A DNA stretch of 64,000 nucleotides, from the NCBI RefSeq assembly GCF_023499255.1, contig NZ_CP092183.1, positions 689,501 through 753,500 of the forward strand, written 5' to 3'. A model generated the notes under the pieces. That model was not told the origin of the DNA, did not search any database, and was given only the letters and a program-made list of their open reading frames with translations. Position numbers and translations under genes: made by a program. This document shows positions 1 through 64,000 of the stretch, one piece after another. The stretch's first letter is position 1; each line of letters starts with the position of its first letter. This stretch comes from Couchioplanes caeruleus. Its GTDB lineage: Bacteria; Actinomycetota; Actinomycetes; Mycobacteriales; Micromonosporaceae.

Positions 1-167
1 TTCTGCGCGGACGAGCCCTGCGCGGTCAGCTGGCCCGTGGCGCAACTGCCGCTCGCGGCGGAGGCGCCACCGGCGGCGGGCGAGTCGGTGTTGTCAGAGC
101 CGCACGCGGTCAGCGCGAAGGCGGCGGTCATCGCAATGCCGGCAACGTAGTACCGCTGGAGCTTCAC
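1..167 (-). CDS. pstS: Phosphate ABC transporter substrate-binding lipoprotein PstS, N-terminal part
   Basis: Only the first 55 codons are in the window; the rest lies beyond base 1. The GTG at 165-167 opens a frame with basic residues (KLQRYY), a hydrophobic stretch and a lipobox ending LTAC followed by GSD, so Cys is the lipidated residue at about position 20. After a Ser/Ala linker comes GQLTAQGSSAQ, the conserved start of the mature domain of actinobacterial PstS. PstS captures phosphate outside the membrane for PstCAB. A PHO-box-like array lies about 90 bases upstream. Identity rests on a short stretch but the motif is characteristic. Confidence 0.8.
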   Translation of the reverse strand, partial: MKLQRYYVAGIAMTAAFALTACGSDNTDSPAAGGASAASGSCATGQLTAQGSSAQ

Positions 168-253
168 GGTTTTCCCTTCGAATGATCTGCATCCCCGGGC
201 TCCGAGGTCCCGGCCGGCCGAACTCTCATCGGCACACCCGGAAAGCTAGGAGT

Positions 254-297
254 GCCAGGTGACCGGCTTCCCGGGGCTACATGAACGAAGGGTGAAC
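254..297 (-). promoter_or_regulatory. PHO box (PhoP direct repeats) upstream of pstS
   Basis: On the minus strand, 11-base units sit in register: GTTCACCCTTC (287-297), GTTCATGTAGC (276-286), a poor unit (265-275) and GGTCACCTGGC (254-264). The G(G/T)TCAYY core and the 11-base period match the direct-repeat units described for PhoP in Streptomyces. The array lies about 90 bases upstream of the pstS start, where phosphate-starvation control is expected. Confidence 0.75.
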
Positions 298-439
298 GGT
301 TCGGCCCCTGCTCGTTTCCTTTGGCTGAGGAGGGGTTGTCCGTTGAGTGAACCGAGGGGCGACTGGGCGGAATGTCCGTCAGTATCCGTTAACCTGCGCC
401 ACCCCGGCGTGGTGCGCGCCACTGTGCGCGGCCGCCGAA

Positions 440-460
440 ATAGCTGCATAATACAGCTAT
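440..460. promoter_or_regulatory. Palindromic operator overlapping the promoter of the MFS gene
   Basis: A 21-base inverted repeat has perfect 7-base arms (ATAGCTG / CAGCTAT) around a 7-base centre. The centre contains CATAAT (447-452), a good -10 hexamer, so a bound protein would block transcription. The MFS start codon follows at 486. The arm length suits a MarR- or TetR-type repressor, but no such gene is adjacent. The rest of 168-485 holds the PHO box and nothing else recognisable. Confidence 0.55.
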
Positions 461-485
461 AACCATCACCCCGGGAGACCGCTCC

Positions 486-2201
486 ATGACCGCACCGCAC
501 GGCCACAAGCCCGCCACCAATCCGTTCAAGCAGCCCCGAGCCGTCTGGGCGGTGGCGTTCGCCTGCGTCATCTCGTTCATGGGCATCGGGCTCGTCGACC
601 CGATCCTGCCCGCCCTGGCGAAGGACCTGCACGCCTCGCCGAGCCAGGTCTCCCTGCTGTTCACCAGCTACCTGGTGGTGACGGCGGTCGCGATGCTCGT
701 GGCCGGTGCCGTCGCCAGCCGGATCGGCCCCAAGCGCACCCTCGTCGTCGGCCTGGCGATCATCGTCGTCTTCGCCGCGCTGGCCGGCACCTCCGACACC
801 GTCGGGCAGATCGTCGGCTTCCGGGCCGGCTGGGGGCTCGGCAACGCGCTGTTCATCGCCACCAGCCTCGCGGTCATCGTGGCGTCGGCGACCAGCGGCT
901 TCGCCGGCGCGATCATCCTCTACGAGACCGCACTCGGCCTCGGCATCGCGGTCGGCCCGCTGCTCGGCGGGGAGCTCGGCAGCATCAGCTGGCGCGGCCC
1001 GTTCTTCGGCGTCGCGGTGCTGATGGCGATCGCGATGGTCGCCACGATCGCCTTCGTCCCGGCGCTGCCCAAGCCGGCCCGGCCCACGTCGGTGGCCGCC
1101 CCGCTCAAGGCGCTGCGCCACCGCGGCCTGCTCACCATGGGCATCATGGCGCTGCTCTACAACTGGGGCTTCTTCACGATGCTCGGCTACGCGCCGTACC
1201 CGATGGAGCTGGACGCCCACAAGCTCGGGCTCGTCTTCACCGGCTGGGGCCTGCTGGTCGCCATCTTCAGCGTGTTCGTCGCGCCGCGGCTGCAGGCGCG
1301 CTTCGGCACCGCCCCGGTCCTGTACGCCAACATGGCCGCGCTCGCCGTCGTCATGGTGGTGATCGCGGCCGGCGTGAGCACCCCGTCCACCGTCATCGCC
1401 GCGGTGATCGTCAGCGGCGCGTTCATCGGCATCAACAACACCCTCACCACCCAGGCGGTCATGCTGGTCGCGCCGGTCGAGCGCCCGGTGGCCTCGTCGG
1501 CGTACGGCTTCGTCCGCTTCATCGGCGGCGGGCTGGCGCCATACGCGGCCGGCAAGCTGGCCGACGCCTTCGACCTCAGCGTCCCGTTCTACGTCGGCGG
1601 CATCGCGTTCCTGCTGGCGATCCCGGTGCTCGCGACCGGCCACAAGCTCGTCGCCGCCGCCGAGTCCGGCGAGGCCGAGCCGGTGCCCTCGGCGCTCGAG
1701 CCGGTCGGCGCCGCCACGACCGCCGGCAGCCGCCCGGTCGTCGTCGCCGTCGGCGCCACCCCGGACGCCGCGGGGATCGTCGACGCGGCCGCCGCCATCG
1801 CCCGCGACCAGGGCAGCCCGCTGGAGGTCGTCCGGGTCCGCGAGACCGTGGTGATCGAGGAGCTCGCCATCGAGCCCGAGGACGCGGAGGACGCCCGCGC
1901 GGCGGTCCGCGCGCACCTCGACCGGCTCGCCGGGCTGGGCATCGCCGCCACCGGGCTCGTGCTGACCAGCGTCGGCGACCACGCGGCGGCCGGCCGGGTG
2001 CTCGCCCAGCACGCCCAGGACGTCGCGGCGCGCGCCGTCGCGGTGGGACGTTCCCCGCGCGGGCCCGCTGCCCAGTTCGCCGACGGCAGCTTCACCGCCG
2101 CCCTCACCCACGCGGCCGCGTGCACGGTGGTGCTCGTCCGGCCGGACGAGGCGCCGTACAAGCTGACCGCGGCGACACTGCACGAGCTGCGCGGCGTGTA
2201 G
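486..2201 (+). CDS. MFS transporter with C-terminal universal stress protein domain
   Basis: The 571-residue protein begins with about 400 residues of major facilitator transporter: roughly twelve hydrophobic segments and a motif-A-like loop after TM2 (ASRIGPKRTL, near residue 77). The family exports drugs or small molecules by proton antiport. From about residue 415 it continues as a soluble universal stress protein domain starting VVVAVGATPDAAG and ending VVLVRPDEAP. The two parts are in one frame without interruption. The ATG is preceded by GGGAGA. A separate UspA protein follows after two bases. The substrate cannot be told; the fusion suggests nucleotide or stress control of transport, which is inference. 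Confidence 0.8.
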   Translation: MTAPHGHKPATNPFKQPRAVWAVAFACVISFMGIGLVDPILPALAKDLHASPSQVSLLFTSYLVVTAVAMLVAGAVASRIGPKRTLVVGLAIIVVFAALAGTSDTVGQIVGFRAGWGLGNALFIATSLAVIVASATSGFAGAIILYETALGLGIAVGPLLGGELGSISWRGPFFGVAVLMAIAMVATIAFVPALPKPARPTSVAAPLKALRHRGLLTMGIMALLYNWGFFTMLGYAPYPMELDAHKLGLVFTGWGLLVAIFSVFVAPRLQARFGTAPVLYANMAALAVVMVVIAAGVSTPSTVIAAVIVSGAFIGINNTLTTQAVMLVAPVERPVASSAYGFVRFIGGGLAPYAAGKLADAFDLSVPFYVGGIAFLLAIPVLATGHKLVAAAESGEAEPVPSALEPVGAATTAGSRPVVVAVGATPDAAGIVDAAAAIARDQGSPLEVVRVRETVVIEELAIEPEDAEDARAAVRAHLDRLAGLGIAATGLVLTSVGDHAAAGRVLAQHAQDVAARAVAVGRSPRGPAAQFADGSFTAALTHAAACTVVLVRPDEAPYKLTAATLHELRGV

Positions 2202-2203
2202 CC

Positions 2204-2656
2204 GTGGGCTTCGAGCTCGGCACCGACGGTCCGGGCGCGATCGTGGTCGGCGTCGACGGCTCGCCGACGTCGCTGCGCGCTGCCGCCTACGCCGCAGGGC
2301 TGGCGAGGCGGCAGTGCACCCGGCTGGTGGCGGTGTACGCCCGTACGTCGCCGGCGCCGCTGCTCACCCTCCTGGACCGCAGCGGGGTGGGCGTCAAAGC
2401 CGTCCTCGACAGCCAGGACGAGATCGAGGCTCAGCTCCGCGACGGCCTGGCCCGGCAGGTACGGGACTGGCAGCTCGACGCGGCGCTGGTGGTGCGTACG
2501 GGCGAGCCGCTGGCGGTGCTGTCCCGGGTGGCGGCCGACGTCCGCGCCGAGGCGGTGATCGTCGGGTCGTCGGCGAGCGTGGGGCACCGGATCGCCGGGT
2601 CGCTGGCCGTACGCCTCGTGCGCTGCGCCCGGTGGCCGGTCACCGTGGTGCCGTGA
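2204..2656 (+). CDS. Universal stress protein (UspA family)
   Basis: The 150-residue single-domain Usp starts at GTG 2204, two bases after the MFS-Usp stop, so the pair is very likely co-transcribed. It opens with the nucleotide-site strand AIVVGVDGSPTSLRAA and ends with VIVGSSASVGHR followed by AGSLAVRLVRCARWPVTVVP. This resembles the ATP-binding G-2x-G-9x-G(S/T) motif with altered spacing, so ATP binding is uncertain. The longer frame starting at 2120 would overlap the upstream gene by 82 bases and is less likely. Its last 17 bases overlap the convergent mshD. Confidence 0.85.
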   Translation: MGFELGTDGPGAIVVGVDGSPTSLRAAAYAAGLARRQCTRLVAVYARTSPAPLLTLLDRSGVGVKAVLDSQDEIEAQLRDGLARQVRDWQLDAALVVRTGEPLAVLSRVAADVRAEAVIVGSSASVGHRIAGSLAVRLVRCARWPVTVVP

Positions 2657-3518
2657 GCCTCGCGTACTGCACGTCGGTCGAGTAGATCTCGAAGCCGAGG
2701 CGGCGGTAGAGGGCGACGGCCGCGGTGTTCGACTCGTCCACGTAGAGCAGGGCGTCCCGCAGGCCGCGCGAGGCGAGGTGGCGCAGGCCGGCCACGCTCA
2801 GTGCCGCACCGAGCCCGCGGCGGTGGCCGCCCGGGTCGACGCCGAGCACGTAGATCTCCCCGATGGCCGGCTCTTCACCCTCCGGCGGGTGCACCTTGGT
2901 CCAGTGGAAGCCGAGCATCCGGTCCTCCGGGTCCACGGCGAGCAGGAAGCCGGCCGGGTCGAACCACGGCTCGGCGAAGCGCAGCCGCAGGTCGTCCGCG
3001 GTCCAGCGGCCCTGCTCCGGGTGGTGCGCGAAGGCCCGGGAGTTGACGCCCAGCCAGGCCTCGTCGTCCGCGCCCGGCACGAACGCGCGCAGCGAGACCC
3101 CCTCCGGCAGCGGCACGTCCGGCAGGTCAGCGAGCGGGCGGCGCATCTGCCAGAGCACGCGCGCGCGGGTGAAGCCGTTGCGTTCGGCGAAGGCCCGGGC
3201 GCCAGGCTCGTCGCCGTGCGCCCAGAACTGCCGGTCGCCGGGGCCTGCCGCGGCGAGCAGCGCGGTGCCGTGGCCGCGCAGGCGGTGCTTCGGGTGCACG
3301 ACCAGCTCACCCGACGACCCGGCGAGGTACGCATACCCGGCGAGCTCACCGCCGTCGGCGCGCGAGAGCAGGTGGCGGTGCGCGGTGCCGCGCAGGCCCA
3401 GGACGCCGTCCTCGGACAGCGGGGACACGCCGTCGGCCTCGTCCGCCGCGGCGGCCAGCGCGAGCACGTCGGCCGCCTCCGCGGAGGTCAGCCTGTCCGT
3501 GGACCGGACGTCCGTCAT
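2640..3518 (-). CDS. mshD: Mycothiol synthase MshD
   Basis: The 292-residue tandem GNAT acetyltransferase performs the last step of mycothiol synthesis: acetyl-CoA-dependent acetylation of Cys-GlcN-Ins in the cytosol. The N-terminal half is the degenerate GNAT repeat. The C-terminal half carries the acetyl-CoA loop in VDPGGHRRGLGAAL and the terminal RRLGFEIYSTDVQYAR typical of MshD. Length fits the family, usually about 290-315. It lies directly behind glnR on the same strand with a 10-base gap, an order also seen in mycobacteria. Mycothiol is restricted to Actinobacteria, which supports the organism call. Confidence 0.92.
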   Translation of the reverse strand: MTDVRSTDRLTSAEAADVLALAAAADEADGVSPLSEDGVLGLRGTAHRHLLSRADGGELAGYAYLAGSSGELVVHPKHRLRGHGTALLAAAGPGDRQFWAHGDEPGARAFAERNGFTRARVLWQMRRPLADLPDVPLPEGVSLRAFVPGADDEAWLGVNSRAFAHHPEQGRWTADDLRLRFAEPWFDPAGFLLAVDPEDRMLGFHWTKVHPPEGEEPAIGEIYVLGVDPGGHRRGLGAALSVAGLRHLASRGLRDALLYVDESNTAAVALYRRLGFEIYSTDVQYARLTAPR

Positions 3519-3528
3519 CTGCGGCGGC

Positions 3529-4245
3529 TCAGACCGGCAGCGAGACGGGCTCGTTGTCGGGAAGCTGGCGGCCGGACGGGGGGACCACGAACTTGTAGCC
3601 CACCTGGCGCACGGTGCCGATCATCGACTCGTACTCCGAGCCGAGCTTGGCGCGCAGCCGCCGCACGTGCACGTCGACCGTGCGCGTGCCGCCGAAGTAG
3701 TCGTAGCCCCAGACCTCGCGCAGCAGCTGGTCGCGGGTGAAGACCCGGCCCGGGTGCTGGGCGAGGAACTTGAGCAGCTCGAACTCCTTGTACGTGAGGT
3801 CCAGCGGGCGGCCCTTGAGCTTGGCCGCGTACGTGTCCGGGTCGATCATGAGCTCGCCGGCGCGGATGGAGCCGCCGGCGCCCGCCGTGGCGTTCGACAG
3901 CCGCCCGACGCCCAGGCGCAGCCGGGCCTCGACCTCGGCCGGGCCGGCGCTGGCCAGGATGACGTCGTCGACGCCCCAGTCGGCGTTGAGCGCGATCAGG
4001 CCCGCCTCGGTCACCACCGCGACCAGCGGGACGCCGATGCCGGTGGCGTGCAGCATGCGGCAGGTGGCCCGGGCCTCGGAGAGCTCCGAGCGGGCGTCGA
4101 CGAGCACGGCATCCGGGCTCGGCCCGGAAACAAGAGTGCGTACGTCGCGGGGCGCCGTACGCACGGAGTGGGGCAGCAGATCCAGCGCGGGAAGCACGGC
4201 GGAGGGTTCACCGGCACGCGTCGTCACCAACAGGAGGATTTCCAC
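3529..4245 (-). CDS. glnR: Nitrogen regulator GlnR (orphan OmpR-type)
   Basis: The 238-residue protein has an atypical receiver domain and an OmpR-type winged helix ([20 protein letters not shown], then [20 protein letters not shown]). The segments [28 protein letters not shown] and [12 protein letters not shown] match GlnR, the global activator and repressor of nitrogen assimilation (glnA, amtB, nirB and others). No partner kinase is adjacent, as expected for this orphan regulator. The frame is open to 4314, but GTG at 4245, four bases after a GGTGA-type site, gives the usual GlnR N-terminus (EILLLVTT). Family knowledge and synteny with mshD agree. Confidence 0.9.
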
Positions 4246-4533
4246 ACTCACCTCGATCCTCGCGGCACGGGGCCGCTCGGGTGACCCGGTCTGCGCGGCG
4301 GAAAGCCTGGGCAACCGGAGGGTCTCGTCCCGGCGTCACCGACGGGTGGGCTGCGAATACCTTAACCGATGCGGCTCGCGGGGCACCCTCTTCGGATCAT
4401 CGAGTGATGTGACGAACGCCCCCGGGGTGGCCGGACGGCGGAACCCTAACCAGCCTTTCATCCGACCGTCACACGCCAAGAACCTCGGCCCGCGATGGGG
4501 ACGTGGCGGCCCGGGTCTGGCACCATCGCAGGC

Positions 4534-5541
4534 GTGTTGCCCTCCAGCCCGCGTGACCGTGACTCCTGGGACGAAGACGTCTCCCGGGAGATCGCGCGTG
4601 CCGCGCCCGCCCGGTCGTCGTCGGGCTTCTACGCGGGCGCGCCGGAGAAGGACCCGGTGACCGTACGCCCGATCGAGGACGCCGACGCCGACCACGAGGA
4701 GGAGATCCCGGTCGCCCCGGTCCGCCGCCAGTTGTCGGTGGCGATCGCCGGCTTCTCGGTGCTCCTGGGCGCGGGTCTGATCCTGGGCGCACAGACGTCC
4801 GGCCCGGATGCGCGGCTGCCGTACGCGATCGTCCTGTTCGGAGTGCAGCTGCTGTACGTCCTGGCGTTCACGATGGCGGTGCGGCCGCCGGCGGCCGGAA
4901 CCGTCGCCGGGGTCTGCGTGGTGGCCGGCGCCGTGGCCGACCGGATGGCGGTGACCAGCGAGCCGGCCGCCCTGCTGCCGCTGGTGTACGTGCTGGCCGC
5001 CGGCTATGCGGCCGCGCTGATCGGGCAGACCGTCCGGGCGGCGGACCGGGCCCGCCTGCGCGACTCGCTCGGCGGCACGTTCCTGGTCGTGCTCGGCGTG
5101 GTGTCGTTCGCCCTGCCGATCCTGCTGACCAGAAAGCCCGTCGGCACTCAGGCGCTGCTGGTCTGTCTCACCGCGGTCGGCGTCTCGCTGCTGGTCGCGC
5201 ACCTGGTCGACGCGGTCTGGCCCAAGCCGCGGATCGCCCCGCAGGTGCCGCGCGGCGCGGCCGGCATCATCGTCGGCGCGATGCTCGGCACGCTCGCCGC
5301 CGCCGGGCTGGGCAGCGTGCTGGTGCTGCCGTTCACGCCGGCCAAGGGCGCGGTGCTCGGCCTCGTCGTCGCGGTCATCGCCGGCCTGGTCGACCTCGCC
5401 GTGCACTACTCCGAGGCCGGGCGCAGCATGGCCGGCGAGGCGCCCACCCTGTGGGTCGCCCGGCACATGCAGGGGCCGCTCGGCGCTTTCGCCCTGAGCC
5501 TGCCGGCCACGTACGCCCTGACAGTTCTCTACCTGTCCTGA
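4534..5541 (+). CDS. Polytopic membrane protein of unknown function
   Basis: The product is about 335 residues from GTG 4534; TTG 4537 and ATG 4495 are alternatives. The first 65 residues are charged and cytosolic (SPRDRDSWDEDVSREIA). About nine hydrophobic segments follow, with GLILGAQTSGPDARLPYAIV near the start and LYLS at the C-terminus. I recognise no catalytic motif. It is divergent from glnR across 288 bases and 72 bases upstream of the LmeA-like gene, so an envelope lipid role is possible but only by proximity. No GlnR site could be defined in the intergenic stretch. Confidence 0.7.
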   Translation: MLPSSPRDRDSWDEDVSREIARAAPARSSSGFYAGAPEKDPVTVRPIEDADADHEEEIPVAPVRRQLSVAIAGFSVLLGAGLILGAQTSGPDARLPYAIVLFGVQLLYVLAFTMAVRPPAAGTVAGVCVVAGAVADRMAVTSEPAALLPLVYVLAAGYAAALIGQTVRAADRARLRDSLGGTFLVVLGVVSFALPILLTRKPVGTQALLVCLTAVGVSLLVAHLVDAVWPKPRIAPQVPRGAAGIIVGAMLGTLAAAGLGSVLVLPFTPAKGAVLGLVVAVIAGLVDLAVHYSEAGRSMAGEAPTLWVARHMQGPLGAFALSLPATYALTVLYLS

Positions 5542-5613
5542 GCAAGTGTCCCGGCGGTTGGCAGTGGGCATATACCGTGCCCAGTCCCGCGACGGTGACA
5601 ACGAGGAGGACCG

Positions 5614-6402
5614 GTGTCCGAGGTGTACGGGTCGGCGCGACCGCGCAAGCGCTGGGGGAGGCGTCTCCTGGTCACCCTGCTGGTGCTGCTGATCATCGCC
5701 GCCGTGCTGCTCGCCGTGGCGGACCGGGTGGCCGCCTCGTACGCGGAGCGTGCCATCGGTGATCGCGTCGCCCAGCAGGTCGCCGATCAGAAGGCCACCT
5801 CCGAGAAGCCGGACGTCACGGTCGAGGGCGTGCCCTTCCTGACCCAGGTGCTCGACGGCAAGTACCAGGAGATCCAGATCCGGCTGAAGAACTTCTCGGG
5901 GCCGGCCGGCAACGACAAGACCATCAAGATGCCGCTGCTGGACATCCACGCCCGGGACGTCACCGCGCCGCTGGACACGATCCGCAGCGGCAACGGCGAC
6001 ATCGTGGCCGGCACGGTGACCGGCGTCGGGACCATCGACTACCCGGCCCTCGCCGAGCTCATCGGCCAGCAGGGCCTGAAGGTCAGCGAGAAGGACGGCA
6101 AGCTCGTCGGGTCCGCGCCGATCCAGGCGCTCGGTCAGACCTGGAACGTCTCCGGCACGGCCAACCTGGAGATCAAGGACGGCGTGGTGCAGGTGCGCTT
6201 CGCCGACGTGACCGCCGACGGCCTGCCCAACGTGCCGCTCGTGCGCAACCTCGTCGACAACTACGTCAAGGGGCTCGCGCTCGATCTGAAGATCCCCGCG
6301 CTGCCGCTGGGGCTGAAGGTGCAGAAGGTGGAACCGCGTCCGGAGGGGCTCGTGGTGACCGCCGGCGCGAACGACGTACCGCTCAACTCGGGCGGTCTGT
6401 GA
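5614..6402 (+). CDS. LmeA family phospholipid-binding protein (DUF2993)
   Basis: The 262-residue protein is anchored by one N-terminal membrane segment (LLVTLLVLLIIAAVLLAVAD, about residues 20-39) with the remainder outside. The following AERAIGDRVAQQVADQ, the VEGVPFLTQVLDGKYQEIQI block and the C-terminal NDVPL are typical of DUF2993/LmeA, a periplasmic lipid-binding family needed for lipomannan maturation in mycobacteria. It starts at GTG 5614 after ACGAGGAGG. The substrate here is not known; lipoglycan or phospholipid binding in the envelope is inferred from the family. Confidence 0.85.
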   Translation: MSEVYGSARPRKRWGRRLLVTLLVLLIIAAVLLAVADRVAASYAERAIGDRVAQQVADQKATSEKPDVTVEGVPFLTQVLDGKYQEIQIRLKNFSGPAGNDKTIKMPLLDIHARDVTAPLDTIRSGNGDIVAGTVTGVGTIDYPALAELIGQQGLKVSEKDGKLVGSAPIQALGQTWNVSGTANLEIKDGVVQVRFADVTADGLPNVPLVRNLVDNYVKGLALDLKIPALPLGLKVQKVEPRPEGLVVTAGANDVPLNSGGL

Positions 6403-6472
6403 CAGCCGACTCCTTCCCGGATGGTGGTCGGCAGTGTTCCGGCCCCTGGAACCGCTGGTAGGGTCGCTTCCC

Positions 6473-6550
6473 ATGAGCCTGTTGCTCACCAAGAGGCGCG
6501 CGGTCGACCTGTGCCGCGTGGCCGCCTGCCTGTGTCGCCCTGTCGTCTGA
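6473..6550 (+). CDS. Cysteine-containing leader peptide upstream of sulfurtransferase gene
   Basis: A 25-codon ORF has the core LTKRRAVDLCRVAACLCRP. The TxRRxVDLxRVAxxxCR pattern is that of the small leader peptides placed before sulfur and cysteine genes in Actinobacteria, thought to act as cysteine-responsive attenuators. Three Cys codons lie in its last twelve codons. A TAGGGT -10 element (6459-6464) ends eight bases before the ATG, so the message is probably leaderless and translation starts at the first base. It ends 143 bases before the sulfurtransferase start. Too short for ordinary gene callers, but the motif is distinctive. Confidence 0.8.
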   Translation: MSLLLTKRRAVDLCRVAACLCRPVV

Positions 6551-6693
6551 CGGGGCCATCCGGCATTTCCTTCGCCCGGCAGTGGCGCCGTACGCAAAGC
6601 GTGATCCGTTTTATCGGGTCGGCGCGCGTGCGACCTCTTCACCTCCCGCGCGTCGACTCACCCCCATCTCTCACCTGACAAGGGAGTAACGCG

Positions 6694-7542
6694 ATGAGTC
6701 GCGACACCGCACTCGTCTCTGCCGACTGGGCCGAGAAGAACCTGGAGACCCCGGGTGTCGTCTTCGTCGAGGTCGACGAGGACACCACCGCCTACGACGG
6801 CGGGCACATCCCGGGCGCCATCAAGCTCGACTGGAAGAAGGACCTGCAGGACCCGGTGCGCCGGGACTTCGTGAACCAGGAGCAGTTCTCCGCGCTCCTG
6901 TCCGAGCGGGGCATCTCGAACGACGACACCGTCATCCTGTACGGCGGCAACAACAACTGGTTCGCGGCGTACGCGTACTGGTACTTCAAGCTGTACGGCC
7001 ACGGCGACGTGAAGCTGCTCGACGGCGGCCGCAAGAAGTGGGAGCTCGACGCCCGCCCGTACTCGAAGGACCTGCCGCAGCGCGCCGCCACGCAGTACCA
7101 GGCCAAGGAGCCCGACCTGTCGATCCGCGCGTTCCGCGACGAGGTCGTGCAGGCCATCGGCGTCAAGAACCTGGTCGACGTCCGCAGCCCCGACGAGTTC
7201 GCCGGCCGCCTGCTCGCCCCGGCGCACCTGCCGCAGGAGCAGTCGCAGCGCGCGGGCCACATCCCCACGGCGATCAGCGTGCCGTGGAGCAAGGCCGCGA
7301 ACGAGGACGGCACGTTCAAGTCGGACGAGGAGCTCGCCAAGATCTACGGCGACGCCGGCCTCGACGGTGGCAAGGACACGATCGCGTACTGCCGCATCGG
7401 CGAGCGTTCCTCGCACACGTGGTTCGTGCTCAAGGAGCTGCTCGGCCAGGAGAACGTGAAGAACTACGACGGTTCGTGGACCGAGTACGGCTCGCTCATC
7501 GGCGTGCCGATCGCCCTCGGCGACGAGCCCGGAAAGGCGTGA
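6694..7542 (+). CDS. Thiosulfate sulfurtransferase (rhodanese, CysA/SseA type)
   Basis: The 282-residue tandem rhodanese moves sulfane sulfur from thiosulfate to cyanide or cellular thiols in the cytosol. The N-terminal domain is the inactive repeat (YDGGHIPGAIKLDWKKDLQD). The C-terminal domain carries the active loop YCRIGERSS with catalytic Cys at about residue 233. Length matches actinobacterial CysA/SseA proteins, which are often named cysA although unrelated to the sulfate ABC protein. A GGGAGTAA site precedes the ATG. The DUF1416 gene follows after five bases, a conserved pair, and the leader peptide upstream implies control by cysteine. Confidence 0.92.
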   Translation: MSRDTALVSADWAEKNLETPGVVFVEVDEDTTAYDGGHIPGAIKLDWKKDLQDPVRRDFVNQEQFSALLSERGISNDDTVILYGGNNNWFAAYAYWYFKLYGHGDVKLLDGGRKKWELDARPYSKDLPQRAATQYQAKEPDLSIRAFRDEVVQAIGVKNLVDVRSPDEFAGRLLAPAHLPQEQSQRAGHIPTAISVPWSKAANEDGTFKSDEELAKIYGDAGLDGGKDTIAYCRIGERSSHTWFVLKELLGQENVKNYDGSWTEYGSLIGVPIALGDEPGKA

Positions 7543-7547
7543 TCGCG

Positions 7548-7880
7548 ATGACCACCCCCTCGAACATCGCGGACGGCTGCGCCGCGCCCGACCAGTCGGC
7601 TCCCATCCCGGCCAGCGTCGACCTCGAGAAGGAAACCGTGATCACCGGCGTCCTCACCACCGCCGAGGGTGACGCCGTGGGCGGCGCGTACGTCCGCCTC
7701 CTCGACTCGTCCGGCGAGTTCACCGCGGAGGTGGTGACGTCCCCCGAGGGCGTCTTCCGCTTCTTCGCGGCGCCGGGCTCGTGGACGCTGCGCGCCCTGT
7801 CCCGCCACGGCAACGGCGACCTCGCCGTCGACGCCACCCGCGGCGTCAACGAGGTCGGCCTGAACGTGGCTGCTGCCTGA
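7548..7880 (+). CDS. DUF1416 protein, partner of the sulfurtransferase
   Basis: The 110-residue cytosolic protein contains a carboxypeptidase-regulatory-like beta-sandwich (VITGVLTTAEGDAVGGAYVR, later FRFFAAPGSWTLRALSRHG). It also has an early Cys (DGCAAPDQSAPIP). DUF1416 is almost always encoded directly after the CysA-type sulfurtransferase in Actinobacteria, as here, and is presumed to serve the same sulfur pathway. Its biochemical role is not established. The start is ATG 7548, five bases after the upstream stop. A perfect hairpin terminator follows. Confidence 0.88.
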   Translation: MTTPSNIADGCAAPDQSAPIPASVDLEKETVITGVLTTAEGDAVGGAYVRLLDSSGEFTAEVVTSPEGVFRFFAAPGSWTLRALSRHGNGDLAVDATRGVNEVGLNVAAA

Positions 7881-7896
7881 CCCACGCTCTGTTGGA

Positions 7897-7928
7897 CGAA
7901 GGGCGGGACCACCCGGTCCCGCCCTTCG
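7897..7928 (+). terminator. Hairpin terminator after the sulfurtransferase operon
   Basis: A perfect 14-base stem (7897-7910 with 7915-7928) closes a 4-base ACCC loop, 16 bases after the DUF1416 stop. There is no strong T-run, which is common in high-GC actinobacteria. Confidence 0.8.
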
Positions 7929-7953
7929 TGCTGCCGGGGACCCGCATGCGAGC

Positions 7954-8814
7954 ATGGCTGCCGTGAGCCTGCCCGCACCTGCCGCGTACGCGCCTCCGCC
8001 CCCGCCCGAGCGGCGCCCGACGCGGTGGTGGCTCGTGGCGATCGTCGCGGCCTGGGCGCTCGTGCTCGCCGGGCTGGCGGTGTGGTCGGTGCGCAATGAT
8101 CCGCCCACCGTCCCCGAGCAGCGGGACCTCGGCCAGGCGCTGCCGGTGCTGCACCGGACCGCCGGCGCTGTGGTCGCGGCGGCGGACGGGCCGGACCGGG
8201 TGATCGCCATCGGCGCGGTGACCCTGGACCGCGCCTGCGCGTTGACCCCGGTGCGCGACGGCGTGGAGGCCGCCCAGGAGGTGACCGTACGGGTGCGTCC
8301 CGACGAGGCGTTCGGCGTGCTCGACTCGATCGCGCGGGCGCTGCCGCGGGCGTACCGGCCGGCGATCCGGCACAACGTCGAGGACACCCGGCAGGTGCTG
8401 CGGGCCGACGCGGGCGAGTTCGTCGGGGTGGAGGCGGAGGTCGACGCGGCCGCCACGTCGTTCGCCCTGCGGATCTCGACCGGCTGCCGTCCCGGTTCGG
8501 CGCCGGAGGAGCCGCCGGGGCCGGTCGCGCAGCCGCCCGCGGCCTTCGTCGCGGCCAGCAGGGCGCTGGGCGGCAGCGGTACGGCCACCGGTGTGTCGGT
8601 CACGTGCCCGGACGGCCGGACCGCGACGACGGCGACCGCGGGTGACCTGGCGGCGCCGAAGGACCTGGGGCGCGCGCTGCGGGACGTGGTGGCCGGTGCG
8701 CTGGTGATCCAGGCGGAACCGCACGCGTGGGCGTACCGGGCCGGCGAGGTCTCGGTGCTGGTGAGCGACGGCGACGGAACCGCGCGGGTCAGCGCGACCA
8801 CCAGCTGTCGCTAG
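7954..8814 (+). CDS. Membrane-anchored protein of unknown function
   Basis: The 286-residue product has a Pro-rich cytosolic start (PAAYAPPPPPERRPTRWW), one transmembrane helix at about residues 27-46 and a soluble external part. That part carries two similar blocks with single Cys residues (RACALTPVRDG, ISTGCRPG, VTCPDGR, TTSCR), so disulfides are likely. I recognise no named family. The start is ATG 7954 or GTG 7963. Its stop overlaps that of the convergent DsrE-like gene by three bases. Confidence 0.72.
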   Translation: MAAVSLPAPAAYAPPPPPERRPTRWWLVAIVAAWALVLAGLAVWSVRNDPPTVPEQRDLGQALPVLHRTAGAVVAAADGPDRVIAIGAVTLDRACALTPVRDGVEAAQEVTVRVRPDEAFGVLDSIARALPRAYRPAIRHNVEDTRQVLRADAGEFVGVEAEVDAAATSFALRISTGCRPGSAPEEPPGPVAQPPAAFVAASRALGGSGTATGVSVTCPDGRTATTATAGDLAAPKDLGRALRDVVAGALVIQAEPHAWAYRAGEVSVLVSDGDGTARVSATTSCR

Positions 8815-9173
8815 TAGACGACCGCCTGGGCGCCGTCGGACATGATCTCCTCGACGAAGACCGCCGCGCCCGCGATGCGGATCTTCGGCAGCACGTCGTC
8901 CGGGCCGATGTCCCGGCGGGCCGCGCACTGCGTGCACAACGTCACCCTGCCCGCCTCCAGGAGCAGCTCGAGCAGGTCCGGCAGCGGGGCCGCGTGCGGC
9001 AGCTGGAACTCCGCCGCGCGGCCGGGCAGGGCGAACCACGCCGACTCGCCGGTGAGCCAGAACGACACCGGCACGCCGGACGACACGGCCGTGCTCGCCA
9101 CGGTGAACGCCTGCGAGCAGCGCTCCGGGGCGTCGGCTCCGGCGGTGGTCTTGACGACGAGAAGGCGGGCCAT
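8811..9173 (-). CDS. DsrE/F-like family protein
   Basis: The 120-residue protein has a DsrE-type alpha/beta fold: RLLVVKTTAGADAPERCSQA at the start, VSFWLTGESAW in the middle and VTLCTQCAARRDI near the end. The CxxC pair and an early Cys suit sulfur relay or redox chemistry in the cytosol. ATG 9173 was chosen over the frame's 9185 limit because it gives the standard DsrE N-terminus. It lies close to the sulfurtransferase operon, which fits a sulfur-trafficking role, but it is on the opposite strand and a direct link is inference. Confidence 0.78.
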   Translation of the reverse strand: MARLLVVKTTAGADAPERCSQAFTVASTAVSSGVPVSFWLTGESAWFALPGRAAEFQLPHAAPLPDLLELLLEAGRVTLCTQCAARRDIGPDDVLPKIRIAGAAVFVEEIMSDGAQAVVY

Positions 9174-9199
9174 GGCGGTCAGCATAGGATGGCTCCGTC

Positions 9200-9304
9200 A
9201 TGGTTACGGAGATCGGGTACGTGAGCCTGCTGGTCGCCGGTCTGGGCGGGCTGGCCGGCGGGCTGGGCTATCTGGCGATGCGCATTGCAAGGGGACGATG
9301 GTGA
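9200..9304 (+). CDS. Small membrane peptide (34 residues)
   Basis: ATG 9200 opens a short frame that is almost entirely one Gly/Leu-rich hydrophobic helix (VSLLVAGLGGLAGGLGYLAM), finished by IARGRW and a stop. Its last seven bases overlap the nitrobindin start at 9298, suggesting translational coupling. No obvious ribosome site is seen, though the message could be leaderless. It may be a real small membrane protein or only a coupling ORF; I recognise no family. Confidence 0.45.
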   Translation: MVTEIGYVSLLVAGLGGLAGGLGYLAMRIARGRW

Positions 9305-9903
9305 GCAGCGAGACCGAGAACCCGTTGGGCCCGCCGCCTTGGTTGAACGCCCCGCCGGTCGGCGAGTACCCGTACGAGGACACCCACGACCTGCGCCGGG
9401 GCCCCGATCTGCACCCCGCGCTGCTCGGGCTGCTCCCGTTCATCGGGCTGTGGCGCGGACGCGGGCAGGGCGGCTTCCCGGAGCCCGAGGACTTCAACTT
9501 CGCGCAGGAGGTCCGGATCAGCCACGACGGCCGGCCGTTCCTCGCGTACGAGTCACGCATCTGGCGTCTCGACGACGACTCGCAGCCGACCGGCATGGCC
9601 GACCGCGAGGTGGGTTTCTGGCGCCCGGTGCTCAACGCGGACGGGCGTCCCACCGACGAGATGGAAGCGACGCTGACCACCCAGCAGGGCGTCATCGAGA
9701 TCTACGAGGGCGAGGCGACCGGCACCCGGCTGGAGATGGCCACGGCCGGCGTCGGGCACACCGCCACCGGGCTCGCGGTCACCGGCGGCCACCGCCTCTA
9801 CGGCATCGTCGAGGGCGCGCTGCTCTACGCCCAGGAGATGTCGGCCAAGGGCGAGACGCTCAAGCCCCACCTGTCGGCGCGCCTGCTGCGGGTGGGCGGC
9901 TGA
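9298..9903 (+). CDS. Nitrobindin-like heme-binding protein (FABP-like, DUF1794)
   Basis: The 201-residue beta-barrel protein contains the family signature GLWRGRGQGGFP (about residues 50-61). The C-terminal KPHLSARLLRV carries the His that in related nitrobindins ligates heme iron. Nitrobindins bind ferric heme and are linked to nitric oxide or peroxynitrite handling in the cytosol. The start is ATG 9298 inside the small upstream ORF; GTG 9301 is alternative. Its 3' end overlaps the convergent aminotransferase gene by 44 bases. Confidence 0.86.
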   Translation: MVSSETENPLGPPPWLNAPPVGEYPYEDTHDLRRGPDLHPALLGLLPFIGLWRGRGQGGFPEPEDFNFAQEVRISHDGRPFLAYESRIWRLDDDSQPTGMADREVGFWRPVLNADGRPTDEMEATLTTQQGVIEIYEGEATGTRLEMATAGVGHTATGLAVTGGHRLYGIVEGALLYAQEMSAKGETLKPHLSARLLRVGG

Positions 9904-10654
9904 AGCCCAGCAGATCCTGAAGGCGCGGCGTCCAGGGCGACGCCGCGCGGGGTACGCCGTCCAGCGACCGCACCTCGGCCAGGCCCCGCAACGAGCTGGC
10001 CAGCCACATCGCCTCCACGCCCGGCAGCTGAGCCGCGGTGATCATCCGCTCCTCGGCGTGCAGGCCCAGCTCGCCGGCCCGTCCGAGCAGGTGCGCGGCT
10101 GTCGTGCCGGGCAGGATGCCGGTCGATTCCGGCGGCACGGTGCACAGCGTGCCGCCGACGAGCCACACCAGGCTCGCCGTGGGCGCTTCCAGGGCCTGAC
10201 CCTCGCGGAGCCACAGCAGGTCGTCGGCTCCCGCTGAGACCGCCCAGCGCTTCGCCGCCAGGTTCTCGGCGTAGGACAGCGTCTTGGCGGCGGAGAGGGA
10301 CCAGGGCGCCCGGGGGCCCACGTCGTGGGTGATCAGGCGGATCCCGTCGCGGCGTTCCCGGCGTACCGCCTCCGGCACCGGCGACACGGTCGCGAACGAG
10401 GTCGACGGCGTCACCACCAGCCGCAGCGCGCCGTCCTCGTGGGTCAGCCCGTGCGCCAGGCCCGCCACCTGCTCGGGGACGTCGATGCCGAGCAGCGCGG
10501 CGGAGCGTCCGAGGCGGGTCAGGTGGGCGTCGAGCAGCCAAGGACCGGTGGGGCGCAGGTGCACGGTCTCGAAGACGCCCTCGCCGTACAGCAGGCCGCG
10601 GTCGGCGTGGGTCAGCTCCTCTGAGCCCGGGATCACCATGATGGGCGCGTTCAC
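9860..10654 (-). CDS. Class IV aminotransferase, 4-amino-4-deoxychorismate lyase-like
   Basis: The 264-residue PLP enzyme shows the fold-type IV landmarks DRGLLYGEGVFETVHLRP near the N-terminus, the PLP lysine in AAKTLSYAENLAAKR and the phosphate-binding STGILPGTTAAHLL. This arrangement fits PabC, which releases pyruvate from aminodeoxychorismate to give p-aminobenzoate for folate, although D-amino acid or branched-chain transaminases look similar. GTG 10654 (or ATG 10639) gives a normal length; the frame's limit at 10705 would overlap the divergent Fur gene. No pabA or pabB gene is nearby. Confidence 0.78.
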   Translation of the reverse strand: MNAPIMVIPGSEELTHADRGLLYGEGVFETVHLRPTGPWLLDAHLTRLGRSAALLGIDVPEQVAGLAHGLTHEDGALRLVVTPSTSFATVSPVPEAVRRERRDGIRLITHDVGPRAPWSLSAAKTLSYAENLAAKRWAVSAGADDLLWLREGQALEAPTASLVWLVGGTLCTVPPESTGILPGTTAAHLLGRAGELGLHAEERMITAAQLPGVEAMWLASSLRGLAEVRSLDGVPRAASPWTPRLQDLLGFSRPPAAGAPTGGA

Positions 10655-10692
10655 GCGAGGGAGGGTATAGCGGCGCGAACTATGCTCGTAAC

Positions 10693-11115
10693 GTGTCCGC
10701 CACATCCCTCGCCGAGATGCTCCGGGAGCGCGGCCTGCGACTGACGCCGCAGCGCCAGCTGATCCTGGAGGCGGTCCATGAGCTCGGCCACGCCACGCCC
10801 GAGCGCATCCACCAGACCGTGCGGGAACGCGCCGCCGGCGTCAACATCACCACCGTCTACCGCACCCTCGAGCTGCTCGAGGACCTGAGCCTCGTCAGCC
10901 ACACCCATCTGTCGCACGGCTCGCCGACGTACCACGCCGCGGGCGAGGACCAGCACGTGCACCTCGTCTGCCGCACCTGCGGCTCCGTCGACGAGGTCGA
11001 CCCCGCCATCATGCTGCCGGTCACCGAGCGCCTGCGCGACGAGCGCGACTTCCGGGTCGACGTCGGTCACGTCTCGCTCTTCGGTGTCTGCGGCGGCTGC
11101 AAGGAGCAAGCATGA
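10693..11115 (+). CDS. Fur family metalloregulator, Nur-like
   Basis: The 140-residue protein has a winged helix (RLTPQRQLILEAV, NITTVYRTLELLEDLSLVSH) and a dimerisation domain with metal ligands in HTHLSHG, EDQHVHLVCRTCG and CGGC. The two CxxC pairs form a structural zinc site. The HTHLSHG block and the following ygfZ gene recall the nickel regulator Nur of Streptomyces more than Fur or Zur; the sensed metal is therefore probably nickel, by similarity only. A TATGCT -10 (10681-10686) ends six bases before the GTG start, so the message is probably leaderless. Confidence 0.85.
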   Translation: MSATSLAEMLRERGLRLTPQRQLILEAVHELGHATPERIHQTVRERAAGVNITTVYRTLELLEDLSLVSHTHLSHGSPTYHAAGEDQHVHLVCRTCGSVDEVDPAIMLPVTERLRDERDFRVDVGHVSLFGVCGGCKEQA

Positions 11116-12170
11116 CCACGGTCCTCATCGAGGAGCTCGACCCGCAGTCCGCGGACGCCGGCGTCGCCGCCCATCACGGCGACCCCATGCGCGAACAGCG
11201 CACGCTGGAGACCACGGCCGGGCTCGTCGACCGCTCCAACCGCGACGTCATCGCGGTGCCGGGCGAGGAACGGGCGAGCTGGCTGCACACCCTGACCACC
11301 CAGCACCTCACCGACCTGCGCGCCGGGCAGGGCAGCGAGCTGCTCGTGCTCTCGCCGAACGGCCACGTCGAGCAGCACGCGATGCTCGCCGAGGACGGCA
11401 CCACCGCCTGGCTGGACACCGAGCCGGGCGCGGGCGAGGGCCTGCTGAAGTACCTCGAAATGATGCGCTTCTTCACGCGCGTCGAGCCGCGGGACGCGAC
11501 CGCCGAGACCGCGGTGCTCTCGATCGTCGGGCCCGACGCCCCGGCGACCGTCGCGCGCCTGCTCGACGTCGAGCTGGCGGCACCCCGGATCTTCGACGTG
11601 CCGGGCCCGAAGTTCGCCGCCGGTTCCGTACCGGCCGGGCCGACCGCGCTCTACGACGTCCGGTTCTTCGAGGGCGGGCTCGCCCGCCGGGTCCCGCTCG
11701 GCGTCGACCTGCTCGTGCCCCGGGCCCGCCTCGACGCCGTGCTCGACCGGCTGGGCGACGTACCCCGGGCGGGGTTGTGGGCCTATGAGGCCGTGCGCGT
11801 CGCACATCGCATCCCGCGGTTCGGGTGGGAGACCGACCACCGCACGATCCCGGCCGAGTCGGGGTTCATCGCGCCGGCCGTGCACCTGGACAAGGGCTGC
11901 TACCGGGGGCAGGAGACCGTCGCCCGGGTGCACCACCTCGGCCGCCCGCCGCGCCGGCTCGTGCTGCTGCATCTCGACGGCGTGGCGACCGACCAGCCGC
12001 CGGCCAAGGGCACGCCGGTCACGCTCGACGGGCGCGAGGTCGGGTTCGTCGGCACCGCGGTCCGCCACCACGAGCTCGGGATGATCGCGCTGGCCGTGGT
12101 CAAGCGGAACGTGGCCGACGACGCCCGGCTCATCGTGGGCGAGTCCGCGGCCGCCATCGACGTCGGCTGA
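11112..12170 (+). CDS. ygfZ: Folate-binding YgfZ/GcvT-like protein
   Basis: The 352-residue protein is of the GcvT fold and binds tetrahydrofolate to support assembly or repair of Fe-S enzymes in the cytosol. The family signature K-G-C-Y-x-G-Q-E is present as DKGCYRGQETVARVHHLG, with the redox-active Cys at about residue 260. The start ATGA overlaps the Fur-family stop, so the two genes are coupled. The same regulator-ygfZ order is known from Streptomyces. Length is normal for actinobacterial members. Confidence 0.88.
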   Translation: MTTVLIEELDPQSADAGVAAHHGDPMREQRTLETTAGLVDRSNRDVIAVPGEERASWLHTLTTQHLTDLRAGQGSELLVLSPNGHVEQHAMLAEDGTTAWLDTEPGAGEGLLKYLEMMRFFTRVEPRDATAETAVLSIVGPDAPATVARLLDVELAAPRIFDVPGPKFAAGSVPAGPTALYDVRFFEGGLARRVPLGVDLLVPRARLDAVLDRLGDVPRAGLWAYEAVRVAHRIPRFGWETDHRTIPAESGFIAPAVHLDKGCYRGQETVARVHHLGRPPRRLVLLHLDGVATDQPPAKGTPVTLDGREVGFVGTAVRHHELGMIALAVVKRNVADDARLIVGESAAAIDVG

Positions 12171-12212
12171 CGCCGCGGCGCCTGAACGTTCCCTCATGGC
12201 AGGATCTCGGTT

Positions 12213-13046
12213 ATGACCGGGACCCTGATCACCGTCGCGCCCACCGGCGCGGAGAACACCAAGGCGGCCGTACCGGCGCTGCCCGTGACGATCGACGAGC
12301 TCGTGGCCACCGCCAAGGAGTGCGAGGCGCTGGGCGCCGCGATCATCCACGTCCACATCCGTGACGACGCCGCCGAGCCGACGCTGGACCAGGGCCGGCT
12401 GCGCGACACGGTGGCCGCCCTGCGGCAGTCGACGGACCTGATCGTCCAGCTCTCCTCGGGCGGCGCGGTGACCGACCCCGAGGCGGACCGGCTCGCCGTG
12501 CTCGACGCCGGCCCGGAGATGGCTTCCTGCACGATGGGTACGGTGAACTTCGGCGACGGCGTGTTCATGAACCGCTGGGAGTTCATCGTCGACCTGCACA
12601 CCCGGATGCAGGAGCGCGGCGTCGTCCCCGAGTACGAGATCTTCGACCTCGGCCAGCTCACCTCGCTGCAGCGCCTGCTCACCAAGCACGGGCTCCCGTA
12701 CGGCGGCCACGTCCACGTCGACCTGGTGATGGGCGTACCGGGCGGGATGCCGGGCACCGCCGAGGCGCTGGTCGCGTGCCACCGGGCGATCCAGGACCTG
12801 CCGGCGGGTACGACGTTCTCCGCCACCGGCATCGGCCGCAGCACGATCCCGGTCATGCTGGCCTCGCTGTCGGCGGGCGGGCACCTGCGCGTCGGCATGG
12901 AGGACACGGTCACGTACGCGAAGGACCGCCCCGTCGAGTCGAACATGCAGCTCGTCGCGCGGGCCGTCGGCTTCGCGCAGCTGGCCCAGCGCCCGCCGCT
13001 GACCACGGCGGAGGCGCGGGAGCTGCTCGGGGTGCCGGCCCGATGA
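12213..13046 (+). CDS. BKACE family beta-keto acid cleavage enzyme (DUF849)
   Basis: The 277-residue TIM-barrel enzyme is related to Kce, which condenses 3-keto-5-aminohexanoate with acetyl-CoA in lysine fermentation. The metal-binding HxH is in AAIIHVHIRDD and the second site in GGHVHVDLVMGVPGG, with a glycine-rich TGIGRSTIPV near the end. The family uses many beta-keto acids, so the substrate is open. Its stop overlaps the ATG of the asparaginase gene, indicating one operon. No other lysine-fermentation gene is adjacent. Confidence 0.87.
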   Translation: MTGTLITVAPTGAENTKAAVPALPVTIDELVATAKECEALGAAIIHVHIRDDAAEPTLDQGRLRDTVAALRQSTDLIVQLSSGGAVTDPEADRLAVLDAGPEMASCTMGTVNFGDGVFMNRWEFIVDLHTRMQERGVVPEYEIFDLGQLTSLQRLLTKHGLPYGGHVHVDLVMGVPGGMPGTAEALVACHRAIQDLPAGTTFSATGIGRSTIPVMLASLSAGGHLRVGMEDTVTYAKDRPVESNMQLVARAVGFAQLAQRPPLTTAEARELLGVPAR

Positions 13047-13963
13047 TCCTCGCGGAGGTCGTACGCTCCGGCTTCACCGAGTCGGTCCACCACGGCTCGG
13101 TCGTGGTGCTGGACGCCTCGGGCGCGGTCGCCGGCTCGGCCGGGGACGTGACCGGCCCGGTTTTCCCGCGCTCGTCGAACAAGCCGATGCAGACCGTCGG
13201 CATGCTGCGTGCCGGGCTGCGCGTCGCCGACCCCGCGGATCTGGCCCTGATCAGTGGCAGCCACTTCGCCGAGCCGTTCCACGTGCACCGCGTACGCGCC
13301 ATCCTGGCCGCCGCGGGGCTGACGGAGGAGGCGCTGCTCTGCCCGCCCGCCCTGCCGCTCGCCGAATCGGGGCACGACGGCCGGGCGCCGCAGCGCATCC
13401 TCATGAACTGTTCCGGCAAGCACGCGGGGATGCTGGCCACCTGCGTCGCCAACGGGTGGCCGCTGGACGACTACCGGGACGCCAAGCACCCGTTGCAGCA
13501 GGTGCTGGCCGAGACGGTGACCGAGCTGGTGGGAGAGCCGATCGCCGCCACGGGCATCGACGGCTGCGGTGCTCCGGTTCTGGGCTTCTCGCTGACCGCG
13601 CTGGCCCGGGCCTTCCAGCGGCTCGTCTCGGCGGCCCCGGGCACGCCCGGGCGGATGGTGGCGGACGCCATGCGGGCGAACCCCGAGCTCGTCGCCGGCA
13701 CCGGGCAGGACGACACACGGCTGATGCAGGGCGTGCCGGGGTTGCTCGCGAAGGGCGGGGCGGAGGGTGTCGTCGCGGTCGCCGTACCGGACGTCGGAGC
13801 GGTGGCGTTGAAGATCGAGGACGGCGCGATGCGGGCCCGGATGCCGGTGCTGGTGTCGGCGCTGCGCCGGCTCGGCGTGGCCGCCCCGGTGCTGGATTCG
13901 CTGGCCACCGTGCCCGTCCTGGGCGGCGGCGTACCGGTCGGCGAGGTCCGCGCCACCTGGTGA
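13043..13963 (+). CDS. L-asparaginase II family protein (Rhizobium type)
   Basis: The 306-residue protein resembles the thermolabile asparaginase (PF06089), which hydrolyses asparagine to aspartate and ammonia. Family blocks are SVVVLDASGAV, VFPRSSNKPMQTVGMLRAG, NCSGKHAGMLATC and GTGQDDTRLM, with the Ser-Ser-Asn-Lys segment near the proposed active site. The start is ATG 13043, overlapping the BKACE stop; the longer open frame from 12776 lies inside the upstream gene and is rejected. Coupling with BKACE suggests amino acid catabolism. Confidence 0.87.
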   Translation: MILAEVVRSGFTESVHHGSVVVLDASGAVAGSAGDVTGPVFPRSSNKPMQTVGMLRAGLRVADPADLALISGSHFAEPFHVHRVRAILAAAGLTEEALLCPPALPLAESGHDGRAPQRILMNCSGKHAGMLATCVANGWPLDDYRDAKHPLQQVLAETVTELVGEPIAATGIDGCGAPVLGFSLTALARAFQRLVSAAPGTPGRMVADAMRANPELVAGTGQDDTRLMQGVPGLLAKGGAEGVVAVAVPDVGAVALKIEDGAMRARMPVLVSALRRLGVAAPVLDSLATVPVLGGGVPVGEVRATW

Positions 13964-13982
13964 CCTGATTCACGCTAACTAT

Positions 13983-14001
13983 TGCAAGCGTTTTGCTTGC
14001 A
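13983..14001. promoter_or_regulatory. Inverted repeat upstream of the XRE regulator gene
   Basis: TGCAAGC-gtttt-GCTTGCA has perfect 7-base arms and a 5-base centre. It ends 30 bases before the ATG at 14032, a usual position for an autoregulatory operator of an XRE-family repressor. It lies 20 bases after the asparaginase stop, so a weak terminator role is possible, but the arms are short for that. Confidence 0.5.
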
Positions 14002-14031
14002 GGAGCTAGCAGGCGGGGCTACGGTCGAGTC

Positions 14032-14532
14032 ATGGCCACCGGAGATCTGCCCCAGGACATCGGTTCGTTCATCCGTGACCTGCGGCAGACGGCGAAGATC
14101 TCGCTCCGGCAACTCGCCGACCGGGCGGGCGTGAGCAACCCGTACCTGAGCCAGATCGAGCGGGGCCTGCGCAAGCCCAGCGCCGAGGTGCTGCAGCAAC
14201 TGGCCAGCGCGCTGCGGGTGTCGACGCCCGCGATGTACCTGCGCGCCGGCCTGCTCGACGGGGAGGGCCAGCAGGGCGTGCTGGCCGCCATCGCGGTCGA
14301 CCCCGACCTGACGATCGCGCAGAAGCAGTCCCTGACCCAGATCTACGAGACGTTCCGCAACGAGAACGCCCGGCACGCCCGCGAGAGCGGCGAGCCCACG
14401 GCCGGCGCGCCCGCGCCCGGGGAGTCCGGCGAACTCGACGTCCCCGACGAGGACGAGGCCCTGCGGGTTGTCATCCAGGACGTGTCGGTCGTGGAGGACG
14501 GCGGCGCGCCGCCCCCGCCGGCCAGGTCCTGA
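14032..14532 (+). CDS. XRE family regulator, Rv0474-like
   Basis: The 166-residue cytosolic DNA-binding protein has an N-terminal helix-turn-helix (SLRQLADRAGVSNPYLSQIE, then RGLRKPSAEVLQQLA, about residues 21-60). The N-terminus DIGSFIRDLRQTAKI and the order with hbhA and DUF2516 match mycobacterial Rv0474-Rv0475-Rv0476. The C-terminal third is acidic and low in complexity. It lies 34 bases upstream of the hbhA-like gene, so it probably controls that gene and itself through the palindrome at 13983-14001. Confidence 0.85.
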   Translation: MATGDLPQDIGSFIRDLRQTAKISLRQLADRAGVSNPYLSQIERGLRKPSAEVLQQLASALRVSTPAMYLRAGLLDGEGQQGVLAAIAVDPDLTIAQKQSLTQIYETFRNENARHARESGEPTAGAPAPGESGELDVPDEDEALRVVIQDVSVVEDGGAPPPPARS

Positions 14533-14566
14533 CCCACCCAGACCACTGCAAAGCCGAGGAGACATC

Positions 14567-15016
14567 ATGCCCGAGCAGACCAACACCAGGATCCCCGCCC
14601 CGCTGTACGCCGCCGCCGGCGCCGGTGACCTCGCCTGGCGCGAGCTGCGCAAGCTCCCCGCCGTGGTGAGCGAGCTCAGCGACCGTGCCGTCGCCTCGCT
14701 GCGGATGGCCAACGAGGCCGCCGGCACCACCGCCACCTCGCTGCGCGACAAGGCGACCACCACGGACTTCGACAAGCTCCGTGCGACCGCCACCACGAGC
14801 GCCGTCACCTTCGCCCAGGTCGCCCAGGAGCGGGCCGCCGCGCTGTACACGACCCTCGTGGCCCGCGGCGAGCGCGTGATCGGCACCGGCGTCGTCGAGG
14901 CCGCCGACGTGGTCAACGCCGACATGGTGACCACCGAGGAGCCGAAGGCCGTGGAGGCCGCCGCCACTCCGGCCCCGAAGCCGCGCAAGCGCGCCGCCCG
15001 CCCGGCCGCCGAGTAA
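14567..15016 (+). CDS. HbhA-like heparin-binding hemagglutinin homologue
   Basis: The 149-residue helical protein resembles mycobacterial HbhA (Rv0475). It begins PAPLYAAAGAGDLAWRELRK, continues with a long coiled-coil region and ends in a Lys/Ala/Pro tail (KPRKRAARPAAE). In mycobacteria the Lys-rich tail binds heparan sulfate and the protein also touches lipid bodies; here the tail is short, so a host-adhesin role is unlikely and a structural or membrane-linked role is more plausible. GAGGAG precedes the ATG. Synteny with the XRE and DUF2516 genes supports orthology. Confidence 0.82.
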   Translation: MPEQTNTRIPAPLYAAAGAGDLAWRELRKLPAVVSELSDRAVASLRMANEAAGTTATSLRDKATTTDFDKLRATATTSAVTFAQVAQERAAALYTTLVARGERVIGTGVVEAADVVNADMVTTEEPKAVEAAATPAPKPRKRAARPAAE

Positions 15017-15037
15017 GCAGACACACCCGGCATTGAT

Positions 15038-15069
15038 CCGCGGGCCCCGGCCGAAGCCGGGGCCCGCGG
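15038..15069 (+). terminator. Hairpin terminator after the hbhA-like gene
   Basis: A perfect 14-base GC stem (15038-15051 with 15056-15069) with a CGAA loop stands 21 bases after the stop and before the DUF2516 ATG. Confidence 0.75.
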
Positions 15070-15084
15070 CATAGACTCTTCACC

Positions 15085-15396
15085 ATGGTCTCCAGCGCGC
15101 CCGAGTTCTATCTGCACGTCAGGCTCTACATCGACGTGATCGTGATGATCGGCTCGTTGATCGTGCAAGCCATCGCCCTCATCCACTGCGTGACGCAGCG
15201 CGGCGACGGTTTCCAGGCGATCGGCACCCTTCCCAAGGGCGCGTGGATCGCGATCCTGGCCGTCTGCATGGTGCTCACGTACGTGATCGGCCCGATCGGG
15301 ATCTTCGGCCTCGTCGGCCTCGCCGCGGCCCTCATCTACCTGCTCGACGTCCGTCCCGGGCTGCGCGACCTGTCGGACGGCAAGGGCTTCTGGTGA
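15085..15396 (+). CDS. DUF2516 small membrane protein (Rv0476-like)
   Basis: The 103-residue protein has two or three hydrophobic segments (VIVMIGSLIVQAIALIHCV, then GAWIAILAVCMVLTYVIGPI, then GLVGLAAALIYLLDV) and a short charged tail RPGLRDLSDGKGFW. This is the layout of DUF2516. No function is known. It follows the hbhA-like gene as in mycobacteria and shares the bases GTGA with the start of the hydrolase gene, implying co-translation. Confidence 0.83.
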   Translation: MVSSAPEFYLHVRLYIDVIVMIGSLIVQAIALIHCVTQRGDGFQAIGTLPKGAWIAILAVCMVLTYVIGPIGIFGLVGLAAALIYLLDVRPGLRDLSDGKGFW

Positions 15397-16274
15397 GACT
15401 CCGCCGGCCGCCGCCCCCGGACGGCGGCCCGCGGAATCCCGGACCCCGGCCCACCGCTCCCCGCTCGGGGCGGCCCACCCTGCCGGCCCCGCCCACCGAG
15501 CTCGTCGGCACGCCGCACGGCGTACGCCTCGAGCAGCTCGTCACGGGCGTCGGCGACCCGGTCACCGTGTTCGCGCACGGGCTGGCCGGCGACATCGCCG
15601 GCACCCGGCCGCTGGGCAGCGCCGTCGCGGGCCGCCGCGTCTTCTTCCACTTCCGCGGGCACGGCCGCTCCGAGTCGCCGCCCGGGCCGTGGACGTTCGC
15701 CGACCTCGCCGCCGACCTGCGCGCCGTGGCCGACCGGGCCGGCGCGACCCGGGCGCTCGGGGTGAGCATGGGCTCCGCGGCGCTGTGCCGGCTCCTCGCC
15801 GCCGATCCCGGGCGCTTCGACCGGGTGGTGCTCTATCTGCCCGCGCCGCTGGACGGCGTACGGCCCCGCGTGGCGCAGGAGCGGCTGGAACGCCTGCTCG
15901 CCGCCGTCGGGTCGGGTGAGGCGGCGGCCGTCGCGGAGGCGGTCGAGCCCGAGTTGCCGCCGTCGGTGCGAGACACGCCGACGGGCTGGGGCTACCTGCG
16001 TCAGCGCGTCGACCAGCTGCTGCGGGACGGGCTGGCGCCGCAGCTGGACACGTTGTGGCGGGAGCCCGCCGCGGATGAGGGGGCGCTGCGGGCGTACCCG
16101 GGAAAGGCCCTGGTGATCGGTTGCGTGGGTGACGATCTGCACCCGGTGGCCTGGGCGGAACGCCTGGCCGGCCTGCTGCCCGGCGCCGAACTGCACGTCT
16201 ACGACCGGCCCGCGGTGCTCTGGACGCACCGGCGCGAGCTGCGCGAGCGGATCTCCACGTTCCTCAACGCATGA
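15393..16274 (+). CDS. Alpha/beta hydrolase
   Basis: The 293-residue cytosolic alpha/beta-fold hydrolase has the oxyanion segment VFAHGLAGD, the HFRGHGRSE loop and the nucleophile elbow GVSMGS with Ser in GxSxG (about residue 130). A late Asp (GCVGDDLHPV) and His (VLWTHRREL) complete the triad. The first 35 residues are Pro-rich and may be a linker or a start misassignment. GTG 15393 overlaps the DUF2516 stop. The substrate is unknown; esterase or lipase action is inferred from the fold. Confidence 0.82.
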   Translation: MRLRRPPPPDGGPRNPGPRPTAPRSGRPTLPAPPTELVGTPHGVRLEQLVTGVGDPVTVFAHGLAGDIAGTRPLGSAVAGRRVFFHFRGHGRSESPPGPWTFADLAADLRAVADRAGATRALGVSMGSAALCRLLAADPGRFDRVVLYLPAPLDGVRPRVAQERLERLLAAVGSGEAAAVAEAVEPELPPSVRDTPTGWGYLRQRVDQLLRDGLAPQLDTLWREPAADEGALRAYPGKALVIGCVGDDLHPVAWAERLAGLLPGAELHVYDRPAVLWTHRRELRERISTFLNA

Positions 16275-16304
16275 TGGCCCGGACCGTACGGTCCGGGCCA
16301 TCAT
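16271..16304. terminator. Bidirectional palindromic terminator
   Basis: The 34 bases form a perfect palindrome, able to fold with a stem of about 15 bases. It sits between the convergent hydrolase and PKD-protein genes and covers the last bases of the hydrolase stop, so it can end transcription from both sides. Confidence 0.8.
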
Positions 16305-16317
16305 CGGCGAAGCACGC

Positions 16318-17349
16318 TCAGCTCGTGAGCTTCTGCACCTTGTACTTCCAGCCGCTGTTGTTGCCGGCCTTGTCGTACGCGACGTAGTCGACCTCGAGGT
16401 AGTAGCCCTTCGAGAGGCCGGCGACGCTGGTCTTCCAGACCCCGCTCGAGTTGACCCCGACCCACTTCACGGCGGCGTTCGGGATGTTCGTGACGCCCGG
16501 GGTGTACTTGACCCACTTGGCGGTCTGGAAGTTGTAGTAGTAGTCCTTGGTGCTGGTCCACTTCCAGAGCTGGATGCCGACCTCGTCGACGCCGATCTGG
16601 CTGTCCTTGGCGGTGCCCTGCACGGTCTTCCAGGAGGACGCCTTCGACGGGCTGCTCGGCACCTTCAGCGTGGCGCTCGGGTTGTACGTGTCCTCGACCA
16701 GCGAGTACGTGCCGGCGGACGCGGTGACCTTGCCGCCCGACGCGTTCTCGAGGGTCACCTTCGCGGTGTGCTTACCGGTGCTGCCCCACGAGTAGTAGTG
16801 CTTGACCGAGGTGTTGGCCTTGTTGACCAGGCTGGTCTCGCCGTCGCCCCAGTTCACCCAGACCTTGCTGGTCGAGCTCGGGATGCCGGAGAGCTTCAGG
16901 GTGGCCTCGTGGCCGCCGTTGAACCAGGTCCAGTTCCAGGTCGGGTCGAACTTGAACGAACCGCCGCCGGCGGCCACCGTCACGGTGTTGGTGACGTCGG
17001 TCTGCACGCCGTCGTCGGTGATCGACACCACGACCGTCCACGTGCCGGCCTTGGTGAACGTGTGCGTGGCACTGGTCAGGCTGGCCGCGGGCGGCTCGGC
17101 CGCAGTGCCGTCGCCCCAGCTGAGGGCGAACGTCGGAGTGGTGTCCGGGGTGCTGTCCGCAAAGGCCGTCTGGGTCAGCGTGACCTGCTGGCCGGTCCAG
17201 ATGCTCGCCTTGTCGACGGCGTAGCCGGCGGTGATCGAGCCCTCGGCGGCCCAGGCGGGCGCACCGAGCACGCCGGCGCCTGCCACCGTGCCGGCGCCGA
17301 GCGCGAGGGTCAGCATCGCGGCGAGGCCGCGCGGTCCTCCGGTGTTCAT
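16318..17349 (-). CDS. Secreted PKD-type beta-sandwich protein
   Basis: The 343-residue protein has a signal peptide ending about residue 34 (GVLGAPAWA-AEG). Two PKD-like repeats follow, marked by FALSWGDGTA plus HTFTKAGTWTVVVSITDDG and by VWVNWGDGET plus HYYSWGSTGKHTAKVTLEN. The C-terminal 130 residues are Trp/Tyr/Lys rich (DYYYNFQTAKWVKYTPG; VDYVAYDKAGNNSGWKYKV) and may be a further Ig-like fold. No catalytic motif is visible. It is probably an extracellular or spore-surface protein; binding partners are unknown. Confidence 0.78.
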   Translation of the reverse strand: MNTGGPRGLAAMLTLALGAGTVAGAGVLGAPAWAAEGSITAGYAVDKASIWTGQQVTLTQTAFADSTPDTTPTFALSWGDGTAAEPPAASLTSATHTFTKAGTWTVVVSITDDGVQTDVTNTVTVAAGGGSFKFDPTWNWTWFNGGHEATLKLSGIPSSTSKVWVNWGDGETSLVNKANTSVKHYYSWGSTGKHTAKVTLENASGGKVTASAGTYSLVEDTYNPSATLKVPSSPSKASSWKTVQGTAKDSQIGVDEVGIQLWKWTSTKDYYYNFQTAKWVKYTPGVTNIPNAAVKWVGVNSSGVWKTSVAGLSKGYYLEVDYVAYDKAGNNSGWKYKVQKLTS

Positions 17350-17495
17350 AACTCTCCCCGTGAAAGTGGCCGCAATGAATGCGAGCCCCGGGACAGTACC
17401 GGGTCGAGGGTCGCTTGATCAAGCGGTTGGCCGTCGATACGTGGGCGGATTGCCGATCGGCGTAACCTTTTGCCCCGCTCGTCGGTGTTCCTGTC

Positions 17496-17927
17496 GTGCG
17501 GCTCACCCCCAGAACTGTCTTCCTCGGTCTCGTAGCACTCGGGCTGCCCTTCGCCGTCAGCGTCGGATGGGCCCTCGGCAGCCCCGACGAGGCGCCGCCG
17601 GCCGTCAGCACCCCCGATGGTGCGGGCGCCCTCGGCAGCGCGCCGATCGCCAGCGCCGTACCCGAATCGGTCGGCGACTGGGTGCCCCGCGCGCCCAAGC
17701 CGGTCTCGGTGGTGAAGCCCGTACGGCCCAGCGCGTCCGCGAGCGCCGCCCCCAGCTCCGGTACGCCCTCCGCGCCGGCCTCCGGGTCGGCGGCACCATC
17801 TCTCACGGCACCGCCCGTACCGACGCCGGCCTCCATGGTCCCGACGCCGCCGGATCCGGCCGTCCCCACCGCCTCGGCGAGCGCCACCCCGGCGCCCTCC
17901 GGTCTGCGGCTGGTCCGGAGGTCCTAA
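17496..17927 (+). CDS. Pro/Ala/Ser-rich exported protein
   Basis: The 143-residue product starts at GTG 17496 with a signal or anchor (RLTPRTVFLGLVALGLPFAV, then SVGWALG). The rest is low-complexity Pro/Ala/Ser/Val and ends SGLRLVRRS. No fold or family is evident; it looks like an unstructured cell-surface linker. It lies 11 bases upstream of the EI24 membrane gene, so the two may be co-transcribed. Confidence 0.55.
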   Translation: MRLTPRTVFLGLVALGLPFAVSVGWALGSPDEAPPAVSTPDGAGALGSAPIASAVPESVGDWVPRAPKPVSVVKPVRPSASASAAPSSGTPSAPASGSAAPSLTAPPVPTPASMVPTPPDPAVPTASASATPAPSGLRLVRRS

Positions 17928-17938
17928 GCTCGCGGACC

Positions 17939-18739
17939 GTGGCGAAGTCTCAGCTGGGCCCGGGCGGCGCGCTCCGGGAATTCTTCACCGGTGCCGGCCT
18001 GCTCGGCCGTGGGCTCGGTCTGGTGCTGCGCAACCCGCGGCTGCTCGGTCTCGGCCTGCTGCCCGCCCTGCTGGCCGGCCTGCTGTACGCGGCGGCCCTC
18101 GTGACGCTCGCCGTCTTCGTCGACGACCTGGCGGGGGCGGTCACCTGGTTCGCCGACGACTGGTCCTCGCCGTGGCGCGGGGTGGTCCGGTTCGTGGCGG
18201 GCGCCGCGCTGCTCGGCCTCGGCGGCCTGCTCGGTGTGCTGACCTTCACCGCGGTCACCCTGCTGATCGGTGACCCGTTCTACGAGAAGATCTCCGGCGT
18301 GGTGGAGAGCCGCTACGGGGGCGTACCGGACGAGGCCGAGGTGCCGCTGCTGCGTTCGCTGGGCCGCAGCCTGCGCGACTCGCTGCGGCTCATCGGCCTG
18401 TCGATCCTCTTCGCGATCCCGCTGTTCCTCGCCGGTTTCCTGCCGGTGGTCGGGCAGACGGTGGTGCCGGTGGTCGGCGCGGCGATCGGCGGCTGGCTGC
18501 TCGCCGTGGAGCTCACCGGCGTGCCGTTCCAGCGCCGCGACAAGCGGCTCCGGGACCGGCGGCAGGCGCTGGCCGGGCGGCGGCCGCTGGCGCTCGGCTT
18601 CGGCGTCGCGGTGTTCCTGTGCTTCCTGATCCCGCTGGGCGCGGTGCTGCTGATGCCGGCGGCGGTCGCCGGGGCGGCGCTGCTCTCGCGCAAGGTGCTC
18701 GGCCTGCCCGCGGAGATCGTGACGACCAGCCCGCTGTAG
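17939..18739 (+). CDS. EI24 domain-containing membrane protein
   Basis: The 266-residue polytopic protein has about five to six membrane segments and family blocks LGPGGALREFFTGAGLLGRG, LIGDPFYEKISGVVESRYGG and FLAGFLPVVGQT. EI24/CysZ-like proteins include the sulfate transporter CysZ, but actinobacterial members have no proven function. The start is GTG 17939 with GGAGG 22 bases upstream; no closer site is visible. It ends 16 bases from the convergent LacI gene. Confidence 0.8.
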   Translation: MAKSQLGPGGALREFFTGAGLLGRGLGLVLRNPRLLGLGLLPALLAGLLYAAALVTLAVFVDDLAGAVTWFADDWSSPWRGVVRFVAGAALLGLGGLLGVLTFTAVTLLIGDPFYEKISGVVESRYGGVPDEAEVPLLRSLGRSLRDSLRLIGLSILFAIPLFLAGFLPVVGQTVVPVVGAAIGGWLLAVELTGVPFQRRDKRLRDRRQALAGRRPLALGFGVAVFLCFLIPLGAVLLMPAAVAGAALLSRKVLGLPAEIVTTSPL

Positions 18740-18755
18740 GCCGTGCCCCGGCCGG

Positions 18756-19772
18756 TCAGGCGGAGGCGCGGACGACCAGCTCGGTGGGCAGGACCACTGC
18801 GGCCGGGACGTCGCGGCGGTGGTCGACCAGGCCGAGCATCTGCCGGGCCATGGTCCGTCCCATGTCGACGATCGGCTGCCGGACCGTGGTCAGCGGCGGG
18901 TCGCTGAGGCGGCTGATCTCGAAGTCGTCGAAGCCGATGACCGCCACGTCGCCCGGGACCCGGCGACCGGCGTCCTTGAGGGCCTGCAGCGCCCCGTGGG
19001 CCATCATGTCCGAGGCCACGAAGACCGCGTCCAGGTCCGGGTCGTCGGCGAGCAGGCGGCGCATCGCCAGGACGCCGGAGTCGCGGGTGAAGTCGCCCAC
19101 CGCCACGTGCTCGGCCAGGCCGGCCTCCTTGAGCGCCGTGCGGTAGCCGGTCAGCCGGTCGATGCCCGCCACCATGTCCTGCGGGCCGGCGATCGTGGCG
19201 ATCCGGCGGTGCCCGGTGGCGAGCAGGTGGCGTACGGCCGCGACCACCCCGCCGATGTGATCCACGTCGACGTAGGGCACCGGCAGCTCGGCGGGGGTCA
19301 TCGGCCGGCCGCTGCACACCACGGGGATGCCGAGCCTGGCCAGGGCTCCGGGCAGCGGGTCCGCGCCGTGCATGGAGGCGAACATGACGCCGTCGACGTG
19401 GCCGGCCATCGCGTACCGCTCGACCCGGTCGTGGCTGGCCGCGGACCCCGCCATCATCAGCACGAGCTGCTTGTCGGCCGCCTCGAGCTCCGTGCTCACG
19501 CCGCGGATCACGGCGGGGAAGAACATGTCGTCGGAGAACACCCGGCTGGCGGTCTCCGGCAGGATCAGCGCGATCGACTCCGTACGCTGCGTCACCAGGC
19601 TGCGGGCGGCCTGGTTGGGGACGTACCCGAGCTCCTCGACGGCCTGGTTGACCGCGTCGCGGATCGCGACCGCCACCGTGGTCGAGCCGTTCACGACGCG
19701 GGAGACGGTCGCCCGCGAGACCCCGGCCCGTCTGGCCACCGCCTCGAGTGTCGGCCGCTCCCGCGTCACCAT
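18756..19772 (-). CDS. LacI family sugar repressor (CebR-like)
   Basis: The 338-residue regulator has an N-terminal helix-turn-helix and hinge (TLEAVARRAGVSRATVSRVV, NQAARSLVTQRTESIALILP) and a periplasmic-binding-like sugar domain with DAVFVASDMMAHGAL and VIGFDDFEIS. It lies four bases after the GH1 beta-glucosidase gene on the same strand, so it very likely represses this operon in response to a beta-glucoside such as cellobiose. No clear operator palindrome was seen upstream of the GH1 gene. Confidence 0.88.
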   Translation of the reverse strand: MVTRERPTLEAVARRAGVSRATVSRVVNGSTTVAVAIRDAVNQAVEELGYVPNQAARSLVTQRTESIALILPETASRVFSDDMFFPAVIRGVSTELEAADKQLVLMMAGSAASHDRVERYAMAGHVDGVMFASMHGADPLPGALARLGIPVVCSGRPMTPAELPVPYVDVDHIGGVVAAVRHLLATGHRRIATIAGPQDMVAGIDRLTGYRTALKEAGLAEHVAVGDFTRDSGVLAMRRLLADDPDLDAVFVASDMMAHGALQALKDAGRRVPGDVAVIGFDDFEISRLSDPPLTTVRQPIVDMGRTMARQMLGLVDHRRDVPAAVVLPTELVVRASA

Positions 19773-19776
19773 CAGC

Positions 19777-21204
19777 TCACTCCCCGATCCGGTCCCGGTC
19801 GCTCAGACCGTTGCGCCGGATCACCTCCCGGTACCACTTGGCGCTGTCCTTCGGGACCCGCTGCTGCGTGGAGTAGTCCACGTGCACGAGCCCGAAGCGC
19901 ATCTTGTAGCCCTCGGCCCATTCGAAATTGTCCATCAAAGACCACGCGAAGTATCCCCGAAGGTCAACCCCGTGGGAAATGGCGTCCAGGCAGGCGCGCA
20001 GGTGGCCGTCCAGGTACTCGATGCGGTTGGTGTCGCGCACCTCGCCGGTCTCGGGCGACGGGCCGTCCGGGTACGCCGCGCCGTTCTCCGTGATCATCAT
20101 CGGCACGCCGTAGTCGGCGTGGATGCGGTCCAGCAGCCGGGTCAGCGCGGCGGGCTCGATCTGCCAGCCGATGTCGGTGATCGGGCCGACCGGTGCGCGG
20201 AACGCGACGCCCTCGGTCCCCGGGCTGTCCAGCTTGGCGGGCTCGCCGGGCTGCGCCGAGACGTACGTGGGGGTGTAGAAGTTCACACCGAGCACGTCGA
20301 TCGGGGCGTTGATGATCGCCTCGTCGCCCTCCCGGATGTGGCTGAGGTCGGTGAAGCGCGCCATGAGCTCGCGCATGTCCTCCGGGTACGCGCCGCGGAA
20401 CAGCGGGTCCAGGAAGATCCGGTTGTTCAGCCCGTCCACGATGCGGGCGGCGTCGACGTCGGCCGGGTTCGCCGGGTCCAGCGGCGAGACCGACGCCGGG
20501 TTGAGCGTGATGCTGACCGTCTGCGCGCCGGCCGAGCGCAGCGCCCGGGCCGCGAGACCGTGCCCGAGCAGCAGGTGGTGCACGGCCTTGAAGACCGACG
20601 CCGGGTCCTGGATGCCGGGGGCGTGCACGCCGCTGCCGTAGCCGAGGTACGCCGAGCACCAGGGCTCGTTGAGCGTCGTCCACGTGCGTACGCGGTCGCC
20701 GAGGCGCGCGTGCACGATGGCGGCGTACTCGGCGAACGCCTCCGCGGTCTCCCGGACCGTCCAGCCGCCGCGGTCCTGCAGCGTCTGCGGCAGGTCCCAG
20801 TGGTAGAGCGTGACGACGGGGTCGATGCCCTTGCCGATCAGCTCGTCGGTGAGCCGGTCGTAGAAGTCCAGGCCCCGGGTGTTGACCGGGCCGGTGCCGT
20901 CCGGCTGGATGCGCGGCCAGGCGATCGAGTACCGGTACGAGCCCAGCCCCAGGTCCGCCATCAGCGCCACGTCGTCGACGTAGCGGTGGTAGTGGTCGCA
21001 CGCCACGTCACCGGTGTGGCCCGCGTACACCCGTTCCGGCGTACGGCTGAACGTGTCCCAGATCGACGGGCCCCGGCCGTCCTCGTTCGCCGCGCCCTCG
21101 ATCTGGTACGACGCGGTCGCCGCACCCCAGACGAAGCCGTCGGGGAACTTCAGGCCGGAGGCCAGGGGTTCACCGCTCTCTTCCACCTCGACGGTTGCCG
21201 TCAT
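19777..21204 (-). CDS. Family GH1 beta-glucosidase
   Basis: The 475-residue retaining glycosidase cleaves terminal beta-glucosides. Landmarks are the N-terminal [19 protein letters not shown], the acid/base Glu in TLNEPWCSA (about residue 180) and the nucleophile Glu in ITENGAAY (about residue 370). The C-terminal block [20 protein letters not shown] is a GH1 substrate-binding signature. It has no signal peptide, so it acts inside the cell on imported sugar. It precedes a LacI repressor gene; no sugar ABC transporter gene is in view. Confidence 0.93.
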
Positions 21205-21280
21205 GCCGTCACCGCTCCCTGCGTGAATACCGCCGCCTGCCGGGCCGCGCCGACCGGTGTGATCAGCGGCGGAACTGTGG

Positions 21281-21300
21281 CGGACGGCCTGAGCCGTCCG
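21281..21300. terminator. Short inverted repeat between the MDMPI gene and the GH1 gene
   Basis: CGGACGGC-ctga-GCCGTCCG has perfect 8-base arms. It is 83 bases downstream of the minus-strand MDMPI stop and 77 bases upstream of the GH1 start. A terminator is the simplest reading, but an operator for the LacI repressor is possible. Confidence 0.4.
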
Positions 21301-21382
21301 AACTTAACCGGTACAGCGTAAGGCCATTCACTATCTCGGGAGGCATCCGGAAGTTGCGGAACCTCGTCCGGATGATGGGACG

Positions 21383-22144
21383 TCAGCCGGCGCGCAGCGC
21401 AGAGATCAGCCGAGGGTCGCCGACGACGGTCAGTTTGTCCGTTTCGAGGCGGCCCATCAGCGTCAGGAGCAGGTCACTGGCGGTCCCGGAGGCCTCCGCG
21501 CGCGGGTGGTGGTCGTCGGTGTCGAGGATCGTCCCAGTGTCGAGCAGGGCGATGCCGGCGCCCCGCAGCCGGACGAACCACTCGTAACTTGCGTCCGTGG
21601 CGGTGAGATGCACGACGCCGTGCAGGTCCGTCGGGCCCTTGCGGTAGCCCGCCGGCAGCCAGGTGTCCAGCACCTCGTTCACGCCGTCGGCGGCCAGCTT
21701 CGTCTCGATCGGGGTGGCGCGCCCGGCGGCCTGCTCGGCGTCCCAGCGGTGCACCGAGACCTCGTGCGCGATCCGGCGCTGCCAGAAGCCGGCCTTCTTG
21801 GCCTGCGCCGGCCAGGTCCAGGACGGCAGGTCCGGGTCCAGGGCGTCCAGCGTCTCGATCGCCCCGGTCATCTCCCGGCGCAGCTGGTCCAGCGCTTCCG
21901 GCCAGGCCGGCCGCGGGTCCGGGACCGTGCGGGCGGCGGGCCGGTCCAGCACGCCCCGCGGCGCGAGCTCGCGCACCCAGCGCAGCACGGAGGTGAGGTG
22001 CTCGGTGAGATCGGCGACCGTCCAGTCCGGACATGCCGGCACGGCGGCGTCCGGACCGGTCTCGGCGACAGCGTCCTGCAGCGCCGGACCGTCGGCGCGC
22101 AGGGCGGCCAGCCAGAAGTCCTTCGTCGCATTGAGCCTGTTCAT
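21383..22144 (-). CDS. Maleylpyruvate isomerase family protein (DinB-like)
   Basis: The 253-residue protein has the mycothiol-dependent maleylpyruvate isomerase N-terminal four-helix fold: ACPDWTVADLTEHLTSVLRW early and QRRIAHEVSVHRWDAEQA in the middle, where His residues ligate a divalent metal. Actinobacterial members of this family mostly have unknown substrates, and some use mycothiol; mshD elsewhere in the window shows the cell makes it. Single gene, divergent from murB with 41 bases between the two starts. Confidence 0.82.
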   Translation of the reverse strand: MNRLNATKDFWLAALRADGPALQDAVAETGPDAAVPACPDWTVADLTEHLTSVLRWVRELAPRGVLDRPAARTVPDPRPAWPEALDQLRREMTGAIETLDALDPDLPSWTWPAQAKKAGFWQRRIAHEVSVHRWDAEQAAGRATPIETKLAADGVNEVLDTWLPAGYRKGPTDLHGVVHLTATDASYEWFVRLRGAGIALLDTGTILDTDDHHPRAEASGTASDLLLTLMGRLETDKLTVVGDPRLISALRAG

Positions 22145-22185
22145 CAGCTTCTCCCGCTGGAGCGGACCACCCGTACGGTCTACCC

Positions 22186-23301
22186 GTGACCCGTCGGCCT
22201 AGGGTTGACGTCGTGCCTGACGTTAGTGCTGACCCGCCAGCCGCCGCACCCGCTGCGCATGCCAGTTCGCTGGCGGCGTACACGACGCTACGCCTCGGTG
22301 GCCCGGCCGGAGCCCTGACGGTGGCCACTGAAACGGACGAAGTGGTGGAAACCCTGCGCGCGGCCGCGCGTAAAGGGGAAACCGTCCTGGTGCTGTCGGG
22401 CGGCAGCAACGTCGTGATCGGCGACGAGGGATTCCCCGGAACAGTGCTGCTCGTGCGCACCCGCGGCGTCGAGGTGATCGACCGGGACGCCCGCGGCGCG
22501 CTGGTACGGGTGGCGGCCGGCGAGCCGTGGGACGACTTCGTGGCCGACACGCTCGCCCGGGGCCTGTCCGGGCTCGAGGCGCTCTCCGGCATCCCCGGTT
22601 CCGCCGGCGCGACCCCGATCCAGAACGTCGGCGCGTACGGGCAGGAGGTGGCCCGCACGATCGAGGCGGTGCACGTCTACGACCGCGCGGACGACCAGGT
22701 CAAGGTCATGTCGCTGCCCGAGTGCCGGTTCGCGTACCGGTCGAGCGTCTTCAAGCACAACGACCGGTGGGCGGTGCTGCACGTCGACTTCCGGCTGGCC
22801 GAGTCCGCGGAGTCCGCGCCGGTCAAGTACGCCGAGCTCGCCCGGCACCTCGGGGTCGAGGTGGGCGAGCGGGTCGGGGCCGACCGGGTCCGCGAGGCCG
22901 TGCTGAAGCTGCGGGCGAGCAAGGGCATGGTGCTCGACGCGGAGGACCCCGACACCCGGTCGGTGGGCTCGTTCTTCACCAACCCGGTGCTGTCGGCGCA
23001 GGAGTGGGCGGCGGTCCAGGACCGGCTCGCCGACCTCGGCGAGCCGCCGAGCTGGCCGGCCCCGAACGGCACGGTCAAGGTGCCGGCCGCCTGGCTCATC
23101 GAGAAGGCGGGCTTCGGCAAGGGGTACGCCGGCCGCGACGGGGTGGCGATCTCGGCCAAGCACACGCTCGCGCTGACCAACCGCGGCGGCGGGACCACCG
23201 AGGCCCTGCTGGACCTGGCCCGGGAGATCCGCAACGGCGTGCGCGACCGGTTCGGCGTCGTCCTGCACCCGGAACCGGTCCTGGTCCGCTGCGCTCTCTG
23301 A
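22186..23301 (+). CDS. murB: UDP-N-acetylmuramate dehydrogenase MurB
   Basis: The 371-residue flavoenzyme reduces UDP-GlcNAc-enolpyruvate to UDP-MurNAc in the cytosol for peptidoglycan synthesis. The FAD-binding part has TLRLGGPAGAL and VLVLSGGSNVVIGDEGFPG; the substrate domain has LSGIPGSAGATPIQNVGAYG, the catalytic Ser in GSFFTNPV and the Glu in LHPEPVLV. This is type I MurB. GTG 22186 is the longest start and GTG 22213 is an alternative, since the first 25 residues are poorly conserved Pro/Ala sequence. Confidence 0.95.
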   Translation: MTRRPRVDVVPDVSADPPAAAPAAHASSLAAYTTLRLGGPAGALTVATETDEVVETLRAAARKGETVLVLSGGSNVVIGDEGFPGTVLLVRTRGVEVIDRDARGALVRVAAGEPWDDFVADTLARGLSGLEALSGIPGSAGATPIQNVGAYGQEVARTIEAVHVYDRADDQVKVMSLPECRFAYRSSVFKHNDRWAVLHVDFRLAESAESAPVKYAELARHLGVEVGERVGADRVREAVLKLRASKGMVLDAEDPDTRSVGSFFTNPVLSAQEWAAVQDRLADLGEPPSWPAPNGTVKVPAAWLIEKAGFGKGYAGRDGVAISAKHTLALTNRGGGTTEALLDLAREIRNGVRDRFGVVLHPEPVLVRCAL

Positions 23302-23305
23302 GGCG

Positions 23306-23809
23306 TCAGCGCCAGCCGAAGACCTGCGTCCAGTAGAGGGTGCCGTTCGCGGCCCGCTGCACCCCGGCGCCGAACGAGCGCGCGTCGCAGTTGAGGATGT
23401 TCCGGCGGTGCTCCGGGCTGGCCATCCACGCGTCCATCACCTCGGCCGGGTCCGAGAAGCCCCAGGCGATGTTCTCCCCGGCCACGAAGGGGTAGCCGGC
23501 CGCCCGCGAGCGGGTCTGGAAGGTGGAACCACGCCAGCCGATGTGGCCGAAGTCGCCGGTGGCGGCCATGTAGTGGCTCTGGCGTACCGAGGCGACCATC
23601 AGTTCCTGCTCGACGCCGAGCGGATCGCATCCGGCCAATGCGCGCTCCTCGTTGGTCCGCGCGATGACGTCGTCCATGAGCACCTGCTCGGTGGTCGGCC
23701 GCGCCGCTGCCGCGGGCACCGTGGTTCCGGCGTACGCGGGGGTCGCGATCAGGGCCAGCAGGGCGGCCGGTGCGGCCGCGGCGGCGATACGGCGTACGGA
23801 GTCGAACAC
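23306..23809 (-). CDS. Secreted CAP-domain (SCP/YkwD-like) protein
   Basis: The 167-residue protein has a signal peptide (VRRIAAAAAPAALLALIATP, cleaved after AYA) and a CAP domain. Conserved elements are NEERALAGCDPL, SHYMAATGDFGHIGW, AGYPFVAGENIAWG and EHRRNILNCD. Two Cys likely form a disulfide. CAP proteins of this kind are extracellular with no settled activity in bacteria. GTG 23809 has GGAGG seven bases upstream; the longer frame to 23854 is less likely. It is convergent with murB. Confidence 0.88.
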   Translation of the reverse strand: MFDSVRRIAAAAAPAALLALIATPAYAGTTVPAAAARPTTEQVLMDDVIARTNEERALAGCDPLGVEQELMVASVRQSHYMAATGDFGHIGWRGSTFQTRSRAAGYPFVAGENIAWGFSDPAEVMDAWMASPEHRRNILNCDARSFGAGVQRAANGTLYWTQVFGWR

Positions 23810-23928
23810 GTGCTTGCCTCCCGGTCCACGGCCGGGCTCCTGTTCGCCCGGCAATGGCTATCGGACCTGGCTTTTCGGGGGTACGTCCGATCTTTTCCGG
23901 TTTCCGCCGCCACGGCCGGGTCCGCGTG

Positions 23929-24621
23929 TCAATCTGTGGGGATGGCCGCCGGTAGCCGGACCTCGGCGCCGGCGCCCGTCGCGGGGTCGTAGGTCAGCGC
24001 CACCGACCCGCCGTGCCGGGCCGCGATCGCCTCGGCCAGCAGCATCCACAGGGCCGTGCTGCGGCGCCGGTGCGGCGGCTCGGGATCGGCCAGCATGCCG
24101 GCCATGAGGTACTCGTCGGTGAGCTTCTCCGCCTCCCGGGCCACCACCGTCACCGTCCAGCCGGAGGCGTCCGCCGCGGCGCTGACCGTGGCGGAGCGGT
24201 CGGCGGCGCCGCTGGCCACCGTGCCGATCACCGCGTAGAAGAGGTCCCGCAGCAGGGCCGCGTCGGCGGATGTCGGCGGCCCCGCCTCGGCCCGGACGGT
24301 GGCCGCGGTGTACGGCTCGCGGCTGGCCAGCAGGTCCGCCGCCTCCTGGATCACGCTGCCGAGCCGGACCGGGCCGGGGCGCAGCGCGAGGTCGCCGGTC
24401 TGCAGCCGGCTCACCACCATGAGGTCGGCGACCAGCGCGAGCATGCGGTCGGTGTTGCGGCGTACGGCGGCCAGCGCCACGGAACGCTCGGCGGGTGCGA
24501 GGTCGTCGGTGTCGAGGCTCTCGGTGAACGAGGCGATGGTCGTCAGGGGCGTACGCAGCTCGTGCGAGATGACCGCGAGGAACCGGGCCTGTAGCGCGAA
24601 GGCGTTCGTGGGGGATCGCAC
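23929..24621 (-). CDS. Short sensor-less histidine kinase with degenerate ATPase domain
   Basis: The 230-residue protein starts almost directly with the HisKA dimerisation helix; the phosphoacceptor His is in LAVISHELRTPLTTIASFTE. A HATPase_c-like region follows, but the N-box Asn cluster is replaced (LRDLFYAVIGTVASGA) and no DxGxG loop is visible, so ATP binding is doubtful. There is no sensor or membrane segment. It diverges from a response-regulator gene across 187 bases, forming a likely pair. It may be a phosphatase or scaffold rather than an active kinase. Confidence 0.75.
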   Translation of the reverse strand: MRSPTNAFALQARFLAVISHELRTPLTTIASFTESLDTDDLAPAERSVALAAVRRNTDRMLALVADLMVVSRLQTGDLALRPGPVRLGSVIQEAADLLASREPYTAATVRAEAGPPTSADAALLRDLFYAVIGTVASGAADRSATVSAAADASGWTVTVVAREAEKLTDEYLMAGMLADPEPPHRRRSTALWMLLAEAIAARHGGSVALTYDPATGAGAEVRLPAAIPTD

Positions 24622-24808
24622 GCTGAACTATAACTTTCCGTATATGAACCGACACGTCACGCTATCGTGAGTTTCTGACATTTCATCGTCGCCGTCCGCG
24701 GTCGCGGGGGGCGTGAGCAAGAAGCTGACCCGAATCCGAGCACGTGCCGTGCCGGGTGGGCAGCCGTGCGACGCGCGGGGCGGAGGCGGAGGGCATGGTG
24801 ACCAACTC

Positions 24809-25507
24809 ATGAGCAGACTGCTCGTGGTCGAGGACGACCCGGACATCGCCCTGGCGCTGCGGCTGCTGTTCAGCCGTGCCGGGTACGAGGTGGCACACGC
24901 CGGCGACGGGCGTACCGGTCTGAAGGAGGCGTACGCCGAGCACCCCGACCTGGTCGTGCTCGACGTCGGCCTGCCGGAGATGGACGGCTGGCAGGTGCTC
25001 GAACGGCTGCGGGACGTCTCGGACGTACCCGTGCTGGTGCTGACCGCGCACGGCCAGGAGGCCGAGAAGGTCCGCGGCCTGCGCGGCGGCGCCGACGACT
25101 ACCTGACCAAGCCGTTCGCCAACAACGAGCTGCTGGCCCGGGTGGAGGCGCTGCTGCGCCGCTCGTCCAGCGGGCAGAACAGCTGGGCCAGCCAGATCTA
25201 CGACGACGGCCTGGTGCACCTGGACCCCACGAAGCGCCGGGTCTACGTCAAGGGCGAGGAGAAGCGCCTCACCCCCACGGAGTTCCGGCTGCTGAACGCG
25301 CTCGTCCGGCACGCCGGCGCGGTGCTGAGCCCCAACCAGCTGCTCACCCAGGCCTGGGACGACCCCACGGGCATCGGGCAGGAGCGCGTCAAGTTCGCCG
25401 TGCTGCGGCTGCGCCGCAAGCTCGGCTGGTCGGATCCCGATGAGTCCCCGATCGAATCGGTACGCGGTTTCGGCTACCGCTACCGCCGCCCGGGCGGCGA
25501 CACCTGA
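24809..25507 (+). CDS. OmpR-family response regulator
   Basis: The 232-residue regulator has a canonical receiver (VVEDDPDIALAL, phospho-Asp in VVLDVGLPEMDG, Lys in DDYLTKPF) and a winged-helix C-terminal domain (LTPTEFRLLNALVRHAGAVL, then VKFAVLRLRRKLGW and GFGYRYRRPGG). It should bind DNA when phosphorylated. Its likely partner is the divergent degenerate kinase. The start is ATG 24809; the frame's earlier part is not conserved. The che operon promoter lies just downstream. Confidence 0.88.
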   Translation: MSRLLVVEDDPDIALALRLLFSRAGYEVAHAGDGRTGLKEAYAEHPDLVVLDVGLPEMDGWQVLERLRDVSDVPVLVLTAHGQEAEKVRGLRGGADDYLTKPFANNELLARVEALLRRSSSGQNSWASQIYDDGLVHLDPTKRRVYVKGEEKRLTPTEFRLLNALVRHAGAVLSPNQLLTQAWDDPTGIGQERVKFAVLRLRRKLGWSDPDESPIESVRGFGYRYRRPGGDT

Positions 25508-25534
25508 GCCGCAACCAGGAGCGGTCCGGGTGTC

Positions 25535-25562
25535 CTCAGGTGAGGCCGCGGTAGGTCGATGA
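25535..25562 (+). promoter_or_regulatory. FliA-type promoter of the chemotaxis operon
   Basis: CTCA (25535-25538), a 16-base spacer and GTCGATGA (25555-25562) match the CTCA-N15-17-GCCGA pattern shared by the flagellar operons here, with one mismatch in the -10 core. The cheA start follows 31 bases later. Confidence 0.7.
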
Positions 25563-25593
25563 GGGTCTTGGGAAACGAGCAGGAGGTAGGGCG

Positions 25594-27942
25594 TTGGAAG
25601 ACCTTGGCGAGATCGTCGGCGAATTCCTCATGGAGAGCCACGAGAACCTGGATCAGATCGACCGGGACCTCGTGGCGCTGGAACAGGACCCGTCGTCCCG
25701 CGACCTGATCTCCCGCATCTTCCGGGCGATCCACACGATCAAGGGCACGAGCGGCTTCCTGGCCTTCACCCGGCTGGAGACGCTGGCCCACGCGGGTGAG
25801 TCGCTGCTGTCCCGGCTGCGCGACGGTGTCCAGCCGGTCACGCCGACGACGATCACCACGCTGCTGGCGACGATCGACGGCGTACGGTCGCTGCTGGAGG
25901 CCATCGAGCAGAACGGCTCCGAGGGTGACGTCGACGTCGACAGCATCATCGCGGCGGTACACGCGCAGATGAACGCCCCCGGCGACGCGGCCCCCGCGAC
26001 GGCTCCCGCCGCCACGGCCGAGCCGGCCGCCGCCCCCGAGCCGCTCGAGGAGCGCCCGGTCCGCCCGGCGCCCGAGCCGGTCGAGGATCAGCGCCGCCCG
26101 CTCGGCGAGATCCTCGTCGAGACCGGCGCCGCCCAGGCCGCCGACGTCGGCTCCGCGCTGCAGTCGCAGCTGGAGGGCGACGAGCGCAAGCTCGGCACGA
26201 TCCTGCTCGAGGAGGGCAAGACGCAGCCGGCCGCGGTCAGCGAGGCCCTGCAGGCGCAGACCCCGAAGCGCAGCGTCGCCGACAGCGCCATCCGCGTCGA
26301 CGTGGACCTGCTCGACACCCTGATGAACATGGTGGGTGAGCTCGTGCTCGCCCGTAACCAGCTCGTCCGCGGCGTGATGGAGATCGGCGACTCCGGCCTC
26401 GTCCGCAGCGCCCAGCGGCTCGGCATGATCACCTCGGAGCTGCAAGAGGGGATCATGAAGACCCGCATGCAGCCGATCGAGCACATCTGGTCGAAGCTGC
26501 CGCGGGTCATCCGGGACCTCTCCCAGTCCCTCGGCAAGCGCGTCGAGCTGGTGATGGAGGGCAAGGAGACCGAGCTCGACCGCAGCCTGCTCGAGGCGGT
26601 CAAGGACCCGCTGACCCACCTGGTCCGCAACGCCGTCGACCACGGCATCGAGGACACCGACCGGCGGGTCGCCGCGGGCAAGAGCCCCGAGGGGACGCTC
26701 ACGCTGCGGGCGTACCACGAGGGCGGGCACGTCGCGGTCGAGGTGGCCGACGACGGCGCCGGCATGGACGTCGACCGGATCGCGCAGAAGGCGGTCGAGA
26801 AGGGCCTGCTCCGGCCCGAACAGGTCGCCAACATGGACAAGCGCGAGATCATGGCGATGGTCTTCCAGCCCGGGTTCTCCACCGCGACCAAGGTGACCAA
26901 CGTGTCCGGCCGCGGCGTCGGCATGGACGTCGTCAAGACCAACATCGAGCGGATCGGCGGCGCGGTCAGCGTCGACTCGACGCTGGGCCAGGGCACGGTC
27001 TGGCGCCTCACGATCCCGCTGACCCTGGCCATCATCCAGGCGCTCACCGTCGACTGCGGCGACCAGCGGTACGTGGTGCCGCAGGTGGCCGTCCTCGAGC
27101 TGGTGTTCATCGACGGGCAGTCCACGAAGATCGAGTACGCCTCGGGCGCGCCCGTCTACCGGCTGCGCGGCAAGCTGCTCCCGCTGGTCCGCCTCGACCG
27201 CACCCTGGGCCTGGACCCGGGCGGCGACCAGGGCGTCTACATCATGGTGCTGCAGGCCGACGGGCGTCGCTTCGGCCTCGTCGTGGACCGCGTCCTCAAC
27301 ACCGAGGAGGTCGTGGTCAAGGCCCTCAACAGCCGCTTCAAGGACATCGGCCTGTACGCCGGCGCCACGATCCTCGGCGACGGCAAGGTCGGCCTGATCC
27401 TCGACGTCTCGTCGCTGGCGCGCCGCTCGCACCTCGCGGTCGACTCCGAGCGCGAGAACCTCGTCGGCGCCTCCCGCTCCACCGGCGCGGCCGGCACCGG
27501 CGAGCGCCTGCTCATCACCGCGGTGGGCGAGCGCCGGGTGGCGATCCCGCTGGACACGGTCACCCGCCTCGAGGAATTCCCGCGGGACCGCATCGAGCAC
27601 GCCGGCTCCCGCGAGGTCGTGCAGTACCGCGGTCAGATCCTTCCGCTGGTGCGGCTGTCGCACCTGCTGGGGGCGTACAGCGAGGTGGAGGAGGGCGACA
27701 CCGTCTCGGTGGTCGTCTACAGCGAGGGAGGCCGCAGCGTGGCGCTGGTCGTGGACCGCATCGTCGACATCGCCGAGAACTCGACCACGGCCCGCCGCGA
27801 CGCGGAGGAGGACGGCCTGGTCGGTACGGCGGTCATCCAGCAGCGCGTCACCGAGCTGCTCGACGTGCGCCGGGCGATCCTCGCCGCGGACCCGAACTTC
27901 TACAACGACATGGCCGGCGACGAGATGCTGGTGGAGGCCTGA
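25594..27942 (+). CDS. cheA: Chemotaxis histidine kinase CheA with tandem MshEN-like repeats and two CheW-like domains
   Basis: The 782-residue kinase starts at TTG 25594 after AGGAGGT. It phosphorylates CheY and CheB in response to receptors. P1 carries the phosphoacceptor His47 in RAIHTIKGTSGF. Instead of an ordinary P2, residues about 166-221 hold two copies of an LGxILxExG...AL..Q motif (LGEILVETG; KLGTILLEEG), like MshEN c-di-GMP-binding repeats. P3 starts near 225, and P4 has intact N, G1 and G2 boxes (HLVRNAVDHGIE; ADDGAGMD; GRGVGMDVV). Two CheW-like domains follow, at about 475-600 and 635-780, where one is usual. It is the first gene of the operon. Confidence 0.95.
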   Translation: MEDLGEIVGEFLMESHENLDQIDRDLVALEQDPSSRDLISRIFRAIHTIKGTSGFLAFTRLETLAHAGESLLSRLRDGVQPVTPTTITTLLATIDGVRSLLEAIEQNGSEGDVDVDSIIAAVHAQMNAPGDAAPATAPAATAEPAAAPEPLEERPVRPAPEPVEDQRRPLGEILVETGAAQAADVGSALQSQLEGDERKLGTILLEEGKTQPAAVSEALQAQTPKRSVADSAIRVDVDLLDTLMNMVGELVLARNQLVRGVMEIGDSGLVRSAQRLGMITSELQEGIMKTRMQPIEHIWSKLPRVIRDLSQSLGKRVELVMEGKETELDRSLLEAVKDPLTHLVRNAVDHGIEDTDRRVAAGKSPEGTLTLRAYHEGGHVAVEVADDGAGMDVDRIAQKAVEKGLLRPEQVANMDKREIMAMVFQPGFSTATKVTNVSGRGVGMDVVKTNIERIGGAVSVDSTLGQGTVWRLTIPLTLAIIQALTVDCGDQRYVVPQVAVLELVFIDGQSTKIEYASGAPVYRLRGKLLPLVRLDRTLGLDPGGDQGVYIMVLQADGRRFGLVVDRVLNTEEVVVKALNSRFKDIGLYAGATILGDGKVGLILDVSSLARRSHLAVDSERENLVGASRSTGAAGTGERLLITAVGERRVAIPLDTVTRLEEFPRDRIEHAGSREVVQYRGQILPLVRLSHLLGAYSEVEEGDTVSVVVYSEGGRSVALVVDRIVDIAENSTTARRDAEEDGLVGTAVIQQRVTELLDVRRAILAADPNFYNDMAGDEMLVEA

Positions 27943-27943
27943 C

Positions 27944-28381
27944 ATGGCGAGCCGGCAGTTCGCCACCTTCGAGGTGGCAGACCAGTTGTTCGGGGTCGAG
28001 GTCGACACGGTGCAGGAGGTGCTCTCGTACAACGAGTACACCCCGGTTCCGCTCGCGCCGCCGGCCGTCGGCGGGCTGTTCAACCTCCGCGGCCAGGTGA
28101 TCGCTGCGGTGGACCTGCGGGTCCAGCTCGGCCTCGCCCGGCAGGCCCTGCAGGGTCCGGTGATGAACGTGATCCTGCGCGGCGACGGCGAGCCGGTCAG
28201 CCTGCTCGTGGACCGCATCGGCGAGGTCGTGGACCTCGACGACGACGCGTTCGAGCCGCCGCCGGACACGCTCAGCGGGCCCACCCGCGAGCTGGTCACC
28301 GGGACGTTCAAGATGGACGGCCGGCTGATGCTGGCCCTCGACGTCAACCAGGCCGTCGACACGTACCGAGCCACCACCTGA
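27944..28381 (+). CDS. cheW: Chemotaxis adaptor CheW
   Basis: The 145-residue protein is one CheW domain that couples CheA to chemoreceptors at the membrane arrays. Conserved segments are FATFEVADQLFGVEVDTVQE, GLFNLRGQVIAAVDLRVQLG and VSLLVDRIGEVVDLD. The ATG is one base past the cheA stop and its stop shares one base with the next start, so translation is coupled on both sides. Length is normal. Confidence 0.94.
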   Translation: MASRQFATFEVADQLFGVEVDTVQEVLSYNEYTPVPLAPPAVGGLFNLRGQVIAAVDLRVQLGLARQALQGPVMNVILRGDGEPVSLLVDRIGEVVDLDDDAFEPPPDTLSGPTRELVTGTFKMDGRLMLALDVNQAVDTYRATT

Positions 28382-29253
28382 TGTACAGCCTGGTCAGCGC
28401 CCCCGTCCTCGGTTTCGACCTGACCCGCCTGGGCGGCGGGTCGGCGACCGCCGAGGTGCTGCTGCGCGCCCTGCGCCTCAGTCTCGGGGACCTGCCGATC
28501 CTCGCCGAGCGGCTGCCCGACGAGGGCGTACGCGGCCCGCTGTGGGTGGAGGTGGAGAGCGCCGCCCGCCGGATGCCCTCGCTCAAGGGCATGAAGGCCG
28601 ACGACCCGGCGAGCTCGCTGGCGCTGGTCGAGCGGGCGCCGATCGGCTCGGTGGACGCGCTGCTGACCTGCCTGCGCTACGACGTGATGGCCTGGACCTG
28701 GCAGGGCACGGGACGCGACGCGAAGCAGAGCGAGACGGCTGCCTCGGCGACCGCCCTGCTCTGCGACGCGGCCGTCGCGAGCTACCTGCGTGAGGTGCTG
28801 GACGACACGACCCGGCGGATGCTGGGCGCGGGCTGGGTGGCCGCGGTGCGCAAGCTCCCGGCCGGCAAGCCGATCGACCTGGGCCCGCACCACTACGCCG
28901 TCTCGGCGCTGCTGGACCGGCTCCGCTCCATCCGGCCCAACGACCTGGAACGCCTGGTGCGCTCCGCCGAGGACGCCCGCAAGAACGCCGGCGGATGGTC
29001 CCCGGCGGTGCACTCGGCGTCGTGGGCGGCGTACCTGTCGGACCGGGTCCGTACGGCCGCGGCCGCGCAGATGCTGCTGGTGCAGGCCATCGACACCGCG
29101 GCGATCCCGCTCGCCGACCGGGCCGGCGGCGTCTGGAACATGCTCAGCGGCGCGGTCCAGGCGCTCGTCGTCCGGGACCTGCTGGACACCGCCACGGCGC
29201 ACCGGCTGCTCGCGCCGGTCATCGCGGCGCTCGGCCCGGCGTGGCTCGGGTGA
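28381..29253 (+). CDS. Unknown protein encoded between cheW and cheB
   Basis: The 290-residue, probably helical soluble protein has no signal peptide or membrane helix. It opens MYSLVSAPVLGFDLTRLGGG and is rich in Ala/Leu/Arg, with LRYDVMAWTWQGTGRD in the middle and ending VIAALGPAWLG. I recognise no domain. Its start overlaps the cheW stop by one base and it is 16 bases from cheB, so it belongs to the operon. A chemotaxis function is likely by position, for example a CheA/CheB-associated scaffold, but that is inference. Confidence 0.75.
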   Translation: MYSLVSAPVLGFDLTRLGGGSATAEVLLRALRLSLGDLPILAERLPDEGVRGPLWVEVESAARRMPSLKGMKADDPASSLALVERAPIGSVDALLTCLRYDVMAWTWQGTGRDAKQSETAASATALLCDAAVASYLREVLDDTTRRMLGAGWVAAVRKLPAGKPIDLGPHHYAVSALLDRLRSIRPNDLERLVRSAEDARKNAGGWSPAVHSASWAAYLSDRVRTAAAAQMLLVQAIDTAAIPLADRAGGVWNMLSGAVQALVVRDLLDTATAHRLLAPVIAALGPAWLG

Positions 29254-29269
29254 GGAACGGGGGGCAGCG

Positions 29270-30448
29270 ATGATCAGGGTTCTCGTCGTCGACGACTCCG
29301 TCGTGGTCCGCCGGCTCATCGTGGACTCGCTGTCCGGTGCGCCGGGCATCGAGGTGGTCGGTACCGCCGCGAACGGCCTGCTGGCCCAGGCGAAGATCGA
29401 CCAGCTCAAGCCGGACGCCATCACGATGGACATCGAGATGCCTCAGATGAACGGCATCGAGGCGGTCCGTGAGCTGCGCAAGCGGCACAAGCGCATACCA
29501 GTCATCATGTTCAGCACGCTCTCCGCGGCGGGCGCGAGCGCGACGCTCGAGGCGCTGTCGGCCGGCGCCACGGACTACGTGACGAAGCCGAGCAACGTCG
29601 GGTCCATCGCGGAATCCATCGCGGCCGTCCGCGAGCAGCTCGTACCGAAGATCCACGCGCTCGCCGGCCGGCGAGCGCCGGGGCCCACGCGGCCGGGTGC
29701 ACGCCCGGTCCCGGGCCGCCCCGGCACCACGCCGCCGGCGTACCGGCCGGGTCCGGGAGGCCGCCCCACGGCCGTCCCCGGCCGCCCGGGCGCCCAACCG
29801 CCGGCGGCACCCGCCCGCCCGGCGCGGCGCGGACCGCACGGCCGGGTGGACATCCTCGCGATCGGCTCGTCGACCGGCGGCCCGGACGCGCTGACCAAGG
29901 TGCTGCAGGCGCTGCCGACGGACCTGCCGGTGCCGATCGTGGTGACGCAGCACATGCCTCCGGTCTTCACCAAGATGTTCGCCGAGCGGCTCGACCGCAG
30001 CACGCCGCTGAGGGTCGTCGAGGCCGGCGACGGGCTGGAGCTCGCGCCCGGCACGGTCTACATCGCCCCGGGCGACAAGCACCTCGTGCTGCAGCGCCGG
30101 GGCACTGCGACGCTGACCCAGCTCAGCGGCGCGCCGCCGGAGAACTCGTGCCGTCCGGCGGTGGACGTGATGTTCCGTTCGGTGGCGTCGCTCTTCGGGG
30201 CGGCGGCCTACGCGGCGGTGCTGACCGGCATGGGATACGACGGACGGGGTGGTGCGAAGGTGCTGCGGGACGCAGGAGCCGAGATCCTGGCTCAGGACGA
30301 GGCGAGCTCGGTGGTCTGGGGTATGCCCGGCGCCGTGGTCGGCGCGGGGCTGGCTGACGAGGTGCTGCCGCTGGACCGGATCGCCGCCGCCCTGATCCAG
30401 CGGGTCCAGGTCGGCCGCGCGCCACGGGCCACGGCGGTGACCCGATGA
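29270..30448 (+). CDS. cheB: Chemotaxis response regulator methylesterase CheB
   Basis: The 392-residue protein removes methyl groups from chemoreceptors. The receiver domain has VVDDSVVVRRL and phospho-Asp in AITMDIEMPQMNG. A long Pro/Arg-rich linker (about residues 140-190) is followed by the esterase domain with catalytic Ser in AIGSSTGGPDAL, His in VTQHMPPVFT and Asp in TGMGYDGRGG. The linker is longer than usual. ATG 29270 was chosen because the longer frame runs through the upstream gene. Its stop overlaps the cheR ATG. Confidence 0.95.
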   Translation: MIRVLVVDDSVVVRRLIVDSLSGAPGIEVVGTAANGLLAQAKIDQLKPDAITMDIEMPQMNGIEAVRELRKRHKRIPVIMFSTLSAAGASATLEALSAGATDYVTKPSNVGSIAESIAAVREQLVPKIHALAGRRAPGPTRPGARPVPGRPGTTPPAYRPGPGGRPTAVPGRPGAQPPAAPARPARRGPHGRVDILAIGSSTGGPDALTKVLQALPTDLPVPIVVTQHMPPVFTKMFAERLDRSTPLRVVEAGDGLELAPGTVYIAPGDKHLVLQRRGTATLTQLSGAPPENSCRPAVDVMFRSVASLFGAAAYAAVLTGMGYDGRGGAKVLRDAGAEILAQDEASSVVWGMPGAVVGAGLADEVLPLDRIAAALIQRVQVGRAPRATAVTR

Positions 30449-31290
30449 CGCTCTCGCAGGCGGACTTCGCGTTCGTGTCGGCCCTCGTCCGCCGGGAGGC
30501 GGCGATCGTGCTCGCGCCGGGCAAGGAGTACCTGGTCGAGGCGCGGCTGATCCCGGTCGCGCGGCAGGTCGGCGCGGCCAGCGTCACCGACTTCCTGGCC
30601 AACCTGCAGCGCAAACCGAACCCGGCGGACCAGCGCCGGATCATCGACGCGCTGACCACGAACGAGACGTCGTGGTTCCGCGACCGGGAACCGTTCACGG
30701 CGCTGACCGATGTGGTCCTGCCGGAGCTGGTGAAGAGCCGCGGCTCGGCGCGCAAGGTACGCCTGTGGTCCGCGGCCAGCTCCAGCGGTCAGGAGGCGTA
30801 CAGCCTGGCGATCACCCTGCAGGAGTCGCTGCCGGCCGGCTGGGCGTACGAGATCATGGGCAGTGACATCTCCACCGAGATGATCAAGCGTGCCGAGGCG
30901 GCCGAGTACAGCCAGGTCGAGGTCAACCGGGGTCTTCCGGCGACCCAGCTGGTGCAGTACTTCGAACGCGTGGGCGCGCACTGGCGGGTCGCACCGCATC
31001 TGCGGCGCAACGTGTCGTTCAAGCACATGAACCTGACCGCGCCGCTGCCGGCCATGCCGCCCTTCGACGTGATCTTCCTGCGCAACGTCCTCATCTACTT
31101 CGACGTCGCGACGAAGAAGTCGGTGCTGCGCAACGTGGCGCGCCTGCTGCGCCCGGACGGCTGGCTCTTCCTCGGCGCCGCCGAGACGACCATCGGGATC
31201 GACGACAACTACGAACGGGTGGCGGCCGGCCGGACCTCTGCCTACCGAGTACGCAGCGCGGTGCCGGCCGGTGCCGCGAGGAAGGGGTGA
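30445..31290 (+). CDS. cheR: Chemoreceptor methyltransferase CheR
   Basis: The 281-residue enzyme transfers methyl groups from S-adenosylmethionine to receptor glutamates. Landmarks are the N-terminal helical domain, NETSWFRDREPF, the SAM loop LWSAASSSGQEAYSLAI and FDVIFLRNVLIYFD. Length is typical. ATGA overlap with cheB shows tight coupling of the two opposing enzymes. No receptor gene occurs in the window, so its substrates are encoded elsewhere. Confidence 0.95.
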   Translation: MTLSQADFAFVSALVRREAAIVLAPGKEYLVEARLIPVARQVGAASVTDFLANLQRKPNPADQRRIIDALTTNETSWFRDREPFTALTDVVLPELVKSRGSARKVRLWSAASSSGQEAYSLAITLQESLPAGWAYEIMGSDISTEMIKRAEAAEYSQVEVNRGLPATQLVQYFERVGAHWRVAPHLRRNVSFKHMNLTAPLPAMPPFDVIFLRNVLIYFDVATKKSVLRNVARLLRPDGWLFLGAAETTIGIDDNYERVAAGRTSAYRVRSAVPAGAARKG

Positions 31291-31296
31291 ACCGCG

Positions 31297-31683
31297 GTGC
31301 GGGCGATGGTGATCGACGACTCCCGGGCGATGCGCATGATTCTGAAGCGCATCGTCGCGAAGCTGAACTTCGAGGCGATCGAGGCCGGTGACGGCCAGGA
31401 GGCCCTCGACCTGCTCGCCACGATGACCGAGGTGCCGGAACTGGCCCTCATCGACTGGAACATGCCGAACATGAACGGCCTCGAGTTCGTCACCAAGGTG
31501 CGCGCCGAGCCGCGGCTGCGCGAGATGACGCTGGTCATGGTGACGACCGAGAGCGAACAGAGCCAGATCGTCCGGGCACTCGCCGCGGGCGCCCACGAAT
31601 ACGTGATCAAGCCCTTCACCGAGGGCGCGATGATCGAAAAGTTGGCCCTCCTGGGCCTGGTACCGACCGGAGCGAACTCATGA
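31297..31683 (+). CDS. cheY: CheY-type single-domain response regulator
   Basis: The 128-residue receiver protein has the acidic pair in MVIDDSRAMRM, phospho-Asp in ALIDWNMPNMNG, the Thr in MVTTESE and the Lys in YVIKPFTEG. It should carry phosphate from CheA to the flagellar switch. The start is GTG 31297 or ATG 31306, just after cheR. Its stop overlaps the cheX start, suggesting a signal/phosphatase pair. Confidence 0.9.
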   Translation: MRAMVIDDSRAMRMILKRIVAKLNFEAIEAGDGQEALDLLATMTEVPELALIDWNMPNMNGLEFVTKVRAEPRLREMTLVMVTTESEQSQIVRALAAGAHEYVIKPFTEGAMIEKLALLGLVPTGANS

Positions 31684-32159
31684 GCGTCGAAACCGTGGTG
31701 AGCGAGGACGACCTCGCCGAGATGGTGGAACAGGTCTGGGTGTCGTACCTCGATCCCGAAGGGGTCAGCCCGCTGGTCACGACCGGCGACGACAAGCAGG
31801 CGACCGAGGTGCACTCGACCGTTTCCATCACGGGCACGTGGCACGGCCACCTCGTCTATGCCTGCTCGCTGGTGGCCGCGAAGAAGGCGGCCGCGGCCTT
31901 TCTGGCGATGGATGCGGAGGAGGTGAGCCAGGAGGACATCTCCGACGTGCTCGGCGAGCTGGCGAACATCGTCGGCGGCAACGTCAAGGCGATGCTCCCG
32001 GCGGGCTGCTTCCTGTCCCTGCCGACCGTCGTGCTCGCGCCCGACACCGCCTCGTACTACCCGGCCGCCGCGCGGATCAGCGGCCTGTACGGCACCTGGG
32101 ACGGCGAGCCGGTCTCCATCTCGATGTGGCAGAGCGTGAAGCAGGAGGCCTCGGCATGA
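31680..32159 (+). CDS. cheX: CheX-like CheY phosphatase
   Basis: The 159-residue CheC/CheX/FliY-fold protein has the phosphatase signature ExxN in LGELANIVGGNVKAML (about residues 98-113) and VHSTVSITGTWHGHLVYACS upstream. Such proteins dephosphorylate CheY-P. It lies between the two cheY genes and overlaps both (ATGA at each side), so it may serve one or both. CheC-like identity cannot be excluded, but one ExxN motif and the short length favour CheX. Confidence 0.88.
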   Translation: MSVETVVSEDDLAEMVEQVWVSYLDPEGVSPLVTTGDDKQATEVHSTVSITGTWHGHLVYACSLVAAKKAAAAFLAMDAEEVSQEDISDVLGELANIVGGNVKAMLPAGCFLSLPTVVLAPDTASYYPAAARISGLYGTWDGEPVSISMWQSVKQEASA

Positions 32160-32518
32160 AGATCCTGATCGCTGACGACAGCCGCGTCATGCGGCAGATC
32201 GTCACCCGTACGCTGCGCCAGGCCGGCTTCGACGGGCACGACCTCGTCGAGGCCGCGGACGGCGCTGAGGCGGTGGAGAAGGCGAACGCGGAGAAGCCCG
32301 ATCTGATCATCTCGGACTGGAACATGCCCGAGCTGACCGGCATCGACGTGCTGCGCAAGCTGCGGGCCGCCGGCAACGACGTGAAGTTCGGCTTCGTGAC
32401 CTCGGAGTGCACCGAGGAGATGAAGAGCGCCGCGGAGAGCGCCGGTTCCGCGTTCTTCATCGTCAAGCCCTTCACAGCAGAGCAATTCGACGAGGTCCTC
32501 TCTCCTATTTTGGGATGA
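32156..32518 (+). CDS. Second CheY-type response regulator
   Basis: The 120-residue single receiver domain has ILIADDSRVMRQIV, phospho-Asp in LIISDWNMPELTG and Lys in FFIVKPFTAEQF. It has the same DWNMP signature as the first CheY but differs elsewhere, so the two are paralogues with possibly different targets (motor versus phosphate sink). Translationally coupled to cheX. Which one binds the motor cannot be told from sequence. Confidence 0.88.
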   Translation: MKILIADDSRVMRQIVTRTLRQAGFDGHDLVEAADGAEAVEKANAEKPDLIISDWNMPELTGIDVLRKLRAAGNDVKFGFVTSECTEEMKSAAESAGSAFFIVKPFTAEQFDEVLSPILG

Positions 32519-32525
32519 TATAGCT

Positions 32526-33011
32526 ATGTCTGACACCTCGGTGATTCCCGCCCCGCACGCCGTCCGCAACCTCTTCGAGGACCTCCTCGGCCGGGACGTC
32601 AACGTCTCCCCGGGCGATCCGATGACCGCCGAGAACCTGCCCACCGGCGTGATCGCCATCTATACGGACACGTCTCAGCAGCTCTACGCGGTGCTCGGCA
32701 TGACGCTGAGCCTCGCGGCCAACGCGGGAGCGGCGCTCGGCCTGCTCCCCGCCGGGGCCGCCGAGGACAGCATCGAGGAGAAGACGCTCTTCCCGAACCT
32801 CGCCGAGAACGTCTTCGAGCTCTGCAACGTGTTCACCAGCCTGCTCAACCGCGAGGGCGCGCCGCACGTCAAGCTCTACCAGGTGATCTACCCGGGCATG
32901 GACCTGCCCAACGACGCCCGGGCCCACCTGCTCGCGCTCGGCAAGCGGCTCGACCTGACGATCGAGGTCTCCCGCTACGGCAAGGGCAGGTTCTCCCTGT
33001 CCATCGCCTGA
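32526..33011 (+). CDS. Divergent CheC/CheX-like protein
   Basis: The 161-residue soluble protein is the last gene of the che operon. It has no confident named family, but the helix ENVFELCNVFTSLLNREGAP contains E-L-C-N at the place where CheX-type phosphatases carry E-L-x-N, and LYAVLGMTLSLAANAGAALG could be the mirror helix. A distant CheX/CheC-type phosphatase for one of the two CheY proteins is plausible. It starts seven bases after the second cheY and is followed by the operon terminator. Confidence 0.6.
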   Translation: MSDTSVIPAPHAVRNLFEDLLGRDVNVSPGDPMTAENLPTGVIAIYTDTSQQLYAVLGMTLSLAANAGAALGLLPAGAAEDSIEEKTLFPNLAENVFELCNVFTSLLNREGAPHVKLYQVIYPGMDLPNDARAHLLALGKRLDLTIEVSRYGKGRFSLSIA

Positions 33012-33024
33012 CCACGGACGACGA

Positions 33025-33054
33025 AAAGGGGCCGGTCGATGGACCGGCCCCTTT
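33025..33054. terminator. Terminator at the end of the che operon
   Basis: A perfect 13-base stem (33025-33037 with 33042-33054) with a GATG loop, flanked by A-rich and T-rich ends, lies between the convergent che operon and the sulfotransferase gene. It can work in both directions. Confidence 0.85.
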
Positions 33055-33070
33055 CGTGTTTGCCCGCCGG

Positions 33071-34099
33071 TCAGCCGGCGTCGACGCGGCTGTCCGGTGC
33101 CGAGCGCTGGGGCAGCACCGTCGTGGGCAGGTGTGCCAGGCCCTCGTCGCGGCGCAGCCGCCCGGCCGCGCGGCTCAGGCCGCGCCGGGCCGGGATGAGG
33201 CGCTGCGGCACCGCGGTCCAGCCGTAGCGCAGCAGTTCGGCCGGGGCGGGGCGGGCCTTGCGGGAGAGCTCGTACCCGTTGGCCAGCAGGCGGCTGCCCA
33301 GTGCCGCCTCGCACAGCGCGATCTCCTCGGCGGTGAGCCGGTTCTGCCAGCTCTGTACGCGTTCCGTGGTCACGGCCGAGTGCGTACGCGCATGCCAGGT
33401 CTTGAACGACGGGACCGCGATCCGCGCGACCGACGAGGGCTCGGCCATGGCCGGGTCGTATTCCTCACCGAGGTACGCGCACAGCTCGGTGAGCTTGCCG
33501 TTCGGGTCCGCGACCAGGTCCTCGTAACGCAACTCGTGCCACTGCGACGGGCCGAGGCGGCGGGCGGCGCGGCGGGCGTCGTCGACGGCACGGGCCCAGG
33601 ATGCGACCGTGGCGTAGATGTCCTTGCGGTGCCAGGACATCTCCTTGAGGGAGGCCACGCAGTCCCGGCCGTCGCGGACGATGTTGATGAACTGCGCGTC
33701 CGGGAAGAGGCGCAGCAGCAGGTCGACGTTGTGCAGGTACGCCGGCCGCTTGTCGCCCCAGCGCGGCTTGCCGAAGCGGGCCGCGTACTGCTGGAAGATC
33801 GTGCCGAGCACCGAGCCCAGCGTGCCGGGCCCGGCCGTGATCCGCTCGACGATGTCCTCGGCGTCGAGGCCGAGGTCGCAGAAGCGGGTCTCGCGCCGGT
33901 CCACGATCCGCCGGGCGAGGGCGCGCCGGTTCTCGGCGACGGTCAGGTCGCCGAACTCGCGCCGTTCCCGGTACGCGGCCAGCACGAACCGCGTCTCCGG
34001 CGGAATCGCGATGCGCGGGTGCGCGTGCAGCATGAGCTGCAGCATCGTCGTGCCCGAACGCGGGCACCCGACGACGATGATCGGACGGTCACTGGGCAC
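33071..34099 (-). CDS. Sulfotransferase family protein
   Basis: The 342-residue PAPS-dependent sulfotransferase has the 5'-phosphosulfate loop VVGCPRSGTTMLQLMLHAHP at residues about 9-28 and the 3'-phosphate site INIVRDGRDCVASLK. HELRYEDLVADPNGKLTELC is typical of the carbohydrate and lipid sulfotransferases of actinobacteria. The acceptor is unknown. It lies between the che and flagellar clusters but has its own vegetative-type promoter, so a role in motility is only suggested by place. Confidence 0.88.
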   Translation of the reverse strand: MPSDRPIIVVGCPRSGTTMLQLMLHAHPRIAIPPETRFVLAAYRERREFGDLTVAENRRALARRIVDRRETRFCDLGLDAEDIVERITAGPGTLGSVLGTIFQQYAARFGKPRWGDKRPAYLHNVDLLLRLFPDAQFINIVRDGRDCVASLKEMSWHRKDIYATVASWARAVDDARRAARRLGPSQWHELRYEDLVADPNGKLTELCAYLGEEYDPAMAEPSSVARIAVPSFKTWHARTHSAVTTERVQSWQNRLTAEEIALCEAALGSRLLANGYELSRKARPAPAELLRYGWTAVPQRLIPARRGLSRAAGRLRRDEGLAHLPTTVLPQRSAPDSRVDAG

Positions 34100-34134
34100 C
34101 GTACACCTCCGGTGGGCAGTAGCTCACCGGCAGT

Positions 34135-34163
34135 AACATAGCCGTAAAACGGGCGAATCTGAA
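34135..34163 (-). promoter_or_regulatory. Vegetative-type promoter of the sulfotransferase gene
   Basis: On the minus strand TTCAGA (34158-34163) and TATGTT (34135-34140) are separated by 17 bases, a fair housekeeping-sigma promoter. The -10 lies 35 bases before the sulfotransferase start. Confidence 0.5.
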
Positions 34164-34170
34164 CGAAGTG

Positions 34171-34413
34171 TCACGGCGTGTCGGAGCTCTCGGACCCGGT
34201 GTCCGGGGTCGGGCGTACCGGGGTGCCCGGCTCCTCCGTCCTGCCGTACCCAGCGGTGACGAAGCGCAGGGCGGCGAGGAGTATCGCGGCGATCGGCACG
34301 GCGATGAGGAAACGGACCAGCACCTCGGTCACGTCGATCTCGTCGAGCACGTAGCGATACAGCGCCGGCGCGCTCATCAGCAGCGCGAACAGCAGGACGG
34401 AGGGACGGATCAC
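34171..34413 (-). CDS. Small two-helix membrane protein
   Basis: The 80-residue product has two predicted membrane helices (PSVLLFALLMSAPALYRYVL and VLVRFLIAVPIAAILLAALR) and a hydrophilic Pro/Thr/Glu tail (TPDTGSESSDTP). No family is recognised. It follows the flhF-like gene by three bases and is the last gene of the flagellar run on this strand, so it may take part in export or placement of the flagellum, though only position says so. Confidence 0.62.
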   Translation of the reverse strand: MIRPSVLLFALLMSAPALYRYVLDEIDVTEVLVRFLIAVPIAAILLAALRFVTAGYGRTEEPGTPVRPTPDTGSESSDTP

Positions 34414-34416
34414 CGG

Positions 34417-35958
34417 TCAGCCCCGGCGGGCCGGCCGGCGGGGCAGGGCGGCCATGGGCACCACGTCGGACGCGATCCGGGCGCAGAGCATCGCCGCCCA
34501 CGAGTGCGGGGTGGCGGGCTTGCCGTCGAGCGACACGATCGGCAGGTCCAGGCCGAGCACGGTCGCCGGGTCCGAGGTCATGTCGACGTTGTGCACCACG
34601 AGGGCCTCGACGTCGCCGAGCGCGCGCAGGTGCCGGGCGGTGTCCGCGGTCTTGCGGGTGGCGTCCACGACCGCCCACACCGCGGTCGCCCCCAGCGCGT
34701 CGCACATCTCCGCGAGGTAGATCGGGTCGGTGGCCCCGACCGGCGCGTTCACCACCACGATCCAGGCATGGTCGGCGCTCTGCAGCTTCTCCGCCCGCTG
34801 CGCGGCCGCCTCGGGATCGCCCAGGATCCGCGACGAGTGCATGCCGGTGCCGGCCGCGGTCGGGCCGCCCAGCAGCAGGTGGGCCTGGTCGATGCCGGCC
34901 TGCTCGCACAGCTTCCGGCCGCTCGGCAGGGCGTGCTCGAGGTCGCCGGCGAGCACCAGGATCTCGCCCGGAGCGTCCGGGACGCCGGGTGCCGACGGGC
35001 GGTTCGCCAGCACGCCGAGCACCCCCGCGTACGTGTCGCCGCCGACGATCTGCGCGGCCATGGCCTCCGGCATGCCGACCTTCATCAGGTTCTGCTGCAC
35101 GGTGTCGTAGTGGTGCGGCCGTACGGTGGCGTGCATGACGTGCCCGGGGCCGGGCCCGCCCGGCGTGGGCATCGGGCCGAGGCCCAGGCCGCCCAGCGAC
35201 TCGGCCAGGCTGGTCTGTGCCGGCGCGGGCGCCGGTGACGTCGGCGCGAGGTGGTACGCAGCGGCCGCCGAGCGGGGCGGCGCGGGGTTCTGCGCGGCCC
35301 GGTTCGCCGCCGCGCTGGGCGGGAAGGCCGGGGCGTCGTTGACCCCGAGGCCGCCCATCAGCTCCGCCAGCGACGGTACGGGCGGCAGCGGCCGTACCGG
35401 TCCGCCGTTGACCGGTGAGCCGGTGGCCTGGGCCGGGCGGAACGGCCGTACCGTCGGGCTCTCGGGCCGTTCCGGATCGGTGGCCTGCGGCCGCGGCGAC
35501 GGGCGGTTGTACGCCTCGGCCCGGTCCAGGTTGGCCATGAGCTCGGCGAACGCGGAACCCGGCTCGCGGGCGCCGCCCGGGATGCCGGACAGCCCCCGGC
35601 CTCCGACGGCCGCGTCGGCGTCGCCGATGCCCGCGTCGCGCCCGGTCATCCGGTCCACTGCCGCGGCCGGACCTTCCTGGGCGATCCGGTCGTTGGACTC
35701 GGCCCGGGCCAGCAGCTGCTCCAGCGTCTGCGGGCCGTCGTCGGCCGCGGCGGGCCGCCGGGGCGGTGTGTCGTTGCGCTCGTCGGGGTCGGGGACCTCG
35801 ACGGACAGCTCGTAGTGTTGCTTGGCGAAGAACCCGCCGAAGCCCCCGGTCCGGACCTTGTCCGCCGAGATGATCCGCACCGAGGAGCCGTATTCGTCGC
35901 GCACCTGCGCCAGCAACGGCTCGATGGCCGGACCCTCAAGCAGCACCCGCGTAGGCAC
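34417..35958 (-). CDS. FlhF-like protein with degenerate GTPase domain
   Basis: The 513-residue product begins like FlhF (LLAQVRDEYGSSVRIISADK, then VRTGGFGGFFAKQHYELSVE, the short B domain). About 220 residues of Pro/Ala-rich linker follow, then a C-terminal alpha/beta domain at about 320-510. That domain has the order of an SRP-type GTPase, but the Walker A is absent: ILVLAGDLEHALPSGRK stands where GxxGxGKT is expected, and the TKLD motif reads HNVD. GTP binding is therefore unlikely. FlhF normally places flagella. It starts at GTG 35958, overlapping flhA by 23 bases. Confidence 0.78.
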   Translation of the reverse strand: MPTRVLLEGPAIEPLLAQVRDEYGSSVRIISADKVRTGGFGGFFAKQHYELSVEVPDPDERNDTPPRRPAAADDGPQTLEQLLARAESNDRIAQEGPAAAVDRMTGRDAGIGDADAAVGGRGLSGIPGGAREPGSAFAELMANLDRAEAYNRPSPRPQATDPERPESPTVRPFRPAQATGSPVNGGPVRPLPPVPSLAELMGGLGVNDAPAFPPSAAANRAAQNPAPPRSAAAAYHLAPTSPAPAPAQTSLAESLGGLGLGPMPTPGGPGPGHVMHATVRPHHYDTVQQNLMKVGMPEAMAAQIVGGDTYAGVLGVLANRPSAPGVPDAPGEILVLAGDLEHALPSGRKLCEQAGIDQAHLLLGGPTAAGTGMHSSRILGDPEAAAQRAEKLQSADHAWIVVVNAPVGATDPIYLAEMCDALGATAVWAVVDATRKTADTARHLRALGDVEALVVHNVDMTSDPATVLGLDLPIVSLDGKPATPHSWAAMLCARIASDVVPMAALPRRPARRG

Positions 35959-37978
35959 CGTTCACCACCCCCATGGTTTCTATCTGTGCGGTGGAACCTG
36001 AAATCTCCGAGTAGGACAGCACCTGCACGCGGCGCGAGCCGGCCCGCAGGAGACGCATGAGTGGCAGCCGCAGCTGCGGTGAGCAGGCCAGCACCGGGGT
36101 GATCCCGGCCTGCTCGGCGGCCTCGACGAGCCGCGCGGCCTCGCTGACGATGGCCTCGGCGCGCAGGCCGTCGATGGCCATGAACGCGCCGGTCTCGCTG
36201 GGGCGCAGCGACTCGAGCAGGGTCTGCTCGAGCATCGGGTCGAGGGTGATCACGGTCAGCCGGCCGCCGGCCGCGTACTGGGCCGCGATCGCCGGTCCCA
36301 GCGCGGCCCGGGCCGCCTCGACCAGGCCGTCGTGGTCGACGGACACCTTCGCGCGCAGCGACAGCGCCTCGAAGATGCGGACCAGGTCGCGGATCGGTAC
36401 GCCCTCGTCCAGCAGCGCCTGCAGCACCCGCTGGATCTGTCCGAGGCTGAGCAGCGTGGGCGTGAGCTCCTCGACCACCACGGGATGCGTGCGCTTGACC
36501 ATCTCGGTGAGCGCCCGGACGTCCTCGCGGCCGAGCAGCCGGCTGGCGTTCTGCCGGACGATCTCGGCGAGGTGCGTGATGATCACCGAGGCCCGGTCCA
36601 CCACCGTCGCCCCGGAGAGCTCGGCCTGGTAGTGCAGCTCCGCCGGCACCCACTTGCCGGCCAGGCCGAAGACCGGCTCGACGCCGGCCCGGCCGGGCAG
36701 CGCCTGCAAGCCGTCGCCGATCGCCAGCACCGTGCCGGGCGGCGCCTGGCCGGTGCCCGCGTCGACCCCGGAGATGCGGATCGCGTACGACGACAGCGGC
36801 AGGTCGAGGTCGTCGCGGGTGCGCACGGGCGGCATCACGATGCCCAGCTCGAGGGCCATCTTGCGGCGCAGCGCCCGGACCCGGTCGAGCAGGTCACCGC
36901 CGTTGGTGTCGACCAGGTCGACGAGGTCCGGCGAGAGTGCCAGCTCCAGCGGGTCCACCCGCATCTCGCCGAGCAGCTGTTCCGGGGAGTCCGGCGCGGG
37001 GCGTTCCAGCTCGGGCACCGCCGCGGCCGCCTCCTCCGGGGCCGGGTCCTTGATCCGCTGGGCGATGAAGAGCGTGATCGCGCCGATGATCAGGAAGGGC
37101 ACCTTCGGCAGGCCCGGGATCACGCAGAGGCCGAGCGCGGCGCCGCCGGCGATGCGCAGCGCGAGCTTGTTCTGGCCCAGCTGGGCGGTGACGCTGCTGC
37201 CCATGTCGCCGGAGGTCGCCGAGCGGGTGGTGATCAGGCCGGTGGCGACGGAGAGCAGCAGGGCGGGGATCTGCGAGACCAGGCCGTCGCCGACGGTCAG
37301 CAGGCTGTACTGGTTCATCGCCTCGGCGGGGGACAGACCCTGCTGGAGCATGCCGACCGCGAAGCCGCCCACCAGGTTGATGACCGTGATGATGATGGCG
37401 GCGATGGCGTCGCCCTTGACGAACTTCGAGCCACCGTCCATCGCGCCGTAGAAGTCGGCCTCCGCGGCGACCTCGGCACGGCGCCGGCGGGCCTCGTCCT
37501 CGTCGATGAGGCCGGCGTTGAGGTCGGCGTCGATGGCCATCTGCTTGCCGGGCATCGCGTCCAGGGTGAAGCGGGCACCGACCTCGGCGACCCGCTCGGC
37601 ACCCTTGGTGACCACCACCATCTGGACGATGATCAGGATCAGGAAGATGACCAGGCCGATCACCAGCGAACCACCGACGACGAAGTCGCCGAACGCGTGG
37701 ATGACCTTGCCCGCGTCGCCGTCGCGCAGCACCAGGCGGGTGGCGCTGATGTTGAGCGCGAGCCGGAAGAGCGTCATGACCAGCAGCAGCGCCGGGAAGA
37801 CCGAGAAGTCGAGCGGCTTCTGCACGAACATCGCGACCATCAGGATCAGCAGGGCGCCGGTGATGTTGGTCGCGATCAGCAGGTCGAGCAGGAAGGTCGG
37901 CAGGGGCACGACCATCATGACGATGATGCCGATGACCCCGACGGGTACGGCGAACTTGCTGAGGTTGCGGTTCTTCAC
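35936..37978 (-). CDS. flhA: Flagellar export gate protein FlhA
   Basis: The 680-residue protein has eight N-terminal membrane segments with the FHIPEP-type cytoplasmic loop (VTKGAERVAEVGARFTLDAM, PGKQMAIDADLNAGLIDEDE) and a large cytosolic domain that docks chaperone-substrate complexes. Length is normal for the family. GTG 37978 has a G-rich site in front. It lies 69 bases after flhB and overlaps the flhF-like gene. No FliA-type promoter is seen in front of it, so it likely belongs to the fliM transcript. Confidence 0.95.
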   Translation of the reverse strand: MKNRNLSKFAVPVGVIGIIVMMVVPLPTFLLDLLIATNITGALLILMVAMFVQKPLDFSVFPALLLVMTLFRLALNISATRLVLRDGDAGKVIHAFGDFVVGGSLVIGLVIFLILIIVQMVVVTKGAERVAEVGARFTLDAMPGKQMAIDADLNAGLIDEDEARRRRAEVAAEADFYGAMDGGSKFVKGDAIAAIIITVINLVGGFAVGMLQQGLSPAEAMNQYSLLTVGDGLVSQIPALLLSVATGLITTRSATSGDMGSSVTAQLGQNKLALRIAGGAALGLCVIPGLPKVPFLIIGAITLFIAQRIKDPAPEEAAAAVPELERPAPDSPEQLLGEMRVDPLELALSPDLVDLVDTNGGDLLDRVRALRRKMALELGIVMPPVRTRDDLDLPLSSYAIRISGVDAGTGQAPPGTVLAIGDGLQALPGRAGVEPVFGLAGKWVPAELHYQAELSGATVVDRASVIITHLAEIVRQNASRLLGREDVRALTEMVKRTHPVVVEELTPTLLSLGQIQRVLQALLDEGVPIRDLVRIFEALSLRAKVSVDHDGLVEAARAALGPAIAAQYAAGGRLTVITLDPMLEQTLLESLRPSETGAFMAIDGLRAEAIVSEAARLVEAAEQAGITPVLACSPQLRLPLMRLLRAGSRRVQVLSYSEISGSTAQIETMGVVNGAYAGAA

Positions 37979-38047
37979 GGCCCCCCTTCCACCTGCTGAT
38001 AGTCCCGCAGCGGAGGCCGTGATGTGAGGAAATCTCCCAGATTATGA

Positions 38048-39139
38048 CTATGCTGCCGCCTGCGCAGCGTTCGGGTTGCGGTGCACACCTGCGGCGGACC
38101 CACGAGACTTCAGGCTCATCACGAACGCCAACACCTTCGCGACCGCCCCGAAGAACTCGGCAGGGATCTCCTGCCCCACCTCCACGCCCTTCTCCAGCGC
38201 TCGGGCCAGCGGTACGTCCTGCACCATCGGGATGCGGTGCTCGGTGGCCAGCTCCCGGATCTTCTGCGCGATCGCGCCCTGGCCCTTGGCGATCACCCGG
38301 GGCGCGCCCTTCGCCGGGTCGTAGCGCAGCGCCACCGCCACGTGGGTCGGGTTGACGAGCACGACGTCCGCGGTCGGTACGTCGGCCATCTGCCGGTTGC
38401 GGGCCATCGCCATCTGCCGGGCGCGGATCTGACCCTTGACGTGCGGGTCGCCCTCGGTGTTCTTGTTCTCCTGCTTGACCTCCTCCTTCGTCATCCGCAG
38501 CTGCTTGTTGGTGCGCCGGCGCACCACGAAGTAGTCGGCCGCGGCCATGACGATGCCGGCCACGGCGGCGGCCCGGATCAGCGCGAGGACGGCATCGTTG
38601 ACCACGCCGAGCAGCGAGCCGATCTGCAACCGCCCCGCGGTCATCAGCAGCGGCACGATGTCCTTCATCGTCGCGTACAGCACGCCGGCCAGCACACCGG
38701 TCTTGATCAGCGCTTTCGTGCCCTCCCACAGCGCCTGCGGCCCGAACATCTTCTTGATGCCGGGCAGCGGGTTGAGCCGGCTGAACTTCGGGATGAACAG
38801 CTTCGTGGCGACCCGGATACCGCCCTGCGCCCCGGCGGCCGCGATGCCGATCGCCATCATCGTCAGCGCCAGCGGCAGCACCGCCCAGGCGGCGCTCATC
38901 AGGCCGTTCTTGAGCATGCCGAGCGCGATCTGCGGGTCCGGGTCGGCGATCACGTCGGGGATCTTCGCCATCAGCTCCCGCGAGTGGTCCATCGCCGAGG
39001 ACAGCGTGCGCGGCAGCATGATGCTCGCGCCGAGCATGCCGAACCAGGCGCCCACGTCCTGGCTGCGCCCGATCTGGCCCTCCTGCTTGGCCTTCTTGAG
39101 CTTCTGCGGTGTGGGCTGTTCGGTCTTCTCGCCGGCCAC
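38048..39139 (-). CDS. flhB: Flagellar export switch protein FlhB
   Basis: The 363-residue protein has four membrane segments and a cytosolic C-terminal domain with the autocleavage motif NPTH in VVLVNPTHVAVALRYD. Cleavage there switches export from rod/hook to filament proteins. The N-terminus EKTEQPTPQKLKKAKQEGQI is the family signature. It starts three bases after the fliR stop, at GTG 39139. The C-terminal tail is Ala/Gln rich. Confidence 0.95.
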   Translation of the reverse strand: MAGEKTEQPTPQKLKKAKQEGQIGRSQDVGAWFGMLGASIMLPRTLSSAMDHSRELMAKIPDVIADPDPQIALGMLKNGLMSAAWAVLPLALTMMAIGIAAAGAQGGIRVATKLFIPKFSRLNPLPGIKKMFGPQALWEGTKALIKTGVLAGVLYATMKDIVPLLMTAGRLQIGSLLGVVNDAVLALIRAAAVAGIVMAAADYFVVRRRTNKQLRMTKEEVKQENKNTEGDPHVKGQIRARQMAMARNRQMADVPTADVVLVNPTHVAVALRYDPAKGAPRVIAKGQGAIAQKIRELATEHRIPMVQDVPLARALEKGVEVGQEIPAEFFGAVAKVLAFVMSLKSRGSAAGVHRNPNAAQAAA

Positions 39140-39142
39140 GGA

Positions 39143-39907
39143 TCACCCCCCGCTCAGGCGTACGACGACCGTCACGGCCTTGTCGATCAGCCCGTCCAGG
39201 GCCTGCGGCAGCACGGCGATCGCCGTACCGGACAGGGTGAGCACCAGGAAGATCTTCGCCGGGAAGCCCAGCTGGAACGCGTTGAGCGCGGGCGCCACCC
39301 GGTTGAGCAGGCCGAAGGCGACGTCGGTCAGGAACAGCACGGCGATCAGCGGCCCGGCGATCTGCAGCGCCGCCAGGAACATCTCGCCGACGCCGTCGGT
39401 CAGCACCGTGCTGAACGTCTTCAGCGAGAACGAGGCGTCCAGCGGCAGGGTCCGGTACGACTGCATGAACCCGCGCAGCACCATCTGGTGCCCGTCGCTG
39501 GCGAACAGCAGGGTCACCGCGACCAGGTTGTAGAAGCGGCCGAAGACCGAGCTCTGGTTCTGCGACAGCGGGTCGTACGCGGCGGCCAGCGTGAAGCCGC
39601 CGAAGACGTCGATGAGGTCACCGGCGGCCTGCACGGCGGCGAAGAACACGAACGTGATGAAGCCGAGCGCGGCACCCACGAACAGCTGCAGCACGGTCGC
39701 CGCGATGATCGCCGAGGTCTGCAGCGAGGGCACCGAGGCGGTCAGGTACGGCGCCATCGGCAGCGCGATGCCGATCGAGAGCAGCACCTTCACCTGCGCC
39801 GGGATGAGCCGCGAGTTGAACGGCGGGCAGAGCATCAGCCACGCGCCGGCCCGGGCCGCGCCGAGGAAGATCGCGATGAGCTGCGCGATCGGCACGTCGG
39901 CGTTCAC
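39143..39907 (-). CDS. fliR: Flagellar export protein FliR
   Basis: The 254-residue integral membrane component of the export gate has family blocks FLGAARAGAWLMLCPPFNSR and IPAQVKVLLSIGIALPMAPY. The start is GTG 39907, overlapping the fliP stop by four bases; the frame remains open far upstream but that part lies inside fliP. Directly following fliP means no fliQ gene in between, contrary to the usual P-Q-R order. Confidence 0.92.
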   Translation of the reverse strand: MNADVPIAQLIAIFLGAARAGAWLMLCPPFNSRLIPAQVKVLLSIGIALPMAPYLTASVPSLQTSAIIAATVLQLFVGAALGFITFVFFAAVQAAGDLIDVFGGFTLAAAYDPLSQNQSSVFGRFYNLVAVTLLFASDGHQMVLRGFMQSYRTLPLDASFSLKTFSTVLTDGVGEMFLAALQIAGPLIAVLFLTDVAFGLLNRVAPALNAFQLGFPAKIFLVLTLSGTAIAVLPQALDGLIDKAVTVVVRLSGG

Positions 39908-40752
39908 GGGTACGACCCCACCAGCGCGGTGATGATCAGCCCCCATCCGTTGACCAGCACGAACAGCAGCAGCTTGAACGGCATCGCCACGGTCACCGGG
40001 GGCAGCATCATCATGCCCAGGCTCATCAGCGACGCGGACACGACCATGTCGATGATGAGGAACGGGATGAAGATGACGAACCCGATGATGAAGGCGGCGC
40101 GCAGCTCGGAGAGGACGAACGCGGGGATCAGCGTGGTGAGCTCGACGTCGGCGGCCGTCGCCGGCTTCTCCTGGTCGGACACCTTGATCAGCAGGGCGAG
40201 CTCGTCCTCGCGGGTGTTCTTCAGCATGAAGTCCCGCAGCGGCTGCACGCCGTCCTTGAACGCCTGCGACTGCGTCTTGTCCCCGGCCAGGTACGGCTGC
40301 ACGCCCTGGTCGTTCACCTGCGACAGCACCGGGCTCATGATGAACAGGCTGATGAACAGCGCCAGCCCGGCGAGCACCTGGTTGGGCGGCATGCTGGTCA
40401 GGCCCAGCGCGTTGCGGGTGATCCCGAGGACCATGAACACCTTGGTGAAGCTCGTGCACAGCAGCAGGACGGCGGGCGCCACCGACAGCAGGGTCAGGCC
40501 CAGCACGATGACCAGCGACGTGGCCGGTTTGCTGCCGTCGGGGTTCGTACCGTTGATGTTGAAGTTGATGCTGCCGCCGCTCGGCCGGACCGTCGGCGCG
40601 ACCGGCGGGGTGGGCCCGGGCGCCCGCGGCAGCTCGTAGTGCGCGACGTGGGCGACCGCGGCCGGCATCGGCTGCGGCGCGGCCTGCGCCGCGGCGGCCG
40701 GCAGCAACCCGCCGAACGCCAGAACTGCGATCACGATCATCCGCCGCCACAT
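39904..40752 (-). CDS. fliP: Flagellar export protein FliP
   Basis: The 282-residue protein has an N-terminal signal peptide and four membrane segments. The family signatures TSFTKVFMVLGITRNALGL, PPNQVLAGLALFISLFIMSP and PFLIIDMVVSASLMSLGMMM are intact. FliP forms the core of the export pore with FliQ and FliR. The start overlaps the region just after fliO, and the stop overlaps fliR. Full length, so no FliQ sequence is fused to it. Confidence 0.95.
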   Translation of the reverse strand: MWRRMIVIAVLAFGGLLPAAAAQAAPQPMPAAVAHVAHYELPRAPGPTPPVAPTVRPSGGSINFNINGTNPDGSKPATSLVIVLGLTLLSVAPAVLLLCTSFTKVFMVLGITRNALGLTSMPPNQVLAGLALFISLFIMSPVLSQVNDQGVQPYLAGDKTQSQAFKDGVQPLRDFMLKNTREDELALLIKVSDQEKPATAADVELTTLIPAFVLSELRAAFIIGFVIFIPFLIIDMVVSASLMSLGMMMLPPVTVAMPFKLLLFVLVNGWGLIITALVGSYP

Positions 40753-40753
40753 G

Positions 40754-41188
40754 TCAGCGCCTCGTCGTCCGGTCGCGCAGGAAATCCAGTGTCGAGCTCC
40801 ACGTACGCGGGGACAGGATGGAGCCGTCCAGCTTGCCGCCGTGGTGCGGCAGCACCGTGGGGTGCGCCGGCGGGAGCAGCTCGCCGTCCTCGACCGGTGC
40901 CGCGCCGCGCCCGGCCGGGGTGGGATGAGCCTCGTGCGTGAACGCGCCCAGCTCGGTCTCGCCCAGCAGGCTCACCTGCGTGTCGGTGACCCCGAGGATC
41001 AGCGCGCGATCCGCCACCTGCACCACCGCCACCGAGGAGCCGCGGCTCAGCGGCTGCCGGTTGAGCACCGACAGGCTGCCCGACCCGCGCCGGCCCAGCC
41101 CGCCGCGGCGAGCCACCCGGGCCAGTCCCCACATCAGGCCGAAGACGACCAGCAGGGAGAAGCCGATGCGCAGGACGAGCTCGAACAA
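40754..41188 (-). CDS. fliO: Flagellar export assembly protein FliO
   Basis: The 144-residue bitopic protein has one membrane helix (LVLRIGFSLLVVFGLMWGLA) followed by the FliO-type soluble strand region (LNRQPLSRGSSVAVVQVADR, ALILGVTDTQVSLL). FliO helps assemble the FliP ring. It starts at TTG 41188 after GGGGAG. It follows fliN by three bases and is followed immediately by fliP. Confidence 0.85.
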   Translation of the reverse strand: MFELVLRIGFSLLVVFGLMWGLARVARRGGLGRRGSGSLSVLNRQPLSRGSSVAVVQVADRALILGVTDTQVSLLGETELGAFTHEAHPTPAGRGAAPVEDGELLPPAHPTVLPHHGGKLDGSILSPRTWSSTLDFLRDRTTRR

Positions 41189-41191
41189 GGC

Positions 41192-41941
41192 CTACTCCCC
41201 GCTGCCCGGGGAGACGATCTCGGTGATCCGGATGCCGAAGTTCTCGTCGATGACCACGACCTCGCCGCGGGCGATCAGCCGGCCGTTGACCAGCAGGTCC
41301 GCGGGGCTGCCCGCGGCCCGGTCGAGCTCGACGATGGCGCCCGGGCTCAGCGAGAGCAGCTCGCGCACGCTCATCCGGGTACGGCCCAGCTCGGCCGAGA
41401 CCTCCATCTCGACGTCGTGCAGCATGTCCAGGCCGCCGCGGATCGGTGCCGGGGCCGACGAGCCGCGCCGCGCGACCCCGCCCGTCCCGCCGTCGGACGG
41501 CCACGGGCTCAGCGACAGCGCCAGCACCGCGCGGATCTCCCCGCCGTCCAGCAGCGGTACGGCCACCGAGTCGTCCTTGGCGGCGATGGCGCTCAGGGCG
41601 ACCGCGGGCTCCATGATCTGGCCCGGGTCGAGCACCACCGGGCCGAACGCGCGGGCCGCGGCCTCCAGCGCCGGGCGTACGGCGGCCGTCAGGTCCAGCT
41701 CGCCGAGCGGGCTCTCCTTCAGCGCGTCGGCGAGGTCCTGACCCACCACGACGACGACCTCGCCGGCGGCCGCGCCGCTGAACCGGGCGGTGATCGCCTG
41801 GCCGGAGGTCAGCAGGTCGGCGCTCGCGGCCACGGGGGCGCCCACCGCGAGCTGCCGGCTCGTCGGCAGCACCGCCAGGGCCTGCTCGGCGGCGGCACGG
41901 ACCAGCGCGAGCTGCGGCTCGGTGATGGTTGGCGCGGTCAT
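41192..41941 (-). CDS. fliN: Flagellar switch protein FliN, FliY-like with degenerate CheC domain
   Basis: The 249-residue product ends in a typical FliN/SpoA domain ([46 protein letters not shown]). It has about 150 residues before that with a CheC-like look ([20 protein letters not shown]), as in FliY. The phosphatase ExxN motif is missing in this region. FliN is part of the C-ring that sets rotation direction. It overlaps fliM by four bases. No CheY-binding peptide is visible at its N-terminus. Confidence 0.88.
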
Positions 41942-42876
41942 CGACGCTCTTCCTCCTTGGGCGACGGCACGACGAGACAGGCGAGCCGGGCACCCTGGTT
42001 ACCGGGGACTGCATGTGCGAAAACGGTCTCGTTGACGGTCACCTCGAGCGGCACGCTGGTCGGGTGTCCCAGCGGCACGACGTCGCCGGGGCGTAGATCC
42101 ACGATGTCATCGGTACGCATCCGAATGGGCTGGAATCGGACAGCTACGTCGATCGGCGCCGCGGAAAGTCCGGCCGTGAGCTTCCGCAGGGAGGTTTCGC
42201 GTACCATCCGCTCGGCCGGCGTGAGCTCGATCGTCTCCTGCTTCTCCAGCACCGGCAGGATGGTGTTGAACGGCAGGCAGATGCTGGCCACGCACTCCTC
42301 GGTGCCGACCTTCATCTCGAACGACGCGATCACCACGGCGTCGCCGGGCTGGTGGGCGCGGAGGAACTGCGCGTTGTACTCGATCTCGCGCAGCTTGGGC
42401 TGGATGTCGACCAGGCTCTCGAAGCCGTACCGCAGCTCGCCGAGCATCCGCTCCAGCAGCCCGCGCAGCAGCGGCATCTCCACCTCGGTCAGCGGCCGCT
42501 CCGGCTGGGGCCCGCCGGGGCCGCCGAGCATATGGTCGATAGCGGTCATTACCGCGGAGGTGGCCATCTCCATCAGCACCGTGCCGGGCAGCGGGTCGAT
42601 GGCCACCACTGCGATCACGGTCGGGTTCGCCAGCGAGGCCACGTACTCGTCGTAGTTCAGCTGCTCGATGGAGACCAGGGAGACGCTGCTGACCGTGCGC
42701 AGCCGGGTGGTGAGCAGGGTGCCGCAGCTGCGGGCGTACGTCTCGAACGCGATCTGCAGCGTCCGGACGTGCTCCCGGGACAGCTTGATCGGCCGGCGGA
42801 AGTCGTACGCGGTGGGCCCGGCACTGGCGCCGCGCCGGGACATCTTGCCGGGGGAGCGGGTCGGAGACGTGGTCAC
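41938..42876 (-). CDS. fliM: Flagellar motor switch protein FliM
   Basis: The protein is about 312 residues from GTG 42876. It has the central CheC-like domain ([45 protein letters not shown]) and the C-terminal SpoA domain ([20 protein letters not shown]). It forms the C-ring with FliG and FliN. The usual N-terminal CheY-binding peptide (LSQxEIDxLL type) is absent. The frame is open to TTG 42903, but that lies inside the promoter; the promoter -10 ends eight bases before GTG 42876, so the message is probably leaderless. ATG 42843 is a possible later start. Confidence 0.9.
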
Positions 42877-42883
42877 GTCGTCC

Positions 42884-42911
42884 TCATCGGCTCGGTTGCG
42901 CAACCGCTGAG
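42884..42911 (-). promoter_or_regulatory. FliA-type promoter of the fliM operon
   Basis: On the minus strand CTCA (42908-42911), a 16-base spacer and GCCGATGA (42884-42891) match the flagellar promoter pattern. It lies between the fliL terminator and the fliM start; the first transcribed base should fall at or next to GTG 42876. Confidence 0.82.
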
Positions 42912-42944
42912 GCGTACGGCGTGCTATGTCCGTACCTGCGATGA

Positions 42945-42977
42945 ATGGGCGGGTCCGCCCGCCGCGGACCCGCCCAT
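42945..42977 (-). terminator. Terminator after fliL
   Basis: A perfect 14-base stem (42945-42958 with 42964-42977) with a 5-base loop stands 14 bases after the fliL stop and separates the flbD-fliL transcript from the fliM transcript. Confidence 0.8.
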
Positions 42978-42990
42978 CGCAATCGCTGAG

Positions 42991-43446
42991 TTACTGAGTG
43001 ACGAAGGAGGTGAAGTAGATGCCCATCACGAGGTGCTTGCCGTCGACGTTGTACGCCTTCTCGATCTTCTCCAGCAGCTCGCCCTTCGCCTTCTCCCGGC
43101 CCTTCACGGTCTCGAGCTCGGCGACCTCCATGCCGGTGTACTGGTCGATCGCCAGGTCGAGCGCCTCGGAGGTGTCGATCTCCTCCTCGCCGGCCTCCTC
43201 GGTCATCTGCAGGGCGAAGCCCAGCTTGAGGTAGTGACCGTCCGCCAGGTTCACGGTCAGCGGGTTCTCGATCGTCACGACCGCGCCCTTGACCGGCGCA
43301 GCCTCGGCCGCGTCGCCCTTGAAGAACATGAAGTACGCGCCCGCGCCGCCACCGCCGAGCAGCACGACGGCGAGCGCAATGATCATCAGCATCTTCTTGG
43401 ACTTCTTCGGCGCTTCCGCCGCGTCTTCCTTCGCTTCCTTGGCCAT
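42991..43446 (-). CDS. fliL: Flagellar basal body-associated protein FliL
   Basis: The 151-residue single-pass membrane protein has a Lys/Glu/Ala-rich cytosolic start, one helix (KMLMIIALAVVLLGGGGAGA, then YFMFF) and an external FliL domain (VTIENPLTVNLADGHYLKLG; C-terminal GIYFTSFVTQ). It stabilises the stator around the motor. AGGAGGAG precedes the ATG. It follows motB by 19 bases and is the last gene of the flbD-motAB transcript. Confidence 0.92.
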   Translation of the reverse strand: MAKEAKEDAAEAPKKSKKMLMIIALAVVLLGGGGAGAYFMFFKGDAAEAAPVKGAVVTIENPLTVNLADGHYLKLGFALQMTEEAGEEEIDTSEALDLAIDQYTGMEVAELETVKGREKAKGELLEKIEKAYNVDGKHLVMGIYFTSFVTQ

Positions 43447-43465
43447 CGGAACTCCTCCTGTCGTG

Positions 43466-44470
43466 TCAGTCGTGGGTGGTGGTCGGGGACGTGGTGGTCG
43501 TTTCGGCCGCGGCCGCCGCGGCCTGAGCCTCGGCGGTGGTCTGACCGGTGTGCAGCTTGCCGTCGGGGCCGGCCGCGGACGGCAGCAGCGCCGCCTGCTC
43601 GGCGTTGAGCGTGGTGAGCACGACGACGTCCACCCGGCGGTTCATCGTGATGGACCGCGGGTCCTTGGGGTCGATCAGCGGCCGGGTGTCGGAGAAGCCG
43701 ACGGCGCTCATCCGGTTCTTCGCCAGGCCGTGGTTCACCAGGTAGCGCACCGTCGTCGAGGCGCGCGCGGCGGAGAGCTCCCACCCGCTCGGGTAGTACG
43801 CGACGGTGGCCTTGAGCTGGTTGGTGTTGCCGTCGACCTCGATGTTGTTCGGCAGCTTCACCAGCGTCGGCGCGATCGCGTCCAGGATCTTCCGGCCGCC
43901 CTCCTGCAGGTCGGCGCGGTTCCCCGCGAACACCACCTCGTTCGTCACGATGGTGACCACCAGGCCGCGCTGGTCGATCGTGAACTTGACCTGGTTGAGC
44001 AGCTTCGCCTGAGCCAGCGCGTCGGAGATCTTGTTCTCGATCTCCTTGAGCTTCGCCGCCTCGGCGGCTGCCGCCTTGGCGTTCTCCGAGGCGGCCTTGC
44101 GGTCCTCGGCCAGCACGGCCCGGTTGACCGCGTCCTGCTGCGCCTTGCTCATCCCGGCGAGGCCCGAGCCGCCGTCGCCCGGGTTCGTGCCCGGGTCGAT
44201 GGCGACGATGTTCGTGGCCTGGCCGGCGCCGTCGAACACCGCCGGGTTGCCCTGCAGCGCCGCGCTCGACGAGCCGAAACCCTGCGAGAGACCGGCCGCC
44301 AGCTCGGCGAACTTCTTCTTGTCGACGTTGCTCATGCTGAACAGCACGACGAACAGCACGAACAGCAGGGTGAGCATGTCGGCGTACGACACGAGCCAGC
44401 GCTCGTGGTTGACGTGCTCCTCGTGCTCCTCGTGACCGCCCTTCCGGCGCGGCTTACCCCCCGAGCTCAT
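43466..44470 (-). CDS. motB: Flagellar stator protein MotB
   Basis: The 334-residue protein has an N-terminal helix with the proton-carrying Asp31 (LVSYADMLTLLFVLFVVLFS) and a C-terminal OmpA-like domain (NGLAKNRM-type segment seen as VNHGLAKNRMSAVGFSDTRP). This domain should anchor the stator to peptidoglycan, but the usual GHTD reads GNTN (EVDGNTNQLKA), so the wall-binding Asp is replaced. The N-terminal tail is His/Glu-rich (GGHEEHEEHVNHERW). It is coupled to motA (two-base gap). Confidence 0.92.
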   Translation of the reverse strand: MSSGGKPRRKGGHEEHEEHVNHERWLVSYADMLTLLFVLFVVLFSMSNVDKKKFAELAAGLSQGFGSSSAALQGNPAVFDGAGQATNIVAIDPGTNPGDGGSGLAGMSKAQQDAVNRAVLAEDRKAASENAKAAAAEAAKLKEIENKISDALAQAKLLNQVKFTIDQRGLVVTIVTNEVVFAGNRADLQEGGRKILDAIAPTLVKLPNNIEVDGNTNQLKATVAYYPSGWELSAARASTTVRYLVNHGLAKNRMSAVGFSDTRPLIDPKDPRSITMNRRVDVVVLTTLNAEQAALLPSAAGPDGKLHTGQTTAEAQAAAAAAETTTTSPTTTHD

Positions 44471-44471
44471 G

Positions 44472-45263
44472 TCAGGCGGCCTTCTTCGTCGTCGCCGCGG
44501 CCTCGGCGGCCTTCGCGGCGTCCGGGGGCAGCAGGCTGCGCAGCTTCTGGGCGACCAGGCGCGGGTTCGAGCCCGCCTGGATCGCCAGCACGCCGTCGAT
44601 GACCAGCTCCATCTCCTCGGCCTCGATGCCGGAGAGCCGGGCCAGGCGGGCCGCGAGCGGCAGCCAGATGAGGTTGGCGGAGAGCACGCCCCAGAGCGTC
44701 GCGACGAACGCCGCGGCGATCGAGTGACCCAGCGTCTCCGGCTTGTTCAGGTTCTCGAGCACGTGCACCAGGCCCATGACCGTGCCGATGATGCCGACGG
44801 TCGGCGCGTACCCGCCCATGTTCTCGAAGATCTTCATGCCGGCCTTGTCGGCCTTCTTCTTGGCGGCGACCTCGGCGTGCAGGATGTCGTGCAGCTCCTC
44901 GGGGTCCGTACCGTCGATCGCCAGCTGCAGGCCCCGCTTCAGGAACGGGTGCTCGACGGTCTTGACCGCGTCCTCGAGGGCCAGCAGGCCCTCGCGGCGG
45001 GCCCGCTCGGCCAGCTTGACGATGTGGTCGACCAGCTTGTTGGGCGGCGCCACCTTCGCGAGGAACGCCTTCTGCAGCAGCTTGCCGACGCCGAGCGCGT
45101 CCTTGAGCACGCCGCCGGCCATGCCGGCCGCGAACGCCCCGCCGAACACCAGCAGCATCGACGGGATGAGGATGATGGAGGCCGGGCTGCCGCCCTCCAG
45201 GATCTGCACCGTGAAGACGATGATCAGGGCGACGACAACACCAATGAGGGTGGCGAGGTCCAT
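44472..45263 (-). CDS. motA: Flagellar stator protein MotA
   Basis: The 263-residue protein has four membrane helices and the conserved cytosolic and TM3-4 blocks KRGLQLAIDGTDPEELHDIL, GGYAPTVGIIGTVMGLVHVL and AAAFVATLWGVLSANLIWLP. With MotB it forms the ion channel that turns the motor; the acidic channel residue in MotB suggests protons. Its start shares one base with the flbD stop. Length is normal. Confidence 0.94.
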   Translation of the reverse strand: MDLATLIGVVVALIIVFTVQILEGGSPASIILIPSMLLVFGGAFAAGMAGGVLKDALGVGKLLQKAFLAKVAPPNKLVDHIVKLAERARREGLLALEDAVKTVEHPFLKRGLQLAIDGTDPEELHDILHAEVAAKKKADKAGMKIFENMGGYAPTVGIIGTVMGLVHVLENLNKPETLGHSIAAAFVATLWGVLSANLIWLPLAARLARLSGIEAEEMELVIDGVLAIQAGSNPRLVAQKLRSLLPPDAAKAAEAAATTKKAA

Positions 45264-45550
45264 CAGCGGTCCTTCCGGTGCAGCGGCAGCACGGTCGCGG
45301 AGGTCCGCGACACCTGCTCGTCCTCGGGCTCGGTCAGCAGGGCGGGATCACCCTCGATGCGGCTCGCCTGGGCGATCAGCGAGGCGCGGTAGTGGCGTAC
45401 CGAGTCGATGAACTCGGGTACCGATTCGGCGATGACGTACTTGGTGCCGTCCACCAGCGTGATGACCGTGTCGGGCGTGCAGTCGGCACGCTCGACGAGA
45501 TCGGGGTTGAGGGCGAAAACGGCTCCGTTGAGGCGGGTTACGAGGATCAC
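45263..45550 (-). CDS. flbD: FlbD family flagellar protein
   Basis: The 95-residue protein opens with the FlbD signature (ILVTRLNGAVFALNPDLVER, TPDTVITLVDGTKYVIAES). It is commonly found just upstream of motA in Gram-positive flagellar clusters; its exact role is not settled. The extra 30-residue tail is polar. It starts at GTG 45550 after AAGGACGGA and is the first gene of the transcript driven by the promoter at 45611-45639. Confidence 0.88.
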   Translation of the reverse strand: MILVTRLNGAVFALNPDLVERADCTPDTVITLVDGTKYVIAESVPEFIDSVRHYRASLIAQASRIEGDPALLTEPEDEQVSRTSATVLPLHRKDR

Positions 45551-45610
45551 GACATCCGTCCTTGGGGCGTCATAGCGGCTGGTGGGGCCATCCGTGGCCG
45601 GTCACTTGAC

Positions 45611-45639
45611 CATTCGGCGGAGCGCCGGTTGCTGATGAG
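45611..45639 (-). promoter_or_regulatory. FliA-type promoter of the flbD-motA-motB-fliL operon
   Basis: On the minus strand CTCA (45636-45639), a 17-base spacer and GCCGAATG (45611-45618) match the shared flagellar pattern. The flbD start is 61 bases further on. Confidence 0.75.
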
Positions 45640-45646
45640 CGCGCTC

Positions 45647-45664
45647 CGGTCGCATTCCGGGTGC
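45647..45664 (-). promoter_or_regulatory. Direct repeat upstream of the flbD promoter (activator box candidate)
   Basis: On the minus strand GCACCCG-gaat-GCGACCG ends exactly seven bases before the -35 element. A similar GCAACTC-agcg-GCAACCA repeat stands seven bases before the flgB -35 (58803-58820). The pattern resembles what I recall of the TcrA box in Actinoplanes missouriensis. Confidence 0.4.
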
Positions 45665-45683
45665 GGGCGGCCCCGGAAATGCG

Positions 45684-45719
45684 GAAGCCGGGGCGGGTCA
45701 GGTGACCCGTCCCGGCTTC
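45684..45719 (-). terminator. Terminator after flgE
   Basis: A 16-base stem with one G-U pair (45684-45699 with 45704-45719) and a 4-base loop lies 19 bases after the flgE stop, upstream of the flbD promoter. Confidence 0.8.
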
Positions 45720-45738
45720 ACGCCGGCTGAGCTGCCGG

Positions 45739-46977
45739 CTATCGCTTGAGGTTGACGAGTTCCTGGAGGATCTCGTCGCTGGTGGTGATGATCCGGCTGT
45801 TCGCCTGGAAGCCGCGCTGGGCGATCACCAGGTTGGTGAACTCCTGCGCCAGGTCGACGTTCGACATCTCCAGCGCGCCGTTGGTGATCAGGCCGAGCCC
45901 GGCCGAGCCGGCGGAGCCGATCTGGGCGAGGCCCGAGTTCACCGTGCTGCGGAACATCGAGTCGCCGATCTTCTCGAGCCCGTTGACGTTGTTGAAGTTC
46001 GCCAGGGCGAGCTGACCGAGGGTCTGCTTCATGCCGTTGGAGAACACACCCACGATCTGGCCGGTGTTCGACACCGTGTACGAGCTCAGGATGCCCGCCG
46101 CGGAACCGTCCGACGCGCTGACCCGGGCCTCGGTGTTGCCGCTGTAGTGGGTGAGGTCGTGCACGTCGAAGGTGTAGTCGTTCGGTGCGGTGCCGAGGGC
46201 GACGGTCGCCAGCGGCGTGACGCCGTCGGTGTCGACCGGCTTGCCGTTGACGAACGTGATGGCCCGGGCGGAGCCGCCCGAGTACGGGTCGGCCGGGTCG
46301 GCCGTGCCGTCGGGCAGCGTCATGGTCCACTCGTTGGTGCCGGTCTTCGAGAGCCGGACGTTCATCGTGCTGGAGGCGCCGTTGGCGTCGATCACCGGCA
46401 CCGGGATCACCTTCATCGAGGTGGGGTCGCCGGCCGGGGCCTCGTACGACAGGTTGCCGGTGAAGGTGATGTTCTTGGTCGCCTCGGGCGCCAGGCTGAT
46501 GCCGATGGGCAGCTTGATGTTGCCCGGCGCGCCGGCCGTGTTGACGGTGCCGGCCGTGTCCGCGGACCAGCCCTGCACGATCTGCCCGTTCGGCGTGGTC
46601 AGCGAGCCGTTGGCGTCGAAGGTGAACGAGCCGGCGCGGGTGTAGACCGACTCGCCGCCGCTCTTGACGACGAAGAAGCCGTCGCCCTGGATCATCATGT
46701 CGCCGGACTTGCCGGTGGTCTGGGCCGCGCCCTGGCTGAAGTTGGCGTTGACGCTGGCCGTACGCACACCGAGGCCGACCTGCGCCGGGTTGGTACCGCC
46801 CTGGCCGTTCTGCGGGGCGCCCGCCGCGTTGACCATCTGCGACAGGGTGTCCTGGAAGACGGTCTGGCTGGACTTGTAGCCGGTCGTGTTGACGTTGGCG
46901 ATGTTGTTGCCGGTCACGTCCATCATCTGCTGGTGCGCGCGCAGGCCGCTGATGCCGGAGAAAAGGGAACGCAGCAT
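45739..46977 (-). CDS. flgE: Flagellar hook protein FlgE
   Basis: The 412-residue protein has the rod/hook N-terminal motif (FSGISGLRAHQQMMDVTGNN, IANVNTTGYKSSQTVFQD) and the matching C-terminal helix (EFTNLVIAQRGFQANSRIIT). Between them are FlgE-type D1/D2 beta domains. Many copies form the hook outside the cell after export through the basal body. It follows flgD by three bases and ends at a strong terminator. Length is normal. Confidence 0.94.
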   Translation of the reverse strand: MLRSLFSGISGLRAHQQMMDVTGNNIANVNTTGYKSSQTVFQDTLSQMVNAAGAPQNGQGGTNPAQVGLGVRTASVNANFSQGAAQTTGKSGDMMIQGDGFFVVKSGGESVYTRAGSFTFDANGSLTTPNGQIVQGWSADTAGTVNTAGAPGNIKLPIGISLAPEATKNITFTGNLSYEAPAGDPTSMKVIPVPVIDANGASSTMNVRLSKTGTNEWTMTLPDGTADPADPYSGGSARAITFVNGKPVDTDGVTPLATVALGTAPNDYTFDVHDLTHYSGNTEARVSASDGSAAGILSSYTVSNTGQIVGVFSNGMKQTLGQLALANFNNVNGLEKIGDSMFRSTVNSGLAQIGSAGSAGLGLITNGALEMSNVDLAQEFTNLVIAQRGFQANSRIITTSDEILQELVNLKR

Positions 46978-46980
46978 AGG

Positions 46981-47472
46981 TCAGTTGTCCTTCTTGGTGG
47001 CGGAATCGGAGGCGGTGGTGCCGGTGGCTGCCGGCGACTGCTGGACTTCCGTGACCTTGGACAGCTGCACATCCGTGTTCCCGACCACGAGCGTCGGTTC
47101 GCTGTCCCCGTTGAGCTTCGTCTTGGTGACGACGCCCGTCTGGGAGACGCCGTTGGCGTCCTGGTACGTGACCGTGCGGCCGACCAGCGCGCTCGCGCCG
47201 ATCAACTGCTGGGCCTGCATCATCTGGGCGATCTGCCCGAGCTTCTCGACCTGGGTGAACTGGGCCGTCTGCGCGAGGAACTGGGTGGAGTCGGCCGGGT
47301 TCGAGGGGTCCTGGTACTTCAGCTGGGCCACCAGGAGCTTCAGGAACGTGTCCTGGTCGGCGACCGACTTGCTGCCCGCGTCGACCGTCGTCTTGTTGGA
47401 GTACGTCGACGTGGACCGGGCGGTCTTGTCGTCGTACTGGTTGCTGACGAATCCGTTGATCGGGGAAGTCAT
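46981..47472 (-). CDS. flgD: Flagellar hook cap protein FlgD
   Basis: The 163-residue protein has the FlgD N-terminal block (DQDTFLKLLVAQLKYQDPSN, PADSTQFLAQTAQFTQVEKL) and a short beta region with VGRTVTYQDANG. FlgD caps the growing hook and is discarded later. ATG 47472 with AGGAGG 11 bases upstream is preferred over the frame limit at 47511. It lacks the large C-terminal Tudor/FnIII part, as in other short Gram-positive FlgD proteins. Confidence 0.9.
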   Translation of the reverse strand: MTSPINGFVSNQYDDKTARSTSTYSNKTTVDAGSKSVADQDTFLKLLVAQLKYQDPSNPADSTQFLAQTAQFTQVEKLGQIAQMMQAQQLIGASALVGRTVTYQDANGVSQTGVVTKTKLNGDSEPTLVVGNTDVQLSKVTEVQQSPAATGTTASDSATKKDN

Positions 47473-47514
47473 GCGCCGGGTCCTCCTGAGTTGGGTGGTT
47501 GGCCCTCGCACTCA

Positions 47515-47542
47515 GGTTCGGCGGGCGCGCCGATTCGCTTAG
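47515..47542 (-). promoter_or_regulatory. Possible FliA-type promoter of flgD-flgE
   Basis: On the minus strand CTAA (47539-47542), a 16-base spacer and GCCGAACC (47515-47522) differ from the flagellar pattern only at one -35 base. It lies in the 95-base gap between fliK and flgD. Confidence 0.45.
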
Positions 47543-47567
47543 CCCCTATTTTCGGCGGGTTCGGAGC

Positions 47568-49553
47568 CTAAGCCTGGACGTCGAGACGGCTGATGCCGCT
47601 GCGACCGGATGGGACCGGTGCGGCGGTTTCGGCGGGTGCCGGGGCCCGGTCGGGGGCGCCATTTCCGGTACGCCCGTCCCGCCCGTCACCGCCTCCGCCG
47701 TTCATGAACGCGAACTGCTGGCGCGCCTGGTCCTGCTGCGCGGAGCCCTGCCGCAGGTCGAGCGACGTGTTGGCGAAGCCGGACTGCTGCAGCTCCCGGC
47801 GCAGGTCGTCCATCGCGTCCCGCAGCGACTCGTGGCCGGCGTCGGTCGAGCTGGCCAGCTGCACGCTGATCTCGCCGTTGCGGAGCTCCGCGACGATCTG
47901 CACCGGGCCGAGGTCGGCCGGGTGCAGGTTCACGGTGAGCCGGTGCACGCCGTCGGCGTCCAGGCGCAGCGGGCTGATCCGCGCGGCCAGCTGCATCGCC
48001 ACCGGGCCGGGCAACGGCGGTGCGGCCGGGGCCGGTGCGGCGGGTGCCGCCGGTCCGACCGGTGCGGCGCCGGGCAACCCGGCCGGTACGTCGGTCCCGG
48101 GAGCAGCGGTCGTCGCCTGGGCCGCCGCGGGTGCGGGGAACGGGCTCGGGGAGGCGGTGCCGCGGTCACCCCGGCCGTCGCCCTGGGACGGCTGCTGGTC
48201 CTGGCCGGTCGCGCCGGGGTCCGTACCCGCGGGGTCGGGTGCGTCCGCGGGTGCGGTGGCGTCGGTTGCCGGGGCGTCCGGTGCCGCCGTCACTGTGTCC
48301 GCCGGGACCGCTGTGGTCTGTGAGGCGTCTGCTGTCGCCGGCGCTTCGGATGGCGTGGCGCTGTCGTCCTGACCGGGAGCAACCGGAGCGGCCGATGCCG
48401 GTGCGCTCGTGGGTGCTTCCGGCGCCGGCCCGGCTGCCTGTGTGGCTGCGGCTGCGGCCGCGGGTGTGGTCGCGGCCGGGGACGCGGGGGCGGGTGCGGC
48501 CGCCGGGACTGTGGGCTGGTCGGCCGGCGGTGGCGGCGTGGCCGGGACGGCGTCCTGCGGCTGCGCGGCGACCGGAGCGAGCCCCGGCTGAGGCGTCGTC
48601 GCGGCGGCCGGTGCGGCTGCAGAGGGCGCGCCGGTGGCGGCTGTGCTCGGCGCGGCGGGCGCGGCGGGCGCCGCGGGTGCCGCGGGTGCCGCGGGTGCGG
48701 ACGGTGCGGCCGGCGCGGTCGCCGAGGCCACCGATGTCGCTGGGGCGGTCGCTGTGCCGGATGCGTCGGCGGGGAGCGGCGGGGCCGCGGTGACTGGTCG
48801 CGTCTCCGGCGCTGCGGCCGGGTTCGCCCGCATGGCGGCGGTCTGCGCGACGGCATCGGTCTGGGCGACCGCGGTCTGCGCCGCGCTGCTGGGCGCCACC
48901 GAGATCGGGGAGGGCGGTGCGTCAGCGGTCCGGGCGGAGGTCTGCGCCGCGCTGGGCGCCGTGACCTGCGGTGATGCCGGTACGGAGGTGAGCGCTGTGG
49001 CCGTTGTCGACCCCGGTGTGGCCTCGCCCGACGGCGCGGCCGAGGACGGCGGTGTCACGGTCGGGGCGGCAGCGGGCGTGACCGGAGATTGCGGTGTCTC
49101 CGCCTCCTCGGTCTCCGGCGCGGGAGCGGGCGGTCCGGCCGGGTCCGGGCGCTCCGCGCTCGTCCGCCTCGCCGCGGCCCTCGCCTGCGACATGCGCTGC
49201 TGCTCGGCGTCCCGGTCCTGGGCCGCGCGCAGCTGGAGGCGGTGTTCCGCGGCCGTTTCGGCGATCGTGGGGCCGTCTGCGCCACGGGCGGTGGTGCTGT
49301 GTTCGGCGGCACGGGCGTGGGCCAGTTCGGCGGCGCGCTGCTGTGCCGCGCGGCTCTCGAAACGTGCGTCGGCGGACCGGTTCCGAGCGTCGTCGTCGTG
49401 CTGCCGGTCGGTGGCGAGCGCCGACGGGGACCGGTCGAGCTCGGCGGAGAGCGCGGAGCCGAAAGCCTCCGCGCCGTCGCCGGGGCGGGTGGTCGGACGG
49501 CGCCCGGCGTCGGCTGTCGGCCTGCGGTCGGGACCCGTGACGGAGCTGGTCAT
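47568..49553 (-). CDS. fliK: Hook-length control protein FliK
   Basis: The 661-residue protein is mostly Ala/Pro/Thr-rich low complexity, as expected for a molecular ruler. A conserved FliK C-terminal core lies at about residues 520-620 (LRLDADGVHRLTVNLHPADL, GPVQIVAELRNGEISVQLAS). FliK measures the hook and triggers the FlhB switch. The N-terminal 160 residues are charged and probably helical. Tandem 9-base repeats (48652-48714) in the middle could change its length. It lies between the hydrolase gene and flgD. Confidence 0.85.
   Translation of the reverse strand: MTSSVTGPDRRPTADAGRRPTTRPGDGAEAFGSALSAELDRSPSALATDRQHDDDARNRSADARFESRAAQQRAAELAHARAAEHSTTARGADGPTIAETAAEHRLQLRAAQDRDAEQQRMSQARAAARRTSAERPDPAGPPAPAPETEEAETPQSPVTPAAAPTVTPPSSAAPSGEATPGSTTATALTSVPASPQVTAPSAAQTSARTADAPPSPISVAPSSAAQTAVAQTDAVAQTAAMRANPAAAPETRPVTAAPPLPADASGTATAPATSVASATAPAAPSAPAAPAAPAAPAAPAAPSTAATGAPSAAAPAAATTPQPGLAPVAAQPQDAVPATPPPPADQPTVPAAAPAPASPAATTPAAAAAATQAAGPAPEAPTSAPASAAPVAPGQDDSATPSEAPATADASQTTAVPADTVTAAPDAPATDATAPADAPDPAGTDPGATGQDQQPSQGDGRGDRGTASPSPFPAPAAAQATTAAPGTDVPAGLPGAAPVGPAAPAAPAPAAPPLPGPVAMQLAARISPLRLDADGVHRLTVNLHPADLGPVQIVAELRNGEISVQLASSTDAGHESLRDAMDDLRRELQQSGFANTSLDLRQGSAQQDQARQQFAFMNGGGGDGRDGRTGNGAPDRAPAPAETAAPVPSGRSGISRLDVQA
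48652..48714. repeat. Tandem 9-base repeats inside fliK
   Basis: Seven consecutive 9-base units of the GC(G/C)GCGGG(C/T) type encode a repeating Ala-Ala-Pro run in FliK. The three central units are identical, so slippage could add or remove three residues at a time without a frameshift. Confidence 0.8.
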
Positions 49554-49574
49554 GGCGCGCTTCCCTCCGTGAGC

Positions 49575-50537
49575 TCAGCCGAGAGCGGCGAGCGCCTTCT
49601 GGACCTTCGGCACGTACGCCTGGGTCTCCGCGAACGGCGGGATGCCGCCGTACTTGTGCACGTTGCCGCCGCCCGCGTTGTACGCGGCCAGCGCCAGCGG
49701 CAGGGACTTGAACTCCTTGAGGTGGCCGGAGAGCAGCTTCGCGGCGCCGTTGATCGCCTGCTGCGGGTCGAACGAGTTGTGCACGCCCAGGCCGCGCGCG
49801 GTGGCCGGCATGAGCTGCATCAGCCCCTGCGCGCCGGCCTTGCTCACGGCCTTCGGGTCGTACCCGGACTCGACCTTCGCCACGGCGGCGAGCAGCTTGG
49901 GCGAGACGCCGTACTTGGCGCCCGCCCGCACGAACATGTCCGCGTACGGCACGCCGGACAGCGAGGCGGAGTTCTGCAGGCTGGCGGGGCGTACGGCCGC
50001 GGCGGCGGTGCCGGAGGCGTCAGCGGTGCCGAGCACGCGCCGGATGTGCGTCGGGGTCTCGTACACCGATTGGATCTTGACGTGGTCGCCGGGCTTGGGC
50101 GCCGCGATCATCTTGTTGTCGCCGAGGTAGATGGCGACGTGGTCGACCGGTGAGTCGAAGGCCAGGATGTCGCCCGGTTTGGCCTGGGCGAGGCCGTCCA
50201 CCTTCGTGCCGGCCCGGGCCTGCTCGCGCGAGGTGCGTGGCAGGTCGATCCCGAGATCCTTGTACGCCCGCTGCACCAGCGCCGAGCAGTCCAGCCCCTT
50301 GCCGGGGTCGGTGCTGCCGAACACGTACGGCGTACCGAGGTACTTCTTGGCGGCGTCGACCACGGCCTGCCCGGTGGCGCCGGAGCCGGAGGAGGTGGTC
50401 GTGCTGCCGCCCGCGTCGGCGAGGGCGGTGGCGAACGACGCGCCGGACGTCGTGCCGGTGCTGGTGGTGGCCGGTGCGATCCCCAGTTGCGACTGCAGCT
50501 CGGTGATGCGCGACAGCACACCGTCAACACCCATCAT
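49575..50537 (-). CDS. Dual-domain cell wall hydrolase: NlpC/P60 plus lytic transglycosylase
   Basis: The 320-residue protein has an NlpC/P60 endopeptidase domain first (about 50-150; Cys in GLDCSALVQRAYKDLG, His in SPVDHVAIYLGDNK). A lytic transglycosylase (SLT) domain follows (about 190-320; Glu in AAVAKVESGYDPKAV, then AGAQGLMQLMPATARGLG). It lacks a signal peptide, so it is likely exported by the flagellar apparatus, like FlgJ, to open peptidoglycan for the rod. The ATG overlaps the fliJ stop. It occupies the place between fliJ and fliK. Confidence 0.88.
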   Translation of the reverse strand: MMGVDGVLSRITELQSQLGIAPATTSTGTTSGASFATALADAGGSTTTSSGSGATGQAVVDAAKKYLGTPYVFGSTDPGKGLDCSALVQRAYKDLGIDLPRTSREQARAGTKVDGLAQAKPGDILAFDSPVDHVAIYLGDNKMIAAPKPGDHVKIQSVYETPTHIRRVLGTADASGTAAAAVRPASLQNSASLSGVPYADMFVRAGAKYGVSPKLLAAVAKVESGYDPKAVSKAGAQGLMQLMPATARGLGVHNSFDPQQAINGAAKLLSGHLKEFKSLPLALAAYNAGGGNVHKYGGIPPFAETQAYVPKVQKALAALG

Positions 50538-51229
50538 GCGCGGCTCCCCTGGTCGTCGTGGCCTTCGTCTTCGAGTTCGGCCGGTTCCGGTGGGCGCTTA
50601 GCCGCAAGCAGCAGCTGTGCCCGCTTCGCCTCGATGGCGTTGCGGGCGTCGGCGAGCTCGATCGGGGGCCGCTGGGCGGCGACGGCGAGCGCGGTCTCCC
50701 GGGCGGCGTCCTCGCGGGCGGCGGCCGCGGCGGCCCGGTCGGCGATCGTGCCGCTGCCCTGCCGCAGCGCGCTGGCCCGTTCCTCGTTCATGGCGTCCAC
50801 GCCCCGGGCGGCGTTGCGCGCCTTCGACGTCACCGCCATCTCGTCGATGGTGTTCTGGTCGACGGTCAGGTCGTGGCGGCGTACGGCCTCCGCGTGCCGC
50901 TCGGCGAGCATCTCCACCGCCCGGCGCCGTTTGGCGGCGTCGGCCAGGCCGGCGACCTTCTCCCGGGTCCGCTCCTCCGCGTCGGTGACCATCCGGTGCG
51001 CGCCGGACAGCGTGGCGGCGAGCGACTGGCGGGCCACCATCGAGGCGACCATGGCGCGGGCGGTGCCCTCGGTGGGGGCGTCGGCTCCGGCCAGATCCAG
51101 CTGCCGGCGCTTGACCAGCGCCTGGGCGTCACGGATCTCCTGGCGGGACTGGATGACCGCGCCCCGGGCGGCGTCCTCCTGGGCCTTGCGTGCGCGCAGC
51201 ACGGGGCCGAGCCGGAACAAGCGATTCAC
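50534..51229 (-). CDS. fliJ: Flagellar export chaperone FliJ-like coiled-coil protein
   Basis: The 231-residue all-helical protein opens NRLFRLGPVLRARKAQEDAA, typical of FliJ, which links the FliI ATPase to FlhA. The rest is Arg/Ala/Glu-rich coiled coil. It is longer than the usual 145-residue FliJ. It has its own FliA-type promoter 31 bases upstream, because the TetR module separates it from fliI. Identification rests on the N-terminus and position. Confidence 0.82.
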   Translation of the reverse strand: MNRLFRLGPVLRARKAQEDAARGAVIQSRQEIRDAQALVKRRQLDLAGADAPTEGTARAMVASMVARQSLAATLSGAHRMVTDAEERTREKVAGLADAAKRRRAVEMLAERHAEAVRRHDLTVDQNTIDEMAVTSKARNAARGVDAMNEERASALRQGSGTIADRAAAAAAREDAARETALAVAAQRPPIELADARNAIEAKRAQLLLAAKRPPEPAELEDEGHDDQGSRA

Positions 51230-51259
51230 GAGACCTCCCAGAAAGTGCCGTCACCGTCC

Positions 51260-51287
51260 CGGTCGGCCCGATGCGGGTGCCGCTGAG
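51260..51287 (-). promoter_or_regulatory. FliA-type promoter of the fliJ operon
   Basis: On the minus strand CTCA (51284-51287), a 16-base spacer and GCCGACCG (51260-51267) match the flagellar pattern; the fliJ start is 31 bases further. A GCACCCG-acct-GCACCCC direct repeat (51293-51310) stands just upstream of it, in the opposite orientation. Confidence 0.75.
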
Positions 51288-51355
51288 CGGCTGCACCCGA
51301 CCTGCACCCCGTCCGTGCCGCCGCCGGTGCGACGGCGGTCGCGTTCCGGCCGGAT

Positions 51356-51368
51356 CTAACGTTGTTAG
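51356..51368. promoter_or_regulatory. Operator of the TetR gene
   Basis: CTAACGTTGTTAG has 5-base arms CTAAC/GTTAG and overlaps the TAGGAT -10 hexamer (51366-51371) in front of the TetR gene. The same palindrome occurs twice in front of the divergent SnoaL-like gene, so this is very probably the autoregulatory site. Confidence 0.75.
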
Positions 51369-51436
51369 GATGGCTCTGCCGTGACGGCGCCGCCGGCGGC
51401 TCCTGCCGAGGGCACGCTGGAAGCGAGGTGGCCACG

Positions 51437-52063
51437 ATGCCGACCGGCGCCAGGCGGGCCCGCGAACGCGCGAGCACCCGCGAACGCATCATCGAGGCCG
51501 CGCTGCACATCCTGGAGAACGAGGGTGCCGCGGCGTTGACGGTCCGGCGCATCGCCACCGACGTCGAGTATTCCGCTCCGGTGGTCTATCAGCACTTCGC
51601 CAACAAGGACGCGCTCGTGCTGGAGCTCGTCGCGCACGGCCATCGCCTGATGACGGCCGAGCTGGAGCAGGCCGCCGCGGAGCTCGACATCGACCGGCGC
51701 ATGATGCAGCTCGCGTCCGAGTACGTCCGGTTCGCCGGTGAGCACCCGCACCTGTATCAGATCATGAACGGCGATGCCGTCGACGCAGACCAGCGCCTGC
51801 GTGCGGCGGCCCCCACCGTCGGCGTGCTGAAGGAATTCCTCACCGCGTGGTCGGACTCCCACGACGTGGTGCTGGCTGATTTCGGCGAAGCTTGCGACAT
51901 CGTCTGGGGCACGCTGTACGGCATAGCATCGCTCGGCCGCATCGGCACGGTCGGCAACGAGCGCGCCCGGCGTCTCGCCCAGCAGGCGCTGCGCACCCTG
52001 CTTCGTGGCTGGCAGGCCGACCTGCCGGGAACCGCGCGGACCGGTCCGCCGGGAAACCCGTAG
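51437..52063 (+). CDS. TetR family repressor within the flagellar cluster
   Basis: The 208-residue regulator has an N-terminal helix-turn-helix (RERIIEAALHILENEGAAAL, TVRRIATDVEYSAPVVYQHF) and a TetR_C ligand domain. ATG 51437 follows GAGGTGG; the open frame starts at 51362 inside the promoter. Its operator and that of the convergent SnoaL-like gene share CTAACGNNGTTAG, showing a two-gene regulon. It lies on the opposite strand between fliJ and fliI and looks like a later insertion. The ligand is unknown. Confidence 0.86.
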   Translation: MPTGARRARERASTRERIIEAALHILENEGAAALTVRRIATDVEYSAPVVYQHFANKDALVLELVAHGHRLMTAELEQAAAELDIDRRMMQLASEYVRFAGEHPHLYQIMNGDAVDADQRLRAAAPTVGVLKEFLTAWSDSHDVVLADFGEACDIVWGTLYGIASLGRIGTVGNERARRLAQQALRTLLRGWQADLPGTARTGPPGNP

Positions 52064-52121
52064 GCGCGGAAACGGCTCCGGCCCGGTTCCGTTTCGCGAA
52101 ACCGGGCCGAGGGGCGGGGCA

Positions 52122-52682
52122 TCACCCGCCGGTCGGGGTCCAGTCCGCGGGCAGGCCGGAATCGCTCAGGATCTCACCCCGGTTGTAGTAGTCGTCGCTC
52201 GACCGGATCAGGTTGCCGCGCAGCCGCAGCACGGTCACGACGGGGACCGCGAACGGGCGCGGCGCACCGGCGATGTGGCCGGTGAACGTGCCTTGGAGCA
52301 CCACCCCGTCGCTTCCCCGGAACCCGCTGGTCACGTCGAACCCGAGATCCTCGACGAGCTGATGGGACCCGGTCTCCCATTCCGCAACCCCCTCCCGGCC
52401 GCGGAACACCAGGTTGAGGGCGCGGTCGGTGTACACCGCGTCCTGGGTGTACAGACGGGCGAGATCGCGCGTGTCGGTGGTCATCCACGCGGCGGCCCAG
52501 CGCCGCCCGATCGCCGGCACCCGATCCTTCTCGTGCTCCGGCGGACCCGCCACGTGTTGTGCCGCGGCCTGCGCGGCCCGCTTTCCGGGCGATGCCGCGG
52601 CGGAGGTCGCGGGCCCGGCGATGACGGTGCCGGCAATCAGAGCCGCGACGGTGAGGCCGGATGTGAAAGTACGAGTACGCAT
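52122..52682 (-). CDS. Secreted SnoaL-like (nuclear transport factor 2 fold) protein
   Basis: The 186-residue protein has a signal peptide (TSGLTVAALIAGTVIAGPAT, cleaved after SAAAS or thereabouts) and an NTF2/SnoaL-like domain (RRWAAAWMTTDTRDLARLYT, QDAVYTDRAL, GREGVAEWETGS). Such folds include SgcJ/EcaC-type proteins; activity cannot be told. It is convergent with the TetR gene and preceded by two TetR-type operators. It is probably the target of that repressor and unrelated to flagella. Confidence 0.8.
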   Translation of the reverse strand: MRTRTFTSGLTVAALIAGTVIAGPATSAAASPGKRAAQAAAQHVAGPPEHEKDRVPAIGRRWAAAWMTTDTRDLARLYTQDAVYTDRALNLVFRGREGVAEWETGSHQLVEDLGFDVTSGFRGSDGVVLQGTFTGHIAGAPRPFAVPVVTVLRLRGNLIRSSDDYYNRGEILSDSGLPADWTPTGG

Positions 52683-52710
52683 GGGGTCTCCTTGCCTGGC
52701 CGACGCATTC

Positions 52711-52741
52711 CTAACGCCGTTAGATTTTCTAACGCCGTTAG
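52711..52741. promoter_or_regulatory. Two tandem TetR operators upstream of the SnoaL-like gene
   Basis: CTAACGCCGTTAG occurs at 52711-52723 and again at 52729-52741, start to start 18 bases. Each has perfect 6-base arms. They lie 29-59 bases before the SnoaL-like start and match the TetR-gene operator at 51356-51368. Bases 52742-52981 show no further convincing feature. Confidence 0.85.
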
Positions 52742-52981
52742 GTCAGGCCGTGCCGGACAGGGCCGTCAAGGAACGGGGAGGACCGGGGAAGCGACCGCCA
52801 AGCCGGTGGTGTGTCCCCGGCACTCGAGACGCACCACCTCATGCGCGACGCGCCGTACTGACGGTCGAACATGAGATCGTCGAAGTCGAGGTGGGCCCGC
52901 TTGTGGGTGATCGAGCTGAGGCTCACGACGCGCGGGGCCGGAGCCGCGGCGAGACCGTCGAGCAGCAGGCCGGTTAAGGGG

Positions 52982-54289
52982 TCAGGAGGCCGCGATGAGC
53001 TGGCGCAGCTGGGCCCAGGCCTGCTCCGCGCCGACCTTCTCGTCGAGGCCCTGACGCAGGAACGCGGTGATCTGCGGCCAGACCGCCGCGGCCCGGTCCG
53101 CCTCCGGGTTGGTGCCCGGGACGTACGCGCCGATCTCGACCAGCTCGCGCACCTCGCGGTGAGCGGCCATCAGGCGGCGCAGTTCCGTCGCGTCGCTGCG
53201 CTGTTCCGGGGTGGTGATCCTGTTCGCCACCCGGGAGATCGAGTCGAGCGCCTGGATGCTCGGGAAGTGGCCGGCCGTGGCGAGCTTGCGGTCCAGCACG
53301 ATGTGGCCGTCCAGGATGGAGCGGGCCGCGTCGGCGATCGGCTCGTTGTGGTCGTCGCCCTCCACCAGCACGGTGTAGAGGCCGGTGATGCTGCCCCGGG
53401 CGCCCGGGCCGGCACGTTCCAGCAGCGACGCCAGCATCGCGAAGACCGACGGCGGGTAGCCGCGGGTGGCGGGCGGTTCGCCGACGGAGAGGCCCACCTC
53501 GCGCTGGGCCATCGCCGCGCGGGTCACGCTGTCCATCATCAGCAGCACGTCGCCGCCCTCATCGCGGAAGTACTCGGCGATGCGGGTCGCGACCGAGCCG
53601 GCGCGCAGGCGGACCAGCGGGGGCGTGTCCGAGGTCGCGATCACCACCACCGAGCGGGCCAGCCCCTCCGGGCCGAGGTCGTGCTCGATGAACTCCCGGA
53701 CCTCGCGGCCGCGCTCGCCGACCAGGGCCACCACGTTCAGCTCGGCCGTGGTGCCGCGCGTGATCATGCTCATCAGGGTGCTCTTGCCGACGCCCGAGCC
53801 GGCGAAGATGCCGATGCGCTGGCCGCGGCCGCACGGCACGAGCGTGTCCAGGACCCGTACGCCCAGCGGCATCGGCGCGTCCACGAGCTGGCGCTCCATC
53901 GCCGAGGGCGGGGCGGCCTCGATGCCGACCATCTCGCCCCGCAGCGGCGGGCCGCCGTCCATCGGCCGTCCCAGCCCGTCGAGGATCCGGCCGCGCAGGT
54001 CGGGCCCGACCGCCACCCGCAGCGGCCCGCCCGTGGAGACCACCGGCGTACCGGTGCTCAGCCCCGCGATCGGGCCCAGCGGCAGGCAGGACAGCCGTTC
54101 CCCGTCGAGCGCGGCGACCTCGGCCAGCACCGCCTCGTCGCCCTCGCCCATCTGCAGGAGGTCGCCGACGCGTGCCTCCAGCCCGCTCACCGTGACCCGC
54201 AGGCCCACCGCGCCCGTCACCTTGCCCCGGGTGAGCGGCTGGGCCGCCGACAGCGCGGCGTTGATCCGGTTGCGGAAGACGTCGGTCAC
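52982..54289 (-). CDS. fliI: Flagellar export ATPase FliI
   Basis: The 435-residue F1-beta-like ATPase has Walker A in IGIFAGSGVGKSTLMSMI, Walker B in DVLLMMDSVTRAA and the family block GRPMDGGPPL. It unfolds and feeds substrates into the export gate with FliH and FliJ. It overlaps fliH by four bases. Its stop is followed by 440 bases (52542-52981) taken by the inserted SnoaL-like gene and its operators, instead of fliJ. Confidence 0.95.
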   Translation of the reverse strand: MTDVFRNRINAALSAAQPLTRGKVTGAVGLRVTVSGLEARVGDLLQMGEGDEAVLAEVAALDGERLSCLPLGPIAGLSTGTPVVSTGGPLRVAVGPDLRGRILDGLGRPMDGGPPLRGEMVGIEAAPPSAMERQLVDAPMPLGVRVLDTLVPCGRGQRIGIFAGSGVGKSTLMSMITRGTTAELNVVALVGERGREVREFIEHDLGPEGLARSVVVIATSDTPPLVRLRAGSVATRIAEYFRDEGGDVLLMMDSVTRAAMAQREVGLSVGEPPATRGYPPSVFAMLASLLERAGPGARGSITGLYTVLVEGDDHNEPIADAARSILDGHIVLDRKLATAGHFPSIQALDSISRVANRITTPEQRSDATELRRLMAAHREVRELVEIGAYVPGTNPEADRAAAVWPQITAFLRQGLDEKVGAEQAWAQLRQLIAAS

Positions 54290-54960
54290 AGGCGGAGGGC
54301 TTCCTTTGCTCGGGCGACGGCCGCGGCGATGGACGCGTCCACCGTGGTGGTGCCGGTCTCCGCGACGGCGTCGCCGGGCCGCAGGGCGGAATCGGGGCGC
54401 AGGTGCACCGGCCGACCCTCGTAGTTGTAGTCGGCGTCGGTTGCCGTACCGACCAGATTGACGAAATCGTCGGGATGCAGGCTCACCACGATGTCGCCGA
54501 GATCCGGTGCGGCGCTCATGGCCCGGCGCAGGGCCGCCGCGGCCCGCCCCTCCGGGTCGTCCATCGCCCGGCCCACGATGGCCTCGGCCAGCTCGAACGC
54601 GTTCGCGAGCACCGCCTCCTGCAGCTCCTGCAGGGTCGGCATCAGCTGGGTCTCCAGGTTGGTCACGGCCCGGCCGAGCGCGTTGACCGCCTGCGCCAGC
54701 GCCGCGGCGCGACGCTGGTCGTGCGCCTGCTCATACGCCCGCGCCCGCTCGGCGGTCGCCTCGGCCTCCATCGCGGCGGCCCGCTGGCCCTGGGCCCAGC
54801 CCTCGGCATAACCGGCCGTGCGGGCCTCCTGCTTCGCCCGTTCCACGGGAGCGCTGTCCATGGGTACGGCGCGCCGCAGGTCCACGCCGAAGCGGGCGGC
54901 CGCGGCGGACTCGGCCACCGTGCCGCGCAGCACCGGCCCCTCGTCAGGCGATGAGCTCAT
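54286..54960 (-). CDS. fliH: Flagellar assembly protein FliH
   Basis: The 224-residue product has the FliH layout: Glu/Ala/Arg coiled coil with the spaced GYAEGWAQGQRAA repeat region (about 60-100), then a C-terminal domain (ANAFELAEAIVGRAM, DIVVSLHPDDF). FliH regulates the FliI ATPase. ATG 54960 was chosen over 54975 for a better N-terminus; it overlaps fliG by 17 bases. Confidence 0.87.
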   Translation of the reverse strand: MSSSPDEGPVLRGTVAESAAAARFGVDLRRAVPMDSAPVERAKQEARTAGYAEGWAQGQRAAAMEAEATAERARAYEQAHDQRRAAALAQAVNALGRAVTNLETQLMPTLQELQEAVLANAFELAEAIVGRAMDDPEGRAAAALRRAMSAAPDLGDIVVSLHPDDFVNLVGTATDADYNYEGRPVHLRPDSALRPGDAVAETGTTTVDASIAAAVARAKEALRL

Positions 54961-55969
54961 CGGCCTCACCGCCACGCTGGATCTCGATCTGGCCGGAGTC
55001 CTCGAGCGAGCGGATCACCGAGACGATCTTCTGCTGCGACTCCTCGACCATCCGCACCTTGACCGGGCCCATCAGGTCCATCTCCTCGAGCAGGTTCTCC
55101 CGGCCGCGCTCGGACAGGTTGCTGGTGACCTTGTCGCGGACCGCGTCGGCCACGCCCTTGAGCGCGGTGGCCAGGTCCGCGGGCTCGACCTGGCGCAGCA
55201 CCAGCTGCACCGAACGGTCGTCGAGGGTCACGATGTCCTCGAACATGAACATCCGCCGGCGGATCTCCTCGGCGATCTCCGGGCTGCGCTTCTCGAGCGC
55301 CTCCAGGATGAGCCGCTCGGTGGTGCGGTCGGCGCGGTTGATGATGTCGACCAGTGGGCCCAGACCACCGACCGTGGACAGCTCGTCGGGCTGCAGCACG
55401 GTGGAGAGCTTGCGCTGCAGGGCGAGCTCGACCTGGCGGATCACGTCGGGGGAGGTGCGGTCCATGACGGCGATGCGGTGCGCCACGTCGGACTGCACCT
55501 CCGGCGCCAGCCCGGACAGGATCGACGACGCCAGCGCCGACGGGATGTGCGCCAGCACCAGGGCGATCGTCTGCGGGTGCTCGTACTGCACGTACGACAG
55601 CAGCTGCCGGGGGTCGGCGTGGCTGAGGAAGTTGAACGGCATGTCGGTCATCGAGGCCTGCAGCCGGTCGAGGATCAGCTGGGCCCGTTCGGTGCCCAGC
55701 GACGCCTCGAGCAGCTCACGGGCGTACGCCATGCCGCCCGCGCCGGCGTGCTTGGTGGTCGCCATCGCGTAGAACTCGTCGATGACGTCGACGACGGTCT
55801 CCGGTTCCAGCTTGCCGAGCCGGGCGATCTCGGCCGACAGCTCCTCGACCTCGCTCTCGCTCATGTTCGCGAGCACCCGGGTCGAGTACTCCTTGCCCAT
55901 GCGCACCAGCAGGATGGCGGCCTTGCGCAGGCCGGTCATCGTATTCGTGCTCAGTGCCGGCGTGGTCAA
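54944..55969 (-). CDS. fliG: Flagellar motor switch protein FliG
   Basis: The 341-residue protein has N-terminal, middle (EHPQTIALVLAHIPSALASS) and C-terminal charged domains. The C-terminal part (DRSVQLVLRQVEPADLATAL, NLSERGRENLLEEMDLMGPV) contains the residues that interact with MotA. It joins the FliF ring to the FliM/FliN switch and takes up torque. AGGAGG lies upstream of the start. Length is typical. Confidence 0.95.
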   Translation of the reverse strand: MTTPALSTNTMTGLRKAAILLVRMGKEYSTRVLANMSESEVEELSAEIARLGKLEPETVVDVIDEFYAMATTKHAGAGGMAYARELLEASLGTERAQLILDRLQASMTDMPFNFLSHADPRQLLSYVQYEHPQTIALVLAHIPSALASSILSGLAPEVQSDVAHRIAVMDRTSPDVIRQVELALQRKLSTVLQPDELSTVGGLGPLVDIINRADRTTERLILEALEKRSPEIAEEIRRRMFMFEDIVTLDDRSVQLVLRQVEPADLATALKGVADAVRDKVTSNLSERGRENLLEEMDLMGPVKVRMVEESQQKIVSVIRSLEDSGQIEIQRGGEADELIA

Positions 55970-56014
55970 CGCGGTTCCTCCTTGAACCAGGGGGGTGTGC
56001 GGTCGGGGGGTCGA

Positions 56015-57613
56015 TCAGCGGCCGGCGCCGAGCCAGCCCCGCAGCAGGGCGGCCATCTCCTCCGGCTGGTCCTCGACCATCTGCTCGATCTCCCGCTGGC
56101 GCTCCTCCAGCGCCTCGTGGGTGATGTTCGCGGCCTCGAGCGCCGGCGACGGGATCGCCGCGTTCAGCTCGGCCAGGCGCTGCGCCTCCAGGGCGGCCTG
56201 CATCTCCTCGAGGTGCCGCAGCTCCGCCGGGGTCAGCGCCTTGCGCTTGCGCTGCTTCCGGCTCCAGCGCCAGGCCAGGAAGATCAGGAAGAGCACGACC
56301 AGGGCCATGGCGGCGGTCTTGATCAGCGACGTCTGCTTCGCCGACTTCTCCGCGGCGGCCGAGGCGGCCAGGGCGTTCTGCGCGGCGGTGGCAGCCGAGG
56401 TGTCGAACGCCATCGCGCTGACCGCCACGGTGTCGCCCCGGGTCGGGTCGACGCCGGCCGCGGCGCTGACCAGGGTCTGCACGTCGGCCTGGTTGACGGC
56501 GCCGGCGGTGGTCGCGTCCAGCAGGACCGCGACGTTCAGCCGCTTGATGCTGCCCGGCGCCCGGTTCCGGGTCTCGGTGACCTCGTTGACCGAGTTGTTG
56601 CGGGTGACGGTGCTGTTCTCGTACTGGCCGGTGCCGGCGCTGCTCGTACCGTTCGGCACCTGGATGTTGTCCGGGCCGAGCACGCCGCCGGTCCCGTTGC
56701 CGTTGCCGTTGTACGCCTCCCGCTGGATCTGCTCGGAGAGCGCGGCGACCGACGGGTCGGACGAGTACGTCTTGCTGGTCGTCTGGGTCCGGTCGAAGTC
56801 CAGCTCCGCGGTCGTGGTCACCACGGCGTGGCCGGGGCCGACGACGGCGTCGAGCATCTTCTGCAGCGACGAGTTGAGGCGGTTCTGGAAGGCGACGGTC
56901 TCCGAGTCGGAACCGCTGTCACCGCCCGAGGACACCGGCGCGCCGTTGCCGCTCGACAGCACCTTGCCGTCCGCGCCGACCACGGTGACGTTGGTGGGAT
57001 CCAGCCCTTCCACGGACGAGGCGACCAGGTTCACGATCGCCTGCACGGTCTGTCCTGACAGCGGCTTGCTCGGCGAGGAGGCCACCAGCACCGAGGCGGT
57101 GGTCTTCTCCTGGTCGTCGGCGAAGACGTCCTTCTGCGGGATGACCAGGTTGACCGTGGCCGCCTCGACGCCGTCGATGCTCTTGATGGTGTTGGCCAGC
57201 TCGCCCTGCAGCGCCCGCTGGTAGTTCGTGTGCTGCATGAAGTCGCTGGTGGTGATCCCCTGCTTGTCGAGCAGGGCGTAGCCGGTGTCGGCGTCCCCGG
57301 GGAGCCCTTCGCCGGACATCTGCAGGCGCAGGTCGTACACCTGGTCCTGGGGCACCATGATCGTCGTGCCGCCGTTGGCCAGCTCGTACGGCGTGCCGGA
57401 CTTCTGCAGCGACTCGACGATCGCGGAGGCGTCCTTGCTTGACAGGTTGCTGAACAGGGCGGAGTAGGAGGGCTTCGACGCCCAGGTGGCGAAGAAGTAG
57501 CCGCCGATCACGAGGGCGAGCACCGCCGCGATCGTGACCGCCTTCTGTCCGGGGGTGAAGGACTTGAAGGTGTCGCCGACCTTGCGTACGGGCGCGGGGA
57601 GACGGTCCGTCAT
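56015..57613 (-). CDS. fliF: Flagellar MS-ring protein FliF
   Basis: The 532-residue protein has two membrane helices (VTIAAVLALVIGGYFFATWA near residue 28; LIKTAAMALVVLFLIFLAW near residue 430) with an external YscJ/FliF ring domain between them (VESLQKSGTPYELANGGTTI, VNLVIPQKDVFADDQEKTTA). The C-terminal cytosolic tail binds FliG. It is the base on which the rod and export gate assemble. It starts one base before the fliE stop. Confidence 0.94.
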   Translation of the reverse strand: MTDRLPAPVRKVGDTFKSFTPGQKAVTIAAVLALVIGGYFFATWASKPSYSALFSNLSSKDASAIVESLQKSGTPYELANGGTTIMVPQDQVYDLRLQMSGEGLPGDADTGYALLDKQGITTSDFMQHTNYQRALQGELANTIKSIDGVEAATVNLVIPQKDVFADDQEKTTASVLVASSPSKPLSGQTVQAIVNLVASSVEGLDPTNVTVVGADGKVLSSGNGAPVSSGGDSGSDSETVAFQNRLNSSLQKMLDAVVGPGHAVVTTTAELDFDRTQTTSKTYSSDPSVAALSEQIQREAYNGNGNGTGGVLGPDNIQVPNGTSSAGTGQYENSTVTRNNSVNEVTETRNRAPGSIKRLNVAVLLDATTAGAVNQADVQTLVSAAAGVDPTRGDTVAVSAMAFDTSAATAAQNALAASAAAEKSAKQTSLIKTAAMALVVLFLIFLAWRWSRKQRKRKALTPAELRHLEEMQAALEAQRLAELNAAIPSPALEAANITHEALEERQREIEQMVEDQPEEMAALLRGWLGAGR

Positions 57614-57614
57614 G

Positions 57615-57941
57615 CTAAGCCTGCATCCTCATGATCTCCTGGAAGGCCTCGACGGCCTTGTTCCGGATCGCCATCGTCAGCTGCAGCCCGAGGGACGCCT
57701 CGGTGGCCGCCATGGTGTACTGCGCCGGGTCCTGCAGGGTGCCGTTCGCCACCTGCACGGCCAGATCGCCGGCATTGGACTGGGACGCCTGCACGCTCTC
57801 CAGACCCTTGGAGAGCATGCTCGCGAAGTCGGTGTTCACGCCGGTGGCCGCGGCGGTGCCGGACGTGCCGCTCACCGCGTTCACGCCGGTCACGCCGCTG
57901 AGGCCGGTCACCGCGCCGATCGCGCCGATGGGAGACGTCAT
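57615..57941 (-). CDS. fliE: Flagellar hook-basal body protein FliE
   Basis: The 108-residue protein joins the MS ring to the rod. It has DFASMLSKGLESVQASQSNA, DLAVQVANGTLQDPAQYTMA and the C-terminal VEAFQEIMRMQA, all typical of FliE. The first 35 residues are Gly/Val/Thr rich. ATG 57941 overlaps nothing but lies two bases from flgC. The longer frame to 58283 lies inside flgC and is rejected. Confidence 0.9.
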   Translation of the reverse strand: MTSPIGAIGAVTGLSGVTGVNAVSGTSGTAAATGVNTDFASMLSKGLESVQASQSNAGDLAVQVANGTLQDPAQYTMAATEASLGLQLTMAIRNKAVEAFQEIMRMQA

Positions 57942-57943
57942 GA

Positions 57944-58339
57944 TCAGGCCTTCCCGAGGTTGATCGCGGCCTGGTACGACTCCCGCGCCCGGTCGACGAC
58001 GGAGAGGTTGGCCTGGTACGAGCGCTGCGCCATGATCAGCTGCGCCATCTGGCCGCCGAGGTCGATGTCCGGGCGGCGTACGTAGCCCTCGGTGTCGGCC
58101 AGCGGGTTGTCCGGCTCGTACGACAGCCGGCCCTCGGCGTTGCCGTACGCGATGCCGCCGACCTGGGCGCCGTTGCCGTCCTGCGCCTCCTGGGCGACGA
58201 CGTAGCGGGCCTGGAAGGCGTTCTCGGACGTCCGGCTGACATTGTCGATGTTGGCGATGTTGTCGGACACGGCGTCGAGCCACTTGCGGTAGACCGTCAC
58301 GCCGCTGCCCGCCACGCCGATCGCGTTGAAGGTGCTCAT
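57944..58339 (-). CDS. flgC: Flagellar rod protein FlgC
   Basis: The 131-residue rod component has the N-terminal motif GVAGSGVTVYRKWLDAVSDN, IANIDNVSRTSENAFQAR and the C-terminal helix MAQLIMAQRSYQANLSVVDR. Exported early to build the proximal rod. It follows flgB by five bases and precedes fliE in the standard order. Length is normal. Confidence 0.94.
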   Translation of the reverse strand: MSTFNAIGVAGSGVTVYRKWLDAVSDNIANIDNVSRTSENAFQARYVVAQEAQDGNGAQVGGIAYGNAEGRLSYEPDNPLADTEGYVRRPDIDLGGQMAQLIMAQRSYQANLSVVDRARESYQAAINLGKA

Positions 58340-58344
58340 CTAGC

Positions 58345-58692
58345 TCAGGCCCCCTTGATCGCGTCGCGGATCAGGCTGTACTTGCCGTCGAGAGCGCGGA
58401 TCGCCAGCGAGTAGCGCATCGTGGTGTCGATGTGCGAGAGCGTCTCCTCGTCGAGGTTGACGTTGCTGCCGTTCAGGCGCGTCGGCTCCAGCGAGTTCTG
58501 CACGCTCGGCGTGACCGTCGAGGGCGACCGGCCGCTGGCGACGGCGCTGCTCAGCGCCTCCTCGAACTTGACCTTACGGGCCTGGTAGCCGGGGGTCTCG
58601 ATGTTCGCGATGTTGTTGGCGATGGCGTTCTGCCGGGCGGACAGGCCGGCGACTGCGACGCGGAGCGAGGACGATGCGACGTCGTCGAACAC
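58345..58692 (-). CDS. flgB: Flagellar rod protein FlgB
   Basis: The 115-residue rod component has the N-terminal SLRVAVAGLSARQNAIANNI, ANIETPGYQARKVKFEEALS and a C-terminal region ending MRYSLAIRALDGKYSLIRDA. It starts at GTG 58692 with AAGGAAC upstream. It is the first gene of the basal-body operon behind the promoter at 58768-58795. Confidence 0.94.
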   Translation of the reverse strand: MFDDVASSSLRVAVAGLSARQNAIANNIANIETPGYQARKVKFEEALSSAVASGRSPSTVTPSVQNSLEPTRLNGSNVNLDEETLSHIDTTMRYSLAIRALDGKYSLIRDAIKGA

Positions 58693-58767
58693 GGCAGCGT
58701 TCCTTCCAGTGGATCGAGGTGCCGGTCCGTGGCGGTCGGGCGGAGCAATCCTTTGCTCGTACCTTTC

Positions 58768-58795
58768 GCTTCGGCCTGGCCGCCGATCCGCTGAG
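58768..58795 (-). promoter_or_regulatory. FliA-type promoter of the flgB basal-body operon
   Basis: On the minus strand CTCA (58792-58795), a 16-base spacer and GCCGAAGC (58768-58775) match the flagellar pattern. The direct repeat GCAACTC-agcg-GCAACCA (58803-58820) ends seven bases upstream of the -35; an overlapping inverted repeat GCGGCAA/TTGCCGC spans 58795-58812. Confidence 0.75.
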
Positions 58796-58824
58796 CGGCA
58801 AATGGTTGCCGCTGAGTTGCACGC

Positions 58825-58853
58825 AAAAACCCGGAACCCCTCGGGGCTCCGGG
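58825..58853 (-). terminator. Terminator of the fliC-fliD-fliS transcript
   Basis: An 11-base stem with one G-U pair (58830-58840 with 58843-58853) is followed on the minus strand by a TTTTT run (58825-58829). It lies 20 bases after the stop of the last gene. Confidence 0.85.
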
Positions 58854-58872
58854 CCGGTGCGGTGCGGTGTTC

Positions 58873-59193
58873 TCACATGGCGCAGTCGAGGTAGACCGGG
58901 CGCTTGACGGCTTCGCCGGTCTCGATCCGGCTGGTCATGGCCTGCTGGACCCGCGTGGCGGTGAGCCGGTGGGCGATCTCCTGCGCGGCCGCCAGCTGAC
59001 GGGTGAGGATCTCGTCGGCCCGGGGGCGCAGCTCGAGCGGCAGCGCGCCCAGGTCGGTGGGCGGCTTCCACAGGTCGGACGGCGGGGTCTCGGCGTAGCG
59101 GCGCGCGTCGGCCAGCATGGCCTCGGTGGCTGCCACGTCCATCTCGAGGTCGTCGAGCGCGGCGGTCCAGGCATTTCGCCAGGCGTCGGTCAC
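58873..59193 (-). CDS. Small protein downstream of fliS, FliT-like in position
   Basis: The 106-residue, probably helical protein (DAWRNAWTAALDDLEMDVAA, TEAMLADARRYAE, ILTRQLAAAQEIAHRLTATR) ends in Cys-Ala-Met. No family is recognised. It lies 36 bases after fliS, the place of the FliD chaperone FliT in other bacteria, and its size agrees with such a chaperone. Sequence similarity to FliT was not evident, so the role is inferred from position only. Confidence 0.65.
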   Translation of the reverse strand: MTDAWRNAWTAALDDLEMDVAATEAMLADARRYAETPPSDLWKPPTDLGALPLELRPRADEILTRQLAAAQEIAHRLTATRVQQAMTSRIETGEAVKRPVYLDCAM

Positions 59194-59229
59194 GCTGTCC
59201 CCACCTCGCTCTCCATCACCATCGGTATC

Positions 59230-59619
59230 TCAGGCCACGGGGGCGGACGATGCGACCGCCAGCGCGGCGGCCTCCCGCCAGGCGTCGCGCAGGGGTTCGA
59301 TCAGTGCGCGGCAGGCGGCGACGCGGTCGGCGTCGCGGGCGACGTTGGCGCCGATGAGCTCGGTGAGCAGGAACCCGTAGAGGTTCGCCAGGCCGGGCGC
59401 GCCCGCCCAGGCGTCGACGTCGAGGGTCGTGCGCAGCTCCAGGATGATCTCCTGGGCGTGGTTCAGCTTGTCGTTGGCCTGCTCCCGCTCGCCGGCGCGG
59501 AGTGCCTCTTCCCCTTGGAAGAGGTCCATGACGAGGCGGTCGTAGAGCATCACCAGCAGCTTGCCCGGGGAGGCCGTACTGATGGAGTCCTGCAGGTAGC
59601 GGTTCAGCGGAGAGGTCAT
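59230..59619 (-). CDS. fliS: Flagellin chaperone FliS
   Basis: The 129-residue four-helix protein has NRYLQDSISTASPGKLLVML, YDRLVMDLFQGEEAL and LRTTLDVDAWAGAPGLANLY, the FliS signatures. It binds flagellin's C-terminus in the cytosol until export. It follows fliD by 62 bases. Length is normal. Confidence 0.94.
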   Translation of the reverse strand: MTSPLNRYLQDSISTASPGKLLVMLYDRLVMDLFQGEEALRAGEREQANDKLNHAQEIILELRTTLDVDAWAGAPGLANLYGFLLTELIGANVARDADRVAACRALIEPLRDAWREAAALAVASSAPVA

Positions 59620-59681
59620 TTGTTCCCTTTGCTCAGGAATATGGGCATTCCTTGGGCGGTCAGGTCGGATCGGGGCGCTCG

Positions 59682-61148
59682 TCAGCCGAGGCTGGCGATC
59701 TGGCCGGAGAGCCAGGTGGACTGCGACTTGAGCTTGGAGAGGGCGGTCTCCAGGCCCGAGTACTGCTTCTGCAGCGCCTCCTGGCGGCCCACCAGCCGTA
59801 CGCCCCAGTCGTCGATCTGCAGGTTCAGGCTGTCGATGACGTTCTTGCGGCCGGTGATGGACGAGGTGATGTTGCTGTTCTGGGTGTTCGCCAGCGCCTC
59901 GAACTTGTCGGCGAAGGCGACCCCCGCCTCCTTGATGGCGCTCGGGTCCGCGTTGTACGCGGCGGTGAACTTGGCCGCGTCGAAGGTCATCTGGCCGGAC
60001 GAGTCGAGGGCGATGCCGAGCTTGCTCAGGCTGCCGAAGTTGACGATGTTGGCCTTGTCCGCGGTGATGTCCGCCGGCGTCGCCGTCTTGGGGTCCGGCG
60101 CCGCGGGCGCACCCGCCTTGCGGTACGACAGGCCCTGGCTGATCGCGCTCAGCACCTGCTGGGTCATCTGCCGCACGGAGAAGTCGCCGGTCAGCGGCGA
60201 CCCCTTCTTGGTCTCCGGGTCGTACGCGGTCTGCTTCTTGATCTCGCCGAGCGCGCCGTTGGCGGCGTCCACGAGCGCCTGGAACTTGGCGGCGATGCCG
60301 GACACGTCCGAGACGGAGGTGACGGTCACGTCGTCCTCGACCTTGCCGACGGTCAGGCTCACGCCGGCCATCAACCCGGTGAAGGTGTTCGTGCCGCTGC
60401 TGAGCGTGTAGCCGCCGGGGGCCGCGTCGCCGCCGCCGACCTCGACGACCGCGTCGGCGGCCGTGGTGCCCGGGACGAGCCCGTACGCGTCGGCGGCGGC
60501 GTTCTCGAGGCCGGAGACGGCGAACGCGTTGCCGGCGCCGGTCTTCGTGCCGTTCAGCTGGAGCACGCTCTGCGAGCTGCCGACCTGCACGAGCGTCGCC
60601 TTGACGCCGAGCCCGGCGCCGTTGATGGCCGCCTGGATCCCCTTCGCGGACTTGTCCTTGCTGACGTCGATCTCCACCGGCGTCCCGGTGACCACGCCGT
60701 TCTCCACCTTGCCGATGGTGATCGAGATCTTGTCGGGGACGTCCAGCTGGACGCCGCGGGTCTTCGTCGGGTCGTTCGGGTACGCCGGGTCCTGCTCGGT
60801 CGACGTGTCCACGCGCATGGTGGCGGACTGGGCCGTGGCGAGCGCCTTGACCGAGAACTTCACCGCGCCGGCCACCGCGTCGGTGCCCCCGGTGGCGGTC
60901 GCCGTCACGGAGGTCGAGCTGGAGGTGGGCCGGACGGCGCGCCAGGTGCTGAGCTGGCTCAGGGTGTCGGCGGCGGTCTTCATCGCCGAGACCTTCGTGT
61001 TGACGGCCTGGTATGACGTGACCACCGCCTCGGCGGCGGAGACCTTCGACTTCAGGCGGGTCTGCGGGGCCGCCTCGACCTGCATCAGTGAGCTGATCAT
61101 GGACGAGGTGCTGAGACCACTGACGAGGCCGTCGATCGAGCTGGTCAC
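59682..61148 (-). CDS. fliD: Flagellar filament cap protein FliD
   Basis: The 488-residue protein has the FliD N-terminus (SIDGLVSGLSTSSMISSLMQ, VEAAPQTRLKSKVSAAEAVV) and C-terminal coiled coil (LDSSGQMTFDAAKFTAAYNA; LNLQIDDWGVRLVGRQEALQ). A beta-rich region lies between. Five or so copies cap the filament and help flagellin fold on. It has no visible FliA-type promoter of its own and probably depends on readthrough from fliC past the weak hairpin at 61185-61219. Confidence 0.94.
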   Translation of the reverse strand: MTSSIDGLVSGLSTSSMISSLMQVEAAPQTRLKSKVSAAEAVVTSYQAVNTKVSAMKTAADTLSQLSTWRAVRPTSSSTSVTATATGGTDAVAGAVKFSVKALATAQSATMRVDTSTEQDPAYPNDPTKTRGVQLDVPDKISITIGKVENGVVTGTPVEIDVSKDKSAKGIQAAINGAGLGVKATLVQVGSSQSVLQLNGTKTGAGNAFAVSGLENAAADAYGLVPGTTAADAVVEVGGGDAAPGGYTLSSGTNTFTGLMAGVSLTVGKVEDDVTVTSVSDVSGIAAKFQALVDAANGALGEIKKQTAYDPETKKGSPLTGDFSVRQMTQQVLSAISQGLSYRKAGAPAAPDPKTATPADITADKANIVNFGSLSKLGIALDSSGQMTFDAAKFTAAYNADPSAIKEAGVAFADKFEALANTQNSNITSSITGRKNVIDSLNLQIDDWGVRLVGRQEALQKQYSGLETALSKLKSQSTWLSGQIASLG

Positions 61149-61184
61149 GGGGCGCCTACTTTCCTGCCGGGTACAAATGTGAAA

Positions 61185-61219
61185 CGGGGGTAGCCGGCGC
61201 CGTCTGCCAGCTACCCCCG
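61185..61219 (-). terminator. Hairpin after the flagellin gene
   Basis: A 10-base stem (61185-61194 with 61210-61219) encloses a 15-base loop, 52 bases after the fliC stop. It probably reduces readthrough into fliD so that flagellin is made in excess. Confidence 0.65.
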
Positions 61220-61270
61220 ACTATTCGGTTGTCAGCGATATTCAGTTAGGAGTTGCCGGTAGCGGTTCGG

Positions 61271-62470
61271 TTAGCGCAGCAGCGACAGAACGTTCTGCGA
61301 GGCCTGGTTGGCCTGCGACAGCATCGAGGTGCCGGCCTGGGTCAGGATCTGGTTCCGGGTGAAGGAGACCATCTCCTGCGCCATGTCGGTGTCACGGATG
61401 CGCGACTCCGACGCGGACAGGTTCTCGACCGAGACGTTCAGGTTGTTGATCGTGTGCTCGAACCGGTTCTGGTACGCACCGAGCGTGGCGCGCTGGTCCG
61501 ACACCCCCTGGATGGCGGTGTCGAGGGCGTCGATCGCGGCCTGCGGGTCCGTGGTCAGGTCCAGGCCGCTCGTGCCCAGAGCCGTGGCGCTGATCGCGTC
61601 GATCGAGATGCTCATGGTCTCGCCCGAGTTGGCGCCGATCTGGAACGTGCCCGAGTTGGCACCCGCCACCGGGGTCGCGCCGGACGCCGCCGTGCCGGCA
61701 CCGGTCAGGGAGGTGAGGCCCGTACCGCCGCCGTCGCTGACCGAGAACTCCTTGTTGCCGGAGAACGTGGTCTTGTAGCCGGCCTTGTCGGCCGTGACGT
61801 CGAGCTTGACCTTGATCTCGTCGCCCTTGTAGCCGCTCTGCTTCAGCGCGGACGAGATCGCGTCGTTGTACGCGGACTCGACCTCCTTGGCGGTGGCGTT
61901 CGCGCCGATGTTGCCGGTGGTCACCGAGATCTCGTTGCCGGCGCCCAGCGCGACGCCGTTCACGGTGTCGATCTGGAACGTCTGCGCACCCGTCGGCAGC
62001 GAGGCGGCCGCCTGGGTGGTGGACGACTGGAACGACTTGCCGAAGGAGCCGTCGAGCAGCTTGGACTTGCCGAACGACGTGGTGCTGCCGATCCGGTCCA
62101 GCTCCTGGTTCAGCTGGCCGAACTCCTTCTGCGCGGCCGCGGTGGCCTCGCTGTCCTGCGAACCGCCGTTGGCGGCCTGCACGGACAGGTCACGCATGCG
62201 CTGCAGGATCGAGGTGACCTCGTTGAGCGCACCCTCAGCGGTCTGCGCGACGCTGATGCCGTCCTGGGCGTTGCGGACGGCGACCTTCAGGCCACCGACC
62301 TGCGAACGCAGGCCCTCGGAGATCGAGAGGCCGGCCGCGTCGTCGGCCGCGCGGTTGATGCGGAAACCGCTGGACAGCTTCTCCAGCGACTTCGACATCT
62401 GGCTGTCGGTGACCGACAGGTTCCGGTAGGCGTTCTGGGCGGCGATGTTCTGGTTGATGCGGAGACCCAT
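61271..62470 (-). CDS. fliC: Flagellin FliC
   Basis: The 399-residue filament subunit has the conserved D0/D1 N-terminus ([40 protein letters not shown]) and C-terminus ([24 protein letters not shown] segment, [25 protein letters not shown]). A variable surface domain of about 150 residues lies between. It is the only flagellin gene in the window. AAGGAGG stands eight bases before the ATG. It has the best-placed FliA-type promoter and a downstream hairpin. Confidence 0.96.
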
Positions 62471-62535
62471 GGTGTTTCCTCCTTGAGTGCGGGTCCGTGG
62501 CGGCTCATCCGTAAGCCGTTGGCGTTGCGCCAGTC

Positions 62536-62563
62536 AGATCGGCGGTCCTCCGCCGGTCATGAG
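62536..62563 (-). promoter_or_regulatory. FliA-type promoter of the flagellin gene
   Basis: On the minus strand CTCA (62560-62563), a 16-base spacer and GCCGATCT (62536-62543) agree with the flagellar pattern. Flagellin is a standard FliA target, which anchors the pattern seen at the other operons. Confidence 0.85.
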
Positions 62564-62633
62564 CAGTCTGCGAAATTTCTTCGGGCTTTTCGGGCGATTG
62601 CCAGATCTCCGGCCTGCTACCGGGTGGAAACCC

Positions 62634-62661
62634 CTCAGAGACCCACCGGCCGTGCCGACCT
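62634..62661 (+). promoter_or_regulatory. FliA-type promoter of flgN-flgK
   Basis: CTCA (62634-62637), a 16-base spacer and GCCGACCT (62654-62661) match the shared flagellar pattern on the plus strand, divergent from the fliC promoter. The flgN start follows 61 bases later. Confidence 0.78.
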
Positions 62662-62722
62662 GTCCGGATGAGCAGGGAACGCGCCGTCCGGGCCGTCCCG
62701 CATGAGGAAGACGGAGGACCGG

Positions 62723-63208
62723 GTGAGCCTGACCGACCTGTCCAGCGTCCTGTGGCGGGCGCGTGAGCTGCTGGAGCTTCTGCTGTTCAAGCTCGAGGAG
62801 GAGCAGCTGCTCCTGGCCTCCAACCGCTCCCGCTGGCTGGCGCACGCCACCCGCGAGGTCGAGGTGGTGCTGGACCAGATCCGGCAGACCGAGGTGGCCC
62901 GTGCGGCGTACGCGCAGGCCGTCGCGCTCGAGCTGGGGCTGCCGGCGGAGGCGTCCCTGGGCCAGCTCGCCGACGCGGCGCCCGCGCCGTGGTCGGACCT
63001 GCTGCACCAGCACCGCAAGGCGTTCCTGACCCTGACCCAGGAGATCGGGACCATGGCGGAGGCCAACCGGGACCTGCTCACGGCCGGCCAGCGCGCGGCT
63101 CGCGAAACCATGCTCGCGTTCGCCGGAACAGTGGAAACGTATGGCCCGCAGGGCAAGACCGTCAGCGGCGGAGTGCGCCGCCCGAGCCTGGTGGACGAGG
63201 CAATCTGA
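62723..63208 (+). CDS. flgN: Flagellar export chaperone FlgN
   Basis: The 161-residue helical protein resembles FlgN, the chaperone of hook-filament junction proteins FlgK and FlgL. It has LWRARELLELLLFKLEEEQL, LLASNRSRWLAHATREVEVV and LHQHRKAFLTLTQEIGTMAE. GTG 62723 with GGAGG in front is preferred over ATG 62702. Its stop overlaps the flgK ATG, matching chaperone and client. Confidence 0.87.
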   Translation: MSLTDLSSVLWRARELLELLLFKLEEEQLLLASNRSRWLAHATREVEVVLDQIRQTEVARAAYAQAVALELGLPAEASLGQLADAAPAPWSDLLHQHRKAFLTLTQEIGTMAEANRDLLTAGQRAARETMLAFAGTVETYGPQGKTVSGGVRRPSLVDEAI

Positions 63209-64000
63209 TGGGTAGCAGCTTCGGCAGTATCAACACCGCGCTGACCTCGCTGTACGCGCAGCGCCGCGGCCTCGACGTGGCCGGCCAGAACATCGCGAAC
63301 GCGACGACCGAGGGCTACACCCGCCAGCGGGTCGACATGCAGGCGCAGGTCGGCTCGACCGTGGGCGTGCGCTGGGCGACGACCGACGGCCTCGGCACCG
63401 GCGTGGCGGTCAGCGACGTGCAGCGGCTCCGCGACCAGTACCTGGAGAACCGCGGCCGTACGGAGCACGCGAACAGCGCCTACCTGTCCAACCAGGCGGC
63501 CACGTACACGTCGCTGGAGGATGTCTTCGCCGAGCCGAGCAGCACCGCGCTGCAGGCGCAGATGCACGACATGTGGGCCGCATGGGGCGACGTCGGCGAC
63601 GAGCCGACCAGCGTCGCCGCCCGGTCCGCGCTGCTGCAGCAGAGCAGCGTCGTCGCCGAGGGGCTGAACAGTGCCTACGGCGCGCTGGACGCGCAGTGGT
63701 CGGCGAACGCCACCCAGCTCACCAAGTACGCCGCCGAGGTGAACACCGCGGCCGGCACGATCGCCCAGCTCAACGACTCGATCGTGAAGGCGAAGGCGAC
63801 CGGCGTGGTGGTGAACGAGCTCGAGGACCGCCGTGACCTGGCGGTCATGAAGCTGTCGGAGCTCGTCGGCGCGACCGCCTCGGTCCGCGACGACGGCTCG
63901 ATGGACGTGTACGTCGGCAACGCCCTGCTGGTGAACCGGACGACGACCCGGCCGATGACGGCCACCGCGGGCGTCTCCACCCTGGACGCTCAGCGCGACT
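63208..64000 (+). CDS. flgK: Hook-filament junction protein FlgK, N-terminal part
   Basis: The frame is open from ATG 63208 to the window edge (264 codons), so the C-terminus is missing. The N-terminal motif GSINTALTSLYAQRRGLDVA, GQNIANATTEGYTRQRVDMQ and the long helices (EDVFAEPSSTALQAQMHDMW; LNDSIVKAKATGVVVNELED) are typical of FlgK, the first junction protein between hook and filament. It is translationally coupled to flgN. flgL is expected next. Confidence 0.94.
   Translation, partial: MGSSFGSINTALTSLYAQRRGLDVAGQNIANATTEGYTRQRVDMQAQVGSTVGVRWATTDGLGTGVAVSDVQRLRDQYLENRGRTEHANSAYLSNQAATYTSLEDVFAEPSSTALQAQMHDMWAAWGDVGDEPTSVAARSALLQQSSVVAEGLNSAYGALDAQWSANATQLTKYAAEVNTAAGTIAQLNDSIVKAKATGVVVNELEDRRDLAVMKLSELVGATASVRDDGSMDVYVGNALLVNRTTTRPMTATAGVSTLDAQRD

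Follow-up and report, generated by a model that had tools for sequence, protein, structure and literature searches.

Regulation of flagellar genes in the FliA/FlgM cascade has three tiers. For Actinoplanes missouriensis, Jang et al. in 2016 (J Bacteriol 198:2219) reportedly described the promoter consensus CTCA(N15-17)GCCGAA, with eleven mapped starts. A review describes the flagellar genes of A. missouriensis as transcribed simultaneously and without a checkpoint (PMC8306008). WhiG-like sigma factors are stated to direct both flagella and pilus genes in Actinoplanes (PMC8325347), and in A. missouriensis the expression of 29 genes of the flagellar cluster is at least 100-fold higher on day 3 than on day 1 (PMC11960193). 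The canonical sigma-28 promoter is given as TAAA, GCCGATAA in PMC8325347, the TcrA box consensus as GCAMCCG-N4-GCAMCCG in PMC12691653, and FlgM is stated to be absent from later actinobacterial classes in PMC10746217. Since simultaneous transcription is already in print, the core claim of a preliminary description of the DNA studied here, that one FliA-type promoter pattern joins early and late flagellar operons and implies simultaneous rather than stepwise expression, is not new, and its interpretation is largely in print.

Promoter-like sites across the flagellar cluster

The window analysed is a 64,000-nt stretch of the Couchioplanes caeruleus genome (contig NZ_CP092183.1, positions 689,501 to 753,500). 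The seven CTCA-N16/17-GYCGA sites listed in the preliminary description were re-located in the window sequence at the positions and in the orientation claimed, and the spacer is indeed 16 nt at six of them and 17 nt at flbD (Table 1). The -35 element is CTCA at all seven sites, and the -10 core is GCCGA at six of the seven and GTCGA at cheA, with A, T or C as the sixth base.

Table 1. Positions of promoter-like sites, TcrA-type boxes and other features in the window, with their occurrence in Micromonosporaceae relatives (exact motif for the CTCA sites)
Feature	Positions	Strand	Occurrence in relatives or remark
PhoB/OmpR-family response regulator gene just before cheA, candidate TcrA	24713..25507	+	beside cheA in ten mapped relatives
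cheA site, CTCA-N16-GTCGA	25535..25559	+	20/24
flhB-flhA gap, no FliA-type motif; other conserved element (GAGATTTNCTCACAT at 38022-38036)	37979..38047	-	
fliM-fliN-fliO-fliP-fliR-flhB site, CTCA-N16-GCCGA	42887..42911	-	47/48
Exact motif within motB, ahead of fliL	43503..43527	-	3/48; taken as outside regulon
flbD-motA-motB-fliL site, CTCA-N17-GCCGA	45614..45639	-	43/47
TcrA-type box upstream of flbD site, 13/14	45647..45664	-	same place (-25) in 37/47
flgD-flgE site, CTAA-N16-GCCGA	47518..47542	-	47/47
lytA-fliK site inside fliJ end, CTAA-N16-GCCGA	50577..50601	-	10/10
fliJ site, CTCA-N16-GCCGA	51263..51287	-	10/10
TcrA-type box upstream of fliJ site, 13/14, reversed	51293..51310	+	-22/-23 in 10/10
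flgB-flgC-fliE-fliF-fliG-fliH-fliI site, CTCA-N16-GCCGA	58771..58795	-	22/24
TcrA-type box upstream of flgB site, 11/14 here	58803..58820	-	exactly -25 in 24/24
fliC-fliD-fliS site, CTCA-N16-GCCGA	62539..62563	-	21/28 loci
flgN site, CTCA-N16-GCCGA	62634..62658	+	27/27 loci

The window contains 13 matches to CTCA-N16/17-GYCGA, compared with 4.1 +/- 2.0 (maximum 9) in 100 dinucleotide shuffles. For eight of the 13, namely the seven sites and the match within motB, a gene on the same strand follows closely (site at -25 to 150 nt upstream), gene positions for these upstream counts being those of a crude gene call based on GC at codon positions. When the -35 letters were scrambled, ten of the eleven other orderings gave no upstream site in the window and the remaining one gave a single site; likewise, six of seven other spacer pairs gave none and the seventh gave one. 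Twenty samples of 20 kb each, contained 33 CTCA matches, four of them upstream among 293 predicted genes, a number not above what some scrambled motifs yield in the same samples. Compared with these samples, upstream matches are over-represented in the window (8/66 versus 4/293, Fisher p = 2.4e-4). Genome-wide, CTCA-N15-17-GCCGAWNA has 49 matches versus 7 for the reversed pattern. The Rfam search of the window gave no match, and a sigma-70 promoter scan of positions 45000-63300 found none, a result that says little because only 0.4 matches were expected.

To determine how far the sites are kept, a FliM query was used, which yielded 49 loci: one from Aeromicrobium (Nocardioidaceae) and 48 taken as Micromonosporaceae, with family membership confirmed for Nucisporomicrobium, Mangrovihabitans and Jidongwangia and the other loci presumably belonging to the same family. 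Loci for fliC, flgC/flgB and cheA were taken from 25 of 26 genomes, some of which have two fliC or flgN loci. Conservation was scored within the Micromonosporaceae, up to 130 nt upstream and with spacers of 15-17 nt, and as the relatives form one family the counts are not independent. The exact motif was found at the orthologues of all seven genes in the numbers given in Table 1. When one mismatch was allowed, the counts were 47/48 for fliM, 45/47 for flbD, 10/10 for fliJ, 24/24 for flgB, 27/28 for fliC, 27/27 for flgN and 23/24 for cheA; this test is loose, giving 21/47 for motA, 19/48 for flhB, 15/48 for fliL, 11/27 for fliD and 0/48 for fliN, mostly at scattered positions. With a control spacer of 20-22 nt, no gene had the exact motif at more than three loci (fliM 3, fliS 1, flgB 1, others 0), although fliM came to 19/48 when one mismatch was allowed. 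Within the sites, the spacer sequences themselves have a pairwise identity of only 0.48-0.72 (flbD left out). The GTG start of fliM (42876) lies exactly 10 nt past GYCGA, a distance that recurs in 47/48 loci and that, by the usual geometry of sigma-28 starts, would give a nearly leaderless message.

This is a short motif, and among the eight upstream matches the one in motB looks like chance: it is exact in so few relatives (Table 1) that it was taken as such. Extending this explanation to all of the sites, as fortuitous matches in GC-rich DNA, is contradicted by the scrambles, the wrong spacers and the conservation, and we regard it as extremely improbable.

CTAA sites, fixed deviations and genes lacking the motif

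What had been called a weaker copy before flgD proved to be real, CTAA-N16-GYCGA being present in 47/47 loci and CTCA in none. A CTCA search had given 3/48 and made flgD seem unconserved, a view that was overturned once CTAA was allowed. The likely flgD start is the ATG at 47472, which follows a leader with a ribosome-binding site. Another CTAA site precedes lytA; it is present in all ten relatives that have the same gene order and readable upstream DNA, the surrounding residues being variable, and was found in 0/6 rearranged clusters and not in Aeromicrobium. This lytA site and the flhA gap without a motif had both escaped the preliminary description. Across the 8.42 Mb genome, CTAA-N16-GYCGAA occurs five times, two of them in this cluster, and the reversed control occurs four times; the genome-wide CTAA count as such is therefore not raised. 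We make no claim as to the novelty of the CTAA class.

Several promoters carry a deviation of their own that is fixed among the relatives. The third -35 base at the seven promoters is C in 183 matched sites and A in 2, and at flgD and lytA it is A in 57/57, a tally that leaves out 14 loci without a match. In addition, the -10 core at cheA is GTCGA in 19/20 matched sites, the -10 sequence GCCGAC is found at flgN in 25/27 and at fliJ in 10/10, and the flbD spacer is 17 nt in 40/43. Because the relatives form one family, these deviations represent kept states and not independent events. Most likely the fixed deviations (third -35 base, spacer and -10 bases) set relative amounts, and from them we infer tuned promoter strengths.

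No FliA-type motif was identified upstream of flhA in the C. caeruleus genome, and the exact motif was found there in 18 of the 48 relatives (17 under a slightly modified rule). The other conserved element of the flhB-flhA gap (Table 1) is present in 37/48 relatives, and a search of this genome that allowed at most one mismatch found it only here. It may be that flhA is read through from the fliM operon. For fliQ, which lies outside the cluster, the strict motif was found in 1/30 loci, with one locus clipped and another from Aeromicrobium; relaxed to CTNN-N16, it was present in 27/28. Also outside the cluster, a gene encoding an MCP signalling domain is preceded at 37 nt by a CTCA site, and a T2SSE-family ATPase gene at 36 nt by a CTAA site. 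Of the 49 genome-wide CTCA matches, 30 were retrieved and a few of these traced to genes, with crude gene calls.

FliA paralogues, TcrA-type boxes and the proposed gating of the regulon

Four FliA/WhiG-family sigma factors were identified in the genome, one scoring above the TIGR02479 cut-off of 189.6 bits (192.1) and three just below it (188.8, 183.8 and 177.1), with the next match at 119.7. They correspond to four orthologue groups common to the relatives, and in the sigma tree, which was midpoint-rooted and gave long-branch warnings, these groups are split from E. coli FliA and WhiG by a branch with a support of 99/99. The -35 helix of the four sigmas reads R-A-E or R-T-E, compared with H-S-Q in E. 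coli FliA and H-T-K in WhiG, and two R-A-E and two R-T-E paralogues are present in each of five Micromonosporaceae genomes (one read by eye). The contrast of R-x-E and H-T-K sigmas is clear as such. The idea that the R-x-E helix explains CTCA was dropped as a main claim, given that CTCAA-type sites also occur in genomes with H-T-K sigmas and that some R-x-E sigmas sit on the opposite side of the tree. With two helix types per genome and a strict division of the third -35 base, CTAA and CTCA could conceivably be read by different FliA paralogues, which would place the flgD and lytA operons under separate control; however, the four helices are otherwise nearly identical and a difference in strength accounts for the base division equally well, and we consider such a split improbable.

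FlgM gave no match in the whole genome, in a search that returned a match in three of 14 control genomes, and the result is consistent with the published absence noted above. With no FlgM found, no hook checkpoint is known in this system. The lack of FlgM agrees with early and late operons sharing one FliA-type promoter.

TcrA-type boxes, which the preliminary description had missed, were scored against the published consensus. Two boxes in the window (flbD and fliJ) reach a score of at least 13/14, and none does so in the background of 800 kb strand-nt. At scores of 11 and 12 the window as a whole is not enriched, with 102 and 8 boxes in 128 kb strand-nt and 576 and 52 in the background. Because the presence of an unanchored box is uninformative (the control fliP has one in 29/48), it is fixed position that counts as evidence. 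Measured from the -35 element, the boxes at flgB, flbD and fliJ keep their places as given in Table 1, a reversed box lies at -19 in 9/24 cheA loci, and fliQ has a box in 28/28 loci scored; at fliM, fliC, flgN, flgD and lytA there was no box at a common position. In this genome, a box scoring 12 or 13 of 14 lies within 650 nt upstream of three of the four fliA genes (chance about 0.002), and the same holds for 3/6 of the relatives' fliA genes looked at. The response regulator encoded just before cheA is an unproven candidate for TcrA.

This distribution, with fixed-place boxes at flgB, flbD and fliJ, boxes at fliQ, none at a common place at the other operons and high-scoring boxes near three of the fliA genes, speaks for a hidden order in which the TcrA-box operons (flgB, flbD, fliJ and fliQ) come first and the FliA-only operons (fliC, flgN, fliM, flgD and lytA) follow as FliA accumulates, so that the simultaneity would be only apparent. 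We think of this order as possible but doubtful, in that the published time courses are described as simultaneous, a box score of 11 is common by chance, and boxes stand near fliA in just half of the relatives looked at.

The explanation that we favor, and consider likely, is that the sites are FliA-family (sigma-28-like) promoters of a regulon that is FliA-directed, ungated by FlgM, TcrA-gated and promoter-tuned. RNA polymerase carrying at least one of the four FliA paralogues would start eight, probably nine, operons (cheA, flgN, fliC, flgB, fliJ, flgD, flbD, fliM and probably lytA), thereby covering chemotaxis, basal body, export, hook, stator, switch and filament. Without the FlgM checkpoint, gating would lie upstream, most likely through a TcrA-like response regulator that targets the fliA genes and also flgB, flbD and fliJ directly. 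Rather than being timed in stages, the promoters would each have a fixed deviation of their own, most likely setting relative amounts. Of all this, the sequence shows the sites with their conservation and deviations, the boxes and the sigma paralogues; sigma dependence, TcrA action, tuning and timing are inferred. We count against this explanation the lack of the motif at flhA, the strict fliQ motif in 1/30 loci, the CTAA count of five versus four, and the boxes unenriched at scores of 11-12.

As to the claims made earlier, the conserved motif at orthologous places makes a common sigma for early and late operons well supported. The single flat layer fared less well, given the TcrA boxes at some operons, CTAA at flgD and lytA, flhA without the motif and the degenerate fliQ site; "flat and simultaneous" goes beyond what sequence can show and may be too simple.

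Reach beyond the Micromonosporaceae and comparison with described systems

In Aeromicrobium, CTCA-N16-GCCGA precedes fliC, flgN, flgB, fliM and flbD, that is, five of the seven genes. Upstream of flgB outside the Micromonosporaceae, the same sequence was found within 150 nt in 4/12 regions (L268, L272, L280 and L286), CTAA-N16-GCCGA in a fifth (L273), and neither site in the other seven (L267, L270, L275-L278 and L285); at the background rate, four matches in 12 have a chance of about 1.6e-5. A basal-body operon under FliA-type control is thus probably older than Actinoplanes, though it is not universal.

A more far-reaching reading, which we put forward tentatively and hold to be rather unlikely, is that the regulon is flat only in appearance, with a promoter grammar (CTAA; TcrA boxes; GTCGA, GCCGAC and the 17-nt spacer) and four FliA in two helix types setting subunit ratios and perhaps order, and with a basal-body FliA promoter older than the Micromonosporaceae. 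The grammar would include CTAA invariant at flgD-flgE and lytA-fliK and a TcrA box abutting the -35 element at flgB, flbD and fliJ, and in such a reading it would replace the FlgM checkpoint.

Returning to the favored FliA-directed, TcrA-gated regulon, its putative promoters resemble the canonical sigma-28 promoter in the GCCGA -10 core and in similar spacing, but the -35 TAAA is replaced by CTCA or CTAA and the -10 element is loose at its end. Similarity to the TcrA regulon lies in the boxes just upstream of the -35 element at flbD and fliJ, and more weakly at flgB; here, however, boxes are not found at every flagellar operon and TcrA is known as a candidate only. A FliA-type promoter at fliC is shared with the FliA/FlgM cascade, but in C. 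caeruleus such promoters also precede basal-body, export and switch operons and FlgM was not found, making this a natural case of a flagellum built without the FlgM checkpoint. Closest is the A. missouriensis regulon, which has the same gene set, is described as having no hierarchy or checkpoint, and reportedly has the same promoter. What differs is the genome, together with CTAA at flgD and lytA, flhA without the motif and the fixed deviations. The detail added to that one-species result, which now covers 48 related loci and, in the case of some genes, reaches outside the family, consists of the promoter-specific deviations, the TcrA boxes in fixed places (flgB, flbD and fliJ) and at three of four fliA genes, the lack of the motif at flhA here and a pattern that reaches Aeromicrobium, and through it "all genes at once" becomes a set of testable differences from promoter to promoter.

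Distance from the FliA-type site to the fliM start

In 47 of the 48 relatives (FliM-containing loci taken as Micromonosporaceae), the fliM GTG start codon follows the GYCGA, the -10 part of the FliA-type site, at a distance of exactly 10 nt, and this fixed distance suggests that the fliM message is nearly leaderless.

Gene gaps and fliQ

The coordinates of the features discussed here are collected in the table. The GAGATTTNCTCACAT element was found in 37 of the 48 relatives using a loose pattern, and it occurs only once in this genome. The fliI–fliJ gap is of similar length in Nucisporomicrobium flavum, where there was no match to the SnoaL-like gene of the window, and is short in the other relatives with mapped clusters. 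No Pfam match was obtained for the gene following flhA, the N-terminus of which is weakly FlhF-like (29 bits, far under the cut-off). The two fliQ copies in this genome, ~1 Mb apart, encode identical proteins and the DNA immediately 5′ of them is nearly identical; two or three matches were also identified in several relatives.

Coordinates of individual features (window positions, or G000:C1 for this genome outside the window)
Feature	Position	Remark
Gene next after flhA	34417-35958	
flhB–flhA gap	37979-38047	conserved; contains GAGATTTNCTCACAT
fliM GTG start to FliA-type site	42876-42911	
fliI–fliJ interval	51230-52984	~1.75 kb; contains SnoaL-like gene
SnoaL-like gene	52122-52682	between fliI and fliJ
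fliQ copy (locus L383)	G000:C1:5267445-5267663	outside flagellar cluster
fliQ copy (locus L384)	G000:C1:6293969-6294187	outside flagellar cluster

Rearranged clusters and N. flavum

In six relatives (loci L333-L344) the flgD-to-flhA block is inverted relative to the fliC block, but the flbD, fliM and flgD sites are mostly retained nonetheless. N. flavum (loci L327 and L328), the spores of which are described as non-motile in PMC11960193, retains the mapped flagellar cluster. FliA-type sites are present in this species, including those of flgD and lytA, and its FliM is 98% identical to that of the window.
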